Shown: piece by piece, positions 1-64,000 of the stretch
Layout: every line of letters starts with the position of its first letter
How positions within the stretch are numbered: position 1 is the stretch's first letter
NCBI RefSeq assembly: GCF_021272185.1
Contig: NZ_JAJSEC010000001.1
Location: 248,001 to 312,000 of the forward strand
Source: Roseivivax sp. GX 12232
GTDB lineage: Bacteria > Pseudomonadota > Alphaproteobacteria > Rhodobacterales > Rhodobacteraceae
Direction: 5' to 3'
Length of the DNA stretch: 64,000 bases
The notes under the pieces: generated by a model
Told to the model about the DNA's origin: nothing
What the model saw: only the letters and a program-made list of their open reading frames with translations
Database searches by the model: none
Program-made: the position numbers and the translations under genes

Positions 1-1
1 G

Positions 2-463
2 CGCGTGGCAAGCAATTACGCCGCCGTCCTGCGCGCGGCGCAGGCGACGGGCACGCTCTTCCTGCCGGTCCTGCGGCGCGGCGGGGAGCCCATCGGCGCG
101 CTTGGCCATGTCATCGACCGGGAGGCGGGCTCCGCGCATTTCATCGTGATCGGCCGCGACCCCGAGGCGGAGGAAAGCTTCATCGGCAGCGCGCTGCATT
201 TCCACAGCATCGAATGGGCGATCTCGGAAGGGCTGATCTGCTACGACTTCTGCCACGGCAACGAGGATTACAAATACGGCTACGGGGCCGAGGACAGCGC
301 GGTTCTCTACTTCGAGAGCCGCCGCCGCGATCCCGCGCCGGGCTTCGCCTTCGACGCGCTCTCTACCGGGGCGGCGTTGGAGCGGATCGAGGGTTTCCTG
401 GCCGAGGGCAAACACGAGCGCGCCCGGGCCGCCTGCGCGCAGCTCGCGAATCTCTATTCCTGA
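2..463 (+). CDS. C-terminal part of a GNAT-type acetyltransferase (cut by window edge)
   Basis: The frame is open back to base 2 and the GTG at 5 has no visible ribosome binding site, so the true start lies before the window and only about 153 codons are seen. The segments HFHSIEWAISEG and YDFCHGNEDYKYGYG resemble the GNAT_6 (BioF2/CelD-like) acyltransferase domain, in which an aromatic-Asp-x-x-x-Gly-x-x-x-Tyr-Lys segment is conserved near the C-terminus. Such proteins move an acyl group from acyl-CoA to an amine or hydroxyl, often in cell-surface polymer synthesis. The acceptor cannot be deduced here. The gene points toward the convergent glp operon, with a tandem repeat array just after its stop. 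Confidence 0.7.
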   Translation, partial: RVASNYAAVLRAAQATGTLFLPVLRRGGEPIGALGHVIDREAGSAHFIVIGRDPEAEESFIGSALHFHSIEWAISEGLICYDFCHGNEDYKYGYGAEDSAVLYFESRRRDPAPGFAFDALSTGAALERIEGFLAEGKHERARAACAQLANLYS

Positions 464-466
464 GGG

Positions 467-595
467 GGCGCGCGGTCTCGTTCTCAACGGTGAACCGTAT
501 TTCTCTGGCGGCGCGCGGCCTCGCTCTTAGCGATAAGCCGCATGGCCCTCGCGGCGCGCAGTCTCGCTAACAGCGGTGACCCGCATCGCCCTCGC
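467..595. repeat. Three tandem imperfect 43-bp repeats
   Basis: Units at 467-509, 510-552 and 553-595 are each exactly 43 bp and begin GGCGCGC(G/A)G. All share the block TCTCG or CTCGCT near position 10 and end in (T/C)GGC or CTCGC. Inside unit 1 ACGG-TGAA-CCGT can pair, and the same place in unit 3 is GCGG-TGAC-CCGC, so the outer pair changed from A-T to G-C on both sides. Unit 2 keeps only part of this stem. The array starts 3 bases after the acetyltransferase stop. Function unknown; it could be a 3'-end RNA structure or a slippage product. Confidence 0.85.
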
Positions 596-652
596 AGCAC
601 CCACCCGAGGGCTCCGCCCGACAGCCCCCCTGCCCCGACAACCCTAGCCCAC

Positions 653-690
653 AAAAAAGACCCGGCGCGGGGATCTCCCAACGCCGGGCC
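653..690 (-). terminator. Rho-independent terminator of the glp operon
   Basis: Bases 661-667 (CCCGGCG) pair with 682-688 (CGCCGGG). Read on the minus strand the stem is followed at once by TCTTTTTTG (A-run at 653-658 on the plus strand). It lies about 60 bases downstream of the glpV stop and closes the leftward glycerol operon. Confidence 0.85.
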
Positions 691-710
691 GGAACTCATA
701 CGCGAAGCCC

Positions 711-732
711 CCGGGCCGGTCTCCCGGCCCGG
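711..732 (-). other. GC-rich stem-loop just after glpV
   Basis: CCGGGCCGG (711-719) pairs perfectly with CCGGCCCGG (724-732) around a four-base loop, 15 bases beyond the glpV stop. No T-run follows, so it is more likely an mRNA-protecting 3' hairpin than the terminator itself, which lies further on. Confidence 0.6.
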
Positions 733-746
733 AGGCGATCAGGCAC

Positions 747-2474
747 TTACTGCTGCCAGGACTGGATCAGCTCGTCGTAGCTGACGGTCTTGGGCTCCTC
801 GTCCTCGTTCTCGAGCGCCGCCTTCGGTGCGCCGGCCTGCTCGAGCCAGTAGGAGGGATCCTGCTCCTCGTTCATCACCGGACCGAGATCGCCCTGCACG
901 CCGGCGCGTTCGAGGCGCTCGAGCACCGATTCCTGCGCCTCGCAGAGCGCGTCGAGCGCCTCCTGCGGGGTCTTGGCGCCGGACATGGCGTCACCGATGT
1001 TCTGCCACCAGAGCTGCGCGAGCTTGGGGTAGTCCGGCACGTTCAGGCCGGTCGGCGACCATTCGGTGCGCGCGGGCGAGCGGTAGAACTCGACCAGGCC
1101 GCCGAGGTTCGGCGCGCGATCGGTGAAGTGGTCCGAGTTGATGGTCGACTCACGGATGAAGGTGAGGCCGACGTCGGACTTCTTCAGGTCCACGGTCTTC
1201 GAGGTCACGAACTGCGCGTAGAGCCAGGCGGCCTTGGCGCGGTCGGTCGGCGTGGACTTCAGGAGCGTCCAGGAGCCTGCGTCCTGGTAGCCGACCTTCA
1301 TGCCCTCTTCCCAGTAGGCGCCATGCGGCGAGGGGGCCATGCGCCACTTCGGCGTGCCGTCCTCGTTCAGCACCGCATCCGCACCGTCTCCGACCATGTC
1401 GGCGGTGAAGGCGGTGTACCAGAACATCTGCTGGGCGATCTGGCCCTGCGCCGGAACCGGGCCGGCCTCGGAGAAGGTCATGCCCGCGGCGGTCGGGGGC
1501 GAGTACTTCTCGAGCCATTCGATGGCCTTGGTCACGGCGTAGACGGCCGCGGGCGAGTTGGTCGCGCCGCCGCGGGTCACGCAGGAGCCCACCGGCTGGT
1601 AGTTGTCGTTGACGCGGATGCCCCATTCGTCGACCGGGAAGCCGTTCGGCTCACCGGTGTCGCCCATGCCGGCCATGGACATCCAGGCGTCGGTGTAGCG
1701 CCAGCCGAGGCTCGGGTCCTTCTTGCCGTAGTCCATGTTGCCGAAGACCTCGCCCTCGACGCCCATGTGGCTCATGTCGCGGCCGGTGAAGAACTCGGCG
1801 ATGTCCTCATAGGCGGACCAGTTGACCGGGACGCCCAGGTCGTAGCCGTATTCCGACTTGAAGTCCTCCATGTTCTTCTCGTCGGTGAACCAGTCGTAGC
1901 GGAACCAGTAGAGGTTCGCGAACTGCTGGTCGGGCAGCTGGTAGAGGTCGCCCTCGGGGCCGGTGGTGAAGGAGGTCCCGATGAAATCGTCGAGATCCAG
2001 CGTCGGCGAGGTGACATCCGCGCCCTCGCCCGACATCCATTCGGTCAGGTTGCGGGCCTGCTGGTAGCGCCAGTGGGTGCCGATCAGGTCGCTGTCGTTG
2101 ACATAGGCGTCATAGACGTTCTGGCCGGACTGCATCTGGGTCTGCAGCTTCTCCACCACGTCACCCTCGCCGATCAGGTCGTGGGTGAGGTTGATGCCGG
2201 TGATCTCCGAGAAGGCCTTGGCCAGCACCTGGGCTTCGTATTCATGCGTGGTGATGGTCTCGGAGACGACCGAGATGTCCATGCCGCGGAACTGTTCGGC
2301 CGCGTCGATGAACCACTGCATTTCGGCTTCCTGCTCCTCGCGGGTGAGCACCGACATGCCGTCGATCTCGTTGTCGAGGAACGCCATGGCCGCCTCCATG
2401 TCGGCGAAGGCCGGCCCGGAGACCAGCCCCAGCGCGACCGCCAGGGCGGTGGTCGTTCTAAGTGAAACGTTCAT
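747..2474 (-). CDS. glpV: Glycerol ABC transporter, periplasmic substrate-binding protein GlpV
   Basis: A 575-residue family-1 extracellular solute-binding protein with a Sec signal peptide (about residues 1-24, ending GPAFA-D). It would bind glycerol in the periplasm and deliver it to the GlpP/GlpQ permeases. Family assignment rests on its length, which exceeds most sugar-binding proteins, and on its place as last gene of a glpD-S-T-P-Q-U-V operon, the order I recall for the glycerol operon of Rhizobium leguminosarum. The ATG at 2474 has a strong site (GGGAGG, 7 bases upstream). It is separated from glpU by 42 bases containing the palindrome GAACGTTC. Two downstream stem-loops, the second with a T-run, end the transcript. 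Confidence 0.88.
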   Translation of the reverse strand: MNVSLRTTTALAVALGLVSGPAFADMEAAMAFLDNEIDGMSVLTREEQEAEMQWFIDAAEQFRGMDISVVSETITTHEYEAQVLAKAFSEITGINLTHDLIGEGDVVEKLQTQMQSGQNVYDAYVNDSDLIGTHWRYQQARNLTEWMSGEGADVTSPTLDLDDFIGTSFTTGPEGDLYQLPDQQFANLYWFRYDWFTDEKNMEDFKSEYGYDLGVPVNWSAYEDIAEFFTGRDMSHMGVEGEVFGNMDYGKKDPSLGWRYTDAWMSMAGMGDTGEPNGFPVDEWGIRVNDNYQPVGSCVTRGGATNSPAAVYAVTKAIEWLEKYSPPTAAGMTFSEAGPVPAQGQIAQQMFWYTAFTADMVGDGADAVLNEDGTPKWRMAPSPHGAYWEEGMKVGYQDAGSWTLLKSTPTDRAKAAWLYAQFVTSKTVDLKKSDVGLTFIRESTINSDHFTDRAPNLGGLVEFYRSPARTEWSPTGLNVPDYPKLAQLWWQNIGDAMSGAKTPQEALDALCEAQESVLERLERAGVQGDLGPVMNEEQDPSYWLEQAGAPKAALENEDEEPKTVSYDELIQSWQQ

Positions 2475-2516
2475 TCGTAATCCTCCCGTTATTGAACGTT
2501 CTTCGAAAATGACCCG

Positions 2517-2789
2517 TCACACGAAGCGGAAGACCCCCGCTGCGAGCACGAGACATGCCAGGAGCGCATAGGGCTGCGGGGCGATCCCGAAGCCCAGCCA
2601 CGCCAAATTCAGAAAGGCCGAGGCGAGAAGCGTGATGAACAGCCGGTCGCCCCGGGTGGTCTCGATCCCCAGGATCCCCACCCGCGGCGTCTCCGGCCGC
2701 TTGATCGCGAGGAAGGTGAAGAGGATCAGCAGCGCGGCGATCACCGCGAAGAAGGCCGCCGTGGGCCAGGTCCAGGCCATCCATGCCAT
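2517..2789 (-). CDS. glpU: Small membrane protein of the glycerol transporter (DUF2160, GlpU-like)
   Basis: A 90-residue protein with three hydrophobic spans (roughly residues 8-28, 52-70 and 72-90) and a short charged loop containing KRPETPR. Small DUF2160 membrane proteins sit between the permease and binding-protein genes of glycerol ABC operons; their biochemical role is not known to me. The start at 2789 follows the stop of a 23-codon ORF by a single base (TGA-C-ATG), which would couple its translation to glpQ. A second Met at codon 4 is an alternative start. Confidence 0.8.
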   Translation of the reverse strand: MAWMAWTWPTAAFFAVIAALLILFTFLAIKRPETPRVGILGIETTRGDRLFITLLASAFLNLAWLGFGIAPQPYALLACLVLAAGVFRFV

Positions 2790-2790
2790 G

Positions 2791-2861
2791 TCAGAGGCTC
2801 CCTTGGTTGCCGCCGCGCGCCCGGGCGCGCGGGGACCGCATCAGTTGGCGCGTCCGGGACA

Positions 2862-2862
<1 letters not shown>
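2791..2862 (-). CDS. Possible 23-codon coupling ORF between glpQ and glpU
   Basis: The ATG at 2862 overlaps the glpQ stop as TGATG, and the ORF ends one base before the glpU ATG. The predicted peptide, beginning MSRTRQLMRSPRARARGG, is basic and resembles no family I know. Bases 2813-2832 inside it form a perfect 20-bp GC palindrome, so the stretch may serve as an RNA hairpin and ribosome bridge rather than encode a functional peptide. Confidence 0.35.
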
Positions 2863-4630
<1,768 letters not shown>

Positions 4631-4632
4631 GA

Positions 4633-5721
<1,089 letters not shown>

Positions 5722-5722
5722 G

Positions 5723-6808
<1,086 letters not shown>

Positions 6809-6840
6809 CCGCCTCTTCTCCTCCTCGGGTCGCGCGCGCG

Positions 6841-8430
6841 TCACTGCGCGGCGAGCCGCTCCTCACCGGCGCGGCGGGCCATGAAGGCCGCCAGCGCCTC
6901 GGTCTCCTCCTGCCCGAGCCGGAGCCCGAGCTTCGTCCGCCGCCAGAGCACGTCCTCGGCGCTCGCGGCCCATTCGTGGTCCATCAGCCAGATCACCTCG
7001 GCCTCGGTCAGGCTGGCGCCGAAGTCGCGGCCCAGGTCGTCGCGGCTTTGCGCGGCGCCCAGAAGCGCGCGCGCCTCGGTGCCATAGGCGCGGACCAGCC
7101 GCCCCGCCCAGGCCATGTCGAGAAAGGGGTAATCCCGCGCCAGCCCGGCGATCTCGGCCGCGACCGCGTGATGCGGGAAATTGCCCCCGGGCAGCGGCGC
7201 GCCCGCGGTCCAGGCCCCCGGCAGCGCCGGGAAATAGCCCGAGAGCTCGCGCATCGCGCTTTCCGCCAGCCGCCGGTAGGTGGTGATCTTGCCGCCGAAG
7301 ACATGCAGGACCGGCGCGCCGCCCGCGTCGTCGACCTTCAGCGTGTAGTCCCGCGTCGCCGCGGTGGCCGAGCTCGACCCGTCGTCGTAAAGCGGCCGCA
7401 CGCCCGAGTAGGACCAGACCACATCCGCGGCCGAGATCGGGGTCTTCAGGTAGGCGTTCACGAAGTCGATCATGTAATCACGCTCGGCCTCGGTGCACTT
7501 CGGGGGGTCTGCGGGGGCATCGTGCTCCTGATCGGTGGTGCCGATCAAGGTGAAGTCGCGCTCATACGGGATTGCGAACATGATGCGGCCGTCGCGGCCC
7601 TGGAAGAAATAGCACTTGTCGTGGTCGAAGAGCCGGCGGGTGACGATATGGCTGCCGCGCACCAGCCGCACGCGCTCGCGGCTCTCGGTGCGGATGGTGC
7701 CGCGGATCACCTCGCCGACCCAGGGGCCGGCGGCATTCACCAGCGCCTTGGCGCGGATCTCGCGGTGGCCATTTTCGGTCTCGAGGGTGACGCGCCAGCC
7801 CTCGCCCGCGCGTTCGGCGGCGACGACGCGGCTGCGCGGCAGGATGGTCGCGCCGCGCGCCTCGGCGTCTCGGGCGTTCAGCACCACCAGCCGGGAATCC
7901 TCGACCCAGCAGTCGGAATATTCGAACGCCCGGGTGAAGCGGTCGTCGAGCGGCGCGCCCTCGGGGGCGGTACGCAGATCGAGGCTCGCCGTCGGCGGCA
8001 GGATCTTCCGCCCGCCCAGGTGGTCGTACATGAAAAGCCCCGCCCGGATCAGCCAGGCCGGGCGCCGGCCCTTCATCCAGGGCATCACCGTCGACAGGAG
8101 CTTCGACACCGGGGTGGTGCCCTCGAAGCGCATGTCGCGGTGCACCGGCAGCACGAAGCGCATCGGCCAGGAGATATGCGGCATGGCGCGCAGGAGCGTC
8201 TCGCGCTCTTCCAGCGCCTCGCGCACCAGGCGCACCTCGAAGTATTCGAGATAGCGCAGCCCGCCGTGAAAGAGCTTGGTCGAAGCCGAGGAGGTCGCCG
8301 AGGCGAGGTCCTTCATCTCGGCCAGCCCGACGGAGAGCCCACGCCCGGCGGCGTCCCGGGCGATGCCGCATCCGTTGATGCCGCCGCCGATGACGAACAG
8401 GTCGAACTCTTCCGATGGCCTCCCGGTCAC
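6841..8430 (-). CDS. glpD: Aerobic glycerol-3-phosphate dehydrogenase GlpD
   Basis: A 529-residue FAD enzyme that oxidises sn-glycerol-3-phosphate to dihydroxyacetone phosphate at the inner face of the membrane, passing electrons to quinone. The N-terminus carries the dinucleotide fold DLFVIGGGINGCGIARDA, followed by TSSASTKLFHGGLRYLEY, the conserved FAD-contact block of GlpD. The C-terminal helical domain is also present (SLTEAEVIWLMDHEWA). The start is GTG at 8430 with GGGAGGG five bases upstream. It is first in the leftward glp operon and divergent from glpR. No glycerol kinase gene is in the window, so that step must be encoded elsewhere. Confidence 0.95.
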   Translation of the reverse strand: MTGRPSEEFDLFVIGGGINGCGIARDAAGRGLSVGLAEMKDLASATSSASTKLFHGGLRYLEYFEVRLVREALEERETLLRAMPHISWPMRFVLPVHRDMRFEGTTPVSKLLSTVMPWMKGRRPAWLIRAGLFMYDHLGGRKILPPTASLDLRTAPEGAPLDDRFTRAFEYSDCWVEDSRLVVLNARDAEARGATILPRSRVVAAERAGEGWRVTLETENGHREIRAKALVNAAGPWVGEVIRGTIRTESRERVRLVRGSHIVTRRLFDHDKCYFFQGRDGRIMFAIPYERDFTLIGTTDQEHDAPADPPKCTEAERDYMIDFVNAYLKTPISAADVVWSYSGVRPLYDDGSSSATAATRDYTLKVDDAGGAPVLHVFGGKITTYRRLAESAMRELSGYFPALPGAWTAGAPLPGGNFPHHAVAAEIAGLARDYPFLDMAWAGRLVRAYGTEARALLGAAQSRDDLGRDFGASLTEAEVIWLMDHEWAASAEDVLWRRTKLGLRLGQEETEALAAFMARRAGEERLAAQ

Positions 8431-8666
8431 TGCGCCCTCCCAAACCCAGCGTTTCCTTCGCCATCCCTACCGGAGCGCCGCGCGTTTTGAAACAAAAATT
8501 TTTCGGTTTTTTTCTTTTTCGCGCATTTGGGCGAGCGAGAATCCAGGGCGAAACGCGGCAATCCGCTGAAAAACGGCGATTTTCACCCCTAGCGGGCATG
8601 ACTTCCGTTAGGGCAATTGACAAAAACGAAAACAGGGGAACAATGGCGTCAGGAGGACATGCCACC
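8431..8666. promoter_or_regulatory. Divergent glpD/glpR control region with repeated TTTTCG-type motifs
   Basis: This 236-base gap contains the most AT-rich stretch nearby. It has TTTTTCG at 8499-8505 and 8515-8521, CGAAACG at 8549-8555 and ACGAAAAC at 8626-8633 (TTTTCGT on the minus strand). Repeated TTTCG-like half-sites are what I would expect for a DeoR-family repressor such as GlpR, but I have no direct evidence of binding. Both promoters must lie here. Confidence 0.5.
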
Positions 8667-9434
8667 GTGTCACAATCGATCCGTTACCCGGAAATCCTCG
8701 AGATCGCCCGCCGCGAGGGCAAGGTCACCGTCGAGGGCCTGGCCGAGCACTTCGGCGTCACGCTCCAGACCATCCGCCGCGACCTGACCGACCTGGCCGA
8801 GGCCGGGCGGCTCGAACGGGTGCACGGCGGCGCGGTCCTGCCCTCGGGCACCACTAACATCGGCTACGAGGACCGCCGCGGGCTCAACGCCGAGGGCAAG
8901 GCCGAGATCGCCCGCGCCTGCGCCGCGGCGATCCCGCATGACTGCTCGGTCTTTCTCAACATCGGCACCAGCACCGAGGCCGTGGCCGAACAGATGCTCG
9001 CCCATCGCAACATCCTGGCGGTGACCAACAACCTCAACGTCGCGGCGATCCTGGCGCGCAACCCCGACTGCGAGGTGGTGGTGACCGCGGGCGCGCTCCG
9101 CCGCGCCGACGGCGGGCTGACCGGCGATCTGACCGAGCGCACCATCCGGCAGTTCAAGTTCGACATCGCGGTGATCGGCTGTTCGGCGATCGACGAGGAC
9201 GGCGACATCCTCGATTTCGACATGCAGGAGGTGGGCGTGACCCGCACCATCCTCGAGCAGTCGCGCCGGGTCTTCCTGGTCGCCGATCACTCGAAGTTCC
9301 GCCGCAACGCCCCGGTGCGGGTGGCCTCGCTGGCGGACCTGGAGGCTTTCTTCACCGACCGCGCGCCCTCGCCCGCGCTGCGCGAGAAATGCGCCGAACG
9401 CGGGGTGGCGCTGCACGTCGGGGATCGGGCGTGA
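8667..9434 (+). CDS. glpR: DeoR-family repressor GlpR of glycerol catabolism
   Basis: A 255-residue regulator. The N-terminal winged helix-turn-helix includes VEGLAEHFGVTLQTIRRDL, and the C-terminal DeoRC sugar-phosphate-sensing domain includes LNIGTSTEAVAEQML and ADHSKF. It aligns well with E. coli GlpR from memory (TNNLNVA, VDHSKFGRNA). The GTG at 8667 is chosen because AGGAGG lies at 8651-8656 and the protein then starts at the helix-turn-helix; an ATG at 8643 would add eight residues. It is expected to repress glpD-V until glycerol-3-phosphate binds, through sites in the shared upstream region. Confidence 0.9.
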   Translation: MSQSIRYPEILEIARREGKVTVEGLAEHFGVTLQTIRRDLTDLAEAGRLERVHGGAVLPSGTTNIGYEDRRGLNAEGKAEIARACAAAIPHDCSVFLNIGTSTEAVAEQMLAHRNILAVTNNLNVAAILARNPDCEVVVTAGALRRADGGLTGDLTERTIRQFKFDIAVIGCSAIDEDGDILDFDMQEVGVTRTILEQSRRVFLVADHSKFRRNAPVRVASLADLEAFFTDRAPSPALREKCAERGVALHVGDRA

Positions 9435-9898
9435 GGTGGGGGTTGGTGCGCTGGTGTGGTTGGCTGGGATGGGTCCAGCACCGGTGACGGCCCGTAGACG
9501 CTGAAAGCCCGGCAGACGCCCAGGACTGGCGATCGCACAACGTCGAAGAAAGGGCGCGCGCCGGACCGGGGGCCGGCGCTGCCGCCCTCCGAGCTGCGCG
9601 CTTTATCCCAACAAGGTCGGGACTAGCATTCCGCTATGCACGCCATCCGAAGGAGCGCCAGCCCAAGGGGCCGGTCCGGCGCGCGCCCGGCACCTTCGGT
9701 GCTATTCGGGCGCAAGGGGGTGCGGGTGGTGATGGGCGTCGCTGAAGGCAAGTGTTGGGTGGTTGGCGGGTCTTGTGGCGGAGCGTCATTTGAAGCCGTG
9801 CACCGTCCCGCTTGCTGCCGGAACCCAAGCGCGACCTAATCTCCAAACCAAAGCGCCTCACTCCCCCAGCGCGCCCCGCCCCTACTCCGCCGACCCCC
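9435..9898. other. Intergenic region between convergent glpR and RraA-like genes
   Basis: No credible gene. It holds copy 1 of the structured 165-bp element (9551-9716). The remaining flanks are unique GC-rich DNA. No hairpin with a T-run was found for either converging transcript. Confidence 0.6.
9551..9716 (+). repeat. Structured intergenic element, copy 1
   Basis: 166 bp with perfect 18-bp inverted arms (GGGCGCGCGCCGGACCGG at 9552-9569 and its complement at 9672-9689), a conserved core GCGCTTTATCCC..CAAGGTC, and a 3' hairpin GCACC-TTC-GGTGC. Other copies lie at 41346, 41663, 48187 and 48497, all in the same orientation and all between convergent genes. Confidence 0.9.
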
Positions 9899-10609
9899 TC
9901 ACGTCCGCGCCTTCTCGAAAGCCATCCACGCCGCCTCGAAGGCCGCGAAGTCGAAACCCGGCGCGCGGGCGGCCTCGAGCACGATCGCCTCGGTGCGCTG
10001 CATCTTCGCGATGGCCGCGCCCAGCTCGGGCAAAAGCTCCTCGGGAATCACCAGCGCACCGTGACGATCGGCGTGCACCCAGTCGCCCGGGGCCACCCGC
10101 AGCCCGAAGACCGTGACCGGCTCCGCCACGCTCCGCACGTGCACGAAGGCATGGCTCGGGCCGACGGAGCCCGCGATCACCGGGAAGCCCTCGGCCATGT
10201 CCCCGAGGTCGCGCATCACCCCGTTGGTCAGCGCGCCCGCCAGCCCGAAACCCCGATGCACCGTGGTGTTGATCTCGCCCCAGAAGGCGCCGACGGCCTC
10301 GGCCCCGTCGAGATCCTCGACCACCGCCAGCGCCGGGCCGTCCAGCGCCCCCGCATCCGCCCCGGCCATGTGGCGGTAATAGTCCATCCGCCGGGCGCGG
10401 ATCGTCCCGGGATCCTCGTCCGGGGGCTCGGCGGCGGCGATCTGGGCGGTGCGGGCGCGGCCCACCAGGGCGCCCGCCTCGGGCGCGCTCGACAGAACCG
10501 TGCCGCGGGTAAAGGCATCGAAGCCGCGCCTGCCCTGGGCGGTCTCGATGGCGTTGCAGACGGTCGGCGTGTCGACCGCGCGCAGGAGCGTCAGAAGATC
10601 GGGGGTCAT
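9899..10609 (-). CDS. RraA-like / HMG-aldolase-fold protein
   Basis: A 236-residue member of the RraA superfamily. The core GALTNGVMRDLGDMAEGFPVI and the adjacent GDWVHADRHGALVIPEE match the Gly-x-x-x-Asp and Arg-Asp metal/pyruvate-enolate motifs of 4-hydroxy-4-methyl-2-oxoglutarate aldolase and oxaloacetate decarboxylase relatives. Such enzymes split or decarboxylate 2-oxo acids; true RraA instead inhibits RNase E. Being the last gene of a long catabolic operon favours an aldolase or decarboxylase role, but the substrate is unknown. The ATG overlaps the preceding stop (ATGA). Confidence 0.8.
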   Translation of the reverse strand: MTPDLLTLLRAVDTPTVCNAIETAQGRRGFDAFTRGTVLSSAPEAGALVGRARTAQIAAAEPPDEDPGTIRARRMDYYRHMAGADAGALDGPALAVVEDLDGAEAVGAFWGEINTTVHRGFGLAGALTNGVMRDLGDMAEGFPVIAGSVGPSHAFVHVRSVAEPVTVFGLRVAPGDWVHADRHGALVIPEELLPELGAAIAKMQRTEAIVLEAARAPGFDFAAFEAAWMAFEKART

Positions 10610-11304
10610 GTCTCCTCCAGCCAGCGCAGCAGCGCGGCAGTCGTGGGGTCCGGGGCTTCGAGCACGGGCAGATGGCCCGCGCCCTCGATGATCTCGAGCC
10701 GCGCCTGCGGCATGAGCTCGTGCATCAGGAGATGCCGCTCGACCGGGCAAAGCGCGTCCTGCCGCCCGCAAAGCACCAGCGCGGGCACGGTGAGCGCAGC
10801 CAGCGCCGCCTGCCGGTCGGGCCGGTCGCGCAGCGCCACCGACTGGCGGCAGAAGACCTCCGCGCCGAGGTCGCGCGCCATCTCCATGCAGAGATCGAGG
10901 ATCTCCTGCCGCCCCGGCCCCTCGGCCAGGTAGCGCGGCTTCAACTCGTCGCGCATGACCGGGACCAGCCCGCCCGCGCGCACCCGCTCGATCTGCGGGC
11001 CCCGGGCGGCGCGGACCTCGGGCGCCTCGGCCAGGGGGTTGGTGTCGAGCAGCGCGATCCCCGCCAGCCGCTCCGGCGCTTGATGGGCGATCTCCATGGC
11101 GATGATGCCGCCCATGGAAAGCCCCGCCAGCGCAAAGCGCGGCGGCGCATGGGCCAGCACCTCGGCGGCCAGCGCGGCGGTGCTGTCCTGCGAGGTGATC
11201 GGGGCGCAATGCACGACGCGCCGCCCCGAGACCGCGGCGATCTGCGGCGCGAAAAGCCGCGCGTCGCACATCATGCCCGGCAGAAGGACCAGCGGCGTGC
11301 TCAT
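10606..11304 (-). CDS. Alpha/beta hydrolase
   Basis: A 232-residue alpha/beta-hydrolase fold protein. The nucleophile elbow is GLSMG (Ser about residue 67), the acid is probably Asp in CGRQDALCP, and the base is His in GAGHLPVLEAP. The oxyanion segment LLPGMM is near the N-terminus. It probably hydrolyses an ester or lactone in the cytoplasm (no signal peptide). The start at 11304 overlaps the MetE-like stop as ATGA, and its own stop overlaps the RraA-like ATG, so the last three genes of this operon are tightly coupled. Confidence 0.8.
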   Translation of the reverse strand: MSTPLVLLPGMMCDARLFAPQIAAVSGRRVVHCAPITSQDSTAALAAEVLAHAPPRFALAGLSMGGIIAMEIAHQAPERLAGIALLDTNPLAEAPEVRAARGPQIERVRAGGLVPVMRDELKPRYLAEGPGRQEILDLCMEMARDLGAEVFCRQSVALRDRPDRQAALAALTVPALVLCGRQDALCPVERHLLMHELMPQARLEIIEGAGHLPVLEAPDPTTAALLRWLEET

Positions 11305-12419
11305 GCCCGGCGCGCGCCCTCGGAGAGCGAGGCGAGCTTGGCATAGGCAATCTCGGGGTCGACCGCGCCGTAACCCGCGAAAGTGCCGAAGCCGCAGTCC
11401 GAGCCCGCCATGACCCGCTCCGCACCCACGAGATCGGTGAAGCGGCGCAGCCGTTCGGTCACCAGCTCGGGGTGTTCGACGAAATTGGTGGTCGTGTCCA
11501 CGCAGCCCGGCACCAGCACCTTGTCGTCGGGAATATCCGCGCGGCGGTCGCGGAAGACCTGCCATTCATGGCCGTGGCGCGGGTTCGAGGTCTCGAAGAG
11601 CACGTAGCGCGCGGGCACCGACATGAGCGTGTCGAAGACCTTCTCCATGCCGATATCGCAGACATGCGGGCCCTCGTAGTTGCCCCAGCAGATGTGCAGC
11701 CGCACCTTGTCCTGCGGCACGTCAGACAGCGCGTGGCGCAGCGCCTCCACATGGCCCTGCGCGACCTTCAGGAACTCCTCGTCCGAGAGCTCGGTGAAGA
11801 GCATGTGCCGCGAGAGCGCGAGGTCGGGACAATCGAGCTGCAGGTCGAGCCCCGCGGCCACGATGGTCTCGTATTCCTCCTTCATCGCGTCAGCGAGCGC
11901 GGCCAGGTAAGCCTCGCGGGTCTTGTAGAAATCGTTCTGCAGAAACAGCGAGATCACCCCCGGCGAGGCGGCGTTCATGAAGCCCCGCTCGGCGCCGTGT
12001 TCGGCCATGGCCGCCTTGAGATGGGCGATGTCCTCCTGCAGCTCGCCCTGCCCCTTGGAGCGCACCTCGCCCACGCACATCGGCCGGGCATAGCTGGGCG
12101 TCCCCCCGGAAGAGGCGATGCGGTCCAGAAAGCTCGGATACATCTTCAGGTCCGCCGGCGCGTTCCGCGGGCTGTCGCCGTCGAAGCCGGTGTAGCGGTC
12201 CTTGACGTAGGTGGCGTAGCTGATCTTCGAGGTCTCGCCGTCGGAGACCACGTCGACCCCGGCTGCGACCTGGCGGCGCACGGTCTCGGAGACCGCCGAT
12301 TTCATCGTGGCCGAGAAGGCCGCCGGGTCGTAGTCCTCGCCCTTTTCGCGGGCGAAGATGAAGTCGACGACCTCCTGGCTGCGCGGCAGGCTGCCGACAT
12401 GGGTGGTTTTCACGGGCAT
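11301..12419 (-). CDS. MetE C-terminal-domain-like, zinc-dependent methyltransferase-fold protein
   Basis: A 372-residue protein like the C-terminal half of cobalamin-independent methionine synthase, without the N-terminal half. The four zinc ligands expected from MetE appear conserved: His and Cys in RLHICWGN, Glu in VLFETSNPRHG and Cys in AGSDCGFGTF. Relatives include thiol-activating enzymes acting on methylated or epoxide substrates. Its place in an operon with a sugar-type importer suggests a catabolic carbon-sulfur or demethylation step rather than methionine synthesis; that is inference. Start ATG at 12419; a 40-base gap separates it from the HAD-like gene. Confidence 0.8.
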   Translation of the reverse strand: MPVKTTHVGSLPRSQEVVDFIFAREKGEDYDPAAFSATMKSAVSETVRRQVAAGVDVVSDGETSKISYATYVKDRYTGFDGDSPRNAPADLKMYPSFLDRIASSGGTPSYARPMCVGEVRSKGQGELQEDIAHLKAAMAEHGAERGFMNAASPGVISLFLQNDFYKTREAYLAALADAMKEEYETIVAAGLDLQLDCPDLALSRHMLFTELSDEEFLKVAQGHVEALRHALSDVPQDKVRLHICWGNYEGPHVCDIGMEKVFDTLMSVPARYVLFETSNPRHGHEWQVFRDRRADIPDDKVLVPGCVDTTTNFVEHPELVTERLRRFTDLVGAERVMAGSDCGFGTFAGYGAVDPEIAYAKLASLSEGARRA

Positions 12420-12459
12420 CTCGTCTCCTTTCCGAGGCGCCGGTGAGCCCTGCCGGGCC

Positions 12460-13116
12460 TCAGGCCGCCATCATGTCTTGCGGCAGGGCGAGGTGCGAGA
12501 CCAGCGCCGCCGCTCCTTCGAAGTTGGCCGGGTCGTGGAAGGCCCCCGGGAAGGCGAGGCAGGCCAGCCCCGCCGCCCGCGCGGCCCGGAGGCCGCCCGG
12601 GTTGTCCTCGACCGCCACCGCCTCCCCGGGCGCGAGGCGCAGCGCGCCCAGCGCATGGGCATAGGCCTCGGGGTCGGGCTTCGGGGCCACGGCGCTGTCG
12701 GTGTCCACGACCAGCGCGAAGCTGTCCCGCGAAAGCCCCGTCGCCGCCAGAAGCGCGTCGACATTGGCCGGCGCGGTGGTGGTGACAAGCGCCGTGACCC
12801 AGCCCGCCGCCCGCGCGGCCTCCAGCGTCTCGGCGACACCGGGGCGCAGGGCGACGCCCTGCTCCAACCGCTCCTGGAAAAGCGCGCTTTTCCGGGCGTG
12901 CAGCGCGGCCGCGTCCACCGCCTCCTCGCGGGCCTCGGCATAGGCCGCGATCCGCTCGCGCCCGCCCGAGGTGGTCAGCATCTCGCGGTAGTCCTCCGCG
13001 CTCCAGTGCCAGTCCAGTCCGGCCTCCGCGAAGGCGGTGTTGAAGCTGTCGCGTTGCAGGTCCGAGGTTTCGGCGAGCGTGCCGATCGAGCCGAGGAACA
13101 GGCCGGGCATGGGCAT
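12460..13116 (-). CDS. HAD-superfamily protein lacking the catalytic aspartates
   Basis: A 218-residue protein with the overall layout of phosphoglycolate phosphatase-like HAD enzymes: helical cap (about 16-85), motif II Thr (VTTTAPANV), motif III Lys (KPDPEAY) and motif IV (AVEDNPGGLRAA). Motif I, normally DxDGTL, reads GSIGTL (about 9-14), so both the nucleophile and the acid/base Asp are gone. It is unlikely to be a normal phosphatase and may bind a sugar phosphate or do other chemistry. A second ATG two codons in (13110) is also well placed behind GGAGG. Confidence 0.8.
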   Translation of the reverse strand: MPMPGLFLGSIGTLAETSDLQRDSFNTAFAEAGLDWHWSAEDYREMLTTSGGRERIAAYAEAREEAVDAAALHARKSALFQERLEQGVALRPGVAETLEAARAAGWVTALVTTTAPANVDALLAATGLSRDSFALVVDTDSAVAPKPDPEAYAHALGALRLAPGEAVAVEDNPGGLRAARAAGLACLAFPGAFHDPANFEGAAALVSHLALPQDMMAA

Positions 13117-13164
13117 AAGCCTCCGTCATGATGTGCGTTGCCCGGCGCGACATAGCGGTCCCCC

Positions 13165-14130
13165 TCAGCCCTTCCACGTCGGACCGGCGGGATCGCCGGT
13201 GCCGAGGATGTGGTAAAGTGCCGCCTCCCCGGTCATCGCGGGCACCGCGCTGTGGTCGATGTTCTCGGGCATGCTCATGGTGTCGCCCGGGGCCAGGACG
13301 GTGCTGCCGCCTTCCCAGTCGATGCGCCAATGGCCGAAGACCGGCATCAGCACCGAGGGCCGGTCGTGGCGGTGCGGGCGCTCGCTGGCCGAGGCGCGGG
13401 TCACCAGGTCGACCTCGAAGCCCGGCCGGTCGGGCAGGCAGCCGTCCTCGCCGATGACCTTGACCGGGCGGCCGTCGGCCATGGCGGCCAAGTCGAGGTA
13501 GCGCGCGACATGGCGCGGGATGACCTCGGCGGCATGGGGCTCGGGATAGGTCTTGAGCTGGGCCTCGGTCAGAAGCGGCATGGGCGCCACGCCCTCGGGC
13601 AGGGCCTCGCCCTTCTTGGTGTCGTAGAGCTTGCCGTTCTCGCCCAGCACCAGCCCATGCGCCCGGGCGTCCTCGATCACCTGCGGCGCCCATTCCACGC
13701 CGCCGCCCGCGTCGTCGCCGCCGAGCACCGCCATGATCATCCCGTAATCCGTGCCGACGTTCTGGAAGCCGCGGAAGATGCCGGTGGGGATGTTGAAGAT
13801 GTCGCCCTCCTCGAGGATGACGTGGCCGGCATCGCCCCAGCGGCCCCAGAAGAACTTCCAGCGGCCCTTGAGCACGAAGAAGACCTCGGCGGTGTGATGC
13901 GAATGCAGGCTGTTGCGGCAATGCGGCGGCTGGCCCGCGGCGCCGATGTTGAAGCCATGCGGGATGTTGATGTGCACGTGCTGGTCGGCGCTTTCCGAGA
14001 CGCCGCCGCCGATGATGGTGAAGTTCTCCTTCTGGTCCGAGCCCGGCGTATGGGCGTCGATGAAGGCGGTGCGGCAGGGCTTCAGCTCGCCGTAGCGCAC
14101 GATCCGGGTCGACATCTCCTCGGGGGTCAT
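13165..14130 (-). CDS. Bicupin protein
   Basis: A 321-residue two-cupin protein. The N-terminal cupin carries PPHCRNSLHSHHTAEVFFV and GDIFNIPTGIFRGF, a typical metal-binding HxH...E pattern. The C-terminal cupin carries RPHRHDRPSVLMPVFG and PGDTMSMPENIDHS. Such proteins can be dioxygenases, isomerases or sensors; the function is not resolved here. The frame is open 50 codons further upstream, but the ATG at 14130 follows an AGGAGACC-type site and lies 10 bases after the SnoaL-like stop. It is cytoplasmic and part of the long operon. Confidence 0.75.
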   Translation of the reverse strand: MTPEEMSTRIVRYGELKPCRTAFIDAHTPGSDQKENFTIIGGGVSESADQHVHINIPHGFNIGAAGQPPHCRNSLHSHHTAEVFFVLKGRWKFFWGRWGDAGHVILEEGDIFNIPTGIFRGFQNVGTDYGMIMAVLGGDDAGGGVEWAPQVIEDARAHGLVLGENGKLYDTKKGEALPEGVAPMPLLTEAQLKTYPEPHAAEVIPRHVARYLDLAAMADGRPVKVIGEDGCLPDRPGFEVDLVTRASASERPHRHDRPSVLMPVFGHWRIDWEGGSTVLAPGDTMSMPENIDHSAVPAMTGEAALYHILGTGDPAGPTWKG

Positions 14131-14140
14131 CCTGGTCTCC

Positions 14141-15148
14141 TCAATCTTCTGCGGGGGCGGCAGCCTCGACATCGCCGGTGGCGAGGAGGATCTGCTTCCA
14201 GACCGCGGTTTCGTCGTAGAGCGTGAATTCGCGGCGCAGCCCCCAGGGGCCGAACTCGGCGTGCGAGATGCCCATGACATGCACCTCGGCCCCGGTCGGA
14301 GCGCCGAAGACGCCCCAGCCGTCGTGTTTGCCGGTGAGCGACCAGCGGATCGCGGCGCGGGGCGGCATCAGCGCGTCCTCGCGGCCGATGCGGTGGTGGA
14401 TCTCGAAGCGGGCCGAGGGAAAGGAGGCGCGCAGCCCGATCCAGAAGCGGTCGACCGCCCCGGTGCCGTGTTCCTCGACCCCGCCGGGGTAATGGGCCTG
14501 CACCGCGCGGTCGTATTCCGCCGGGATCGCGGCCAGGTCGGCGCCCATGATCCGGCTCAGAAGGTCGGCGTAGCGCGCGCCCCAGGCGTTGTCGTTGCCG
14601 CTGCCCTTGTAGGGGCCTTCGACGTCGTTGGCCGGGGTGCAGGGGCGCACGCAGGCCTCGGGCCCGCCCTCGCGGGCGATGAGGTCGCGGGCGTAGTCGC
14701 GCGGGTTCCAGCCGAGCTGCCGCACGATGGCGCCCTGGTCGCGGATCAGCCATTCGTCGTCGATGGCGTTGTCCTTGGCGTGGCAGTCGGCAAGGATCCG
14801 GTAGCGCAGCCTGGCGCCCGTGGCATTGCCGTAGACCCCGCGCCCGGTGTGGGTCGCATGGGACATGATCCGGTGCGAGGACAGCATCCCGGTCTCGGGC
14901 GTGCCCGACCAGATCACGTCCTCGCCCAGAAGCGTGCGGTCGGGAAACTCCGAGAGCGTCGCCATGGTCGCCGCGATCACGCCCTGGTTGCCCACCACCA
15001 CCGAGGCCGGCGAGCGCACCACGATCTTGGGCGCGTAGTAGTCGTGCAGCGTGGCGATGCCGCGGTCTTCCCAGATCTCCTTGGTGATGCCGATGATGTA
15101 ATCGGGGAAATCCCGAAACTTGGGGTCAAAGCCGTGCATCGCGCTCAT
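14141..15148 (-). CDS. SnoaL-like (NTF2-fold) protein, long form 1
   Basis: About 335 residues, long enough for two NTF2-like barrels. The N-terminal half has GITKEIWEDRGIATLHDYYAP and the C-terminal half has AVDRFWIGLRASFPSARFEIHH with GISHAEFGPWGLRREF. SnoaL-like proteins are cyclases, isomerases or hydrolases with a small hydrophobic pocket. This is the most divergent of the four in the cluster. The start at 15148 (MSAMHGF) makes an ATGA overlap with the LacI stop and has AAGGA eight bases upstream; the ATG at 15157 is too close to that site. Function unknown. Confidence 0.75.
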   Translation of the reverse strand: MSAMHGFDPKFRDFPDYIIGITKEIWEDRGIATLHDYYAPKIVVRSPASVVVGNQGVIAATMATLSEFPDRTLLGEDVIWSGTPETGMLSSHRIMSHATHTGRGVYGNATGARLRYRILADCHAKDNAIDDEWLIRDQGAIVRQLGWNPRDYARDLIAREGGPEACVRPCTPANDVEGPYKGSGNDNAWGARYADLLSRIMGADLAAIPAEYDRAVQAHYPGGVEEHGTGAVDRFWIGLRASFPSARFEIHHRIGREDALMPPRAAIRWSLTGKHDGWGVFGAPTGAEVHVMGISHAEFGPWGLRREFTLYDETAVWKQILLATGDVEAAAPAED

Positions 15149-16197
15149 GTCGTCCATCCTTGCGGTATCCGGGCCGAGCGGCGGACGACCAGCGGCGCCT
15201 CGATGGCCTCGCTGACCGGGGCCACGCCCGGGGTTTCGATCTGGTCGAGCAGCGTCGCCACGGTGCGCTCGACCATGAGATTGGCGCGCTGCCGGGCGGT
15301 GGTCAGCGCATAGGCGGGCCAGGCCGCGGGCGGCACGTCGTCGAAGCCCACGACCGAGACGTCCTCGGGCACCGAGAGGCCGAGCTCGAAGCGCAGGACA
15401 TCCATGACGGCAAAGGCCATGTGGTCGTTGGCCACGAAGACCGCGTCGGGGCGGCGGTCGCGCTCGGCGAACATCTTGCGGGCGGCGACGCGGGCGCGGT
15501 CGGCGTGGAAATCCCCCTGCCCCCGCGCGAAAAGCTGCGCCCCGCCCTCGGCCAGGCCCGCCATCAGCCCCGCCTCGCGGTCGCGCTGGGTCGAGGCGCC
15601 CTCCCAGCCCGCGATATAGCCGACGCGCTCGTGCCCGCCGGCCAGGAGGAAGCGCGCGATCTCGCGTCCGCCGGAGAAATTGTCCGAGGTGATCGCCCCC
15701 ACGCCGCTCATGTCCTGGGCGCGGTTGAACAGCACCACCGGCACGCCCAGCGCCCGGCAGCGGGTCGCGAGGTTCGAGGACATGGCCACCGAGGCCGCGA
15801 TGATGCCCGCCACCTGGTAGTCGAGGATCTCGTCGATCACGTCGTCGATGTTGCCGGCGGTCTGCGAGGCCATGAAAATGAGGACGTGGTAGCCCTCGGC
15901 CTGCAGCGCCTTGGAGAATTTCTCCAGCGCCTCGGGGTAGAAGTAGTTCTCGAGGTAGGCGACCACGAGGCCGATCATCCGGCTGCGACCGGTGATCAGC
16001 GAGCGCGCCAGGACGTTCGGGCGGTAGCCCAGCGTCTCGGCGGCGGCGCGCACCTTCTTGGCGGTCTTCTCCGAGACCGAGGCGCCGGGCGTGTAGACCC
16101 GGCTCACCGCCGAACGGCTGACGCCCGCGGCCCGCGCCACGTCCTGGGCGGTGACCTTCTCGGGCTTCGGGCCCTCGGTGTCGCCGGGCGCGCTCAT
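15145..16197 (-). CDS. LacI-family transcriptional regulator of the 9.9-26.0 kb cluster
   Basis: A 350-residue LacI/GalR regulator. The N-terminal helix-turn-helix and hinge (TAQDVARAAGVSRSAVSRVY ... GYRPNVLARSL) are followed by a periplasmic-binding-protein-like sensor domain (TSDNFSGGREIARFL, FVANDHMAFAVMDVL, VVGFDDVPPAAW). It is encoded inside the operon it probably controls. Two LacI-type palindromes with central CG lie at 24871-24888 and 24927-24942, between the first operon gene and the divergent SnoaL-like gene. The start overlaps the SDR stop (ATGA). The ligand is presumably the imported compound or a metabolite. Confidence 0.92.
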   Translation of the reverse strand: MSAPGDTEGPKPEKVTAQDVARAAGVSRSAVSRVYTPGASVSEKTAKKVRAAAETLGYRPNVLARSLITGRSRMIGLVVAYLENYFYPEALEKFSKALQAEGYHVLIFMASQTAGNIDDVIDEILDYQVAGIIAASVAMSSNLATRCRALGVPVVLFNRAQDMSGVGAITSDNFSGGREIARFLLAGGHERVGYIAGWEGASTQRDREAGLMAGLAEGGAQLFARGQGDFHADRARVAARKMFAERDRRPDAVFVANDHMAFAVMDVLRFELGLSVPEDVSVVGFDDVPPAAWPAYALTTARQRANLMVERTVATLLDQIETPGVAPVSEAIEAPLVVRRSARIPQGWTT

Positions 16198-16952
16198 TCC
16201 GCGGTCCAGCCGCCGTCGACCATCTGCGCCGATCCGGTGACCAGCGCCGAGGCCTCCGAGGCGAGGTAGAGCACCGCGCCCATCACGTCTTCCACCTGCC
16301 CCACCCGGCCGAGCTTGATCTTCTCTTCGAGCCAGGCGCGTTTCGCCGGATCGGCAAAGGTCGCCTCGGTCAGCGGCGTGCGCACGAAGGTCGGGCAAAG
16401 CGTGTTGATGCGGATGCCGAGCGGCCCCCATTCGATCGCCATGGCCTTCACCATGCCTTCGACGGCGTGTTTCGAGGCGCAGTAGACCGCCCGGTCGATG
16501 CCGCCGACATGGCCCATCTGGCTCGAGACATGCACGATCGACCCACCCTTTCCCGCGGCCTTCAGCGCCCGCGCGGCGCGCTGCGACAGGAAGTAGGCGG
16601 CGCGCAGGTTGACCTGCAGGACGGCGTCGAAATCCTCGGGCGTCGTGTCGAGCGCCGGGGCGTGGCGGGCCATTCCGGCGGCGTTGACCACCACGTCGAA
16701 GGGCGTCTCGAAGAGCGCGTCGAGCGCTTCGAGGTCGCCCACGTCACCGGCCCGGGCCTCGGCCTGCCAGCCTTCGGCGCGCATGGCCTCGACCGCCTCG
16801 GTCAGGGGGCCTTCACGGCGGGCGAGACAGGTCACATGCGCGCCCGCCTCGGCCAGCGCCACCGCGCAGCCGAGCCCGATGCCCGAGGAGGCGCCGGTGA
16901 CCAGCGCGCGCTTGCCATCAAGGCGGAACGACGGGGTGCGGGGCAGCTTCAT
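16194..16952 (-). CDS. Short-chain dehydrogenase/reductase
   Basis: A 252-residue classical SDR. The nucleotide-binding motif is TGASSGIG, followed by the NAAG segment (VVNAAGMA) and catalytic Ser-Tyr-Lys in HVSSQMGHVGG...YCASKHAV. Glu/Asp-free sequence after strand 2 (CLARREG) suggests NADP(H) rather than NAD(H), but weakly. It probably oxidises or reduces a hydroxyl of the imported compound. Both ends overlap neighbours by ATGA, so it is tightly coupled between a SnoaL-like gene and the LacI gene. Confidence 0.88.
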   Translation of the reverse strand: MKLPRTPSFRLDGKRALVTGASSGIGLGCAVALAEAGAHVTCLARREGPLTEAVEAMRAEGWQAEARAGDVGDLEALDALFETPFDVVVNAAGMARHAPALDTTPEDFDAVLQVNLRAAYFLSQRAARALKAAGKGGSIVHVSSQMGHVGGIDRAVYCASKHAVEGMVKAMAIEWGPLGIRINTLCPTFVRTPLTEATFADPAKRAWLEEKIKLGRVGQVEDVMGAVLYLASEASALVTGSAQMVDGGWTAE

Positions 16953-18049
16953 GCCGGACCTCCAGGAACCGCGATGCGGCCCAGGTTGCGGGCCTTGTTG
17001 AACTCGCGCAGCCGGGCGAAGACATCGACGCCGAGCTGCCGGTAGGCGTCCAGGAGGTCGACCAGCACCCAGTTTTCCCGGATCAGACCATCCTCGAGCC
17101 GCCAGAAGTCGAGGCTGCGCATGGTGATCTTGCGGCCCGCGGGCGCGATGCCCATCCAGCCGTCATGGGTCACGGTCTGCACCATGTTCGGCCAGCCGGT
17201 CACCGCTGCGTAATCGCCGTCACCGAAGAAGTGATAGGTGATCTCGTCGAGATACTGCCCGCGGTCGGGCATGCCGTTCAGGAAGGGGATCTGGTGCCAG
17301 TTGCGGAAGCCCGCGATGCCGCGCCCGGTTCCGATGCCCGAGGGGCCGTACCAGTTCATGCGCGGATGCCAGAAGCGCTCCATCTCCATGACCTCGGGGC
17401 CGCCCTGGCTGGGGTGCTTCTTGAGGTGTTCGAGCATGTCGACGATGTGCTGGCGCGTGGCCTCGGATTTCGCGGCGTCATGCGGGCCGGGCACCAGGCC
17501 GTCCTGGGTCGCGGGGCCCGGCACGTGGAACTCGCGCCCGAGCGAGGGCGCCATGGGCCAGGCGCCGGCCTGCATCATCACCTCGGGGATGTCCCAGAGC
17601 GCCTGGAACTCCACCACCCTGCCCTCGGCGAAGCGGTAGAACTCGTGAAAGCGCATGGTGACCTGGTGGCCGGTCGGCGGGATGTCGAGCCAGGGGCCGG
17701 TGAAGACCCCGGTGTAATAGCCGCCGCAGCCGACCCAGTCGGCGCCGAATTCGTCGGCTCCGGCCATGACGATGGTGTCGCGCCGCTCGAGGTCGGGCCA
17801 GGCGGCCAGGAGGTCGCGGAAGGCGCTGTCGTAGAAGGCCTCGGGGCCGGTGCTGTCGCCGAAGGGATGGCAGAGCCGGAAGAGCGCATCCGGCGCGGCC
17901 AGTTCGGCGAGCGCATGGCGCACCGCGCCTTCCTCGAAGTCATACATCGCCGCGCGCAGGGGCGCGATCAGCGCCTTGTGGCGGCTGTGGCGGTCGCTCT
18001 CCGCGGGCGCCCTTGCAGGCGCCGCGAGGGTTGGGTCGCTCGTGCTCAT
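16949..18049 (-). CDS. SnoaL-like (NTF2-fold) protein, long form 2
   Basis: 366 residues with two SnoaL-like halves. Half 1 has [17 protein letters not shown] and [19 protein letters not shown]; half 2 has [26 protein letters not shown] and [20 protein letters not shown]. The x-x-P-x-G-(H/R/K)-x-(V/I) block followed by an aromatic-rich strand is typical of ester-cyclase-type SnoaL proteins. It is clearly related to the divergent gene at 24971, which has the same WYGPxGIG and YAAVxGWP blocks. The exact reaction is unknown. Start and stop overlap the neighbours by ATGA. Confidence 0.82.
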
Positions 18050-19374
18050 TCCGCGGCCTCTTTGGGCCGGGCGCCCGCGCCGTAGGGCACGTTGTCCCCG
18101 CCGTAGCGGCGCACGCGGATGTTGCATTGCTCGGCGTGGCCCACGAAGCCCTCGAGCATGCAGAGCCGCGAGCCGACCCGGCCGATCTCGGCCGCCGCGG
18201 CATCGCTGGTGACCTTCTGGTAGCTGTGGGTCTTGAGGAACTTGCCGACCCAGAGCCCGCCGGTGTAGCGGCCCGCCTTCTTGGTCGGCAACGTGTGGTT
18301 GGTGCCGATCACCTTGTCTCCATTGGCGACATTGGTGCGCGGCCCGAGGAAGAGCGCGCCGTAGCTCGTCATGTGCTCGAGGAACCAGTCGTCGCGGTCG
18401 GTCATGACCTGCACGTGCTCGGAGGCGATCTCGTCGGCGACAGAGAGCATTTCGTCGTAGCTGTCGCAGAGGATGACCTCGCCGTAATCCTCCCAGCTCA
18501 CCCGGGCGGTGTCGGCGGTGGGCAGGATCTTCAGGAGCCGGTCGATCTCGGAAAGCGTGCCCTCGGCGAGCTTGCGGGAGTTGGTAACGAGCACCGCGGG
18601 CGAGTTGTAGCCGTGTTCGGCCTGGCCCAGGAGGTCGGTCGCGCAGAGCTCGGCGTCGACGGTCTCGTCGGCGATCACCATGGTTTCGGTCGGCCCGGCG
18701 AAGAGGTCGATGCCCACCCGCCCGAAAAGCTGGCGCTTGGCCTCGGCCACGAAGGCATTGCCGGGGCCGACCAGCATGTGCACGGGGTCGATACTCTCGG
18801 TGCCGAGCGCCATGGCGCCGACCGCCTGGATGCCGCCGAGCACGTAGATCTCATGCGCGCCGCCGAAATGCATGGCGGCGATGACACCGGGGTTGGGCGC
18901 GCCCTGCCAGGGCGGGGTCGCGGCGACGATGCGCGGCACGCCCGCGACCGAGGCCGTGGCCACCGACATATGCGCCGAGGCGACCATGGGGAACTTGCCG
19001 CCGGGCACGTAGCAGCCGACGGACTGGACGGGGATGTTCTTGTGGCCGAGGATCACGCCCGGCATGGGCTCGACCTCGACGTCGGTCATCGAGGCGCGCT
19101 GCGCCTCGGCGAAGGCGCGCACCTGCTCCTGGGCGAAGCGGATGTCGGCCAGCTCCTGGGCGGAGAGCTGCGCGATGGAGCGCTCGATCTCCTCCTCGGT
19201 CAGCCGGAAGCTCGCGGGGCTGTAGTTGTCGAACTTCTCGCTCAGCGCGCGCACCGCGGCGTCGCCCCGGGCCTCGATGTTGGAAAGCGTCGCCTCGACG
19301 ATGGCGCGGGTCTTGGCGTCGTCCTCGCCGCGCGCCGCCTCTGACTTGCCACGCTTCAGATAGTCAACACTCAT
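18046..19374 (-). CDS. Histidinol-dehydrogenase-family NAD-dependent dehydrogenase
   Basis: 442 residues, full length for HisD. The zinc ligands and catalytic pair known in E. coli HisD appear conserved: Gln and His in LLGQAEHG, catalytic Glu-His in IASEHVQV, Asp in [10 protein letters not shown], and a C-terminal His in [17 protein letters not shown]-site segments GCYVPGG and VGPGN are present. The gene is far from any histidine genes and lies among SnoaL-like genes, so it is more likely a polyol or hydroxy-acid dehydrogenase, like HpsN for sulfopropanediol, than a true HisD. The substrate is not known. Coupled at both ends by ATGA. Confidence 0.85.
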
Positions 19375-19925
19375 CGGGTCTCTCCTCGGCTGTCGGATGG
19401 GGCGGGACGGGGCGGCACCCTCTCGCCGCGGTCGAAGGCCTCCCAGCCCTCGCCGGAAAAGACGTCATGGCCGAGCTGCGCTAGCACATGCGGGAAATCG
19501 ACCATCACCCAGTTGTCGGTGATCCGGCCGTCCTCGACCTTCCAGAAATCCATGTAGCGGATCTCGACCCGGCGGCCGGTGGGAGCGATGCCCATGAAGG
19601 GCCCGGCATGGGTGGCCTCCTGCCGGCCGAAGGCCGCGGCCCATTCGCCCATGAAGAGCCGCGCCTCGTCGATGCAGACCTTGTCCGAGAAGGCCGCCTG
19701 GAAGGGGCGCTGCCAGTTCTCCTGGAACTCGCGCAGCCCGGTCTTGGTGCCGCAGCCATAGTTGCCCATCCAGCGGAAGCTCTCGGCGAAGAAGGCGCCG
19801 ATGTCGTCGATGCGGTGGTCGTTGAGCCCGTCCACCATGCCCTCGATCACGCGGCGGGTGTCCTCGGTCTTGCTTAGGTCGGTGTCGCGGCTCAGCGCGG
19901 CCTGTTCGGGTCGGGAACCTTTCAT
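19371..19925 (-). CDS. SnoaL-like (NTF2-fold) protein, single-domain form
   Basis: 184 residues forming one SnoaL-like domain. [20 protein letters not shown] near the N-terminus and [18 protein letters not shown] with [19 protein letters not shown] near the C-terminus match ester-cyclase-type SnoaL proteins. The last part is strikingly like the second half of the 366-residue protein at 16949-18049, which suggests duplication and fusion within the cluster. The first 25 residues are polar and probably disordered. It lies 52 bases after the mini-ORF behind the permease genes and overlaps the HisD-like start by ATGA. Confidence 0.82.
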
Positions 19926-19977
19926 GGCCCGGTCTCTCCTGTCTCTGGGTCTGTCTTGCGGCGGTCTGCGGCTGGGC

Positions 19978-20064
19978 TCAGCCGCCCCCGTCGGGACAGT
20001 CCCGCGGCATCCGGTTCAGCGCCGGATGCCGGGCGATCTTGGCGTGGCGGGCCTGGCGGCTCAT
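19978..20064 (-). CDS. Possible 28-codon ORF coupled to the permease stop
   Basis: The ATG at 20064 overlaps the upstream permease stop as ATGA. The peptide (MSRQARHAKIARHPALNRM...) is basic with a Cys-Pro end and matches no family I know. It parallels the 23-codon ORF after glpQ, also beginning MSR and also immediately behind a permease gene. Real expression is uncertain. Confidence 0.3.
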   Translation of the reverse strand: MSRQARHAKIARHPALNRMPRDCPDGGG

Positions 20065-21215
20065 CCCTTCACCGCCCCCGCGGTCAGACCCGAGACGATC
20101 TGGCGCTGGAACACCATGACCAGCACGAAGAGCGGCGCGGTGATCGAGACCGCCGCGGCGATGGCCTCGACCTGGTCGGTCGTCGTCGTCTCGCGGTTGA
20201 AGTAGCTGGCGATGGCCGGAACCATGGTCTGGTTCTGCGCATCCAGAAGCAGCGAGGTCACCAGGAAGTCGTTGTAGCCCAACAGGAAGCTGAAGAGGCC
20301 GGTGGTGATCACCCCGGGCCACATCACCGGCATGATGACCTGCCGGAAGGCCTGGAAATGGGTGCAGCCGTCGACCCGCGCCGCCTCGTCGAGCTCGGTC
20401 GGGATGTTCTGGAAGAAGGAGCGCAGCATCCAGATGGTGAAGGGCTGGTTGATCGCCACCAGCACCGCGATCACCGCGTAGGGCTGGCCGTAGAGCGTGG
20501 GCGCGGCCTCGCCGAAGATCGGCGCCAGCCAGTCGCGCGAGTTGATGAAGACCGGCAGGTAGCCCGCGACCAGCACCGAATGCGGCAGCGCCCGGAAGAT
20601 CAGCGCCGCGATCAGGAGCCAGAAGGCCAGGTTCGAGGGCGAGCGCGCCAGCGCGTAGCCCGCCAGCGTCCCCACGGTAAGCGAGATCGTCACCACCCCC
20701 GCCGTCACGATCAGCGAGTTGATGAAGTTGCGGTAGAAGGCGTTCTCCACCCAGACCGCGTAGTAGTGATCGAAGGTCGCCCCGATCACCGGCGCGCCGA
20801 GCGGCCCCAGTGCCGCGTCGAGCGGGCCGAGGACCGTGGGCAGGAGCCAGAAGACCACCGCGCCGAAGAGGACCGCGTAGCCGAGCCCGCCCAGAAGCCA
20901 GCCCAGCGCCAGAAGCCCCGCGGGCGTCCGGCGGCGCACCAGCCCCGGCAGGCCGGTGAAGGCCCAGCGGATCAGCAGCAGGATCACCGCGCCGCCCAGC
21001 ACCAGGTCGATGCCCGAAAGGCCCGCGCCGCCCGCCCGGGTGGCAGGGCCGGTCAGCACCTCGGAGAAGCTGCCCGAGAAGGCGTCGACCGGGGATTTCA
21101 CGCTCATGATCGCGATCCAGGCGATCGGGAAGATCGCTAGCAGGCACCAGAAGGCGAGGAATCCCGCCGAGGCCAGGCGCAGCGGCAGCGGTTGACGAAG
21201 CGTCTTGGCGGTCAT
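20061..21215 (-). CDS. Sugar-type ABC transporter permease (MalG-like) with two extra membrane spans
   Basis: 384 residues, about 100 longer than most MalG-type permeases. After the first span (about 15-37) there is an inserted region with two added hydrophobic spans (about 68-90 and 98-125) before the usual core. The EAA loop is RSFFQNIPTELDEAARVDGC, docking to the ATPase. It should form the channel with the permease at 21215-22237. The ATG overlaps the preceding stop as TGATG and the stop overlaps a 28-codon ORF. Substrate presumably a carbohydrate or polyol. Confidence 0.88.
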   Translation of the reverse strand: MTAKTLRQPLPLRLASAGFLAFWCLLAIFPIAWIAIMSVKSPVDAFSGSFSEVLTGPATRAGGAGLSGIDLVLGGAVILLLIRWAFTGLPGLVRRRTPAGLLALGWLLGGLGYAVLFGAVVFWLLPTVLGPLDAALGPLGAPVIGATFDHYYAVWVENAFYRNFINSLIVTAGVVTISLTVGTLAGYALARSPSNLAFWLLIAALIFRALPHSVLVAGYLPVFINSRDWLAPIFGEAAPTLYGQPYAVIAVLVAINQPFTIWMLRSFFQNIPTELDEAARVDGCTHFQAFRQVIMPVMWPGVITTGLFSFLLGYNDFLVTSLLLDAQNQTMVPAIASYFNRETTTTDQVEAIAAAVSITAPLFVLVMVFQRQIVSGLTAGAVKG

Positions 21216-22237
21216 CAGCGGAACCCCTTGTGTTCACGCCAGGCCCGGCGGACCGGCGCGATGAGCAGGATCACGACCCCGATCATGGTCAGCATCGCCG
21301 AGGCCGAGGCGCGGCTGATCGCGCGGTTGCCGGCGTCGTCGGGCTGGAGCAGGTCGTAGGTCAGCCATTGCAGCGAGATGACGTGGCTCTGGCTGGAGAA
21401 GCCGACGATCTCCTCGAAGGCGCGGTAGGCGTCCATCAGGTGGATCAGCGCCACAAAGGTGATCAGCGGCCCGAGGTGCGGGATCACCACGAAGCGCAGG
21501 CGCTGCCAGCGGCTCGCCCCGTCGACGATGGCTGATTCCAGCGTGTCCTGGTTCACCGTCTGCAGGCCGGCGTAGAAGATCACGAAGGCGAAGGGCGCGA
21601 CGTGCCAGACCCGGTAGAAGAGCATCATCAGCTCGATCGTCCAGCCCTGGGCGAACATCGCGATGTCGCGCGCCAGCATGTTCTCGAGGAAGGCCGTGAG
21701 GATGCCGTCGCCGATGAAGAGCCAGCGGATCGACAGGACCCCGATCACCGGGGTGATGATGAAGGGCAGAAGCGAGATGAAGATCACCGGCCCGCGCAGC
21801 GATTTGACGGCGTTGTTCACCGCCAGCGCGATGGCCAGCCCCGCGACGATCACGATCGGCAGGGTGATCAGCGTGAACATCAGCGTGAAGCGCAGCGCCG
21901 ACCAGAAGTCGATGTTGAGGATCTGCCCGATCCGCCCCGACGAGAGGGCCTCGCCCACGCGGTCGAGCTGCAGCATGTTGCGGTAGCTCTCGAGCCCGAC
22001 GTAGCGGGTCTGGGTCTGCACCTCGCCCGCTTCGTCCAGGACCGGCCGGCTTTTCGTCTCGGTGGTGCAGATCGCGGTCGGGAAGCTCGGCGTGCAGGTC
22101 TCGACCTCGACGCGCTCGAAGACCGGCTGGGTGACGTAGAAGCTCTGCGCGAAGACCGACACCAGGGGCGCTGCGATGAAGATCAGCATCATCAGGAGCG
22201 AGGGCGCGACGAACGCGGCGAAGACCCGGGGCTTCAT
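21215..22237 (-). CDS. Sugar-type ABC transporter permease (MalF-like)
   Basis: 340 residues with an N-terminal span (about 7-30), a periplasmic stretch of about 60 residues containing two cysteines (ETCTPSFPTAICTTE) and then the permease core. The EAA-like loop is YAGLQTVNQDTLESAIVDGA. The cysteine-bearing periplasmic loop could form a disulfide. It forms the translocation channel with the next gene, and the TGATG overlap couples the two. A GC-rich stem-loop (22315-22349) lies upstream, between it and the binding-protein gene. Confidence 0.88.
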   Translation of the reverse strand: MKPRVFAAFVAPSLLMMLIFIAAPLVSVFAQSFYVTQPVFERVEVETCTPSFPTAICTTETKSRPVLDEAGEVQTQTRYVGLESYRNMLQLDRVGEALSSGRIGQILNIDFWSALRFTLMFTLITLPIVIVAGLAIALAVNNAVKSLRGPVIFISLLPFIITPVIGVLSIRWLFIGDGILTAFLENMLARDIAMFAQGWTIELMMLFYRVWHVAPFAFVIFYAGLQTVNQDTLESAIVDGASRWQRLRFVVIPHLGPLITFVALIHLMDAYRAFEEIVGFSSQSHVISLQWLTYDLLQPDDAGNRAISRASASAMLTMIGVVILLIAPVRRAWREHKGFR

Positions 22238-22314
22238 GCGCTTTCTCCTTGGCTGGCGCGCACGGGGCTCGGCCGGTCGCGCGGGGAACGGGGGCGTCGG
22301 TAAGGGCGGTGGGA

Positions 22315-22349
22315 CCGGCCCCTGGCGGGGGAGAGACCGCCGGGGCCGG
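22315..22349 (-). other. Intercistronic stem-loop after the binding-protein gene
   Basis: CCGGCCCC (22315-22322) pairs with GGGGCCGG (22342-22349), and GGCGG (22324-22328) with CCGCC (22337-22341), leaving one bulged base and an eight-base loop. There is no T-run. Such hairpins after binding-protein genes commonly stabilise the upstream mRNA and lower permease expression. Confidence 0.65.
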
Positions 22350-22364
22350 ACCCGTGGTGCGGGG

Positions 22365-23588
22365 TCAGCCCTGGATCAGGCCGGCCTCGCGGGCGCTGGT
22401 GATGTAGTCGGCCTCGATGTCCGCGAGCGTCTGCTCGGCGTCCTTGTCGCCGGTCAGATAGGCCGAGACGTTGTTGCCGATGGCGGTGTGCATCAGCCCC
22501 ATCGCCGTGGTCGAGGGATAGGCCGTGGCGCCGGGCTGCGACTGCAGCGTGGCGATGGCGCCCTGCGCGAGCCGGGTCGGCTCGTAGCCCTGCACCAGCC
22601 AGATCGCGGCGTCATTGGCGCCCTGCACCATCTCGCTGTCGATGCCTTCCATGGCGACGCGGAAGGCCGCCTCGGCTTCCTCGTCCGAGATGTTCTTGGC
22701 GACCACGACGCCGTCCCACCAGATCGTGGTGGCCGGCGGGCCGTCGGCGGTGGCGCGCGGCGCGGCGGCGCTTTCCACCAGCCCCACGACCGAGGATTCC
22801 TCTTCGTTGTCCATGGCGCCCGCGCGGCTCGCCCAGAGGTTCGCCATGGCGATCTTGCCCTGCTGGAACTGCTGCTGCACGTAGGTCGAGTCGGAGACGA
22901 GATACTCGGGGTCCATGTAGTCGGTCATGGCCTTCATCATCTCGAGCGCGTTCACCCCGGCCTCGGTGTTGATGGTCGGCATGTTGTCGGCGTCGGTGAA
23001 GCTGCCGCCGAAGCCCAGGAACATGTTGTTGAAGTCCTGCGCGAGGTTCCAGCCCGACTTCATCGTGGCGCCGAGCGGGTAGTCGACGACCTCCGCGGCC
23101 TCGATGGCCTCGGCAGCGGCCAGCACCTCCTCCCAGGTCTCGGGCACCTCGAGGCCCAGGTCTTCGAAGATGTCGGCGCGATACATCAGGTGCTGGGTGT
23201 TCACCATCATGCCCACGGCCATGATCTGGCCGTCGATGCGGATCAGCTGGTTGTCGTTGAGGTTCTCGCCGTATTCCGCGACCAGATCGTCGAGCGGCCG
23301 GATCAGGCCTTCGTTGATCAGCGGCGTGATGGTGCCGTTCGACACCCCGCCCAGCGCGTAGAGCGAAGGATCGGCCGAGAAGGCCTCGGGCTGCTTGGTG
23401 CGGAACTCCTGGTCCAGCTCGGCGCTGAAGTTGCCACATTCGGCCATGGCGTCGCTGACCGCCTTCCAGGCCTCGAAGCCCGCCGACAGCATGCTGACGG
23501 GGGTGTCGTTCTCGAAGGCGCAGTCGGCGCTGGCGGTTGTCGCCAGGAGGCTGGCCACACCGGCCAGCAGGATCGATCTGTAGGTCAT
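22365..23588 (-). CDS. Sugar-type ABC transporter, periplasmic substrate-binding protein
   Basis: 407 residues with a Sec signal peptide (about 1-20, cleavage near ATTASA-D) and the fold of family-1 extracellular solute-binding proteins. Aromatic-rich mid regions (MFLGFGGSFTDADNMP, TIWWDGVVVAKN) are typical of sugar-binding clefts. The ATG at 23588 is preferred over an upstream in-frame start because GGGAG lies seven bases before it and the signal peptide starts there. It captures the cluster's unknown substrate in the periplasm. It follows the ATPase gene by 191 bases, an unusually wide gap that may hold extra control. Confidence 0.9.
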   Translation of the reverse strand: MTYRSILLAGVASLLATTASADCAFENDTPVSMLSAGFEAWKAVSDAMAECGNFSAELDQEFRTKQPEAFSADPSLYALGGVSNGTITPLINEGLIRPLDDLVAEYGENLNDNQLIRIDGQIMAVGMMVNTQHLMYRADIFEDLGLEVPETWEEVLAAAEAIEAAEVVDYPLGATMKSGWNLAQDFNNMFLGFGGSFTDADNMPTINTEAGVNALEMMKAMTDYMDPEYLVSDSTYVQQQFQQGKIAMANLWASRAGAMDNEEESSVVGLVESAAAPRATADGPPATTIWWDGVVVAKNISDEEAEAAFRVAMEGIDSEMVQGANDAAIWLVQGYEPTRLAQGAIATLQSQPGATAYPSTTAMGLMHTAIGNNVSAYLTGDKDAEQTLADIEADYITSAREAGLIQG

Positions 23589-23779
23589 CTCATGTCTCCC
23601 AGTTGTCGTTGCCACGCGGCGCCCGCCGCGGGGGATACCGGCCATGTGGGGCCGATCTCGGGTCCGCCCGCTGCCGGGACGGTCACAGGACGGGGCGCCG
23701 GTGCCGGGGCCGGGCGCGGGGCTTGCGCAGGTCGTCTCGCCGTCATCGCCCCTCCTCCCCTCGGGGCGCCGCCCTTCCG

Positions 23780-24835
23780 CTAGGAGGCCAGGCGCGCGCC
23801 GGTGCCGGATTGAAACAGATGCACCGCCTGGGGCGGCACGTGGAACGCCATGTCCTCGCCGATCCGGGCGCGGACCTCCTTGGAGGCCTTGACCGAGACC
23901 AGCGCGCCGCCGGCCTTGACCGACAGCATGGTGGCATCGCCCAGAAGCTCCTCGGTGTAGAGCGGCGCGCGGATCGCCGCCGCCTCGCCCGCCTCGGCCA
24001 GCCGCGCGTCCTCGGCGCGGAAGCCCAGGGTCAGCGGCCCGTCGGGCACCGAGAGCCCCTCGACCCGGACGTTGTCGCCCTCGAAGGTGCCGCCGGTGAC
24101 ATGGCCTTCGAGCAGGTTCATGCCGGGCGAGCCGATGAAGCCCGCGACGAAGGCATTGGCGGGGTTGTCGTAGATCTCGGTGGGCGTGCCGACCTGCTGG
24201 ACCACGCCCTGCTTCATCACCACCACCCGGTCTGCGAGCGTCATCGCTTCGATCTGGTCGTGGGTGACGTAGATCGTCGTCACCTTCAGCTCGTGGGAAA
24301 GGTTCTTGATCTGCGCCCGGGTCGAGACCCGGAGCTTGGCGTCGAGGTTCGACAGCGGCTCGTCCATGAGAAAGACGTTGGGCTCGCGCACGATGGCGCG
24401 GGCCAGGGCCACGCGCTGGCGCTGGCCGCCCGAAAGCTCGGCCGGCTTGCGGTGCAGGAACTCCTCGAGCTCGACCATGCGCGCGGCGCGCATCACCCGC
24501 TCTTCGTGCACCGCCTCGTCGATCTTCCGCACCCGGAGCGGGAAGCGGATGTTCTCATAGACGTTGAGATGCGGGTAGAGGCCGTAGGACTGGAACACCA
24601 TGGCCACGTCGCGGTCCTTGGGGTCGAGGTCGTTGACCACCTTGCCGCCGATGGTGATCTCGCCCTCGGTGGCATCCTCGAGCCCGGCGATCATCCGCAT
24701 CGTGGTGGTCTTGCCGCAGCCCGAGGGCCCGAGCAGCACCAGGAACTCCTGGTCGGCGATGGTCAGATCGAAGCGATCCACGCCGATGAAGGTGCCCCAA
24801 CGCTTGGACAGGTTCCTGAGCTCGATCTCGGCCAT
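23780..24835 (-). CDS. Sugar-type ABC transporter ATPase (UgpC/MalK-like)
   Basis: 351 residues. All canonical ATPase motifs are intact: Walker A GPSGCGKTT, Q-loop VFQSYGLYPH, signature LSGGQRQRVALARA, Walker B VFLMDEPLSNLD and H-loop VTHDQIEAMT. The C-terminal TOBE region follows (LTLGFRAEDARLAE). With no second ATPase in the operon it would act as a homodimer. First gene of the long leftward operon; the start at 24835 has GAGGAAGACC upstream. The promoter region carries two LacI-type operators. Confidence 0.92.
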   Translation of the reverse strand: MAEIELRNLSKRWGTFIGVDRFDLTIADQEFLVLLGPSGCGKTTTMRMIAGLEDATEGEITIGGKVVNDLDPKDRDVAMVFQSYGLYPHLNVYENIRFPLRVRKIDEAVHEERVMRAARMVELEEFLHRKPAELSGGQRQRVALARAIVREPNVFLMDEPLSNLDAKLRVSTRAQIKNLSHELKVTTIYVTHDQIEAMTLADRVVVMKQGVVQQVGTPTEIYDNPANAFVAGFIGSPGMNLLEGHVTGGTFEGDNVRVEGLSVPDGPLTLGFRAEDARLAEAGEAAAIRAPLYTEELLGDATMLSVKAGGALVSVKASKEVRARIGEDMAFHVPPQAVHLFQSGTGARLAS

Positions 24836-24870
24836 GGTCTTCCTCTTCCGGAGCGCGGCGCTGGCAGCGT

Positions 24871-24888
24871 TTTGCACTCGATTGCAAA
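24871..24888. promoter_or_regulatory. LacI-type operator 1
   Basis: TTTGCACTCGATTGCAAA has perfect outer arms (TTTGCA and TGCAAA) around a central CG, the classic LacI/GalR operator form. It lies 36 bases upstream of the ATPase start and 55 bases centre-to-centre from operator 2. The LacI protein encoded at 15145-16197 is the obvious binder. Confidence 0.75.
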
Positions 24889-24926
24889 CACGCTAGACAG
24901 AAGCGCCGCCCCATGGCAAGTCTTTT

Positions 24927-24942
24927 TTGCAATCGTGTGCAA
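24927..24942. promoter_or_regulatory. LacI-type operator 2
   Basis: TTGCAATCGTGTGCAA is a palindrome with arms TTGCA and TGCAA. It is 28 bases upstream of the divergent SnoaL-like start at 24971. With operator 1 it would allow joint repression, possibly by looping, of both divergent transcripts. Confidence 0.75.
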
Positions 24943-24970
24943 CACAATCGAGCGAAGCGAGGACGAGACG

Positions 24971-25981
24971 ATGGAAACACCCCTGGACGCCGCCGCACTG
25001 CGCGAGGCGCTGGCGGCGCTGATCGCGTGCCCCGAGGCCGAGATCGAGACCCGGGCCGAGGCCTGCCTGGCCGAGGATTGCCGCTTTCATCTCTCCGCGC
25101 CACTGGAGCTGCTCGAGGGCCGCGACGCGGTGATCGCGGGCTTCATCCGCCCCCTGCGCGCCGCGCTCGCCGGGGCTTACCGGCGCGACGAGATCTTCAT
25201 CTCCGGGGCCAACCGTCGCGAGACCGGCGGCGACTGGCTGGCCAGCGTCACCCATTACGTGGGCGATTTCACCGGCGCTTTCGCCGGGCTTGCGCCCTCG
25301 GGCCACCTGGCCTTCCTGCGCGCGGGCGAGTTCTACCGCGTCGCGCAGGGCCGGATCACCGAGGCACGGATCATCCTCGACCTGCCGGACCTCATGCGCC
25401 AGGCGGGCCGCTTCCCCCTGCCCCGGATGCTCGGCACCGAGATGCTCTTTCCCGGCCCCGCCACCCATGACGGCGTCCTGCCCACGGCGGGCGACGGCGC
25501 GGCGAGCCTCGACGTGGTCGAGCGGATGCTCTCGGACCTGCACGCCTTCGACCCCGCCACCTTCGAGAGCGCCGACCAGACCGGGGCGACCGGCGCCTGG
25601 GCCGAACACATGATGTGGTACGGGCCGGGCGGGATCGGTTCGAACTACCGCTGGGGCGGCTTCGTGCGCGACCACCGCAGCGCCTTTTTGACCGCCTTCC
25701 CCGACCGCAAGGGCGGCAACCATTACTGCCGGATCGGCAACGGCAATTACGCCGCGGTCTCGGGCTGGCCCTCGATGACCATGACGCACCAGGGCGACTA
25801 CCTGGGCGTGCCCGCGAGCGGCAAGGCGCTGACCCTGCGGGTGATGGATTTCTACCGCGTGGCCGAGGGCCGGATCGCCGAGAACTGGGTGCTGCTGGAT
25901 TACACCGAGCTCTTCGCGCAGATGGGCGTCGACCTGATCGCGCGTTCGAACGACATGGCCCCGCGCGACGCGGCGGGGTGA
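24971..25981 (+). CDS. SnoaL-like (NTF2-fold) protein, long form 3, divergent
   Basis: 336 residues, two SnoaL-like halves. Half 1 has GLAPSGHLAFLRAGEFYRV; half 2 has MWYGPGGIGSNYRWGGF, YAAVSGWPSM, LGVPASGKALTLRVMDFYRV and ENWVLLDYTELFAQMGVDL. It is a close relative of the 366-residue protein at 16949-18049, sharing motif order and spacing. The start at 24971 follows the second LacI operator by 28 bases, so it is probably co-regulated with the leftward operon. A perfect 8-bp hairpin without T-run (26008-26029) lies after its stop. Confidence 0.82.
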   Translation: METPLDAAALREALAALIACPEAEIETRAEACLAEDCRFHLSAPLELLEGRDAVIAGFIRPLRAALAGAYRRDEIFISGANRRETGGDWLASVTHYVGDFTGAFAGLAPSGHLAFLRAGEFYRVAQGRITEARIILDLPDLMRQAGRFPLPRMLGTEMLFPGPATHDGVLPTAGDGAASLDVVERMLSDLHAFDPATFESADQTGATGAWAEHMMWYGPGGIGSNYRWGGFVRDHRSAFLTAFPDRKGGNHYCRIGNGNYAAVSGWPSMTMTHQGDYLGVPASGKALTLRVMDFYRVAEGRIAENWVLLDYTELFAQMGVDLIARSNDMAPRDAAG

Positions 25982-26007
25982 TGGGGGGCTTGGGCGACGG
26001 CATGGAA

Positions 26008-26029
26008 GGCGGGGCCGTTTAGCCCCGCC
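26008..26029 (+). other. GC-rich stem-loop after the divergent SnoaL-like gene
   Basis: GGCGGGGC (26008-26015) pairs perfectly with GCCCCGCC (26022-26029) around CGTTTA, 27 bases after the stop at 25981. It lacks a T-run, so it is a weak terminator at best. Confidence 0.5.
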
Positions 26030-26152
26030 CAGCATGGCGGAGCGCGCGGCACTCCCCAGCCTTATTCGGTGGGATGACCTGGTGCCCGAGAACCCCATCC
26101 GCGCCGCTCACTGACATGAACGGGCGGACCTAACCCTTCAGCGATGAGAGGG

Positions 26153-26188
26153 AAAAAGGCGCGCCCCAACCCGGGGCCCGCCGCGCCT
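26153..26188 (-). terminator. Rho-independent terminator of the histidine kinase gene
   Basis: AGGCGCG (26157-26163) pairs with CGCGCCT (26182-26188), with an inner GCCCC/GGGGC stem. On the minus strand the hairpin is followed by TTTTT (26153-26157). The stem overlaps the kinase stop codon. Confidence 0.75.
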
Positions 26189-27995
26189 AGCCCGCCATCA
26201 TCTCCACATCCGGCGAGGCCTCGGCCAGCAGGTCGAACTCGACGTGGAACACCGTCCCCTGCCCGACCGTGCTGTCGTAGAAGATCACCCCGGACATCTG
26301 CTCGACCAGCTGCTTGGAGATATGCAGCCCCAGCCCCGAGCCCTCGGCGCTGCGGGTCTTGGTGCCGTCGACCTGAGCGAAGCGCCCGAAGACCCGGTCC
26401 TCGGCGCCCTCGGGGATGCCGCGCCCGCTGTCCTTGATCGAGAGCCGCGCGCGGCCGCCTTCGAGCCCCAGGAAGCCCTCGACCACGGCGCCGGGCGAGG
26501 AAAACTTGATGGCGTTGGAGATCAGGTTGTCGACCACCTGGCGCAGGCGGAACTCGTCGCCCAGGATTACCGGCGCGGGCCCGCCCGGGCGCGCCTCGAG
26601 CCGCACCTTGCGCTCCTCGGCGAACATCTGGTTCTCGCCGATGCTGCCTTCGAGCAGCGCCGCGAGGTCCACCGGCGTGCGGTCCAGGACCAGCGCCTCG
26701 AGCTCGATCTTCTGGGCCAGCAGGATGTTGTCGATCAGCCGCGAGAGCCGCTCGCCGTTGCGCCGCGCGATGTCGAGCGAGCTTTGCATCGGTTGTGTCA
26801 GCTCGCCCAGCCGCCCGCTCTGGACCAGCGCCAGCCCGCCCTTGAGCGAGGTCAGCGGCGTGCGCAGCTCGTGGCTGATGACCGAGATGAACTCGTCCTT
26901 GGCGCGGTTGGCCTCGGCGGCCTGGCGCAGGGCCAGCTCCAGCGCCTCGGTGGTCTTGATGCGCTCGGTGATGTCGACCAACGTGACGCTCCAGCCGAGC
27001 TTGCGGCGGGTCGGGTTGAGAGGGTCGGAGACCTCGGAGACGCGCGGCTCGTAGATCCGCTCGCCGACGACGATCTGCGGCTCTTCCTCGCTCTCGGCCC
27101 GGCCGAGGTCGCCCAGGAAGCGCGCCACACCGCGCGGCAGCACCGCCTCGCCCGGGGCCGCGCCATGACCGAAGAGCACCCGCCGCGCGGCGGCGTTGCG
27201 CAGCACCACGCGGTGGCGCCGGTCGACCACGACCACCGGTTCGGTGGTGGCATCGAACAGGATCTGCCGCCCGATCGTCGCCATATCCATGGTCTTGCTC
27301 TTGGCCAGGATCGAGGAGAAGGCGACCACCCCGAAGGTGAACATGAAGGAGGTCGGGTCGAGCCCGAAGAAGGTCACGTCCCAGAAGACATAGGCCGCAT
27401 TGGCCGAGAGCGGCGCGATGGTGATCAAGACCAGCGTCGCCAGAAGCGGCCAGACGTGCCGCTCGGCCCGGGTGAAGGCCCGGCCAAGGCAGATCAGCGC
27501 CGCCATGACGAAGGGATAGACCGCCGCCACCACGGCGTAGAAGAACGGCCCGTGCACATAGGTGATCCGGCCCGCGCCCGGCGCCATGGCGGTGCCCGGC
27601 CCGTAGAGAAGCCCGTGCCAGGGGTTGCTCAGCGCCACGACGCCGACGAGGGCCGAGAAGAGCGCCACGCCCAGATGCACGCTCCGGCGGTGCACCCAGG
27701 CGGCGTCGTCGACATAGGCGAAGACGAACATGCACCAGGCGAGCGGCAGCATGGCGATGGCCGGCCAGGAGAGGGTCGAGAAGGCCAGCTTGCAGGCCGC
27801 CCCCGGGGTCGCGGCCTCGAGCCCGACCATGGCGAGCCACCAGAGCATGTTGACGTTGGTGACGATGAAATAGCGCTTGCCCTCGAAGCGCTGGAAGGCG
27901 GCCATCCAGACAAGCATGACCAGGGCCACGACCCAGACAAGGGCGACCCCCAGGAACACGAGGTCCACGTTCAGTCCCGACAGGCAACTCGTCAT
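26187..27995 (-). CDS. Membrane sensor histidine kinase with 7TM input and PAS domains
   Basis: 602 residues. About seven membrane spans fill residues 8-230, followed by a PAS-like region (about 245-345), the dimerisation helix with the phospho-accepting His in ISVISHELRTPLTSLKGG (His about 375), and an ATPase domain with N-box NLISNAIKFSS (about 491-501), G1 DSGRGIPEG and G2 GSGLGLHISKQ. The 7TM-PAS-kinase layout is known from membrane-ligand sensors. No response regulator gene is adjacent, so it is an orphan here. The start at 27995 has no strong ribosome binding site. A terminator overlaps the stop. Confidence 0.88.
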   Translation of the reverse strand: MTSCLSGLNVDLVFLGVALVWVVALVMLVWMAAFQRFEGKRYFIVTNVNMLWWLAMVGLEAATPGAACKLAFSTLSWPAIAMLPLAWCMFVFAYVDDAAWVHRRSVHLGVALFSALVGVVALSNPWHGLLYGPGTAMAPGAGRITYVHGPFFYAVVAAVYPFVMAALICLGRAFTRAERHVWPLLATLVLITIAPLSANAAYVFWDVTFFGLDPTSFMFTFGVVAFSSILAKSKTMDMATIGRQILFDATTEPVVVVDRRHRVVLRNAAARRVLFGHGAAPGEAVLPRGVARFLGDLGRAESEEEPQIVVGERIYEPRVSEVSDPLNPTRRKLGWSVTLVDITERIKTTEALELALRQAAEANRAKDEFISVISHELRTPLTSLKGGLALVQSGRLGELTQPMQSSLDIARRNGERLSRLIDNILLAQKIELEALVLDRTPVDLAALLEGSIGENQMFAEERKVRLEARPGGPAPVILGDEFRLRQVVDNLISNAIKFSSPGAVVEGFLGLEGGRARLSIKDSGRGIPEGAEDRVFGRFAQVDGTKTRSAEGSGLGLHISKQLVEQMSGVIFYDSTVGQGTVFHVEFDLLAEASPDVEMMAG

Positions 27996-28358
27996 GGGAT
28001 ATCGACAATCCGTTTCACAAAAGGGCTTTTGTCAAACCTTCCGGAACAAAACAAAAAACATATGTCCGAATTTGGGCGTTTTTCGGAAATCGCTTCCCAA
28101 GGGCGGCTCCGGGGTCACGGGTTTCAACCCTGTGGGGCAGCGGCGCCCGGCCCTGCGCGCCTGGCGCGTGGCACGGGTTGGGGCCTGTCCCGCCGTGGTC
28201 GCCCCCTGCCCTGCGGCCCACCGCGACACCGCCCGCCCGGCCCGCAGCGGGCGCGCGTCACACGCATACCGGGTCGCGAAACATGCAACACAGCGGGTGG
28301 TAGATATATCCTCCGAGAGGATTTATGGATCCGGCGCAAGACGAAAGGACGGTTTTCC
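27996..28358. other. Divergent intergenic region between histidine kinase and GntR gene
   Basis: No gene supported. It holds an AT-rich promoter-like stretch at about 28010-28090 with a weak match (28055-28068) to the motif shared by the 30-64 kb region. There is also a short hairpin at 28116-28134 (CAC-GGGTT-TC-AACCC-T-GTG) and the palindrome at 28308-28322. The start ATG at 28325 is out of frame with GntR. Confidence 0.5.
28308..28322. promoter_or_regulatory. Perfect inverted repeat upstream of the GntR gene
   Basis: ATCCTC-CGA-GAGGAT is a perfect 15-bp inverted repeat ending 36 bases before the GntR start. Position suggests an autoregulatory operator; it does not match a GntR consensus that I can name. 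Confidence 0.4.
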
Positions 28359-29036
28359 ATGGCAGCCAGATCGAACACCACGCGGATCCGCGAGGCCCTG
28401 GAACGCGCCATCGTCGACGGCCGCTTCGCGCCGGGCAGCAGGCTCGACCCGGTGGCGCTGGCCGCCGAGTTCCGCTGTTCCCGCACCCCGATCCGCGAGG
28501 CGCTGCAACAGCTCGAAACCACCGGGCTGGTGCGCGTGCACGCCAAGCGCGGCAGCTTCGTGGCGGAATGGTCGCTGGAAGAGCTGACCGAGCGCTTCGA
28601 GATGATGGCCGAGATGGAGGCGACCTGCGCGGGCCTCGCCGCGCGGCGCATCACCGAGACCGAGCTGGCGGATCTCGAGGCCCGGCACATGGCCTGCGGC
28701 GACCGCGTGGAGGCGGGCGAGCACGAGGCCTATTACGCCGAGAATACCGCCTTCCACGATTGCATCTACCGCGCCACGCACAACAGCTTCATGGCCCGCG
28801 AGGCGCAGCGGCTGCACGCCATGCTGCAGCCCTACCGGCGGATGCAGCTCAGGCTGCGCAACCGGGTGGCGCGCTCCTTCGCCGAACATGGCGCGGTGCT
28901 CGAGGCGATCCGCCGGGGCGACGACCGCGCCGCCGCCGATGCCATGCGCCGCCATGTGATCATCCAGGGCGACCGCTTCCACGACCTCCTGGCCGTGCTG
29001 CGCAGCGAGGCGCCGGTGGAGGCGCAATCGGCCTGA
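28359..29036 (+). CDS. GntR-family (FCD) transcriptional regulator
   Basis: 225 residues. The N-terminal winged helix-turn-helix has DPVALAAEFRCSRTPIREALQQLETTGLVRV, broken here as FRCSRTPIREALQQL for the recognition region. The C-terminal FCD domain keeps the likely metal ligands in AFHDCIYRATHN, FAEHGAVLEAI and MRRHVIIQGD. FCD regulators usually sense small organic acids. The start at 28359 has AAAGGA upstream; the frame is open much further back without coding signs. No obvious target gene is adjacent, though it precedes the catabolic region to the right. Confidence 0.9.
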   Translation: MAARSNTTRIREALERAIVDGRFAPGSRLDPVALAAEFRCSRTPIREALQQLETTGLVRVHAKRGSFVAEWSLEELTERFEMMAEMEATCAGLAARRITETELADLEARHMACGDRVEAGEHEAYYAENTAFHDCIYRATHNSFMAREAQRLHAMLQPYRRMQLRLRNRVARSFAEHGAVLEAIRRGDDRAAADAMRRHVIIQGDRFHDLLAVLRSEAPVEAQSA

Positions 29037-29181
29037 GGGGGCGGCTTTTCAGGGCGGATCAGGCAGCGGCGAAGCGGCCTGAGGTGCGTCCTGCGAGTAT
29101 GTGCGCCGTGGCGCGGTGGGCGCGCAGGCACACCTTAAAGGCCCTGTGCGCTCTGACCCCAAGCGAGCCGCACCCCGGCCC

Positions 29182-29847
29182 TCACCCCGCCCGACCCTCC
29201 AGCTCCGCCAGAAGCGCCGCGGTCGTCACCTGCCGGCAATAGCCCTTGATCGCGGAGAGCGAGGCCGCCTGCCGCGCCTCGGTATAGGTCGCGCAGGCGT
29301 CGGTCACCTGGGTCACCAGGTAGTTCAGGTCGCAGGCGTCGCGGATCGCACTTTCCACGCATTGATCCGTCAGCACCCCCGAGACGATCAGCTGCGCCAC
29401 CCCGAGGTTGCGCAATACGTAGTCGATATGGGTCGAGACGAAGACCGAAGAGGAAGACTTCGGCAGCCAGATCTCGTCCGGCCCCGGGGCGATCTCCGCG
29501 ATCACCCGCCCGTCGAAGGAGCCCTTGGGCACGTTGAAGCCGGTGATCTTGTAGTCGAGCGAGCGGTCGCGCCCGTCGCGGGTCAGGCTTTCGATCGTGG
29601 TGTAGAGGACCTCGATCCCCGCCGCCCGTGCCCCGGCCTGCAGCGCCTGCATGTTGGGCAGCACCTCGCGGCGGAACCTCTCGATGAAGGGCAGATGCAG
29701 GCTCTCGCGCTCCTCGGCGTCGGCCTCCTGCACCTCGCCGCCCTCGGGGTGCAGGCAATAGTTCTGCACGTCGACAAAGAGCAGCGCGGCGCGCGCGGGC
29801 TCGATCGGGATCTCGCGGCTCTCGGTCGACAGGAAGGGGCTGGGCAT
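29182..29847 (-). CDS. Isochorismatase-fold cysteine hydrolase (amidase type)
   Basis: 221 residues. The catalytic triad of the family is visible: Asp in LLFVDVQNY, Lys in WLPKSSSSVF and Cys in TDQCVESAIRDA, with the cis-peptide segment VSGVLTDQC. Relatives hydrolyse N-carbamoylsarcosine, ureidoacrylate or nicotinamide. The divergent glutamine-synthetase-like gene and the nearby polyamine-type transporter suggest an amide or ureide substrate in nitrogen assimilation, which is inference. Start ATG at 29847; a shared-motif site lies 53 bases upstream. Confidence 0.85.
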   Translation of the reverse strand: MPSPFLSTESREIPIEPARAALLFVDVQNYCLHPEGGEVQEADAEERESLHLPFIERFRREVLPNMQALQAGARAAGIEVLYTTIESLTRDGRDRSLDYKITGFNVPKGSFDGRVIAEIAPGPDEIWLPKSSSSVFVSTHIDYVLRNLGVAQLIVSGVLTDQCVESAIRDACDLNYLVTQVTDACATYTEARQAASLSAIKGYCRQVTTAALLAELEGRAG

Positions 29848-29900
29848 GGGCGCTCCTCGCGGCACTCCGGGCCAAACCCCCGGAAAATCATTGCGTATTT

Positions 29901-29914
29901 CGGACATTTGTTCA
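29901..29914. promoter_or_regulatory. Shared operator-like motif, site 1
   Basis: CGGACA-TT-TGTTCA fits the everted core CGRACW-WW-TGTYCG with one mismatch. It lies between divergent starts, 53 bases from the isochorismatase-like gene and 39 from the glutamine-synthetase-like gene. The outer half-sites are poor. Confidence 0.55.
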
Positions 29915-29953
29915 GAAATGACGGAAGGAGACAAGCGGCGATCAGGAGAGACC

Positions 29954-31255
29954 ATGCCCCTGCCCATCCATATGGCCGGCCTGTCCGACCTGGCCGGACA
30001 GCTGCGCGGCAAGGGCTTCGCGGCCGCCGATCTCGAGGCGCGCTGCCGCTCGGGCGTCGGCTGGACGCCGACCAACGCGCAGATCACCTGTTTCGACGGC
30101 ATCGCGCCCTCGCCCTATGGCTCGACCGGCGACATGCTGCTGCGCCCGGACCCCAAGCGCAGCTTCACCGCGCCGATGCCCGCGGGCCCCGACCTGCGGC
30201 TGACGCTGGGCCATGTCACCGCGCGCGACGGCAGCCCCTGGATGGCCTGCCTGAGCCAGCACCTTTCCGCAGCACTCGCGCGCTTCGAGGCGGCGAGCGG
30301 CCTGAGCGTCATGGCCAGCTTCGAGCATGAGTTCATCCTGCCCGACCACGCCGGGGACAGCGGCTTTTCCCTGGCCGGCTTCCACCGCGCGCAGGGCGCG
30401 CTCGAGGACATGCTCTGGGCGCTGCATGGCGCGGGGCTGCGGCCGGATTCGCTCTTGCGGGAATACGGGCCCGGCCAGTTCGAGGTGACCCTGCCGCCGC
30501 AGCCCGCGCTGCGCGCCGCCGACGAGGCCATCGCACTCCGCGAGATCATCCGCGCCGTGGCCCGCGCCCGCGGCGAGACTGCCAGCTTCACGCCCTGCCC
30601 GGACCCGGAAACGGTGGGCAACGGCGTGCATATCCACCTGAGCTTCTGGGACGCCGAGGGCCATCCCGCGACCTTCGACCCCGAGGGCCCCTGCGAGCTG
30701 AGCCGCATCGCCGGACAGGCCGCCGCCGGAATCGTCGCGCATATGCCCGCGATCTGCGCCCTGACCGCGCCCTCGGTGCCCAGCTACACGCGGCTTCAGC
30801 CGCACCGCTGGAGCGCCTCTTTCGCCAATCTCGCCGTGCAGGACCGCGAGGCGGGGCTGCGCATCTGCCCGACCTCCAGCGACGCGCCGGACAAGCGCGC
30901 GCGGCAGTTCAACTACGAATACCGCGCCGCTGACGCCGCCGCCTCGCCCTGGCTGGCGCTTTCGGCGCTGGTCCATGCCGCCGCCGCGGGCGTCGAGGCC
31001 GGGCTGCCCTGCCCGGAGCCGACCGAGGGCGACCTCTCGGAGATGTCGCCCGAGGCGCTGGCCGAACTGGGCATCCGCCCGCTGCCCCGCAGCCTGCCCG
31101 AGGCGCTCGATCTTCTCGAGACCGCGCCCGAGGTGGCGGGCTGGTATCCCGAGGGCTTCATCGCGCTTTACCTCGACCACAAGCGCTTCGAGGCGGGCGA
31201 GGTCGCCGACCTGCCCGAAGCGGAGATTCTGAAACGCTATGCAGCGGCTTATTGA
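29954..31255 (+). CDS. Glutamine-synthetase-like ligase
   Basis: 433 residues of the GlnA/PuuA superfamily: ATP-dependent joining of glutamate, or a similar acid, to ammonia or an amine. Visible catalytic blocks are ASFEHEFILP (metal Glu), GPGQFEVTLPP, GNGVHIHLSFWD (His) and PSYTRLQPHRWSASFANLAV in place of the usual Gly-Trp-Gly-containing ATP segment. That change makes true glutamine synthesis unlikely; a gamma-glutamylamide synthetase acting on an imported amine is plausible. The start at 29954 has AGGAG five bases upstream; the frame is open to 29846. A polyamine-type transporter follows. Confidence 0.82.
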   Translation: MPLPIHMAGLSDLAGQLRGKGFAAADLEARCRSGVGWTPTNAQITCFDGIAPSPYGSTGDMLLRPDPKRSFTAPMPAGPDLRLTLGHVTARDGSPWMACLSQHLSAALARFEAASGLSVMASFEHEFILPDHAGDSGFSLAGFHRAQGALEDMLWALHGAGLRPDSLLREYGPGQFEVTLPPQPALRAADEAIALREIIRAVARARGETASFTPCPDPETVGNGVHIHLSFWDAEGHPATFDPEGPCELSRIAGQAAAGIVAHMPAICALTAPSVPSYTRLQPHRWSASFANLAVQDREAGLRICPTSSDAPDKRARQFNYEYRAADAAASPWLALSALVHAAAAGVEAGLPCPEPTEGDLSEMSPEALAELGIRPLPRSLPEALDLLETAPEVAGWYPEGFIALYLDHKRFEAGEVADLPEAEILKRYAAAY

Positions 31256-31287
31256 GCCGCCGCGCGGCGCGTCTCCATGCTTGAATT

Positions 31288-31323
31288 TGTCCGCATAACG
31301 ATCAATAGTTCGCTATACGAACA
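31288..31323. promoter_or_regulatory. Shared operator-like motif, site 2 (two full sites)
   Basis: TGTCCG-CATAA-CGATCA (31288-31304) and AGTTCG-CTATA-CGAACA (31307-31323) are two 17-bp palindromes with centres 19 bases apart. The inner halves form CGATCA-AT-AGTTCG. The second touches the ribosome binding site of the downstream binding-protein gene. Confidence 0.75.
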
Positions 31324-31335
31324 AGGAGGATGAAG

Positions 31336-32517
31336 ATGACCGCCCAACGACCCAGACTGCCCCAGACCCTGCGCCGCCCCGGTGCCGGAGGAATGTCCCG
31401 CCGCAGCGTGCTGGGCGGCATGGCCGCCGGCCTCGCCGCAAGCGGCCTGCCCGGCGCCGCACTTGCCCAGGACGACGGCATCGCGCTTCTGACCTGGGAC
31501 GCCTATGCCGACCCCCGCCTGCTCGACATGTGGCGCAGCCAGACCGATGTGCCGATCCGCTACGAGATCCACATCTCGGACCCGACCTCGGTGAACCGCC
31601 TGCGCGCGGGCGAGACCTCGGTCTGGAACTTCATCAACCTCAACAACCCCTGGGCCCGCGAGATCATGTATCCCGAGGATCTGATCTACGCCCTGCCCCG
31701 CGACCGCTTCGAGCCGCTCTATGCCCAGATGTTCGAGAAGTTCGCCATGCCCTACGACTGGGCGCTGTCGAAGGACGGCGAGAACCTCCTCGGCGTGGTG
31801 CAGCGCTTCGAGACCTTCGACTTCGTGGTGAACTCCGACGTGATCTCGCCCGCCATGGCCAAGGACGAAGGCTGGGATCTCTTCAACAACCCCGATTTCG
31901 CCGGGCGCTACGGCATCCTCGCCTATGAGGACTGGAACGTCATGGACATCTGCATGGGCGCGGGCATCCACCCCTTCAAGCCCAAGACCGAGGCCGATTA
32001 CGCCAAGTTCGAGGACACCGCCCGGGCCTGGATCAACAACGCCAAGATGATCACCACCGACTTCGTGCAGCTCAACCTGGCGATGCTCAACGGCGAGATC
32101 GACCTTTACTTCACCGGCGGCACCTATACCGCCAGCTCGGCCCGCGCCGAGGGGGCGACCAATATCTACGCCATCACCCCCAACTCCGGCCCGGCCGACG
32201 GCAAGGGCGGGATCAACTGGATCGAGCTCAACTCCGCCGTGGCCAATCCCGCCGGCAAGGAGGCGACCTTCGACTTCCTGGAATGGATCACCACGCCCGA
32301 CGCCGCCGAGATCGTGGCCCGCGGCAACGGAAACCTGCAGCCGGTGAGCCAGATGGCCCAGGACGAGGTGCTTGGCCGGTTCAGCGCCGACGAGCTGAAC
32401 GCGATCCAGTGGGACGAGTTCGACGAGCGCATCGCCAATGCGGTCGAATTCGACATCGTGCCCGATTACGACCGCCTCTACGACATCTACTCGGCGGCCA
32501 TCCGTGATCGCGGCTGA
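31336..32517 (+). CDS. Polyamine-type ABC transporter substrate-binding protein, Tat-exported
   Basis: 393 residues with a twin-arginine signal (MSRRSVLGGMAAGLAASGL, cleavage near ALA-Q) preceded by about 20 polar residues. The mature part resembles PotD/PotF spermidine/putrescine-binding proteins (LLTWDAYADPRLLDMW, WNFINLNNPWAREIM). Tat export implies folding before transport. The ATG at 31336 lies six bases after AAGGAGG; the ATG at 31330 abuts that site and is less likely. First gene of a four-gene transporter operon, directly behind two operator-like sites. Confidence 0.88.
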   Translation: MTAQRPRLPQTLRRPGAGGMSRRSVLGGMAAGLAASGLPGAALAQDDGIALLTWDAYADPRLLDMWRSQTDVPIRYEIHISDPTSVNRLRAGETSVWNFINLNNPWAREIMYPEDLIYALPRDRFEPLYAQMFEKFAMPYDWALSKDGENLLGVVQRFETFDFVVNSDVISPAMAKDEGWDLFNNPDFAGRYGILAYEDWNVMDICMGAGIHPFKPKTEADYAKFEDTARAWINNAKMITTDFVQLNLAMLNGEIDLYFTGGTYTASSARAEGATNIYAITPNSGPADGKGGINWIELNSAVANPAGKEATFDFLEWITTPDAAEIVARGNGNLQPVSQMAQDEVLGRFSADELNAIQWDEFDERIANAVEFDIVPDYDRLYDIYSAAIRDRG

Positions 32518-32524
32518 CCTCTCG

Positions 32525-33571
32525 ATGACGCAAGACAGCCGACCCGTTCTGGGCCAAGCCGCGCTCAGCCTCCAGGGGCTGAGCCGGTCCTTCGGCTCTC
32601 TCCAGGCGCTTTCCTCGGTGTCTCTCGACATCGAGGAGGGCGAGTTCTTCACGATCGTCGGGCCCTCGGGCTCCGGCAAGACGACGCTGCTGCGCATCCT
32701 CGCGGGGCTCGACCAGCCGACCGAGGGGCAGCTTCTCCTGCGCGGGCGCGACATCACGCGGCTTGCGCCGAACAAGCGCCCGACCGCCATGGTCTTCCAG
32801 TCGCTGGCGCTCTTCGATCACCGCACCGTGGGCGAGAACGTCGGCTTCGCGCTGAAGATGCGCGGCATCGCCAAGGCCAAGCGCGACGCCCGCGCCCGCG
32901 AATTGCTCGAGCTGGTGCGGCTCGGCGCGGAGTATTTCGACAAGCCGGTGACGCAATGCTCGGGCGGCGAGCGGCAGCGCGTGGCCCTGGCCCGCGTCCT
33001 GGCCTCCGAGCCCGAGATCCTGTTCTTCGACGAGCCGCTCTCGGCGCTCGACTACCGGCTGCGCAAGACGCTGGAGGTCGAGCTGCGCGCGCTGCAGAAG
33101 CGCACCGGGCGGACCTTCGTCTACATCACCCACAGCCTCGAAGAGGCCATGGTGATGTCCGACCGCATCGGCATCATGCGCGACGGCCAACTGGTGCAGG
33201 TCGGCAGCCCGGCCGAAATCTACGGCCGCCCGGACAGCCGCTTCGTGGCGAGCTTCATGGGCGAGGTGAACATCCTCAAGGTCGCGGAGGGCCGCCTGCC
33301 CGAGCTGGACCTGCCCCTGCCCGGCACGCCCGACGGCTACGTGGTGCTGCGCCCCGAGGCGCTGCGCCTCGAGGAGGGCACCGAGACCGGCGCGCCCGGC
33401 TTTGCGGCCCGCGTGGCCGAGGTCTTCCGCCTGGGCTCGCGGGTGCAGCTGCACCTCGAAAGCCCCGCCGGGCTGATGATCGCGGAACTGCCCGCCGAGA
33501 CCCAGATCCGCCCCGGCGCCACGGCCCGGGTGAGCTTTGCCCCCGAGGCCGCGCACTGGGTGGCCGAATGA
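32525..33571 (+). CDS. Polyamine-type ABC transporter ATPase
   Basis: 348 residues. Walker A GPSGSGKTT, Q-loop VFQSLALFDH, signature CSGGERQRVALAR, Walker B ILFFDEPLSALD and H-loop ITHSLEEAMV are present, followed by a TOBE-like C-terminal region. It would energise uptake as a homodimer with the two downstream permeases. The ATG at 32525 lies eight bases after the binding-protein stop without a clear ribosome binding site; a GTG at 32504 is the alternative. Its stop overlaps the next ATG (ATGA). Confidence 0.9.
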   Translation: MTQDSRPVLGQAALSLQGLSRSFGSLQALSSVSLDIEEGEFFTIVGPSGSGKTTLLRILAGLDQPTEGQLLLRGRDITRLAPNKRPTAMVFQSLALFDHRTVGENVGFALKMRGIAKAKRDARARELLELVRLGAEYFDKPVTQCSGGERQRVALARVLASEPEILFFDEPLSALDYRLRKTLEVELRALQKRTGRTFVYITHSLEEAMVMSDRIGIMRDGQLVQVGSPAEIYGRPDSRFVASFMGEVNILKVAEGRLPELDLPLPGTPDGYVVLRPEALRLEEGTETGAPGFAARVAEVFRLGSRVQLHLESPAGLMIAELPAETQIRPGATARVSFAPEAAHWVAE

Positions 33572-34413
33572 GCCCGGGGCGCACCGGATATCTCTTCGCC
33601 CTGCCGGTGGCGCTGTTTCTGCTGGCGGGTTTCGCCACGCCCATCGGCATCGTCGCCTGGTACAGCCTGATGGAGCCGCGCACCTTCGCGCTGACCGCCG
33701 AGACGACGCTCACCAACTACCGCGCCGCCTTCACCGAGGGCTACGGCCCGCCGTTCTTCTGGTCGATCACCGGGGCGGTGGCCACGACGCTGGCCTGCGC
33801 GCTCCTGGCCTGGCCCACCGCGAAGATGCTGCACCAGCTCGCCGGGCGCGGCGCGGCGGTGCTGACCGGGCTGATCGCGGTGCCGATCTTCGTCTCCGAA
33901 AGCGTCCGGCTCTTCGGCATGTCGCTGTTCCTCATGCCCGGCGGCGGCATCCTTGCCGGCAGCCTGCGGGCTCTCTTCGACGTCAACATCGGCACGGTGC
34001 TGAACACCAAGCTCGGGGTCTTCCTGGGCATGGTCTACGTGCATTTCCCCTTCATGCTGTTTCCGCTTCTGCTGGGCGTGGCGCTGATCCCGCAGGACCG
34101 GCGCGACGCGGCACGCGACCTCGGCGCCTCGCGCTGGCAGATCCTGCGCGAGGTCGAGCTGCCGCTCGCCATGCCGGGGCTGATCATCGGCGCGCTCCTG
34201 ACCTTCGTCCTCTGCGTCGGCGCCAATGCCGAGGCGGCGATCCTCGGCGGCCAGGCGATCAGCGTGGTGACCCGCGCGATCGAGCAGCGCTTCTCCTACG
34301 CGCAGGATTGGCCCATGGGCGCGGCGCTGACCATGCTAGTGGTCGCGGTGACGGCGCTGGTGGTCTTCCCGGCGCTGGCGCGGATCGACCTCAACAAGCT
34401 CATCCGGAGGTAG
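33568..34413 (+). CDS. Polyamine-type ABC transporter permease 1 (PotB-like)
   Basis: 281 residues with six predicted spans and the EAA loop GVALIPQDRRDAARDLGAS. The N-terminal span (GYLFALPVALFLLAGFATP) and the periplasmic YRAAFTEG region resemble PotB/PotH permeases. It forms the membrane pore with the next gene. The start overlaps the ATPase stop as ATGA. A GGAGG just before its stop serves the next gene, which starts with TTG. Confidence 0.9.
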   Translation: MSPGRTGYLFALPVALFLLAGFATPIGIVAWYSLMEPRTFALTAETTLTNYRAAFTEGYGPPFFWSITGAVATTLACALLAWPTAKMLHQLAGRGAAVLTGLIAVPIFVSESVRLFGMSLFLMPGGGILAGSLRALFDVNIGTVLNTKLGVFLGMVYVHFPFMLFPLLLGVALIPQDRRDAARDLGASRWQILREVELPLAMPGLIIGALLTFVLCVGANAEAAILGGQAISVVTRAIEQRFSYAQDWPMGAALTMLVVAVTALVVFPALARIDLNKLIRR

Positions 34414-34415
34414 CC

Positions 34416-35195
34416 TTGCCCCGACTTCTCCGTTCGCTCTGGCTGACGCTGATCCTGGCGCTCCTTTACATGCCGATCCTCTCGGTGGTGCTGGCGAGCC
34501 TCGCCAACACCCGCTACATGCGCTTCCCGCATCGCACCTGGTCGGTCGGCGCCTATACCGACACCTTTTCCCAGCAGGAGACGCTGACCCTGCACCTGGT
34601 GTCGCTGAAGGTGGCGCTTTGCGTGACGCTGTTTTCGGTGATCCTCGGGGCGCTCGGGGCCATGGCCTTCGCGCGCTACGACTGGCGCGGGCGTTCGATC
34701 TACCAGAAGGCCGTGGTGCTGCCGATCTTCTTTCCGCAGCCGGTGCTGGGGCTGGCGCTCCTGATGTTCTATTCCGCGCTCGGCATCCCGCCCAGCTGGA
34801 AGACCGCGATCTTCGCCCATATGGTCTGGATCCTGCCGATCGTGACCCTTGTGATCTCGATCCGGCTGTTCGGCTACGACCCCGCGCAGGAGGACGCCGC
34901 GCGCGACCTCGGCGCCTCGCGCTGGCAGGTCCTGCGCGAGGTCACCCTGCCCCACCTGGCGCCGGGGCTGATTTCGGGCGGGCTCTTCGCCTTCCTGCTG
35001 TCCTGGTCGAACCTGCCGCTGTCGATCTTCACCACCGGGGCCGACACGACGCTGCCGGAATGGCTCTTCAGCCGGGTCGCGACGAATTACGCGCCGGTGG
35101 TCTCGGCCATCGCGGTGATCGGCACTTTCGCCTCGGTGATCCTGGGCGTGCTGGTGCTGCTGGGGCTGCGGCTGAGCCGCGCCCGCGCGGGCTAG
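34416..35195 (+). CDS. Polyamine-type ABC transporter permease 2 (PotC-like), TTG start
   Basis: 259 residues with six spans and the EAA loop YDPAQEDAARDLGAS. No ATG or GTG lies near the expected start, but TTG at 34416 has GGAGG exactly five bases upstream and gives an N-terminus PRLLRSLWLTLILALL typical of PotC/PotI permeases. Together with permease 1 it completes the importer. Its TAG stop (35193-35195) shares bases with the TAG of the convergent AKR-RidA gene. Confidence 0.88.
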   Translation: MPRLLRSLWLTLILALLYMPILSVVLASLANTRYMRFPHRTWSVGAYTDTFSQQETLTLHLVSLKVALCVTLFSVILGALGAMAFARYDWRGRSIYQKAVVLPIFFPQPVLGLALLMFYSALGIPPSWKTAIFAHMVWILPIVTLVISIRLFGYDPAQEDAARDLGASRWQVLREVTLPHLAPGLISGGLFAFLLSWSNLPLSIFTTGADTTLPEWLFSRVATNYAPVVSAIAVIGTFASVILGVLVLLGLRLSRARAG

Positions 35196-36658
35196 TCCAG
35201 CTCGGCCTCGGCCTCGATCTCGACCAGGTAGTCGCCGATCAGCTCATCCGCGACGATCAGCGTGTTGGCCGGGCGCACCGCGCCGAAGGCCCGCGCATGG
35301 GCCGCCGAGACGCCGGGCCAGTCGGCCTCGCGGGTGAGGTAGATCCGGGTCCGAAGCACGTCCTCTGGCGCGCCGCCAAGCGAGGTGATCGCCCCGGTGA
35401 TCTTGTCGAGGATATAGACCGCCTGCGCCTCGGCGTCGCCCGGAGCCACGGGCGCGCCCGCGGGATCGGTCGCGGTGGTGCCGCTGACCAGGATGCGCTT
35501 GCCCTTGCGGATGGCCCGGGCAAAGCCCGCCTTGGCCTCCCAGACCGAGCCGCTTTCGGCGATTGTGCGCTCGGGCCGTGCCGGCGACGGGCCGGTCGCC
35601 ATGACCGGCGGCAGCGCCGCCATGTGGTGCGACAGGTCCCCCGAGGCGGTCAGGAAGGGCGGCTTGCGGTATTCGTCGCCGCAGTCGCCCGGCACCGGGG
35701 TCAGCGCCTCGGTGGCCTCGGCGATCACCGCGCGGTCCTCGGTGTCGAGGCGCAGCCCCATGAGCCGGGCGTTGTCGGCGCGGTGGCTGTTCTCGCCCAG
35801 CCGCGCGCCGACGATCACGCCCGCCACGGAGGCGTGATCCAGCACCCAGCGGCTCGCCACGTTGGAGACCGAGACGCCGTGCTTGTCGGCCACGCCGCCC
35901 AGCGCCCCCATCAGCGCCTGGAAGCGCGCCCAGCCGCCGGTGGTGTCGATGAAGCGCTTGTATTTCATCCGCGACCAATCGGGGATGTCTTGAGGCTCGG
36001 GCGCGTCGCGCCAGCGGTCCGAGAGGAAGCCGCCGCAAAGCGTGCCGAAGGCCAGAAGGCCCACACCATGCTCCTCGGCGACCGCGCTCAGATCGCCCGC
36101 CGCGCGGCGGTCGAGCAGCGAGAAACAGACCTGGTTCGAGGTGACCTCGATCCCGTGCTTCAGGACCAGCCGCAGGTGCTGGGCGTCGAAATTCGTCAGG
36201 CCGATATGGCCGATCAGCCCTTCCTCGCGCAGCCGCATCAACCCCTCGAGCGCATCGAGGTATTCCGGCGACTGGTATTGCCACCAGTGGAACTGCATGA
36301 CGTCGATCCGGTCCATGTCGAGCCGCGCGAGCGCGCGTTCCACCCCGGCCCGCACGGTGCCGAGGTCCATCGGCCCCGGCTCGGGGCACCATTTGGTCAG
36401 GATCACCGGCGCGGCGCGGCCCTCGGCGGTGAGGATGCGCCGGGCGCGGCCCGCGACGATCTCGGCGCTGCCGTAGTGGTCGGCCATGTCGAAGGTGTCG
36501 AAGCCCTCGCGGGCGTAGTCGGCCAGCGCCTCGGCGGCGGCGTCGAGGTCGTAGGATTTGCCGTCCCGCTCCTGGTCCGCCATCTGCCAGAGACCGGTGA
36601 CGATGCGCGAGACGGAAAGGCCCGAAGCGAGCGGTGTCCGGTCGAGAGAATGGGCCAT
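35192..36658 (-). CDS. Aldo/keto reductase fused to a RidA (YjgF) domain
   Basis: 488 residues. Residues 1 to about 330 form an aldo/keto reductase with the tetrad visible: Asp and Tyr in FDMADHYGSAE, Lys in VILTKWCPE and His in MQFHWWQYQ. Residues from about 365 form a RidA domain (ILVSGTTATDPAGAPV, and the key Arg in LRTRIYLTRE). RidA proteins hydrolyse reactive enamine/imine intermediates, so the fusion could reduce a carbonyl and clear an imine in one amine pathway. The start at 36658 has GGAGG five bases upstream. A shared-motif site lies 16 bases above the start. Confidence 0.88.
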   Translation of the reverse strand: MAHSLDRTPLASGLSVSRIVTGLWQMADQERDGKSYDLDAAAEALADYAREGFDTFDMADHYGSAEIVAGRARRILTAEGRAAPVILTKWCPEPGPMDLGTVRAGVERALARLDMDRIDVMQFHWWQYQSPEYLDALEGLMRLREEGLIGHIGLTNFDAQHLRLVLKHGIEVTSNQVCFSLLDRRAAGDLSAVAEEHGVGLLAFGTLCGGFLSDRWRDAPEPQDIPDWSRMKYKRFIDTTGGWARFQALMGALGGVADKHGVSVSNVASRWVLDHASVAGVIVGARLGENSHRADNARLMGLRLDTEDRAVIAEATEALTPVPGDCGDEYRKPPFLTASGDLSHHMAALPPVMATGPSPARPERTIAESGSVWEAKAGFARAIRKGKRILVSGTTATDPAGAPVAPGDAEAQAVYILDKITGAITSLGGAPEDVLRTRIYLTREADWPGVSAAHARAFGAVRPANTLIVADELIGDYLVEIEAEAELD

Positions 36659-36673
36659 GCGGGCCTCCATTTG

Positions 36674-36687
36674 CGAACTGATGTGCG
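36674..36687. promoter_or_regulatory. Shared operator-like motif, site 3
   Basis: CGAACT-GA-TGTGCG lies 15 bases upstream of the AKR-RidA start. A further TGTTCG...CGGACA pair (36712-36729) follows, with a six-base centre instead of five. Confidence 0.55.
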
Positions 36688-36893
36688 GAAAGCGGTCGGT
36701 TGCGGGATGATTGTTCGTTTCTCCGGACACGTCAACCTCCCTGTCCAACTTGCGGTGGTGCCGGGAATAGCACCGGCTTTTCAGCGCCTTAAGCACCCAC
36801 GCCGCCAGCCACCCAAGCCCAAGCGCCACCGCGCCACCCGGCCCGCCCAAAAAATCAATTGACCGCCCGCCCTGCCTTCGCCAAGCTCACTAG

Positions 36894-36918
36894 CGGACAA
36901 AAGTCCGCATATCGCACA
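36894..36918. promoter_or_regulatory. Shared operator-like motif, site 4
   Basis: CGGACA-AA-AGTCCG is a perfect 14-bp palindrome (36894-36907). It extends as AGTCCG-CATAT-CGCACA (36902-36918), ending 57 bases before the amino-acid-binding protein gene. Confidence 0.7.
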
Positions 36919-36975
36919 TAAGAGGTCGGCCCGGGTCTGCGCCCGCAACGGCCGCATCCAACGGGAGACACCAAG

Positions 36976-37782
36976 ATGAAGACCTGGTTCATGGCCGGCG
37001 TCACGGCGCTGGGACTGGCCGTCACGGGCGGCACCGCCGTCCAGGCGAAATCGCTCGAGGACATCCTGTCCGACGGCACCATCCGCATCGGCATCAACCC
37101 CAATTTCCCCAACATGAGCACCCGCAACGACAGCGGCGAATGGGAAGGCTTCGACATCGAGATCGGCACCCGCATCGCCGCGGCGCTTGGCGTCGAGGTC
37201 GAATGGGTGCCCACCGAGACCGCCCAGCGCGTGCCCTTCCTGGTCTCCGACCGGATCGACGTCTCCATGGGCGCGCTGACCCGCAACTCCGAACGCGCCA
37301 AGCTGATCGACTACACGGTGCCGCTGCACACCGAGGTGCTGGCCGTGCTTGCCACCGACAAGATCGAGGGCGACAGCTGGGAAGACTTCAACACCGAGGG
37401 CGTGACGCTCGCCAACATGCGCGGCAACTGGACCGTCGGCTGGATCGAGGAGAACATGCCCGAGGCCGAGCTCGAGCTGGTGGACACGATCGCCGACACC
37501 GTGCGCCTCGTGGCCCAGGGCCGGGCCGATGCCATCGTCGAGAACATCGACTTCTTCATGGGCTTCACCGAGAACTTCGAGGACGTGAACTGGCGCGTCG
37601 TCGAAGAACCGATCTTCGTGGCCTATTGCGCGCTTGGCGTGAGCCAGGGCAACGACAACCTCACCGAGGTGCTGAACATCATCCTCTACGACCTGCACTC
37701 CTCGGGCGCGGTCAATGCCGTCTGGGAAGAGAACTACGGCGCGCCGATGCTGCGCGAAGTGACGCCGGACCCCTGGTTCTGA
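36976..37782 (+). CDS. Polar amino acid-type ABC transporter substrate-binding protein
   Basis: 268 residues, family-3 binding protein with a Sec signal peptide (about 1-24, ending AVQA-K). DGTIRIGINPNFPNMS and EGFDIEIGTRIAAALG match the ligand-contact start of this family, and RIDVSMGALTRNSERAK the conserved middle. It would bind an amino acid or related zwitterion in the periplasm. First gene of a rightward operon; a strong hairpin (37797-37822) separates it from the permease genes, as is common for abundant binding proteins. Confidence 0.9.
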   Translation: MKTWFMAGVTALGLAVTGGTAVQAKSLEDILSDGTIRIGINPNFPNMSTRNDSGEWEGFDIEIGTRIAAALGVEVEWVPTETAQRVPFLVSDRIDVSMGALTRNSERAKLIDYTVPLHTEVLAVLATDKIEGDSWEDFNTEGVTLANMRGNWTVGWIEENMPEAELELVDTIADTVRLVAQGRADAIVENIDFFMGFTENFEDVNWRVVEEPIFVAYCALGVSQGNDNLTEVLNIILYDLHSSGAVNAVWEENYGAPMLREVTPDPWF

Positions 37783-37796
37783 TCCGACACTAAGGG

Positions 37797-37822
37797 GCCT
37801 CGGCGCGCAGGCGCGCCGGGGC
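37797..37822 (+). other. Intercistronic stem-loop after the amino-acid-binding protein gene
   Basis: GCCTCGGCGCGC (37797-37808) pairs with GCGCGCCGGGGC (37811-37822) with one G-U pair and a two-base loop. No T-run follows. It probably protects the upstream mRNA and lowers permease expression. Confidence 0.7.
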
Positions 37823-37841
37823 TCCGCCTCCGAGCAGTGGC

Positions 37842-38519
37842 ATGAATTACACGTTTCAGTTCAACGTCGTCTGGCGCAATTTCGACGCCCTTCTCGAAGG
37901 GGCCTGGCTGACGCTCCAGCTGGGTGTCTTCGCCTTTACCATGGGCGCGCTGGTGGGCCTCTTGGGTGCGGCGATCAAGACCTACGGACCCTGGCCGCTG
38001 CGCTGGCTGGTCAACCTCTACGTGGTCTTCATCACCAACACCCCGGCCCTGATCCAGATCTATTTCCTCTATTTCGGCCTGCCCGAGTTCGGCATCCGCT
38101 GGTCGAACGAGGCCTGCGTGCTGATCGGCCTGACGCTGAACGCCGGGGCCTATCTGACGATGATCCTGCGCGCGGGCTTCCTGTCGGTGCGCCGCACCGA
38201 GATGGAGGCCGGCGAGACGCTGGGCATGAGCCCGGTGCAGAAGATCCGCTACATCGTGGTCCCGCATATCGCCAAGTCGATCTACCCGGCACTCGCCAAC
38301 TTCTTCATCGTGATCCTGGTCATGGGGACCTCGGTCGGCGCGGTGATCGGCGTCGACGAGCTGACCGGCCAGGCGATCAACCTCTCGACCGTCAATTATC
38401 GCTGGCTCGAATACTTCACCGTGATCGCGGTCATGTATGTCGTGCTGACCTTCATCGCGAGCCTCGGGCTCGCCCTGGTGGGCCGCTGGGCCTTCCGGGT
38501 CAAGGCGCGGATCTTCTGA
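37842..38519 (+). CDS. Polar amino acid-type ABC transporter permease 1
   Basis: 225 residues, HisM/HisQ type with five predicted spans. The N-terminal spans (GAWLTLQLGVFAFTMGALVG), the ITNTPALIQIYFLYFGLP region and the cytoplasmic loop RRTEMEAGETLGMSPVQKI match this family, the last being the ATPase contact. It pairs with the next gene, which starts three bases after its stop. Confidence 0.9.
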   Translation: MNYTFQFNVVWRNFDALLEGAWLTLQLGVFAFTMGALVGLLGAAIKTYGPWPLRWLVNLYVVFITNTPALIQIYFLYFGLPEFGIRWSNEACVLIGLTLNAGAYLTMILRAGFLSVRRTEMEAGETLGMSPVQKIRYIVVPHIAKSIYPALANFFIVILVMGTSVGAVIGVDELTGQAINLSTVNYRWLEYFTVIAVMYVVLTFIASLGLALVGRWAFRVKARIF

Positions 38520-38522
38520 GCC

Positions 38523-39236
38523 ATGGAGCGTATCCTCTCGCAGATGCCCGAGTTCTTCACCTGGGCCAACCTCGCGCTCCTGGGCAATGCCGCGCTGATG
38601 ACCCTGTCGATGACGCTTCTGGGCTGCCTCGTGGGCTTCGCCCTGGCGCTGGCGCTGGTCATGCTGCGCACCGCGCCGGGCCGCTGGGCGGTGCCGCTCC
38701 GGGTGCTCTGCATCCTCTATGTCGAGGTCTTCCGCCGCATCCCCTTCCTGGTGGTCATCTACCTGGTGCTCTTCTTCATCCAGACGGTCTCGAGCGACAC
38801 CTCGCTCTTCACCATCGCGGTGATCTCGATCTGCATCTACGCCATCGCCTATACCGCCGACATCATCCGCGGCGGCATCGAGTCGGTGCCGCACACCCAG
38901 ATCGAGGCCGCCCGCGCGATGAACATGAGCCACCTGCAGACCATGTGGCACACCATCCTGCCGCAGGCCTGGCCGGTGATCCTGCCGCCTGCCCTGGCCT
39001 TCTCGGTCTCCTTCATCAAGGACACCGCGCTGGTCAGCCAGATCGGCGTCTTCGAGCTGACCTTCCGCGGCAAGGAGCTGAACAACCAGGGTTATTCCGG
39101 CGTGCTGGTCTATGGGACCATCGCGCTGTGCTATTTCGCCATGTCATTCCCGCTCAGCCTGCTGGGCCAATATCTGGAGGGGCGCCTTGCCACACCTCGC
39201 AGTCAACGACGTCTACGCAAAATACGGCGCCCTTGA
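38523..39236 (+). CDS. Polar amino acid-type ABC transporter permease 2
   Basis: 237 residues with the same fold as permease 1: RRIPFLVVIYLVLFF and IESVPHTQIEAARAMNMS are the conserved pore and ATPase-contact segments. Its 3' end overlaps the ATPase gene by 50 bases if that gene starts at TTG 39187. It lies in the cytoplasmic membrane and completes the channel of the importer. Confidence 0.9.
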   Translation: MERILSQMPEFFTWANLALLGNAALMTLSMTLLGCLVGFALALALVMLRTAPGRWAVPLRVLCILYVEVFRRIPFLVVIYLVLFFIQTVSSDTSLFTIAVISICIYAIAYTADIIRGGIESVPHTQIEAARAMNMSHLQTMWHTILPQAWPVILPPALAFSVSFIKDTALVSQIGVFELTFRGKELNNQGYSGVLVYGTIALCYFAMSFPLSLLGQYLEGRLATPRSQRRLRKIRRP

Positions 39237-39924
39237 GGTCCTGCACGGGATCGCCTTCGAGGTCGACCGCGGCGAGGTCGTCTCGCTGGTGGGGCCCTCG
39301 GGCTCGGGCAAGTCCACCGTGCTGCGCACCCTGGTCGGGCTGACGCCGGTCAGCCGCGGCTCGGTCGAGGTCGACGGCACCTCGATCGACTACCGCTCGG
39401 GCCGGGCGCTGAAGGCCGCGCGCGACCGCATGGCCATCGTCTTCCAGCAGTACAACCTGTTCCAGAACATGAACGTCTTGCGCAACGTGACCCTGGCGCC
39501 GACCAAGGTGAAGGGCCGCAACCGCCGCGAGGTCGAGGAGGAGGCCATGGAGCTTCTGGCGCTGGTCGGCATGTCCGACAAGGCGGGCGCCTATCCCGAC
39601 GAGCTCTCGGGCGGCCAGCAGCAGCGCGTCGCCATCGCCCGGGCGCTGGCGCTGAAGCCCGACATCCTGCTGCTCGACGAGGTGACATCGGCGCTCGACC
39701 CCGAGCTGGTCAACGAGGTGCTGGACGCGATCCGCCGGCTTGCCCGCGAGGGCATGACCATGCTGCTCGTGAGCCACGAAATGGCCTTCGTGCGCGAGGT
39801 CTCCTCCAAGGTGGTCTTCATGGACAAGGGCCGCGTGGTGGAGACCGGCGCGCCCGCGCGGATCTTCGACGCGCCCGAAAGCGACCGCGCGCGCGATTTC
39901 TTCGGCAAGGTGCTGCGCGGATGA
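39187..39924 (+). CDS. Polar amino acid-type ABC transporter ATPase, TTG start
   Basis: 245 residues. Walker A GPSGSGKST, Q-loop VFQQYNLFQNM, signature LSGGQQQRVAIARA, Walker B ILLLDEVTSALD and H-loop VSHEMAFVREV are all intact. The frame is open to 39112, but TTG at 39187 has GGAGG six bases upstream and gives PHLAVNDVYAKYGALEV, the normal N-terminus of GlnQ/HisP ATPases. The stop overlaps the next ATG (ATGA), tying the deacetylase gene to the transporter. Confidence 0.9.
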   Translation: MPHLAVNDVYAKYGALEVLHGIAFEVDRGEVVSLVGPSGSGKSTVLRTLVGLTPVSRGSVEVDGTSIDYRSGRALKAARDRMAIVFQQYNLFQNMNVLRNVTLAPTKVKGRNRREVEEEAMELLALVGMSDKAGAYPDELSGGQQQRVAIARALALKPDILLLDEVTSALDPELVNEVLDAIRRLAREGMTMLLVSHEMAFVREVSSKVVFMDKGRVVETGAPARIFDAPESDRARDFFGKVLRG

Positions 39925-40811
39925 GCGCGCCCGCCCCGCAGGACTGGCCCGAGGCCCGCTGGCGCGGCGCGGTGGACCTGGTGCGCGCAGGCCCGCGCCT
40001 CCTGCCCCGCGCCTGGCCGGGGGGTGCGCGGGCGGCGCTGGCGCTCTCCTTCGACTGCGACCACGAGACCTTCGAGATGGGTGGCGGCGGCAGCGCGCCG
40101 GGGCGGCTCGGCTGGGGCGAATACGGCCGCCGGGCGGGCGTGCCGCGCATCCTCAAGGTGCTGGCCGCGCATGACGCCAAGGCGAGCTTCTTCATGCCCG
40201 CCGTCGCCGCGCTGATCGACCCCGAGGAGCCCCGCCGCATCGTCGCAGAGGGCCATGAGATCGGCGTGCACGGCTGGATCCACGAGAACACCTCGACGCT
40301 GACCGAGAGCGAGGAGAGCCGCCTCCTCAGCCGCGCCCGCGACACGCTGACCGAGATCACCGGCCAGCGCCCCCTGGGCCACCGCGCCGCCCATTGGGAC
40401 CTCAGTCCCGCGACCATCCGGCTCGTCGCCGAGGCGGGCTTTGCCTATGACAGCTCGATGATGGCGGATGACACGCCCTACGAGCTGCTCACCGAGGGGC
40501 GGCGCAGCGGGCTCGTCGAGATCCCGGTCGACTGGGTGCGCGACGACGCGGTCTACCTGCTGTTCAACCGTCAGCCGCCGACCCGGCCGACGCTTTCGCC
40601 CGATCAGGTCTTCGAGGTCTTCCGCCGCGAGCTCGACGGCGCCGCCGAGGAAGGCGGGCTCTGCCAGCTCACCTTCCATCCCTTCGTGATCGGCTACCGC
40701 TCGCGCATCGGAATCCTCGACGCACTTCTGCGCCACGCGAGGGCGCGGGGCGACATCCATATCGCGACCCACGCCGAGATCGCGGCGCTCTGCCGCAAGG
40801 AGATGCCATGA
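39921..40811 (+). CDS. Polysaccharide deacetylase (NodB-fold) family hydrolase
   Basis: 296 residues, cytoplasmic (no signal peptide). LSFDCDHETFEMG holds the Asp pair of the NodB metal site, GHEIGVHGWIHENTSTL the two metal His, and GHRAAHWDLSPATI the conserved Arg-containing block. Without export and within an amino-acid importer operon it is more likely a PuuE-like allantoinase or cyclic amide/imide hydrolase than a cell-wall deacetylase; that is inference from context. ATGA overlaps at both ends. Confidence 0.85.
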   Translation: MSAPAPQDWPEARWRGAVDLVRAGPRLLPRAWPGGARAALALSFDCDHETFEMGGGGSAPGRLGWGEYGRRAGVPRILKVLAAHDAKASFFMPAVAALIDPEEPRRIVAEGHEIGVHGWIHENTSTLTESEESRLLSRARDTLTEITGQRPLGHRAAHWDLSPATIRLVAEAGFAYDSSMMADDTPYELLTEGRRSGLVEIPVDWVRDDAVYLLFNRQPPTRPTLSPDQVFEVFRRELDGAAEEGGLCQLTFHPFVIGYRSRIGILDALLRHARARGDIHIATHAEIAALCRKEMP

Positions 40812-41302
40812 CCCCGAGCGCGGCTCAGCTTACCCGCTTCGACGCCGACCTGGCCGCCGCCGAGCGCCCCGAGGCCGCCTGGGCCGCGCTCGACACCCTG
40901 GTGCGCGGCAGCGTCGGCGCGAAGCTCTTCACCGTGATGACCGTGGACATGCAGGCCATGCTGGCGCGCCGGGCCTATAGTTCGGACCCGGAGAACTACC
41001 CGACCTCGGGCACCAAGCCCATCGAGATGAACGCCTGGTTCCGGCAGGTCCACGGCGAGGGCCGGAGCTTCGTCGCCAACACCCTCGAGGAGATCGCCGC
41101 GGTCTTCCCCGACGCCGAGCTGATCGGCCGCCTCGGTTGCGCCTCGGTGATCAACCTGCCGATCCGGCGGGATGGCGCGCTGGTCGCGACGATGAACATC
41201 CTGCACGAGGCGGGGTATTACACGCCCGAGCGGCTGGCGGTGACGGCGCAGGATCTGAGCGGGCCCGCGCATCGGGCGGCGACGCGGGCCGGGGTGGTGT
41301 GA
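40808..41302 (+). CDS. GAF-domain protein
   Basis: 164 residues forming one GAF domain: TPSAAQLTRF lead, a central GAKLFTVMTVDMQAM, then AELIGRLGCASVINLPIRR and VATMNILHEAGYY. Free-standing GAF proteins bind small molecules or, like fRMsr, reduce free methionine sulfoxide; the required cysteine cluster of fRMsr is not evident. It may sense or process the transported compound. It is the last gene of the operon and starts in an ATGA overlap. Element copy 2 begins 43 bases beyond its stop. Confidence 0.8.
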   Translation: MTPSAAQLTRFDADLAAAERPEAAWAALDTLVRGSVGAKLFTVMTVDMQAMLARRAYSSDPENYPTSGTKPIEMNAWFRQVHGEGRSFVANTLEEIAAVFPDAELIGRLGCASVINLPIRRDGALVATMNILHEAGYYTPERLAVTAQDLSGPAHRAATRAGVV

Positions 41303-41345
41303 GATTTGGCTTGACGCCCTCCTCCCTCTCAACCCGCCCCACCAG

Positions 41346-41509
41346 AGGGCGCGCGCCGGACCGGGGGCCGGCGCTGCTGAGCTCCGGGCTAAGCGCTTTA
41401 TCCCGGCAAGGTCAGGGCTAGGGGTGAGCTAAACACGCCATCCCAATGAGCGCCGGCCCATCGGGCCGATCCGTGCGCGCCCGGCACCTTCGGTGCTATT
41501 CGGACGCAA
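41346..41509 (+). repeat. Structured intergenic element, copy 2 (arms degraded)
   Basis: 164 bp. The core GCGCTTTATCCC..CAAGGTCAGGGCTAG and the 3' hairpin GCACC-TTC-GGTGC are intact. The right outer arm (GGCCGATCCGTGCGCGCCC) no longer matches the left arm, and the trailing CGGACGC differs from CGGGCGC in the other copies. Confidence 0.88.
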
Positions 41510-41662
41510 GAAGCGCGAGGTTTCGACGGATCGGCCGAAGGTGAGACGGGGTTTGGGAGACAGCTCCGGAGACTGGTGAACAGGTTGAGAGGGCAAGGTC
41601 CGGTTGCTTGGCGTTGCGCCTCCGATCCACCGCCCTCCGCCCTCTCAACCCCGCGCCACCAG

Positions 41663-41826
41663 AGGGCGCGCGCCGGACCGGGGGTCGGCGCTGCTGACCT
41701 GAGAGCAAGGCGCTTTATCTCAACAAGGTCAGGGCTAGCGACGATCTATGCGCTTCCCCACAAGAGCGCCGGCCCAAGGGGCCGGTCCGGCGCGCGCCCG
41801 GCATCTTCGATGCTATTCGGGCGCAA
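41663..41826 (+). repeat. Structured intergenic element, copy 3 (compensatory change)
   Basis: 164 bp with intact 18-bp arms. The 3' hairpin reads GCATC-TTC-GATGC, where other copies have GCACC-TTC-GGTGC: both sides changed together and pairing is kept. Core reads GCGCTTTATCTC..CAAGGTCAGGGCTAG. Confidence 0.9.
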
Positions 41827-41999
41827 GAAGGGGGCGTTGGCAAGTTTGCTGAGGTCTGGACGTAAGAGTAGGGCGTGTAAGAGGGAGGCGTTGGTTGTCG
41901 GCGGTTCTTCTTAGGGATTCCGGGGCGACGGACCCGACTTCTTCGGTGCCAACGGAAGCCGCCCAGCTCACCAACAGCCACCAGCCACCCCACCACCCC

Positions 42000-42587
42000 T
42001 CAAACAATCGTCCCCACCCGATCGCCAAACAGATCAATCGTCCCGGTCCAGAGCACCCGCACCGGCGCCTCGAAGGGGTTCGCCCAGCCGTGCTTCCGCG
42101 TCGCGTCGTAATGCGCGCTGTCGCCCTCCTCGAGCGTCATGCACTCGCCCTCGAGCGTGAATTCCAGCCGTCCGGAGAGCACGTAGAAGGTCTCCTCGCC
42201 CGCGTGGGTGACCTCCTCGGAGCGGTAGCCGGGCTCGATGGTCACCACGAAACAGGACAGCTCGCTGCCCGGGAAGACCGCGCCCAGGCGCTCGTAGCGC
42301 ACCGGCACCGCGCCGAACATGAATTGCACCCGCGAGGCGCCGCGGGTGATGCAGTCCACCGGCTGCGGCCGCGCGATGAAGAAATCGATGCCCACCCCCA
42401 GCGCCCGGGCGATGCGCGCCAGCGTTGTCAGCGTGGGCGTGGCCTTGTCGCGTTCGATCAGGCTCAGGTAGCCGGTGGAGATCTCCGCCGCCTCCGAGAC
42501 CGCCTGCAGCGTCAGGTCGAGCTTCTGCCGCCGGGTGCGGATCGTCGTGCCGATCTGCGCCTCGAGATCCTCCAGGCTGATGCCCAT
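42000..42587 (-). CDS. XRE-cupin transcriptional regulator
   Basis: 195 residues. The N-terminal helix-turn-helix (LDLTLQAVSEAAEISTGYLS, then LIERDKATPTLTTL) is of the Cro/CI type. The C-terminal cupin has HAGEETFYVLSGRLEF and GDSAHYDATRKHGW. This domain pair is known from PuuR-like regulators of amine and amino-acid catabolism. The start at 42587 has GGGGAGG upstream. It follows the oligopeptide-type ATPase gene by 49 bases in the same direction, so it may be the last gene of that operon and regulate it. Confidence 0.88.
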   Translation of the reverse strand: MGISLEDLEAQIGTTIRTRRQKLDLTLQAVSEAAEISTGYLSLIERDKATPTLTTLARIARALGVGIDFFIARPQPVDCITRGASRVQFMFGAVPVRYERLGAVFPGSELSCFVVTIEPGYRSEEVTHAGEETFYVLSGRLEFTLEGECMTLEEGDSAHYDATRKHGWANPFEAPVRVLWTGTIDLFGDRVGTIV

Positions 42588-42636
42588 CTCTCTGCCTCCC
42601 CCCCTTGGCGCCCGCCGCGCCCGCCGTCCCGGCCGC

Positions 42637-43403
<767 letters not shown>

Positions 43404-43407
<4 letters not shown>

Positions 43408-44249
43408 GTCCCCCTCCCCTCGGTGTCCCAGGCCCGGTCGAGCACCGGCAGCAGCCGCCGCGTCTCGTTCATCCGCGGCACCGACTCGAGCAGCCCGCGG
43501 GTATAGGGATGCGCCGCCGCGTCGAGCCGCCCGGCCTCCAGCGCTTCGACCACCTCGCCGCGATACATCACCAGCACCCGGTCGCAGTAGCGCGCCACCA
43601 GCTTCAGGTCGTGGCTGATCAGGATCAGCCCCATGCCGTTGCGCGCGATCATCGTCTCGATCAGGTCGAGCACCTGCGCCTGCACGCTCACATCGAGCGC
43701 CGAGGTCGGCTCGTCGGCGATCAGGATGTCGGGCTCGGGGATCAGCATCATCGCGATCATCACCCGCTGGCCCATGCCGCCCGAGACCTCGTGCGGGTAG
43801 AGGCCCATGACGTGCTCGGGGTCGTGGATGCGCACCTGGGTCAGCATCTCGATCACCCGCGCCCGGATCTGCCCGCGCGGCAGGGTGCCATGTACGCGCA
43901 GCGCCTCGGCGATCTGGCTGCCAATGGTCATCACCGGGTTCAGTGAGAACTTCGGATCCTGCATCACCATGGAGATCCGCGCCCCGCGCACCCGGCGCAT
44001 CTGGCGCTCGGACATGGCGGCCAGGTCCATCCCGTCGAAGCGGAGCGCCTCCTGCCGGACCCGCGCGGGCGGCGGGATCAGCCGCAGAAGCGCCCGGGCG
44101 GTCAGCGACTTGCCCGAACCCGATTCGCCCACGATGCCCAGCCGCTCGCGGCCGAGATCGAAGGAGACCCCGCGCACCACCTCGACCGGGCCGCGCGGGC
44201 CGGGAAACTCCACCCGCAGGTTCTTCACGCTGAGCAGCGGTTCGGTCAT
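43404..44249 (-). CDS. Oligopeptide-type ABC transporter ATPase, DppD-like (system 1)
   Basis: 281 residues. Walker [11 protein letters not shown]-loop VMQDPKFSLNPV, signature VSGGMGQRVMIAMM, Walker B ILIADEPTSALD and H-loop ISHDLKLVARY. The C-terminal AHPYTRGLLESVPRM block is typical, but the cysteine-rich tail that follows in most DppD/OppD proteins is missing. It forms the ATPase heterodimer with the DppF-like protein. The start overlaps the DppC-like stop (ATGA). Confidence 0.88.
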
Positions 44250-45151
44250 CGGCCCTCTCTCTGGCGCGGATCGAGCACGTCGCGCAGCCCGTCGCCCAAA
44301 AAGCAGAAGCCCAGCGAGACCACGATGATCGCAAAGCCCGGCATGGTCGCCACCCACCATTGATCGAGGATGAAGCTGCGCCCGCGCGAGATCATCGCCC
44401 CCCATTCCGGCAGGGGCGGCTGCGCCCCGAGCCCGAGGAACCCCAGGCCCGCGGCGGTCAGGATGATGCCCGCCATGTCGAGCGTCACCCGGATGATCGT
44501 CGAGGACATGCAAAGCGGGATCACATGCAGGCTGATGACCCTCAGGCTCGAGGCCCCCTGCAGCGTCACCGCCGAGATGAACTCGGAGTTGCGGAAGGTC
44601 AGGGTCTCGGCCCGGGCGATGCGCGCATAGGCCGGCCAGGAGGTCACCGCGATGGCGATGATCGCGTTCTGCAGCCCGGCCCCCAGCGCGGCCACGAAGG
44701 CCAGCGCCATGATCAGCTTCGGCAGCGACAGGAAGACATCGGTGATCGCCATGAGCACCCGGTCGGTCCAGCCGCCGAAATAGCCCGCGACCGCGCCGAT
44801 CACCAGGCCGATGGGCGCCGAGATCAGCGCCACCATGACCACGATCAGCAGCGTGATGCGGGTGCCGTGGATCACCCGGCTCAGGATGTCGCGGCCAAGC
44901 TCGTCGGTGCCCATCCAATGCGCCCAGCTCGGCGGCAGGAGCCGCTCGCCGAGGTTCTGGCCGACCGGCGAGTAAGGCGCGAGCCAGGGCGCGAAAAGCG
45001 CGGTGACCACGAGGACCAGGATGATCAGCGCCCCGAGCATGGCGAGCGGCGAGCGCGCGAAACTGCGCGCCACCCGGAAGGCCTGCCCCGCCTGGGCCTG
45101 CCAGCGCGAGGCCGGCGCATCGTCGGTCAGCCAGAGATGCAGGCGCGCCAT
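44246..45151 (-). CDS. Oligopeptide-type ABC transporter permease, DppC-like (system 1)
   Basis: 301 residues with an N-terminal cytoplasmic stretch, six spans and the conserved YSPVGQNLGERLLPPSWAHW - GTDELGRDILSR block of DppC-type permeases, read as two adjacent pieces. The ATPase-contact loop is AYARIARAETLTFRNSEF. It pairs with the DppB-like permease. The ATG at 45151 overlaps the DppB-like stop as TGATG. Confidence 0.9.
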   Translation of the reverse strand: MARLHLWLTDDAPASRWQAQAGQAFRVARSFARSPLAMLGALIILVLVVTALFAPWLAPYSPVGQNLGERLLPPSWAHWMGTDELGRDILSRVIHGTRITLLIVVMVALISAPIGLVIGAVAGYFGGWTDRVLMAITDVFLSLPKLIMALAFVAALGAGLQNAIIAIAVTSWPAYARIARAETLTFRNSEFISAVTLQGASSLRVISLHVIPLCMSSTIIRVTLDMAGIILTAAGLGFLGLGAQPPLPEWGAMISRGRSFILDQWWVATMPGFAIIVVSLGFCFLGDGLRDVLDPRQREGR

Positions 45152-46215
45152 CAGCGGCTCCTCGGGTCGAAGACGCGGTAGAGCACGTCGGAGAGGCGGT
45201 TGATCACGATGAAGACCGTGCCGATCAGGATGGTCGCGCCGAGGACCGCGTTCATGTCCGCGCGCAGAAGCGCGGTGGTCAGGTAGTTGCCGATGCCGGG
45301 CCAGGAGAAGACGATCTCGACCATGACCGAGCCTTCGAGCAGCACCGCGTAGGACAGGCCGATCACAGTCACCAGCTGCACCCGGATCGGGTAGAAGGCG
45401 TGTTTCCAGATCACCGCGCGCGGGCTCACGCCCTTGACCCGCGCGGTGGTGACGAACTCCTGGCCGAGCTGGTCGAGCATGAAGCTGCGGGTCATCCGGG
45501 CGATATAGGCCAGGCTGAAGAAGCCCAGGATCGCCGAGGGCAGCACCAGGTGCGAGACCGCGTTGCGGAAGATCTGCCAGTCGCCGGCGATCAGCGCGTC
45601 GACGGTCAGAAGGCCGGTCACCGTGGGCACCACCCCGTCGTAGAAGATGTCGATGCGCCCGGGCCCGCCGACCCAGCCGAGGCCCGCGTAGAAGACCGCC
45701 AGCGCCACCAGCCCCATCCAGAAGGCCGGCACCGCGTAGCCCAGAAGGCCCAGGACCCGGATCACCTGGTCGATCCAGCTGCCCGCCCGGGCCGCGGCGG
45801 TGACGCCCATGGGCACGCCGAGGCTCACGCCGATCAGGATGCCCAGCGTCGCCATCTCGAAGGTGGCGGGGAAGAAGCGCTTGAGGTCCTCGACCACCGG
45901 CCGCCCGGTGGTGAGCGAGGTGCCGAGGTCGCCCGTGACCACGTCGCGGACGTAGATCGCGAATTGCACCAGCAGCGGCCGGTCGAGGCCCAGGGCCTCG
46001 CGGGTGGCCAGGTAGACCTCCTGGCTGGCGCGGTCGCCGACCACGGCGACCACCGGGTCGATGGGCACGATTCGCCCGATGAAGAAGGTGATCGCCAGGA
46101 GCCCCAGGAAGGTCAGCGCGGTCACCGTGGCAAAGCGCAGGACGGCCGTGCCGCCGTCCCAGGCGCGGTGCCGCGCCCTGGGGCCTTCGGAGATCGGGGG
46201 TGTCGGTGCCGCCAC
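45151..46215 (-). CDS. Oligopeptide-type ABC transporter permease, DppB-like (system 1), GTG start
   Basis: 354 residues with six spans. The periplasmic region LGLDRPLLVQFAIYVRDVV and the loop YIARMTRSFMLDQLGQEF are standard for DppB. The C-terminal EIVFSWPGIGNYLTTALL is the family signature. The start is GTG at 46215 with GAGG eight bases upstream. First gene of the leftward half of system 1; a shared-motif site lies 28 bases upstream, between it and the divergent binding-protein gene. Confidence 0.88.
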   Translation of the reverse strand: MAAPTPPISEGPRARHRAWDGGTAVLRFATVTALTFLGLLAITFFIGRIVPIDPVVAVVGDRASQEVYLATREALGLDRPLLVQFAIYVRDVVTGDLGTSLTTGRPVVEDLKRFFPATFEMATLGILIGVSLGVPMGVTAAARAGSWIDQVIRVLGLLGYAVPAFWMGLVALAVFYAGLGWVGGPGRIDIFYDGVVPTVTGLLTVDALIAGDWQIFRNAVSHLVLPSAILGFFSLAYIARMTRSFMLDQLGQEFVTTARVKGVSPRAVIWKHAFYPIRVQLVTVIGLSYAVLLEGSVMVEIVFSWPGIGNYLTTALLRADMNAVLGATILIGTVFIVINRLSDVLYRVFDPRSR

Positions 46216-46243
46216 GCGCAGTGCCTCGGGTTTTCGCGAAATT

Positions 46244-46268
46244 TGTCCGCATTACGAACAAAAGTTCT
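46244..46268. promoter_or_regulatory. Shared operator-like motif, site 5
   Basis: TGTCCG-CATTA-CGAACA (46244-46260) is a full 17-bp site, and CGAACA-AA-AGTTCT (46255-46268) the everted core. It sits in the divergent gap of oligopeptide system 1, 28 bases from the DppB-like gene. Confidence 0.75.
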
Positions 46269-46385
46269 TTCAATGTAAAGGCCGCCGTGACTAGAGTAAA
46301 AATATTTTACCGACCGCGGCATCCGCCGCTTCCCGCGCCGCATTCCGGGCCCACCGGGCGGCCAGCCGACAGAGGAGGCTACTTG

Positions 46386-47975
46386 ATGAACGTGCTGATC
46401 CGAAACCTGACCGCCGCGCTGACCGCGCTGGCGCTCGCCGGGGGGCCGGCCTGGGCCAAGACCCCCGACGACGTGCTGGTGGTGGCGCAGAACATCGATG
46501 ACATCGTCGCGCTCGATCCCGCCCAGGCCTATGAGTTCACCTCGAGCGAGATCGCCACCAATGTCTACGACCGGCTGGTGCAATACGACGCCGAGGACAC
46601 CACCAAGCTCGTCGGCGGCCTGGCCGAGAGCTGGGAGATGGACGAAGAGGCGCGCAGCATCTCCTTCACCCTGCGCGAGGGCGTGACCTTCCATTCCGGC
46701 AACCCCGTCAGCGCCGAGGACGTGAAGTTCTCCTTCGAGCGGGTCGTGACCCTGAACAAGAACCCCGCCTTCATCCTGACCCAGCTTGGCTGGACCCCCG
46801 AGAACATCTCGGAGATGGTCACCGGCGAGGGCCGCGAGGTCACGCTGCGCTACGACGGCGACTTCTCGCCTGCCTTCGTGATGAACGTGCTGGCCGCCCG
46901 GCCGGCCTCGATCGTCGACAGCGCGCTGGTGCGCGAACACGCGGTCGACGGCGACATGGGCAACGCCTGGCTGAACCAGAACTCCGCCGGCTCCGGGCCC
47001 TTCAAGCTCGAGACCTACCGTCCCTCGGAGCTGGTGCGCCTGACGGCCAATCCCGACTACTACAAGGAAGGGCCGAAGATCGGCTCGGTGATCATCCGCC
47101 ATGTCGCCGAGGCCGCGACGCAGCAGCTGCTCCTGGAGAACGGCGATGTGGACATCGCCCGCAACATGACCCCCGAACAGGTCGCCGCCCTGCCCGAGGA
47201 GGGCTTCGAGGTCGGGGAATATCCCCAGGCCGTGGTGCATTTCATCGCCTACAACCAGAAGACCGAGAGCCTGACCCACGAGGCGCTCTGGGAGGCCTCG
47301 CGCTACCTGATCGACTACGAGGGTCTGACCAGCACGCTGCTCGACGGGCAGATGGAGGTCCACCAGGCCTTCTGGCCCAAGGGCTTCCCCGGCGCGCTCG
47401 AGGAGACGCCCTTCAGCTACGACCCCGAGAAGGCCAAGGCGATCCTCGAGGAGGCCGGCGTCGAGCTGCCGATCACCGTGGAGCTCGACGTCTTCAACTT
47501 CGCGCCCTTCACCGACATGGCGCAGTCGATCCAGGCGAGCTTTGCCGAGGCCGGGATCAACTTCGAGATCGTGCCCGGCACCACCGCGGCGATCATCACC
47601 AAGTACCGCGCGCGCGAGCACGAGGCGGTGATGCTCTACTGGGGGCCGGACTTCAACGATCCGCATTCCAACGCCAAGGCCTTTGCCTATAACGCCGACA
47701 ATTCCGACGACGGCTATGCCTCCACCACCACTTGGCGCAACGCCTGGGCGGTGCCCGAGGAGATGAACAAGAAGACCATCGCGGCGCTGAACGAAAGCGA
47801 CCCCGAGGCGCGCGAGCAGATGTATGTCGAGCTGCAGCGCGAGGTGCAGGAAACCGCGCCCTTCATGATCATGTTCCAGGCGACCCTGCAGGTCGGCATG
47901 GCCGAGAAGGTCCAGGGCTACGTGCATGGCGCCAGCGCCGACCTGGTCTTCTACCGCCTGGTCGAGAAGGACTGA
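46386..47975 (+). CDS. Oligopeptide-type ABC transporter substrate-binding protein, DppA-like (system 1)
   Basis: 529 residues, family-5 binding protein with a Sec signal peptide (about 1-24, cleavage near AWA-K). Conserved blocks include LDPAQAYEFTSSEIATNVYD, LREGVTFHSGNPVSAEDVKF and GSGPFKLETYRPSE. It binds a peptide, opine, glycoside or similar solute; family 5 is broad. The ATG at 46386 has GAGGAGG seven bases upstream. It is transcribed away from its permease and ATPase genes and closed by its own strong terminator, which allows higher expression than the rest of the system. Confidence 0.9.
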   Translation: MNVLIRNLTAALTALALAGGPAWAKTPDDVLVVAQNIDDIVALDPAQAYEFTSSEIATNVYDRLVQYDAEDTTKLVGGLAESWEMDEEARSISFTLREGVTFHSGNPVSAEDVKFSFERVVTLNKNPAFILTQLGWTPENISEMVTGEGREVTLRYDGDFSPAFVMNVLAARPASIVDSALVREHAVDGDMGNAWLNQNSAGSGPFKLETYRPSELVRLTANPDYYKEGPKIGSVIIRHVAEAATQQLLLENGDVDIARNMTPEQVAALPEEGFEVGEYPQAVVHFIAYNQKTESLTHEALWEASRYLIDYEGLTSTLLDGQMEVHQAFWPKGFPGALEETPFSYDPEKAKAILEEAGVELPITVELDVFNFAPFTDMAQSIQASFAEAGINFEIVPGTTAAIITKYRAREHEAVMLYWGPDFNDPHSNAKAFAYNADNSDDGYASTTTWRNAWAVPEEMNKKTIAALNESDPEAREQMYVELQREVQETAPFMIMFQATLQVGMAEKVQGYVHGASADLVFYRLVEKD

Positions 47976-48005
47976 GCTCTCCCCCGCCGGGCGGCCCTCC
48001 ACGCC

Positions 48006-48055
48006 GCCCCGGGCCTCCGCCCCGGCGCCTCACGTGAGAGGCCCGGGGCTTTTTT
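48006..48055 (+). terminator. Rho-independent terminator of the DppA-like gene
   Basis: GCCCCGGGCCTC (48006-48017) pairs perfectly over 12 bp with GAGGCCCGGGGC (48038-48049), followed directly by TTTTTT (48050-48055). It lies 31 bases after the stop. Confidence 0.92.
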
Positions 48056-48186
48056 GTGGGGGGTGTCTAGGATGGGGCGCGAGGCCGTGACGGCTGCGCT
48101 GGTCGGACCTTCCCGCCGGCGCAACCGCCCATCCAAACGCCCCCCGCAGAAGCCGCCGCCACCACCCTCACAACACGCCCCACCAG

Positions 48187-48351
48187 AGGGCGCGCGCCGG
48201 ACCGGGGGCCGGCGCTGCTGCCCTCTGAGCGGGGCGCTTTATCCCAGCAAGGTCAGGACTAGGGCTGATCTAAGCGCTTCGCCCACAAAAGCGCCGGCCC
48301 AAGGGGCCGGTCCGGCGCGCGCCCGGCACCTTCGGTGCTATTCGGGCGCAA
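48187..48351 (+). repeat. Structured intergenic element, copy 4
   Basis: 165 bp with intact 18-bp arms, core GCGCTTTATCCC..CAAGGTCAGGACTAG, hairpin GCACC-TTC-GGTGC and trailing CGGGCGC. It begins 132 bases beyond the terminator of the DppA-like gene. Confidence 0.9.
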
Positions 48352-48496
48352 GAGGTGGCACGGTCGGCGAGAATGGGCGGAAGCTGGCCGGGCGTTTGCC
48401 CCTTGAGATCGGAAATTCCGCTGGGAAAGCGCAACGCTCGAGCTTTCGCCACACCTCTCAAGCAGACCTCTGCCCGGTCGAAACCCGTCACACCAG

Positions 48497-48661
48497 AGGG
48501 CGCGCGCCGGACCGGGGGTCGGCGCTGCCGACGGGAGAGCTTTGCGCTTTATCCCCGCAAGGTCAGGGCTAGCGATGAACTAGGCACGCCATCCAAAGGA
48601 GCGCCGGCCCATAGGGCCGGTCCGGCGCGCGCCCGGCACCTTCGGTGCTGTTCGGGCGCAA
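48497..48661 (+). repeat. Structured intergenic element, copy 5
   Basis: 165 bp with intact 18-bp arms, core GCGCTTTATCCC..CAAGGTCAGGGCTAG and hairpin GCACC-TTC-GGTGC. It is separated from copy 4 by 145 bases of unrelated sequence, so the pair is not a simple recent tandem duplication. Confidence 0.9.
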
Positions 48662-48712
48662 GGGACGTGGGTGGCTATGGGAAGCGCGCTGTCCAGACAG
48701 CCACTGCGTGAT

Positions 48713-48808
48713 CCAGTGTCAGGCCCCCGCTGCCCCTCCACTGTCAGGCCCCCGCTGCCCCCTCCAGTATCAGGCCCCACCGCCCTCCAATGTCAGGCCC
48801 TCGCCCCT
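48713..48808. repeat. Four-unit minisatellite of 22-26 bp units
   Basis: Units begin at 48713, 48738, 48764 and 48787 (25, 26, 23 and 22 bp) and share CCA-x-T-(G/A)-TCAGGCCC followed by a C-rich tail. The array ends five bases before the GST stop, at the 3' end of the leftward operon. Confidence 0.75.
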
Positions 48809-48813
48809 CACCC

Positions 48814-49485
48814 TCACGCAAAAATCTGCGGATACATGTGCCGCACCGCCTCGTCGTCCATCTCGGTGCGGAAGGGGAACTTCCCCGGCAGCGCCAGCGC
48901 CCGCTGGGCCGCCTCGCGGGCGTTCAGCCGCTCCATCAGCCGGGCGATGTTGGGGAACTCGGCCATAGCCTCCTCGCCCAGCATGAAGGGGATGCGCGGG
49001 GCCCAGCCCCAGACCGCCATGTCGAGGATCGTGTAATCCTCGCCCATCATGAAGGCCTTGCCCTCGAGCCGGGCCTCGATAATGCCCCAGTGCCGCCGCG
49101 CCTCGTAGCTGTAGCGCTTCTCGGCATAGGCGCTCTTCTCGGCGGCGAAATGGCGGAAATGCACGCATTGCCCCGAGTAGGGCCCGACGCCGCTGGCGAT
49201 GAAGAACAGCCAGGATAGCATCTCCCCGCGCCGGGCGGGATCGCCGAGGAAGCGCCCGGTCTTCTCGGCCAGGTGCAAGAGGATCGCGTTGCTGTCGAAG
49301 ACCGGCTGCCCCGCGTCGAGGATCGCCGGCACCTTGGCGTTTGGGTTGATCGCGCGGAAGGTCGCGCTGTGCTGCTCGCCGCGCTTGGTCTCGACCGGCA
49401 CGGGGCGGTAGTCGAGCCCGCTTTCCTCGAGGAAAAGCGCCACCTTCATGGGGTTCGGCGCGGCGTTGAAGAAGAACTCGATCAT
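48814..49485 (-). CDS. Glutathione S-transferase
   Basis: 223 residues. The N-terminal thioredoxin-fold half has NPMKVALFLEESGLDY, the cis-Pro block NAKVPAIL and the glutathione-contact DSNAILLHLAE. The C-terminal all-helical half has the capping DYTILDMAVWGW. Of the YfcG/YghU-like group, it could conjugate or reduce a reactive intermediate with glutathione in the cytoplasm. Last gene of the leftward operon of oligopeptide system 2. Confidence 0.88.
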   Translation of the reverse strand: MIEFFFNAAPNPMKVALFLEESGLDYRPVPVETKRGEQHSATFRAINPNAKVPAILDAGQPVFDSNAILLHLAEKTGRFLGDPARRGEMLSWLFFIASGVGPYSGQCVHFRHFAAEKSAYAEKRYSYEARRHWGIIEARLEGKAFMMGEDYTILDMAVWGWAPRIPFMLGEEAMAEFPNIARLMERLNAREAAQRALALPGKFPFRTEMDDEAVRHMYPQIFA

Positions 49486-49536
49486 TCGGGGAAATCCTTG
49501 CGGTCTTGAAGGGGAACAGGAGGCAGCTCTGCGTGC

Positions 49537-50292
49537 TCAGGCCAGCCCGGCCTCGACAGGCAGGCAGATGCCGGTGATGCCCGCGGCGAGCGGGCTCGAG
49601 AGAAAGGCCGCCGCATGGGCGACATCGGCCTCGGTGGCGAGGCGGCCCAGCGCGGTCTCGCCCGTGAGCGCGGCGAGCGCGCTCTCGAGGCTCGGCCCCC
49701 CGGCGGCGGCGCGGGCGGCGATCCGGCCCTCGAGCGCCTCGGTCAGGATCGGGCCCGGCGCCAGCGCGTTGACCCGGACGCCCTCGCGCCCGAGATCGAG
49801 CGCGGCGGCCCGCGCCAGCCCCAGGACCGCGTGTTTCGTCGCGGTGTAGAGCGCCTGGTCGGGATGCGCCCGGTAGCCGTTGATCGAGGCCATGAGCAGG
49901 GCCGAGCCCTGCTCCGCCCGCGCCAGATGCGGGGCGGCGCACTTCAGGCACAGCGCCACGCCCCGGACGTTCAGCCCGAAGACCGCGTCCCATTCCCCGA
50001 GGTCCAGCGCCGCGATCCGCCGCCAGGGCGGCACGCGCCCGGCATTGGCGACCAGGATGTCGAGCCCGCCGAACCCGTCGAGCACGCGCGTCAGCGCCGC
50101 CTCGGCGCCGGGGTCGGTCAGGTCGAGCGGATGGGCGCCCCAGCCCTCGGGCAGCGCGGCGGCGGCCAGCGTGTCGGGCAGGTCCAGGACCTCGATCCGG
50201 GCGCCCGCCGTGGCCAGCGCCGCGCCGATCGCCCGGCCAAGCCCGCGCCCGCCGCCGGTGATCAGCGCCCGCTTCCCGCTGAGATCGATCAT
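49537..50292 (-). CDS. Short-chain dehydrogenase/reductase
   Basis: 251 residues, classical SDR. Cofactor motif TGGGRGLG, NAG segment (LVANAGRVPP) and catalytic Ser-Tyr-Lys in LMASINGYRAHPDQ...YTATKHAV. Asp at the end of strand 2 (EVLDLPD) suggests NAD(H). The C-terminus IPVEAGL-like ending (ICLPVEAGLA) replaces the usual VDGG. It lies between the M24 and GST genes in one transcript. The substrate is unknown. Confidence 0.88.
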   Translation of the reverse strand: MIDLSGKRALITGGGRGLGRAIGAALATAGARIEVLDLPDTLAAAALPEGWGAHPLDLTDPGAEAALTRVLDGFGGLDILVANAGRVPPWRRIAALDLGEWDAVFGLNVRGVALCLKCAAPHLARAEQGSALLMASINGYRAHPDQALYTATKHAVLGLARAAALDLGREGVRVNALAPGPILTEALEGRIAARAAAGGPSLESALAALTGETALGRLATEADVAHAAAFLSSPLAAGITGICLPVEAGLA

Positions 50293-50359
50293 GAGCCCCG
50301 CTCCTTTGTCCCTGCCCCGGAGGGCAGGCCGCGGCCCGCCCCCCGGGGGATGTTTAGCC

Positions 50360-51483
50360 TCACTCGATGACGATCAGCTCCTGGAAGCCCGTGGTCAGCG
50401 CCTCGCCGCCGCCGGGGCGGGCGACCACGCAGTCCTCGACCCGGGCCGAGACGCCGACCTCCTGGAAGATCGAAGGTTCGATGGTGAAGATCATGCCCTC
50501 TTCCACCGGGGTGGCGTCGCCATGGGTCAGGAAGGGCGGCTCGTGCACGTCCCAGCCGATGCCATGGCCCAGCCGGTGGCGGAACTTGTCGCCGTAGCCC
50601 GCATCGACCAGCACGTCGCGCGCGGCCTTGTCGACCGCCTCGCAGGTGGTCGCCCCGGCCTTCAGCGCCGCGATGCCGGCGCGCTGGCTTTCCATGATCA
50701 GCCGGTGCACCAGGACCTGCTCCTCGCTCGGCGCGCCGATCGAGACGGTGCGCCCGAAATCGTAGCACATCCCGTCGAGCACCGCGCCGAAGTCGAAGAG
50801 CACCGAGACCGGCGGCGTCAGCTTGCGCGGCCAGGTGGCGAGCTTGTCGCCGAAGTTCAGCGGGTGGTTCGGCCCGGAGTTGTAGAGCCCGGTGGTGAAG
50901 GACGGACCGAGCGAGCCGTGTTTCTTCATCTGGTAGTCGATCTCGGCGGCGACCTCGAGCTCGGTCATGCCGATCTTCATCTGCTTGACCGTCGCGTCAA
51001 AGGCCGCCTCGGTGATCCGCCCGGCCTCGCGCAGCTTCTCGATCTCGTCGGCGTCCTTGATCACCCGCATCGGGCGCAGCAGCGCGGTGCCCGAGGCGAA
51101 GCGCACGCCCGGCACCAGCTTCTGCAGCTCGATCAGGCTTTCGGCCTCGGCGTCGTCGCTGACCGCGATCACCGCGCCCTCGCCGATGCCCAGGTCCTTG
51201 AGGATGCCCGAGACCATCTTCACCGGGTCGTCCCAGTCGCCCAGCACCCGGACGTCCATGCCCTCGGTGCCGCCGGCGGCGCCGAACTCGGCGGTCATGC
51301 GCGGCAGGGTCAGGATCGGCTCGCGGCCCGGCGCCAGCCAGCAGCCCTCGAGCCACATGCCGGGGTGCAGGTTGCGCCCGTAGTTGGGGATGTCGCGGTG
51401 AATGCCGGTCAGGTAGTCCAGGTCGGTCCCCATGGGGAAAAAGACCAGATCGGCCTTGCCGTCGATCGAGTTGCGGAAACGGC

Positions 51484-51508
<25 letters not shown>
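50360..51508 (-). CDS. M24 (Xaa-Pro dipeptidase/creatinase-like) metallohydrolase
   Basis: 382 residues: N-terminal creatinase domain (about 1-150) and a pita-bread catalytic domain. Metal ligands expected for M24 peptidases are visible: two Asp in LFDFGAVLDGMCYDFGRT, His in HRLGHGIGWDVHE, Glu in IFTIEPSIF and Glu in ARVEDCVV. It may cleave a Pro-containing peptide or a creatine-like C-N bond; co-transcription with an oligopeptide-type importer favours a peptide or peptide-like substrate. Its start overlaps the DppF-like gene by 25 bases. Confidence 0.88.
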
Positions 51509-52604
<1,096 letters not shown>

Positions 52605-52608
<4 letters not shown>

Positions 52609-53579
52609 GCGGCACCTCCCGTCAGCGGGTAGAGGCAGCGGGCCATGCGGCCCTCTCCTGCGGGGGTCATGGCGGGCATCGCCTCGCAGGCGGCCTGCGC
52701 GCGTGGGCAGCGCGGGGCGAAGGCGCAGCCGGGCGGCAGATCGGTCAGCGCCGGCATCCGCCCGGGGATCTGCGCCAGCCGCGCCTGCCGCCGCCCCGGC
52801 GTCGGCACCGAGGCGATCAGCCCCTGGGTATAGGGATGCGCGGGATCATCGAGCAGGTCGTCCACCGCGCCGATCTCGACGATGCGGCCGGCGTACATGA
52901 CCGCGATCCGGTCGGCGAGCCCGGCCACCACCGACAAATCGTGGCTGATCCAGATCAGCGCTGTCCCCCGCTCGCGGCAGAGCCGCTGCACCAGCGCCAG
53001 GATCTGCCCCTGGATCGTCACGTCGAGCGCCGTCGTCGGCTCGTCGGCGATCACCAGGTCGGGCGCGTGCAGGAGCGCGATGGCAATCGCCACCCGCTGC
53101 CGCATCCCGCCCGACAGCTGGTGCGGATAGGCCTTGAGCCGCGCCTCGGGCGAGGGAATGCCCACCTGGTCGAGCGCCGCGATGGCCCGGGCGCGGACCT
53201 CGGCCCGGCCGAGCCGCTCATGCGCCAGAAGCGCGTCGCGGATCTGGGTGCCGATGCGCAGCACCGGGTTCAGCGTCATCATCGGGTCCTGGAAGATCAT
53301 CGCCACCTTGGCGCCGCGCACCCGCCGCATCGCCTCGGGGCCGAGGCGCAGCAGGTCCTGCCCGTGCAGCAGCACCTCGCCGCCGGTGACCCGCCCCGGC
53401 GCGGCGATCAGCCGGGTGATCGAGAAGCCGGTCAGCGACTTGCCGGAGCCGCTTTCGCCCACGAGCCCCAGGATCTCGCCCCGGCCGAGCGAGAAGGAGA
53501 CGTCGCGCAGGGCCGGGATCTCTCCGGCGGCGGTGAAGAAGCCGGTGTTCAGCGCTTTCAGGTCCAGAACCGGTGCCAT
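52605..53579 (-). CDS. Oligopeptide-type ABC transporter ATPase, DppD-like (system 2)
   Basis: 324 residues. Walker [11 protein letters not shown]-loop [12 protein letters not shown], signature [14 protein letters not shown], Walker [13 protein letters not shown] and H-loop [10 protein letters not shown], followed by [13 protein letters not shown] and a cysteine-rich tail ([15 protein letters not shown]) that in relatives binds an iron-sulfur cluster. It forms the ATPase heterodimer with the DppF-like protein, which it overlaps by ATGA. The start at 53579 is the first Met of the family homology. Confidence 0.9.
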
Positions 53580-53586
53580 GGCCCCC

Positions 53587-54477
53587 TCAGAGTTTCGGAT
53601 TGAGCACATCGCGCAGCCGGTCGCCCAGGACGTTGGCGCTGATGATGATGGCCAGAAGCACCAGCCCCGGCAGGACCGAGATCCAGTAGCGGCCGGATTG
53701 CAGGTAGTCGAAGCCATTGGCGATCAGGAGGCCCAGCGAGGGCCGCGTCGGCGGCAATCCGAGCCCCAGGAAGGACAGCGTCGCCTCGAGCGAGATCGCC
53801 ATGGCCATCTGCATGGTGCCCACGACCAGCATGGTCGGCAGGCAGTTGGGCAGGATGTGCCCGAAAAGGATGCGCAGCCCCCCGAGCCTGAGCCCCCGCG
53901 CCGCGTCGACATATTCCCGCGCGCTTTCGACCAGCGCCACGCCGCGCACCGTCCGGGCGAAATAGGCCCATTGCACGACCACCAGCGCGAAGATGATCTT
54001 GTCGACCCCGCGCCCCAGGATCACCAGGAGGATCAGCGCCACGAGGATGGTCGGGAAGCTGAGCTGCAGATCGACGATGCGCATCAGGAGCGTGTCGACC
54101 CAGCCCCTGCGGTAGGCGGCGGTGAGCCCGACGAGCGTGCCGAAGGCCAGCGCCAGCAGACCCGACAAGAGCCCCACGATCAGCGAGATGCGGATGCCGT
54201 AGAGCATCGCCGAGAGCATGTCGCGCCCCTGCCCGTCGGTGCCGAGCCAATAGGTCATGCCGGTGAAGCTTTCCGAGCCGGGCGGCATCAGGCTGTCGAG
54301 GATGTCGACCTGGGTCAGGTCATAGGGGTTCTGCGGGGCGAAAAGCGGCGCCCCGAAGCCCAGGAGGCAGAAGCCCAGGAAGACCGCCAGCGCGAGGGCC
54401 GCGCCGGGATCGGCGAGGAAGCGCGCCGCGAGGTCGCGGGCCGAGCCCGCGGGCGCCATGGGACGGGCGCCGCTCAT
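53587..54477 (-). CDS. Oligopeptide-type ABC transporter permease, DppC-like (system 2)
   Basis: 296 residues. An N-terminal span (LALAVFLGFCLLGFGAPLFA) is followed by the conserved periplasmic LGTDGQGRDMLSAMLYG and the ATPase-contact loop VESAREYVDAARGL. Six spans are predicted. It pairs with the DppB-like permease, whose stop it overlaps (ATGA). It is followed after seven bases by the DppD-like start. Confidence 0.9.
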   Translation of the reverse strand: MSGARPMAPAGSARDLAARFLADPGAALALAVFLGFCLLGFGAPLFAPQNPYDLTQVDILDSLMPPGSESFTGMTYWLGTDGQGRDMLSAMLYGIRISLIVGLLSGLLALAFGTLVGLTAAYRRGWVDTLLMRIVDLQLSFPTILVALILLVILGRGVDKIIFALVVVQWAYFARTVRGVALVESAREYVDAARGLRLGGLRILFGHILPNCLPTMLVVGTMQMAMAISLEATLSFLGLGLPPTRPSLGLLIANGFDYLQSGRYWISVLPGLVLLAIIISANVLGDRLRDVLNPKL

Positions 54478-55451
54478 CGCTCCTGCCCTCCGAAGCGGAT
54501 GCGCGGGTCGAGCACGGAATAGAGGATGTCGACCAAGAGGTTCAGGATCACGAACATGAAGACGACGAAGATCAGGTAGGCGACGATCAGCGGCCGGTCG
54601 AGCACCGCGATGGCGTCGATCAGCATCTTGCCGACGCCGGGCCAGCTGAAGATCGACTCGACCACCACCGCGAAGGCGATGACGCCACCGAACTCCATGC
54701 CCAGCACGGTGACGATGGGAATGAGGATGTTCTTCAGCAAATGCACCCCGAGGATGCGGCTTTCACGGATGCCGCTGGCGCGGGCGAACTTGATGTAATC
54801 CGAAAACAGCACCTCGCGCATGCCCGCCCGGGCGAGCCGGATCACCATGGCCATCATGATCAGCGACAGGGTCAGCGCCGGCATGACCAGGTGGTGCAGC
54901 CCGTCGAGCGTCAGGAAGCTGAGCTCCAGCCCGCCGAGGTCCACCGTCTCGCCGCGCCCGACCGAGGGCATCCAGCCCAGCTGCACCGAGAAGACCAGGA
55001 TCATGATCAGCCCGATCCAGAAGACCGGCAGCGAGAAGGCCACCATGGAGAAGGCCATGATGAGCTTGGCGCCCCAGCCCTCGGGGCGGAGCCCGGCGTA
55101 GATGCCCAAGGGCAGCCCCGCGCCGAGCGCCAGCACCAGCGCCGCGAAGGCCAGCTCCAGCGTCGCCGGCAGCCGCTCGAAGATCAGCGCCAGCGCCGGG
55201 ATGCCATGGGTGAAGCTCTTCCCGAGGTCGCCCTGCAGGAGGTTGCCGAGGAAGGTCAGATATTGCTGCCAGATCGGCCGGTCGAGGCCCAGGTCCTCGA
55301 TGATGGCGGTCAGGCAGGCCTGGTCGCATTCGGACGAGGCGAAGATATAGACCGGGTTGCCGATCACGTTCACGCCGAAGAACACCAGAAGGGTCATCAC
55401 GAGCAGGACCAGAAGGGCCTGCAACGCGCGCCTGATGATGAACTCCGCCAT
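54474..55451 (-). CDS. Oligopeptide-type ABC transporter permease, DppB-like (system 2)
   Basis: 325 residues with six spans. The periplasmic loop contains a Cys pair (FASSECDQACLTAIIEDLGL) not seen in system 1 and possibly disulfide-linked. Conserved blocks are LDRPIWQQYLTFLGN, RLARAGMREVLFSDYIKFAR and ESIFSWPGVGKMLIDAI. It forms the channel with the DppC-like protein. The start lies 27 bases after the binding-protein stop. Confidence 0.9.
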   Translation of the reverse strand: MAEFIIRRALQALLVLLVMTLLVFFGVNVIGNPVYIFASSECDQACLTAIIEDLGLDRPIWQQYLTFLGNLLQGDLGKSFTHGIPALALIFERLPATLELAFAALVLALGAGLPLGIYAGLRPEGWGAKLIMAFSMVAFSLPVFWIGLIMILVFSVQLGWMPSVGRGETVDLGGLELSFLTLDGLHHLVMPALTLSLIMMAMVIRLARAGMREVLFSDYIKFARASGIRESRILGVHLLKNILIPIVTVLGMEFGGVIAFAVVVESIFSWPGVGKMLIDAIAVLDRPLIVAYLIFVVFMFVILNLLVDILYSVLDPRIRFGGQER

Positions 55452-55478
55452 GCTCTTCGCCTCGTCCTTTGGTTTCGA

Positions 55479-57086
55479 TCAGTCGACGCGGCTGATCTCG
55501 GTGGCCAGCGTGCGCTCGTTGGTGCGCGGCTGGTGCTCGAGGCCCGCGCGCATCGCCCAGTTGTTCACCTGGAAGTGCAGCGGGATGTAGGCGTAGTCGG
55601 CCATGCCGATGCGGATCGCCTCCTGCAGGATGCCGCGCCGGGTGTCGGGGTCGATGGTGCGCTTGGCCAGGACCGAGCGGGCGTCGATCTCGGGGTTGGA
55701 ATAGCGCCCGAAGTTGCCGTTCCCGCCGCCGGTCGCGGCGTTGTAGGTCTCGAGCGTGCCGGAGACCGTATAGGTCGCCTCGCCCGCCACGGTGCCCCAG
55801 CCGGTCATCGACATGGAGAACTCGGGCACGTCGAAGCCCGGCATCGACAGCTCGTCCCCGCGGATCAGCCGCGAGAAGAAGATGTTGCGCGGCATGGCGT
55901 CGACCTCGGTGGTGATGCCCACGCGGCTCCACATCTGCGCCACCGCCTCAAGAATGCGGGCGTCGTTGATGTAGCGGTCGTTCGGACCGTGCAGCGTGAT
56001 GCGGAAGCCCTCGCCGTAGCCGGCCTCCTCGAGCAGCGCCTGCGCCGCCTCGGGGTCATAGGGATCGGCCTCGAGCTCCTCGACGTAGCCGAAGAAGCCC
56101 GGCGGCACGATGTTCTTGGCCGGCAGGGAGGCGCCGCCCATGATCCGGTCGCGGATGGCCTCGCGGTTGACCGCCAGGCTCAGCGCCTTGCGCACGCGCC
56201 AGTCGCGCAGCGGGTTCGGCACCATGACCTCGCCGTCATTGTCGGTGATGAAGGGCTCGACGTGCTTGTAGCCCGGCATCAGGTAGATCAGCCGGTCCGA
56301 GGGGATCGTCGAGACGGTGAAATCGGGATCCTCGCGGAGCTGCGGCAGGTCCACCGTGGGCGGGTAGTCGATGATGTCGACGTCGCCGTTCAGGAGCGCC
56401 GCGAGCCGCGAGGCGTCCTGGGTCACAGGGCGGAAGACGACCTGGTCCCAGGCAACCTCGCCGCCCCACCAGCCGGGGTTCTTCTTAACCGTGACTCGGC
56501 TGCCGGGGCTGTATTCCTCGAAGAGGAAGGGCCCGGTGCCGATGGCCGCCTGGCCGGAGTTGAAATCCACAGATTCCGTGACGCCGCGGGCCGCGTGCTC
56601 GGCCACGATGGGCAGCATGGCGAGGTCCTCGGCGACGGTCGGATAAGGCCCGTCGGTGGTGATATGGATGGTGTAATCATCGATCTTCTCCCAGGACTTC
56701 GAACCCTTGTCGAGCTGGAAGGCCGGCGAGGCGGGCGCGCCGGAGATGCCGCCCTTCAGCCGGTCGAAGGTGAAGATCACGTCGTCGGCGGTGAAGCTTT
56801 CGCCGTCGTGCCAGCGCACGCCCTCGCGCAGCTTGAACTCCCAGGTGGTCTCGTCGAGCGGCTCCCAGGAGACCGCGAGCCCGGGCACCGGCTGCGAGGC
56901 GCTGTCGAGCGCCACGAGCTTCTCGAAGATATGCTCCTGCACCTGCAGGTCGGCGGACAGCTGGGTCCAATGCGGATCGAGGGAACTGGCCTCGGACCGC
57001 ACCCCGATGGTCAGAACGTCTTGCGCTGACAGCGGCGCAGCCGCCAGCAGCGCGGCGCACAGCGCGCCGGGCATCCATGGACGCAT
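55479..57086 (-). CDS. Oligopeptide-type ABC transporter substrate-binding protein, DppA-like (system 2)
   Basis: 535 residues, family-5 binding protein with a Sec signal peptide (about 1-22, cleavage near LSA-Q). Conserved blocks include EASSLDPHWTQLSADLQVQ, LREGVRWHDGESFTADDVIF and GTGPFLFEEYSPGS. The ATG at 57086 has AAGGAG seven bases upstream; the longer frame to 57119 lacks a site. First gene of system 2, in order A-B-C-D-F-M24-SDR-GST, unlike system 1 where A is divergent. A shared-motif site lies 137 bases upstream. Confidence 0.9.
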   Translation of the reverse strand: MRPWMPGALCAALLAAAPLSAQDVLTIGVRSEASSLDPHWTQLSADLQVQEHIFEKLVALDSASQPVPGLAVSWEPLDETTWEFKLREGVRWHDGESFTADDVIFTFDRLKGGISGAPASPAFQLDKGSKSWEKIDDYTIHITTDGPYPTVAEDLAMLPIVAEHAARGVTESVDFNSGQAAIGTGPFLFEEYSPGSRVTVKKNPGWWGGEVAWDQVVFRPVTQDASRLAALLNGDVDIIDYPPTVDLPQLREDPDFTVSTIPSDRLIYLMPGYKHVEPFITDNDGEVMVPNPLRDWRVRKALSLAVNREAIRDRIMGGASLPAKNIVPPGFFGYVEELEADPYDPEAAQALLEEAGYGEGFRITLHGPNDRYINDARILEAVAQMWSRVGITTEVDAMPRNIFFSRLIRGDELSMPGFDVPEFSMSMTGWGTVAGEATYTVSGTLETYNAATGGGNGNFGRYSNPEIDARSVLAKRTIDPDTRRGILQEAIRIGMADYAYIPLHFQVNNWAMRAGLEHQPRTNERTLATEISRVD

Positions 57087-57223
57087 GGAAGGTCTCCTTG
57101 TTGGACAATGGCGGCGCACGGAGGGTGCGGCGCGTCTGATTTCGCGGGGCGGTTCAGCCCGCCCTCTCTCAGTAAAACTTTTTTAATGGACCTCTCAGAT
57201 TCGGTCCAGAGATTTTTACTATA

Positions 57224-57237
57224 CGAACTTATGTGCG
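57224..57237. promoter_or_regulatory. Shared operator-like motif, site 6
   Basis: CGAACT-TA-TGTGCG, preceded by CTATA, lies four bases beyond the aldehyde dehydrogenase stop in an AT-rich stretch upstream of the DppA-like gene of system 2. The outer half-sites are degraded. Confidence 0.6.
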
Positions 57238-57241
57238 AAAA

Positions 57242-58690
57242 TTACGCGAGACCGCCGATGCAGGTGTATTTCGTCTCGAGGTAGTCATCGAGGCCCTGCC
57301 AGCCGCCCTCCTTGCCCAGGCCGGACTGTTTCAGCCCGCCGAAAGGCACCTCGGGCGAGACGATCAGCACCTCGTTGATGCCGATCAGCCCGTATTCCAG
57401 ACCGTCCTGCAGCCGGAAGGTCCGCGCGAGGTCGCGGGTATAGGCATAGGCCGCCAGCCCGTATTCGGTGTCATTGGCCAGGCGCAGCGCCTCCTCCTCG
57501 GTCTCGAAGCGGTAGACCGGGGCGACGGGGCCGAAGATCTCCTCGCGGGTGACGCGCATCTCGGGCGTCGCATCGGCGATCACCGTGGGAGCATAGAACA
57601 GCCCGCCGCGGGCGTGGCGCGCGCCGCCGGTCAGCACCCGGCCGCCCGCCGAGACCGCGTCGGCCACCAGCTCCTCGATCTTGGCCAGCGCCTGGGCGTC
57701 GACCATGGGGCCCTGCTCGGCGCCCGGCTCCTGGCCCGGGGCGACCTTCATCGCCGCCGCGCGCTCGGCCAGCCGCGCGACGAAGGCGTCGTAGATGCCC
57801 GCCTGCACGTAGACCCGGTTCGAACAGATGCAGGTCTGCCCGGCGTTGCGGAACTTGGCGATCATCGCGCCTTCGACCGCCGCATCGAGGTCGGCGTCGT
57901 CGAAGACGATGAAGGGCGCGTTGCCGCCCAGCTCCATGGAGACCGTCTTTACCGTGTCGGCGGCGCCGCGGATCAGCTCCTTGCCGATCTCGGTGGAGCC
58001 GGTGAAGGTCAGCTTGCGCACCTCGGGGCTCTCCATGATGGCCTGGGCGATCTTCCGGGCCGAGCCGGTCACGATGTTGACCACGCCGGGCGGGAAGCCC
58101 GCGCGTTCGGCCAGAAGCCCCCAGACAAGCCCGCTGTAGGGCGTGGCCGAGGCCGGTTTCACCACAACGGTGCAGCCCGCCGCCAGCGCCGGGCCGAGCT
58201 TGCGGGCCAGCATCGAGGAAGGAAAGTTCCAGGGCGTGATCGCCGCCACCACGCCGACCGGATGGCGCGTGGTCAGAAGCTTGCGGCCCGGCACCGCCGC
58301 GGGGATCACCTCGCCCCGGGCGCGGCGGACCTCCTCGGCGAACCAAAGGACATATGCCGCCGAGGACAGCACCTCGGCCTTGGCCTCGGCCAGGGGCTTG
58401 CCCTGCTCGGCGGTCAGAAGCGCGGCCAGCGCGTCGGCATGGGCGACGATCTCGCGGTGCAGCGCGCGCATCAGCTCGGCCCGTTCTGTGACGCTTTTCG
58501 CGGCATAGGCGGGGAAGGCGCGATGGGCGGCGGCGATGGCGCGGCGGGTCTCCTCGGTGCCGCTGTTGGGCACGGTGCCGATCACCGCGCCGCTGGCGGG
58601 ATCGGTGACCTCGAGGGTGCCGCCATCCTCGGCGCCGCACCAGCGCCCGTCGATCAGATTGGCCTCGACGCGCAGTTCCGACATCTCCAT
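57242..58690 (-). CDS. NAD(P)-dependent aldehyde dehydrogenase (succinate-semialdehyde dehydrogenase-like)
   Basis: 482 residues. Catalytic Cys in RNAGQTCICSNRVYV, general base Glu in SMELGGNAPFIV, the cofactor segment FTGSTEIGKELI and Asn in ITPWNFPSSMLARK are all present. The closest family I recall is GabD/succinate-semialdehyde dehydrogenase (PFGGLKQSGLGKEGG ending). It would oxidise a semialdehyde to an acid, fitting downstream of an amine oxidase or transaminase. The start at 58690 has GAGG six bases upstream. Shared-motif sites lie both upstream and just past its stop. Confidence 0.88.
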   Translation of the reverse strand: MEMSELRVEANLIDGRWCGAEDGGTLEVTDPASGAVIGTVPNSGTEETRRAIAAAHRAFPAYAAKSVTERAELMRALHREIVAHADALAALLTAEQGKPLAEAKAEVLSSAAYVLWFAEEVRRARGEVIPAAVPGRKLLTTRHPVGVVAAITPWNFPSSMLARKLGPALAAGCTVVVKPASATPYSGLVWGLLAERAGFPPGVVNIVTGSARKIAQAIMESPEVRKLTFTGSTEIGKELIRGAADTVKTVSMELGGNAPFIVFDDADLDAAVEGAMIAKFRNAGQTCICSNRVYVQAGIYDAFVARLAERAAAMKVAPGQEPGAEQGPMVDAQALAKIEELVADAVSAGGRVLTGGARHARGGLFYAPTVIADATPEMRVTREEIFGPVAPVYRFETEEEALRLANDTEYGLAAYAYTRDLARTFRLQDGLEYGLIGINEVLIVSPEVPFGGLKQSGLGKEGGWQGLDDYLETKYTCIGGLA

Positions 58691-58724
58691 CACGCACCTC
58701 ATTTTGCGAAGCAATGCTATTATG

Positions 58725-58749
58725 TGAACTTATGTTCGCATAGCGCACT
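58725..58749. promoter_or_regulatory. Shared operator-like motif, site 7
   Basis: TGAACT-TA-TGTTCG (58725-58738) continues as TGTTCG-CATAG-CGCACT (58733-58749). The core GTTCG-N5-CGCAC has the same half-sites as the PcaR operator I recall from Pseudomonas. It is 34 bases above the aldehyde dehydrogenase start. Confidence 0.75.
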
Positions 58750-58785
58750 TGCCGCGCGCAGGCAACGACCTTCTGTCCGACCCGC

Positions 58786-59907
58786 TCACAGTGAGAAGGG
58801 CGTCAGGTCCACCTTGGGCTCTTCGCCCAGCGCCAGGGATGCGATCGCCTCGGAGACCGCGGGCCCGGCGGTGAAGCCCATCCAGGGAAAGAGGTTCAGG
58901 AAAAAGCCCGGCACCTGCGGCACCTCGCCCAGGATCGGGCGCCAGTCGCGGGTGCCGTTCACCATGGCGGCCCAGCTGCGCAGGATCTCTACGCCGGCCA
59001 CCGCGGGCACCAGCCTGGCCGCCAGCGCGAGGTTGCGGATCATCGAGCGGTGATCGACCACCGGGCTGCCGCGCAGCCGCGCGGGCCAGCCGCCGCCGAT
59101 CAGGAAGCCGCCCTCCCTGGCCTGTTTCAGCGTCAGCTTCTCGTCGGTGAAATAGAGAAGCCAGGGCAGGATCGGCGGGCGCCGTTCGGTCACCGCGACC
59201 TGGATGGCATGGGCCTCGATCGGCACCTCGACACCGACCAGCCGCGCCACGTCGGCGGCATGGGCCCCGGCGGCGTTCACCACCTTCTCGGCGCGGATCT
59301 CCCCTGCCGTGGTGGTCAGCGTGAAGCCGCCCTGCCCTGGCGATATCGCGCTGACATGGGCGTCGCGGATGAGCCGGACGCCCGCCTCCACCGCGCGCTT
59401 GGCGAAGAGCGGCGCGACCTTGAAGGGATCGGCCTTGCCCTCGATCGGGCAAAAGGCGCCGCCAGCCATGCCGGGGGCCAGGAAGGGCGCGCGCTCGGCC
59501 AGCTCCGTGGCCGACCAGAGGTCAACCTCGAGCCCCGCCGCCCGCTCGATCCCGGCCTTCACCTCGAGCGCCCGCAGGTCCGCCTCGGAGCCCGCCACCA
59601 TGAGCCCGCCCTTGCGCACCAGCCCCAGGTCGCCGCCCAGCTCCTGCTCGAGCTCGGCCCAGCGGGCGATCGAGGCGCGGAACAGCGGCAGCGTCGCCGA
59701 GAAGCGCCGCGCCCAGTCGGCACCGAGGCTGCGGAAGGGATCAAAGGGGATCTGCGCGTGGATCGAGCCCGCGTTCGACCCCGAGGCCCCGAGGTTCACG
59801 TCGCGCCGCTCGATCAGCGCCGCGCGCGCGCCCGCGCGGGCGGCAAAATAGGCCGTGGCGCTGCCTGCTAGCCCGCCGCCGATGACGGCCAGGTCGAATC
59901 TCGGCAT
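58786..59907 (-). CDS. FAD-dependent oxidoreductase (DAO/glycine oxidase-like)
   Basis: 373 residues. The N-terminal dinucleotide fold DLAVIGGGLAGSATAYFAARAG is seen in parts as VIGGGLAGSATAYF, followed by GASGSNAGSIHAQ, and the C-terminal FPWMGFTAGPAVSEAIA closes the FAD site. Such enzymes oxidise amino acids, N-methylated amino acids or hydroxy acids. With the aldehyde dehydrogenase next downstream in the same direction, oxidative removal of an amine followed by aldehyde oxidation is plausible. Start ATG at 59907, 21 bases from an array of shared-motif sites. Confidence 0.88.
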   Translation of the reverse strand: MPRFDLAVIGGGLAGSATAYFAARAGARAALIERRDVNLGASGSNAGSIHAQIPFDPFRSLGADWARRFSATLPLFRASIARWAELEQELGGDLGLVRKGGLMVAGSEADLRALEVKAGIERAAGLEVDLWSATELAERAPFLAPGMAGGAFCPIEGKADPFKVAPLFAKRAVEAGVRLIRDAHVSAISPGQGGFTLTTTAGEIRAEKVVNAAGAHAADVARLVGVEVPIEAHAIQVAVTERRPPILPWLLYFTDEKLTLKQAREGGFLIGGGWPARLRGSPVVDHRSMIRNLALAARLVPAVAGVEILRSWAAMVNGTRDWRPILGEVPQVPGFFLNLFPWMGFTAGPAVSEAIASLALGEEPKVDLTPFSL

Positions 59908-59928
59908 GGATCAGAATCCCGTTGAATC

Positions 59929-59972
59929 CGAACTTTTGTCCGATATACTAACTTTTGTCCGCATAATGAACA
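59929..59972. promoter_or_regulatory. Shared operator-like motif, site 8 (array with 19-bp period)
   Basis: CGAACT-TT-TGTCCG-ATATA-CTAACT-TT-TGTCCG-CATAA-TGAACA, read in 6-2-6-5-6-2-6-5-6 steps, gives two full sites (59937-59953 and 59956-59972) with 19-bp spacing plus an extra half-site on the left. A further TGTCCG at 59981 is out of phase. It lies between divergent starts at 59907 and 60003. Confidence 0.8.
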
Positions 59973-60002
59973 GTTCAATTTGTCCGACAGGAGATCCCCC
60001 AA

Positions 60003-60836
60003 ATGGCCGAACTGCAGGTCGCCGCGAGCACCTTTCCCTTCCTCTATTCCATGTCCGGGCTCGACGCGCTGAAGCATCTGCACGGGCTCGGCTACCGCAA
60101 GTTCGAACAGATGATCTTCCCGCCGCACACCTGGCCCGCCGATATGAGCGGCGACGACCGGCGCGCCTACAAGTCCTGGCTCGACGGCGAGGGCTGCGAG
60201 ATCACCAGCTTCTGCTACCCGCTGATCGACAACAACCCCAACGCCCCGGACCGGCTGATGCGGCAATACACGCTCGACCGCTACTTCGAGGCGGTGGACC
60301 TCTCGGCCGAGCTGAACTGTCCTTATGTGGTGATGATCCCCGGCGTCTACGGCGGGCTGATCGACCCGCCGAAGGCCTGGCTCGACGAGTGGTTCGTGGA
60401 AAGCGCCCAGGCGGTGGTGGCCCATGCCAAGGACACCGGCGTGCGCATCCTTCTGGAGAACGTGCCCTTCACCCACCGCCCCTCGGCCGAGGACATGAAG
60501 GAGCTCTGCGGCATGATCGGCGACATCGGGGTGAACTTCGACGTCTGCAACTCGGTCTACATTCAGGAAGATGCCGCCGCCGCAATCCGCATGCTGGGCG
60601 ACCTGGTCGAGAACGTGCACCTCTCGGACACGCCGGCGGATGTCTTCAAGCACGACAAGCTCGGCACCGGCATCGTCGACGTGAAGCCCTCCTTCGAGGC
60701 GCTGCAGGACATCGGCTACGACAAGATGACCGTGCTCGAGATCATCACCGACGCCAACCTGCCCGGCGTCGACCCCGACGGCGACATCATCGCCAGCCAC
60801 GCCATCCTGGCCGAGGCCGGCTGGGCCGCCCTCTGA
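60003..60836 (+). CDS. Sugar phosphate isomerase/epimerase-like TIM-barrel protein
   Basis: 277 residues of the xylose isomerase-like AP endonuclease-2 fold. Metal ligands are probable in RILLENVPF (Glu), VNFDVCNSVY (Asp), VENVHLSDT (His) and MTVLEIITD (Glu). Relatives include hydroxypyruvate isomerase, myo-inosose dehydratase and tagatose epimerase, all interconverting carbonyl-sugar acids. First gene of a three-gene rightward operon; it starts 30 bases beyond the motif array. No signal peptide. The substrate is unknown. Confidence 0.85.
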   Translation: MAELQVAASTFPFLYSMSGLDALKHLHGLGYRKFEQMIFPPHTWPADMSGDDRRAYKSWLDGEGCEITSFCYPLIDNNPNAPDRLMRQYTLDRYFEAVDLSAELNCPYVVMIPGVYGGLIDPPKAWLDEWFVESAQAVVAHAKDTGVRILLENVPFTHRPSAEDMKELCGMIGDIGVNFDVCNSVYIQEDAAAAIRMLGDLVENVHLSDTPADVFKHDKLGTGIVDVKPSFEALQDIGYDKMTVLEIITDANLPGVDPDGDIIASHAILAEAGWAAL

Positions 60837-60858
60837 TCCCCCCGCGCCGGAGAGAGAC

Positions 60859-61797
60859 ATGAAAGAGTTCCGCGGAAGCTATTCCGTCAACGTCACCCCC
60901 TTCACCGCCGATGGCAGCGCCGTCGACCTCGAGGCGAACCGCCGCTTCCTCGACTGGCAGATCGCCCAGGGCGTGCCGGGGGTGATCCTCCTGGGCACCA
61001 CGGGCGAGTTCCTGACCCTGACCGACGCCGAGCGCGCGACCTATGTCGAGGACAGCGTGGCCCATGTGGCGGGCAGGATCGACGTGCTCGTGGGTGCCTC
61101 CAACGCCCACACGCCCACCGCCGCGCGCTACGCCCGCGAGGCCGAGGCGGCCGGGGCCGACGGGCTGATGATCATCCCGCCCTATTACTACACCCCCACC
61201 GAGGACGAGATCCTGGGCTATTATGACGGCATCACCGCCACCTGCGGGCTGCCGATCATGCTTTACAACAACCCCTTCACCTCCAATGTCGACATGTCCG
61301 CCAAGCTGGTCGGACGGCTGACCCGGACCTTCGACACGGTGCGCTACATCAAGGAAGCCTCGATGGACGTGGCCCGCGTCTACGACATCGTCGAGGAGAC
61401 CGACGGGGTGATGAACGTCTTCGCCGGCGAGCGTATCGTCGAGAGCTTCCTCCTGGGCGCCAAGGGCTACGTGAACCCCTTCGGCAACTACATCCCGCGG
61501 GCCTCCACCCGGATCTGGGAGATGCTCGAGGCCGGCCGGATCGAGGACGCCAAGCGCATCCAGCGCCATATCACCGTGATCGAACACACCATCGCCGAGG
61601 GCCATCCGACCTATGGCCACCAGTGCTACTCCAAGGCGCTGGCGGCGGCGGCGGGCTACCCGCTGGGCGACGTGCGCCCGCCGCTGACGCAGTTCGCCGC
61701 GCTCGGCGCCGAGGGCGAGGCCCGCGCGGCCAAGCTCAAGGGCATCATGGACGAGATGGACCGCCTGATGGACGAACTGGAAAGCAAGGCCGCATGA
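60859..61797 (+). CDS. Dihydrodipicolinate-synthase-family aldolase/dehydratase
   Basis: 312 residues, DapA fold. The Schiff-base Lys is in VRYIKEASMD, the catalytic Tyr in IMLYNNPFTS and the Thr pair in LLGTTGEFLTL. DapA-like enzymes outside lysine synthesis act as N-acetylneuraminate lyase, 2-keto-3-deoxy-sugar aldolase or dehydratases. In this operon it probably cleaves or dehydrates a 2-keto-acid product of the preceding isomerase. It lies 22 bases after the isomerase and overlaps the next start by ATGA. Confidence 0.88.
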   Translation: MKEFRGSYSVNVTPFTADGSAVDLEANRRFLDWQIAQGVPGVILLGTTGEFLTLTDAERATYVEDSVAHVAGRIDVLVGASNAHTPTAARYAREAEAAGADGLMIIPPYYYTPTEDEILGYYDGITATCGLPIMLYNNPFTSNVDMSAKLVGRLTRTFDTVRYIKEASMDVARVYDIVEETDGVMNVFAGERIVESFLLGAKGYVNPFGNYIPRASTRIWEMLEAGRIEDAKRIQRHITVIEHTIAEGHPTYGHQCYSKALAAAAGYPLGDVRPPLTQFAALGAEGEARAAKLKGIMDEMDRLMDELESKAA

Positions 61798-62897
61798 GCG
61801 AACTGCCTCTCTTCACCCCCTTCTCGCTGCGCGGCGTCACCTTCCGCAACCGCGTGGTCATGGCGCCGATGTGCCAATACCAGGCCATCGACGGGCTGCC
61901 CAACGACTGGCACCGCGCCCATCACGGGCGCTATGCCACCGCCGGGCTGGGGGGCGCGATCGTGGAATCGACCGGCATCAGCCCCGAGGGCCGCATCAGC
62001 CCCGGCTGCACCGGGCTTTACAACGACGCCCAGGTCGCGGCCTGGAAGCCGATCACCGCGCTCTACCGGCGCGAGGGCATCCCGGTCTTCGCCCAGATCA
62101 ACCACGCCGGCGGCAAGTCCTCGACCATGCGGCCCTGGGACGGCGGCGGCCCGCTCGATCCCGAAAGCAGCGAGCCGCCCTGGCAGACCTACGCCCCCTC
62201 GGCGGTGCCCGCGCGCGAGGGCTGGCATGTCCCGAAGGCGCTGGAGCTGCCGGAGATCGAGGCGATCGTCGCGGATTTCGCGGCGACCGCGCGGCGGGCG
62301 CTGGCGGCGGGCTTCGACGGCGTGGAGATCCACGGCGCCCATGGCTACCTGCTGCACAGCTTCATGTCGCCCTATTCCAACCGCCGCAGTGACGCCTATG
62401 GCGGCACGCTCGAAGGCCGGATGCGCCTGCCGGTCGAGGTCGCCCGCGCGATCCGCGACGCGGTGCCGGCGGAGACCCCGGTCCTTTACCGCGCCTCCTG
62501 CGTCGATGGCGAGGGCGGCGGGCTGACGCTCGATGACAGCGTGGCGCTCTCGGCGGCGCTGAAGGAGGTTGGCGTCGACCTGCTCGACGCCTCGGGCGGC
62601 GGCATCCCGGCGGGCATGCGGCTTGCCGAACAGAAGCCGGTGCCCGGCTTCCAGGTGCCCTTCGCCGAGCGCATCCGCGCCGAGACCGGCCTGCCGACCA
62701 TGGCGGTGGGCATGATCACCGATCCGGTCATGGCCAATGCGATCGTGGCCGAGGGCAAGGCGGACCTGGTGTCTCTGGCGCGTGGGCTGCTGCGCGATCC
62801 CGCCTGGCCCTATCACGCCGCCGAGGCGCTGGGGCATCCCGAGCCCGCCTCGATCCTGCCGAAGCTTTATGCCTTCTACCTGAAGCTGGCCTCCTGA
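61794..62897 (+). CDS. Old Yellow Enzyme-family NADH:flavin oxidoreductase (YqjM-like)
   Basis: 367 residues, FMN TIM barrel. YqjM-class marks are visible: Cys in VVMAPMCQYQA, QINHAGGKSS, the substrate His pair in GVEIHGAHGYLLHSFMSP and the conserved SNRRSDAYGG; the C-terminal FMN phosphate site is DLVSLARGLLRDP. It reduces activated C=C bonds of enals or enones, or acts as a demethylase-like flavoenzyme. Last gene of the operon, coupled by ATGA. Two strong hairpins follow. Confidence 0.9.
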   Translation: MSELPLFTPFSLRGVTFRNRVVMAPMCQYQAIDGLPNDWHRAHHGRYATAGLGGAIVESTGISPEGRISPGCTGLYNDAQVAAWKPITALYRREGIPVFAQINHAGGKSSTMRPWDGGGPLDPESSEPPWQTYAPSAVPAREGWHVPKALELPEIEAIVADFAATARRALAAGFDGVEIHGAHGYLLHSFMSPYSNRRSDAYGGTLEGRMRLPVEVARAIRDAVPAETPVLYRASCVDGEGGGLTLDDSVALSAALKEVGVDLLDASGGGIPAGMRLAEQKPVPGFQVPFAERIRAETGLPTMAVGMITDPVMANAIVAEGKADLVSLARGLLRDPAWPYHAAEALGHPEPASILPKLYAFYLKLAS

Positions 62898-62912
62898 GCC
62901 CTTCGGGCAGCG

Positions 62913-62948
62913 CCGGGCCGCGCGGGAGCACCCGCCCGCGTGGCCCGG
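62913..62948 (+). other. Strong stem-loop after the OYE gene
   Basis: CCGGGCCGCGCGGG (62913-62926) pairs with CCCGCGTGGCCCGG (62935-62948), 14 bp with one G-U pair, 15 bases past the stop. No T-run is present, so it is probably an mRNA 3'-end structure. Confidence 0.6.
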
Positions 62949-63013
62949 TGTGTGAAGGTGCGGCTTCTGCGCGGGGTGCGCGCGCGCGTGGTCCGCGCGC
63001 CTGCGGAACAGAG

Positions 63014-63046
63014 AGCGCCGGCCCGATGATCCGGGCCGGCGCTTTG
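63014..63046 (+). terminator. Likely terminator of the isomerase-DHDPS-OYE operon
   Basis: AGCGCCGGCCCG (63014-63025) pairs perfectly with CGGGCCGGCGCT (63032-63043) around a six-base loop, followed by only TTG-T. A weak T-tract lowers confidence. Confidence 0.55.
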
Positions 63047-63086
63047 TCATTGGGCCTTTCGGGGGGCGCCTGCCCCCGCGCCCGCC

Positions 63087-63848
63087 TCACCGAATGTAGC
63101 TCGCCCCGTTCACGTCCAGCGTCGCCCCCGAGAGATGCCGGCACCGCCCCGAGAGGCAGAAGGCCGTCAGCGTCGCGATGTCCGAGGGCGGCACGAATTC
63201 CCCCATGACCAGCCGGTCCTCGACCACCGCGCGGCCGCCCTGGCTTTCGGCGAAATCGCGCGACATCTGCGTGTCGACCACGCCCGGCGCGATGATATAG
63301 GTGCCGATCCGGTCGCGCGCATGGCCCGTCGCCACGGTCTGCAGCGCCGCCTTGAAGGCCGCCTTGGAGGCCGCATAGGCGATGGTGCGCGGGTTGGTCA
63401 CGCCCTTCTGCGCGGCCCAGCTCGAGATGCCGACGATCTCGCCGCCGCCGGTCTCGCGGAAGTGCCGCACCGCCAGCCGCAGGAGCCGCGCGGCGGCGAA
63501 GACATTGACCTGGAAGGTCTCGGCCCAGATGCGCTCCCAGGCGTCGTCTTCGTCGTCGATGCCGCCGTCGAAGCGCATCACCGCGGCGTTGTTCACGAAG
63601 CCGTCGAGCCGCCCCACCGCCGCCAGCGTCTCGGCGAAGAGCCGGTCGGCCCCGCCGTCGGCGGCCAGGTCGGCGGAGAGCGCGATCCCCTGCCCCTCGG
63701 GCAGGCCCGCGATGGCCGCCTCGGCGCCGGCGCGGTCGCCACCGTAATGCGCCACCACCCGCGCGCCCTGGGCGCCCAGCTCGCGCGCGATGGCCTGGCC
63801 GATGCCCTTGGAGGCCCCGGTCACCAGTATTGTCTTTCCTGCCAGCAT
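63087..63848 (-). CDS. Short-chain dehydrogenase/reductase
   Basis: 253 residues, classical SDR. Cofactor motif TGASKGIG, NNAAV segment and catalytic Ser-Tyr-Lys in VGISSWAAQKG...AYAASKAAF. His/Tyr-Gly after strand 2 (VVAHYGGDRAG) suggests NADP(H). The C-terminus ends LSGATLDVNGASYIR, as in 3-oxoacyl reductase-like SDRs. It is convergent with the OYE gene and divergent from the partial gene at 63937; a shared-motif site lies 46 bases upstream. Confidence 0.88.
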   Translation of the reverse strand: MLAGKTILVTGASKGIGQAIARELGAQGARVVAHYGGDRAGAEAAIAGLPEGQGIALSADLAADGGADRLFAETLAAVGRLDGFVNNAAVMRFDGGIDDEDDAWERIWAETFQVNVFAAARLLRLAVRHFRETGGGEIVGISSWAAQKGVTNPRTIAYAASKAAFKAALQTVATGHARDRIGTYIIAPGVVDTQMSRDFAESQGGRAVVEDRLVMGEFVPPSDIATLTAFCLSGRCRHLSGATLDVNGASYIR

Positions 63849-63894
63849 GACTCACCCTTTTCCCCTGCGCCTCGGTTGACGGCGACGCATATTT

Positions 63895-63919
63895 CGCACA
63901 AATGTTCACATAACGAACA
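63895..63919. promoter_or_regulatory. Shared operator-like motif, site 9
   Basis: CGCACA-AA-TGTTCA (63895-63908) continues as TGTTCA-CATAA-CGAACA (63903-63919). It sits between the divergent SDR (46 bases) and the gene starting at 63937 (17 bases). Confidence 0.7.
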
Positions 63920-63936
63920 CCCGAAGGCCAGACAAA

Positions 63937-64000
63937 ATGCCAGACGCTCCCTCCGTCCTGATCCTCGGCGCAGGCCCCATCGGGCTCGGCTTCGCGGCGG
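63937..64000 (+). CDS. N-terminus of a Rossmann-fold oxidoreductase, cut by window edge
   Basis: Only 21 codons are present. The sequence SVLILGAGPIGLGFAA carries GAGPIG, the dinucleotide-binding glycine motif, so it starts an FAD- or NAD(P)-dependent protein, for example an FAD hydroxylase or amine oxidase. The ATG at 63937 lies 17 bases beyond operator-like site 9, so it probably belongs to the same regulon. Confidence 0.65.
   Translation, partial: MPDAPSVLILGAGPIGLGFAA

Follow-up and report, generated by a model that had tools for sequence, protein, structure and literature searches.

PcaU and PobR, the best-studied relatives of the regulator considered here, are activators. The three-box architecture of IclR operators has already been described by Suvorova and Gelfand (2021; PMC8222616), and according to section 15 of that paper 98 of 181 IclR regulogs comprise ten COGs or fewer. 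The locus analyzed here was found in Roseivivax sp. GX 12232, in a window of 64,000 nucleotides (the whole stretch of DNA analyzed) on contig C1. Near-identical control sites ahead of about a dozen of its nutrient-uptake and breakdown operons are confirmed as real. Judging from sequence, they are probably the operators of a single PcaR/PcaU/PobR-like IclR repressor encoded at C1:315956-316831.

Operator sites in the window and their statistics

The operators have the form CGNAC-4nt-GTNCG-5nt-CGNAC and are three-box IclR operators with a 19-bp phase. All nine positions at which the original prediction placed the motif hold it, and all nine are recovered by a matrix whose training set was 19 sites taken solely from three other genomes. 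They are given below with their scores.

29891..29914, - strand: operator of the glutamine-synthetase-like (GS) gene, upstream of the start at 29954 (+); 18.9 bits with the foreign-trained matrix
31280..31323, + strand: tandem four-box operator of the PotD-like gene, upstream of the start at 31336 (+); 18-26 bits
36674..36697, + strand: weak site at the AKR-RidA start, the weakest and least certain of the nine; 11.3 bits
36894..36918, + strand: three-box operator between AKR-RidA (-) and the SBP3 amino-acid importer (+); 30.5 bits
46236..46278, + strand: tandem operator between a DppB-like permease (-) and an SBP5 oligopeptide-binding protein (+); 30.4 bits
57214..57247, - strand: operator of the second SBP5 oligopeptide importer operon (-), upstream of the start at about 57086; 23.7 bits
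58715..58749, + strand: operator upstream of the aldehyde dehydrogenase (ALDH) gene (-); 31.1 bits
59929..59972, + strand: five-box operator between DAO (-) and a xylose-isomerase-like gene (+); 28-37 bits
63885..63919, + strand: operator between the SDR gene (-) and the 3-hydroxyacyl-CoA-dehydrogenase-like (3HCDH) gene (+, start 63937); 36.8 bits

With all start codons set by eye, 12-57 bp separate the operator edge from the start at GS, PotD, AKR-RidA (measured from 36674 to the ATG at 36658), SBP3, ALDH, isomerase, DAO, SDR, and 3HCDH. The oligopeptide-binding proteins behind 46255 and 57224 start 107 and 127 bp away, respectively, so that seven of the nine sites, rather than the eight claimed before, are no more than about 60 bases from a start. 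Some sites fall within the longest open reading frames, whose start codons appear over-early, and an alternative GTG start of AKR-RidA at 36730 would put the 36674 site inside that gene.

At one mismatch or fewer, CGRACWWWWGTYCG occurs eight times in the window against 0.16 expected, a count reached by none of 100 shuffles. At up to two mismatches there are 15 matches in the window against 2.5 expected, the gains being 36674, 63895, and five more (8987, 26291, 28055, 40971, and 58766); these five are close to the chance count. The matrix scan covered 143 kb of the home contig, including the 64-kb window, with a hit threshold of at least 8 bits. All 29 hits fell inside a single island (C1:277.9-334.7 kb) in 13 clusters, of which nine are the predicted sites, and the 85 kb of island flanks held none. 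No cluster beyond the nine reached 8 bits in the window, and almost no hits came from the shuffled control (mean 0.47 in 30 shuffles). The two results named beforehand as refuting the prediction, hits as common in coding DNA as in promoters and as many hits from shuffled sequence, were thus both absent: apart perhaps from 36674, the hits precede genes.

The exact core CGNACWWWWGTNCG has six copies in the 4.12-Mb genome, every one within the island, and a genome-wide 24-mer search at up to three mismatches placed eight of eight matches there, with one match for the reversed control. Dispersal of the motif throughout the genome was rejected, as pattern searches of the 4.12 Mb yielded no further good site. 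A loose 24-base pattern also matches a dispersed repeat of high GC content and a small number of single sites that are likewise GC-rich; these were excluded by sequence.

It is extremely improbable that the repeats represent chance or a dispersed DNA repeat rather than operators. The bare 17-base palindrome does fit such an origin, as it is no commoner than in shuffles (11 matches at two mismatches in the window against 10.1 expected); it is therefore uninformative, and the evidence rests on the extended site. The extended-site statistics for the matrix, CGRACWWWWGTYCG, and the exact core oppose an origin by chance or repetition, as does the conservation of operators in other genera.

The neighboring IclR gene and its co-inheritance with the sites

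The candidate regulator gene belongs to the same island; it is read from the minus strand and lies some 4 kb beyond the end of the window. Its product carries an N-terminal IclR HTH (PF09339) and a C-terminal effector domain (PF01614), both above cut-off, which places it in the IclR family. Against TIGR02431 (PcaR/PcaU/PobR) it scores 284.6 and 284.8 bits, i.e., on the line of the curated cut-off of 284.75. A 34-bit operator, the third-strongest, lies between the regulator gene and a divergent importer, and the island sites are three-box operators with GTNCG-N5-CGNAC, as for the PcaR/PcaU/PobR subfamily. Autoregulation is uncertain because the regulator's own start is about 110 bp from the operator. 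The protein was also compared with BhcR (NF045644), whose model matches at 130 bits, far below its 350-bit cut-off, and the regulator thus falls outside the BhcR group.

The regulator-importer operator was found in 13 of 13 named loci bearing the regulator orthologue, and operators mostly follow their genes through rearranged gene order. A comparison of 295 genomes from the family showed three or more 24-mer hits in 8 of 13 genomes with an orthologue of at least 54% identity (home included) versus 6 of 282 others. The association (Fisher 2.7e-9; 7 of 12 and 3.5e-8 with the home genome excluded) comes from a test that is blind to kinship among genomes, with cut-offs picked after the counts were known. 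Fewer than three hits were counted in five of the nine genomes whose orthologue is 54-62% identical.

By site, the 36894..36918 operator is conserved in all five other genomes compared, the tandem PotD operator at three of three PotD orthologues (G025, G140, and G250), and the ALDH operator at eight of nine other orthologues. The 46236..46278 operator, which contains an exact 17-base palindrome, is kept in both genomes compared (G002 and G025), and the GS operator has a counterpart at the G025 orthologue. Footprints in 18 aligned sequences mark the operators at 59929..59972 and 63885..63919. Counterparts of 57214..57247 are strong in G140 and weak in G025, with none found in G002, and all three regions orthologous to 36674 have only weaker nearby sites (9.7, 7.4, and 5.6 bits). 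At the DppA3 orthologue, none of the three genomes compared has a counterpart of the home site C1:331813.

The genome encodes six IclR-type genes, so the sites might be read by a different IclR or GntR protein than the neighbor. This is very unlikely, as the candidate is the only protein in the whole genome at the TIGR02431 cut-off, the next-best score, and the most that the other five IclR-type proteins reach, is 156.5 bits, and the neighboring regulator and the sites are inherited together. A similar operator is used by other IclR proteins too, one of which, 37% identical, adjoins a one-mismatch site in G113. The original prediction that one PcaR/PobR-type IclR regulator controls most of the region is supported by a protein at the TIGR02431 cut-off inside the island, adjoining the third-strongest operator, whose orthologues travel with the operators.

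Island content and promoter layout

The 57-kb island holds importers of amino-acid, polyamine, sugar, and oligopeptide type, together with oxidases, dehydrogenases, an aminotransferase, a split glycine-dehydrogenase-like pair, and peptidases. The gene labels given earlier were mostly right, except that the gene behind 29901 is glutamine-synthetase-like and not an amidase. The window carries the following genes.

29954..31255, + strand: glutamine-synthetase/gamma-glutamylputrescine-synthetase-like gene (PF00120; NF045547 under its cut-off)
31336..35195, + strand: polyamine-type ABC importer (PF13416, PF00005, PF08402, PF00528)
35192..36730, - strand: aldo-keto reductase-RidA-like domain fusion (PF00248, PF01042; start 36730 or 36658)
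36976..39924, + strand: polar amino-acid-type ABC importer (PF00497, PF00528, PF00005)
45151..46215, - strand: DppB-like permease gene (PF00528; start uncertain)
46386..47975, + strand: SBP5 oligopeptide-binding protein gene (PF00496; start by eye)
48814..57119, - strand: second oligopeptide importer operon with M24 peptidase, SDR, and GST
57242..58714, - strand: aldehyde dehydrogenase, succinate-semialdehyde-dehydrogenase-like (PF00171; TIGR01780 just under cut-off)
58786..59907, - strand: FAD-dependent amine oxidase, glycine/sarcosine-oxidase-like (DAO; PF01266; 4ysh)
60003..62897, + strand: isomerase-like, DHDPS-like, and FMN-oxidoreductase genes
63087..63848, - strand: short-chain dehydrogenase (SDR)

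A Pfam scan of 44 of the 48 listed island genes showed no aromatic-ring enzyme. The best NCBIfam model for the FMN oxidoreductase is an aromatic-named fusion, matched in its oxidoreductase half only and far under cut-off. Searches of solved structures returned general homologues or none, and no pathway could be assigned from them; as a guess, the island substrate may be mycosporine-like or opine-like.

At the five promoters examined, a conserved TTGC or TTGA (-35-like) element is followed by the operator, which overlaps the -10 region or sits just downstream; the operator at 59929..59972 encloses a -10-like TATACT. By position alone, an operator over or after the -10 region suggests a repressor. 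The regulator would bind 19-bp-phased multi-box arrays at about a dozen promoters of the catabolic island and occlude RNA polymerase there, until a pathway intermediate binds its C-terminal domain and ends the occlusion.

The same regulator and operators could instead work by activation as in PcaU and PobR, the inducer-bound form recruiting polymerase. The grouping with PcaR/PcaU/PobR, whose classic members activate (PobR being so named), and the poor -10 boxes at 3HCDH and SBP3, two of the five promoters, would agree with activation. It is nevertheless unlikely, as the operators of the five promoters lie at or downstream of the -10 region, not upstream of -35, and the -35-like TTGA/TTGC elements are conserved.

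Under the favored repressor reading, we tentatively propose that a PcaR-type regulator, elsewhere linked to aromatics, may now be the master repressor of a 57-kb nitrogen-compound regulon of about 45 genes, in which, at some promoters, the operator palindrome's 5-bp A/T spacer would also serve as the -10 box. This provides a testable case of an operator and a -10 box on the same bases. About a dozen operons would be linked to one inducible pathway, which makes the regulator a handle for finding the substrate.

Comparison with known systems

Wiring of this type is known, but the regulon is unusual in its size, which is large among IclR regulators, and in its apparently non-aromatic targets. At title level, neither this island nor its apparently non-aromatic, importer-rich regulon was found among the literature matches listed. 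BhcR is also an IclR regulator. PcaU, PobR, and PcaR are activators, whereas the sites here overlap or follow the -10 region. The regulator resembles PcaU and PobR of Acinetobacter and PcaR of Pseudomonas by the TIGR02431 model, with its score on the cut-off, and its HTH resembles 8eju, "Pca regulon". PcaU, PobR, and PcaR control aromatic catabolism (PMC8222616), in contrast to an island without an aromatic-ring enzyme among the scanned genes. The abstract and sections 13 and 15 of PMC8222616 do not name the regulator's orthologous group. The IclR operators described in these parts share the alternating boxes, the GTNCG-N5-6-CGNAC consensus, and the outer third box with those found here, and are likewise comparable in having tandem sites 18-22 nt apart and most centers at -20 to -80. 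The operator of PcaU, PobR, and PcaR is similar, with an extra third box (PMC8222616).

Operator enrichment in the island

In the window, which spans positions 248001-312000 of the home contig C1, the core CGRACWWWWGTYCG was matched 8 times with at most one mismatch (0.16 expected) and 15 times with at most two (2.5 expected), and the bare palindrome stayed at chance level there (11 matches at 2 mismatches, 10.1 expected). Enrichment is seen for the phased array CGNAC-4nt-GTNCG-5nt-CGNAC. In the whole home genome (4.12 Mb, 38 contigs) there are six copies of the exact core CGNACWWWWGTNCG, all inside the catabolic island, and two of its reversed control pattern. A matrix-free count found 12 exact box chains in 58 kb of island, 2 of them three-box, compared with a single chain in the left flank (49 kb) and zero in the right (36 kb). 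The chains at C1:316901 and C1:329843 (2 of the 12) have GC-rich spacers and are probably due to chance. Three perfect boxes are present in few home sites, and most contain at least one imperfect box.

A matrix built from 19 unique sites of three other genomes, none of them a home site, was used to scan C1:228001-371000. All 29 matches of at least 8 bits fell in C1:277.9-334.7 kb, in 13 clusters, although the pattern that selected the training sites was derived from home sites and some training and home sites are orthologous, so that the sequences are not evolutionarily independent. The nine sites of the original prediction were all recovered among the 13 clusters, while four lie beyond the window, starting at C1:316919, 329545, 331813, and 334650. 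In the 85 kb of flanks, no match reached 8 bits and a single one reached 6. The shuffled control proposed with the prediction, run as 30 dinucleotide shuffles of the island in 250-bp blocks, gave a mean of 0.47 and a maximum of 2 matches, against 29 real ones.

Separately, 13 places of the home genome (e.g., C1:68966, C1:88282, and C33:179363) carry the GC-rich dispersed repeat GTCCGGCGCGCGCCCTCTGGTGCG or a close variant of it.

Candidate regulator and its co-inheritance with the operators

IclR_C was matched six times in the home genome, and the candidate regulator lies within the island:

C1:315956-316831, minus strand: candidate IclR regulator gene, with a 34-bit operator alongside

It is divergent from a sugar-type importer and scored 284.6-284.8 bits against TIGR02431, the PcaR/PcaU/PobR model (cut-off 284.75), compared with 156.5 bits for the second-best IclR protein of the genome. 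Among solved structures, those closest to it include 2ia2 and 8eju ("Pca regulon"), whose HTH sequences are similar. In another family genome, an operator copy with one mismatch stands next to a different IclR protein (G113:C28:1434-2206, 37% identical), so the motif alone is insufficient to name the regulator.

A search reaching close relatives only identified orthologues of 74-85% identity in 13 named loci, nearly all of which we take, from titles and general taxonomy, to be Rhodobacteraceae, an Oricola MAG and an unclassified alphaproteobacterial MAG being among them. Operators of at least 12 bits occurred between orthologue and importer in 13 of 13 loci, upstream of the 3-hydroxyacyl-CoA-dehydrogenase-like gene (3HCDH) in 11 of the 12 having it, and beside the isomerase in all 12 that carry an isomerase gene, with two of the 13 loci (L046 and L047) apparently being the matrix training genomes G025 and G211. 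Across 295 family genomes, 24-mer matches at up to 3 mismatches numbered 8, 8, 8, and 7 in the four genomes, the home genome among them, whose orthologue is at least 83% identical. The counts were 3, 1, 1, 0, 2, 7, 2, 3, and 3 in nine genomes whose orthologue is 54-62% identical. With the home genome left out, three or more matches were present in 7 of 12 genomes with an orthologue versus 6 of 282 others, in many of which IclR proteins were more distant or were not found. Matches in these six were scattered over contigs, except for three copies of one sequence in G193.

Gene order varies among genomes, and operators mostly remain with their genes, for example at M20 in L050, AcoX in G211, and the glutamine-synthetase-like (GS), polyamine-binding (PotD), and amino-acid-binding (SBP3) genes in G025. 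Between -260 and +100 of the aligned start, to which this comparison was limited, no own site was found for, among others, DppA2 in G002, GS, ALDH, and SDR2 in G140, and GS and SDR2 in G250; each lies behind another same-strand gene and may belong to the preceding operon. For the home site lying between M24b and DppA3, none of the three genomes compared had a counterpart in that range, which also misses the AcoX and M20 sites of the home genome. The lack of conservation of the DppA3 site makes control by one IclR-family regulator, as originally proposed for the nine sites, marginally less likely, and it is still quite probable.

Operator position and promoter architecture

With start codons picked by eye, gaps of 12-57 bp separate operator and start in the window at GS, PotD, the aldo-keto reductase/RidA fusion (from 36674), SBP3, ALDH, isomerase, amine oxidase, SDR, and 3HCDH, and gaps of 107 and 127 bp at the two oligopeptide-binding (SBP5) genes. 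The site at 36674 is weak, and nearby sites in all three orthologous regions are weaker still.

Operator-to-start gaps beyond the window
Sugar-type importer: 20 bp
Regulator gene: 111 bp
AcoX: 3 bp
DppA3: 38 bp
M20: 99 bp

Alignment of orthologous promoters shows a conserved TTGC that begins 31 nt before the operator of the sugar-type importer (home sequence), and a TTGAC, conserved in most rows, that begins ~19 nt before that of 3HCDH. The isomerase promoter has a conserved TTGA hexamer and, 16 nt after it in most rows, a TATACT that occupies a 5-bp operator spacer and its edge. ALDH has TTGCC in most promoters and TATAC positioned as at the isomerase, and SBP3 has TTGAC with the operator ~35 nt further on; the -10 boxes of 3HCDH and SBP3 are poor. 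In all five of these promoters, the operator either covers part of the -10 region or comes after it, an arrangement that favours action by repression.

A second A/T-rich palindrome, GTAAAAATATTTTAC (window 46296-46310), lies next to the first SBP5 operator and is also conserved in G002 and G025, and half-copies flank the second SBP5 operator (57171-57226). It is possibly the site of another regulator.

Island gene content and comparison with known IclR sites

Protein-family scans, which with Pfam covered 44 of 48 listed genes of the island, identified polyamine-, amino-acid-, oligopeptide-, and sugar-type importers, AKR-RidA, glycine/sarcosine-oxidase-like flavoproteins, SDRs, two DHDPS-like lyases, a GcvPA/GcvPB-like pair, a class-III aminotransferase, and peptidases of the M20 and M24 families, and did not name the substrate. 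The split GcvPB/GcvPA-like pair lies with an ATP-NAD-kinase-domain protein at L032:14458-18739 (C1:325458-329739), and a full-length gcvP is encoded elsewhere in the home genome (C1:661361). An HTH-cupin protein gene, of PuuR-like architecture, occurs inside the island (window 42000-42812, minus strand); the foreign-trained matrix found no IclR operator near it, and its product is a candidate second regulator.

No paper on the island regulon was found in literature searches judged by titles, with the supplement of PMC8222616 outside their scope, and the regulon itself tentatively appears new. The operator architecture is known: PMC8222616 describes IclR sites of three alternating boxes, the need of PcaU for the third box, the spacing of tandem sites, and positions from -20 to -80, and the regulon is therefore placed within this already known operator type.
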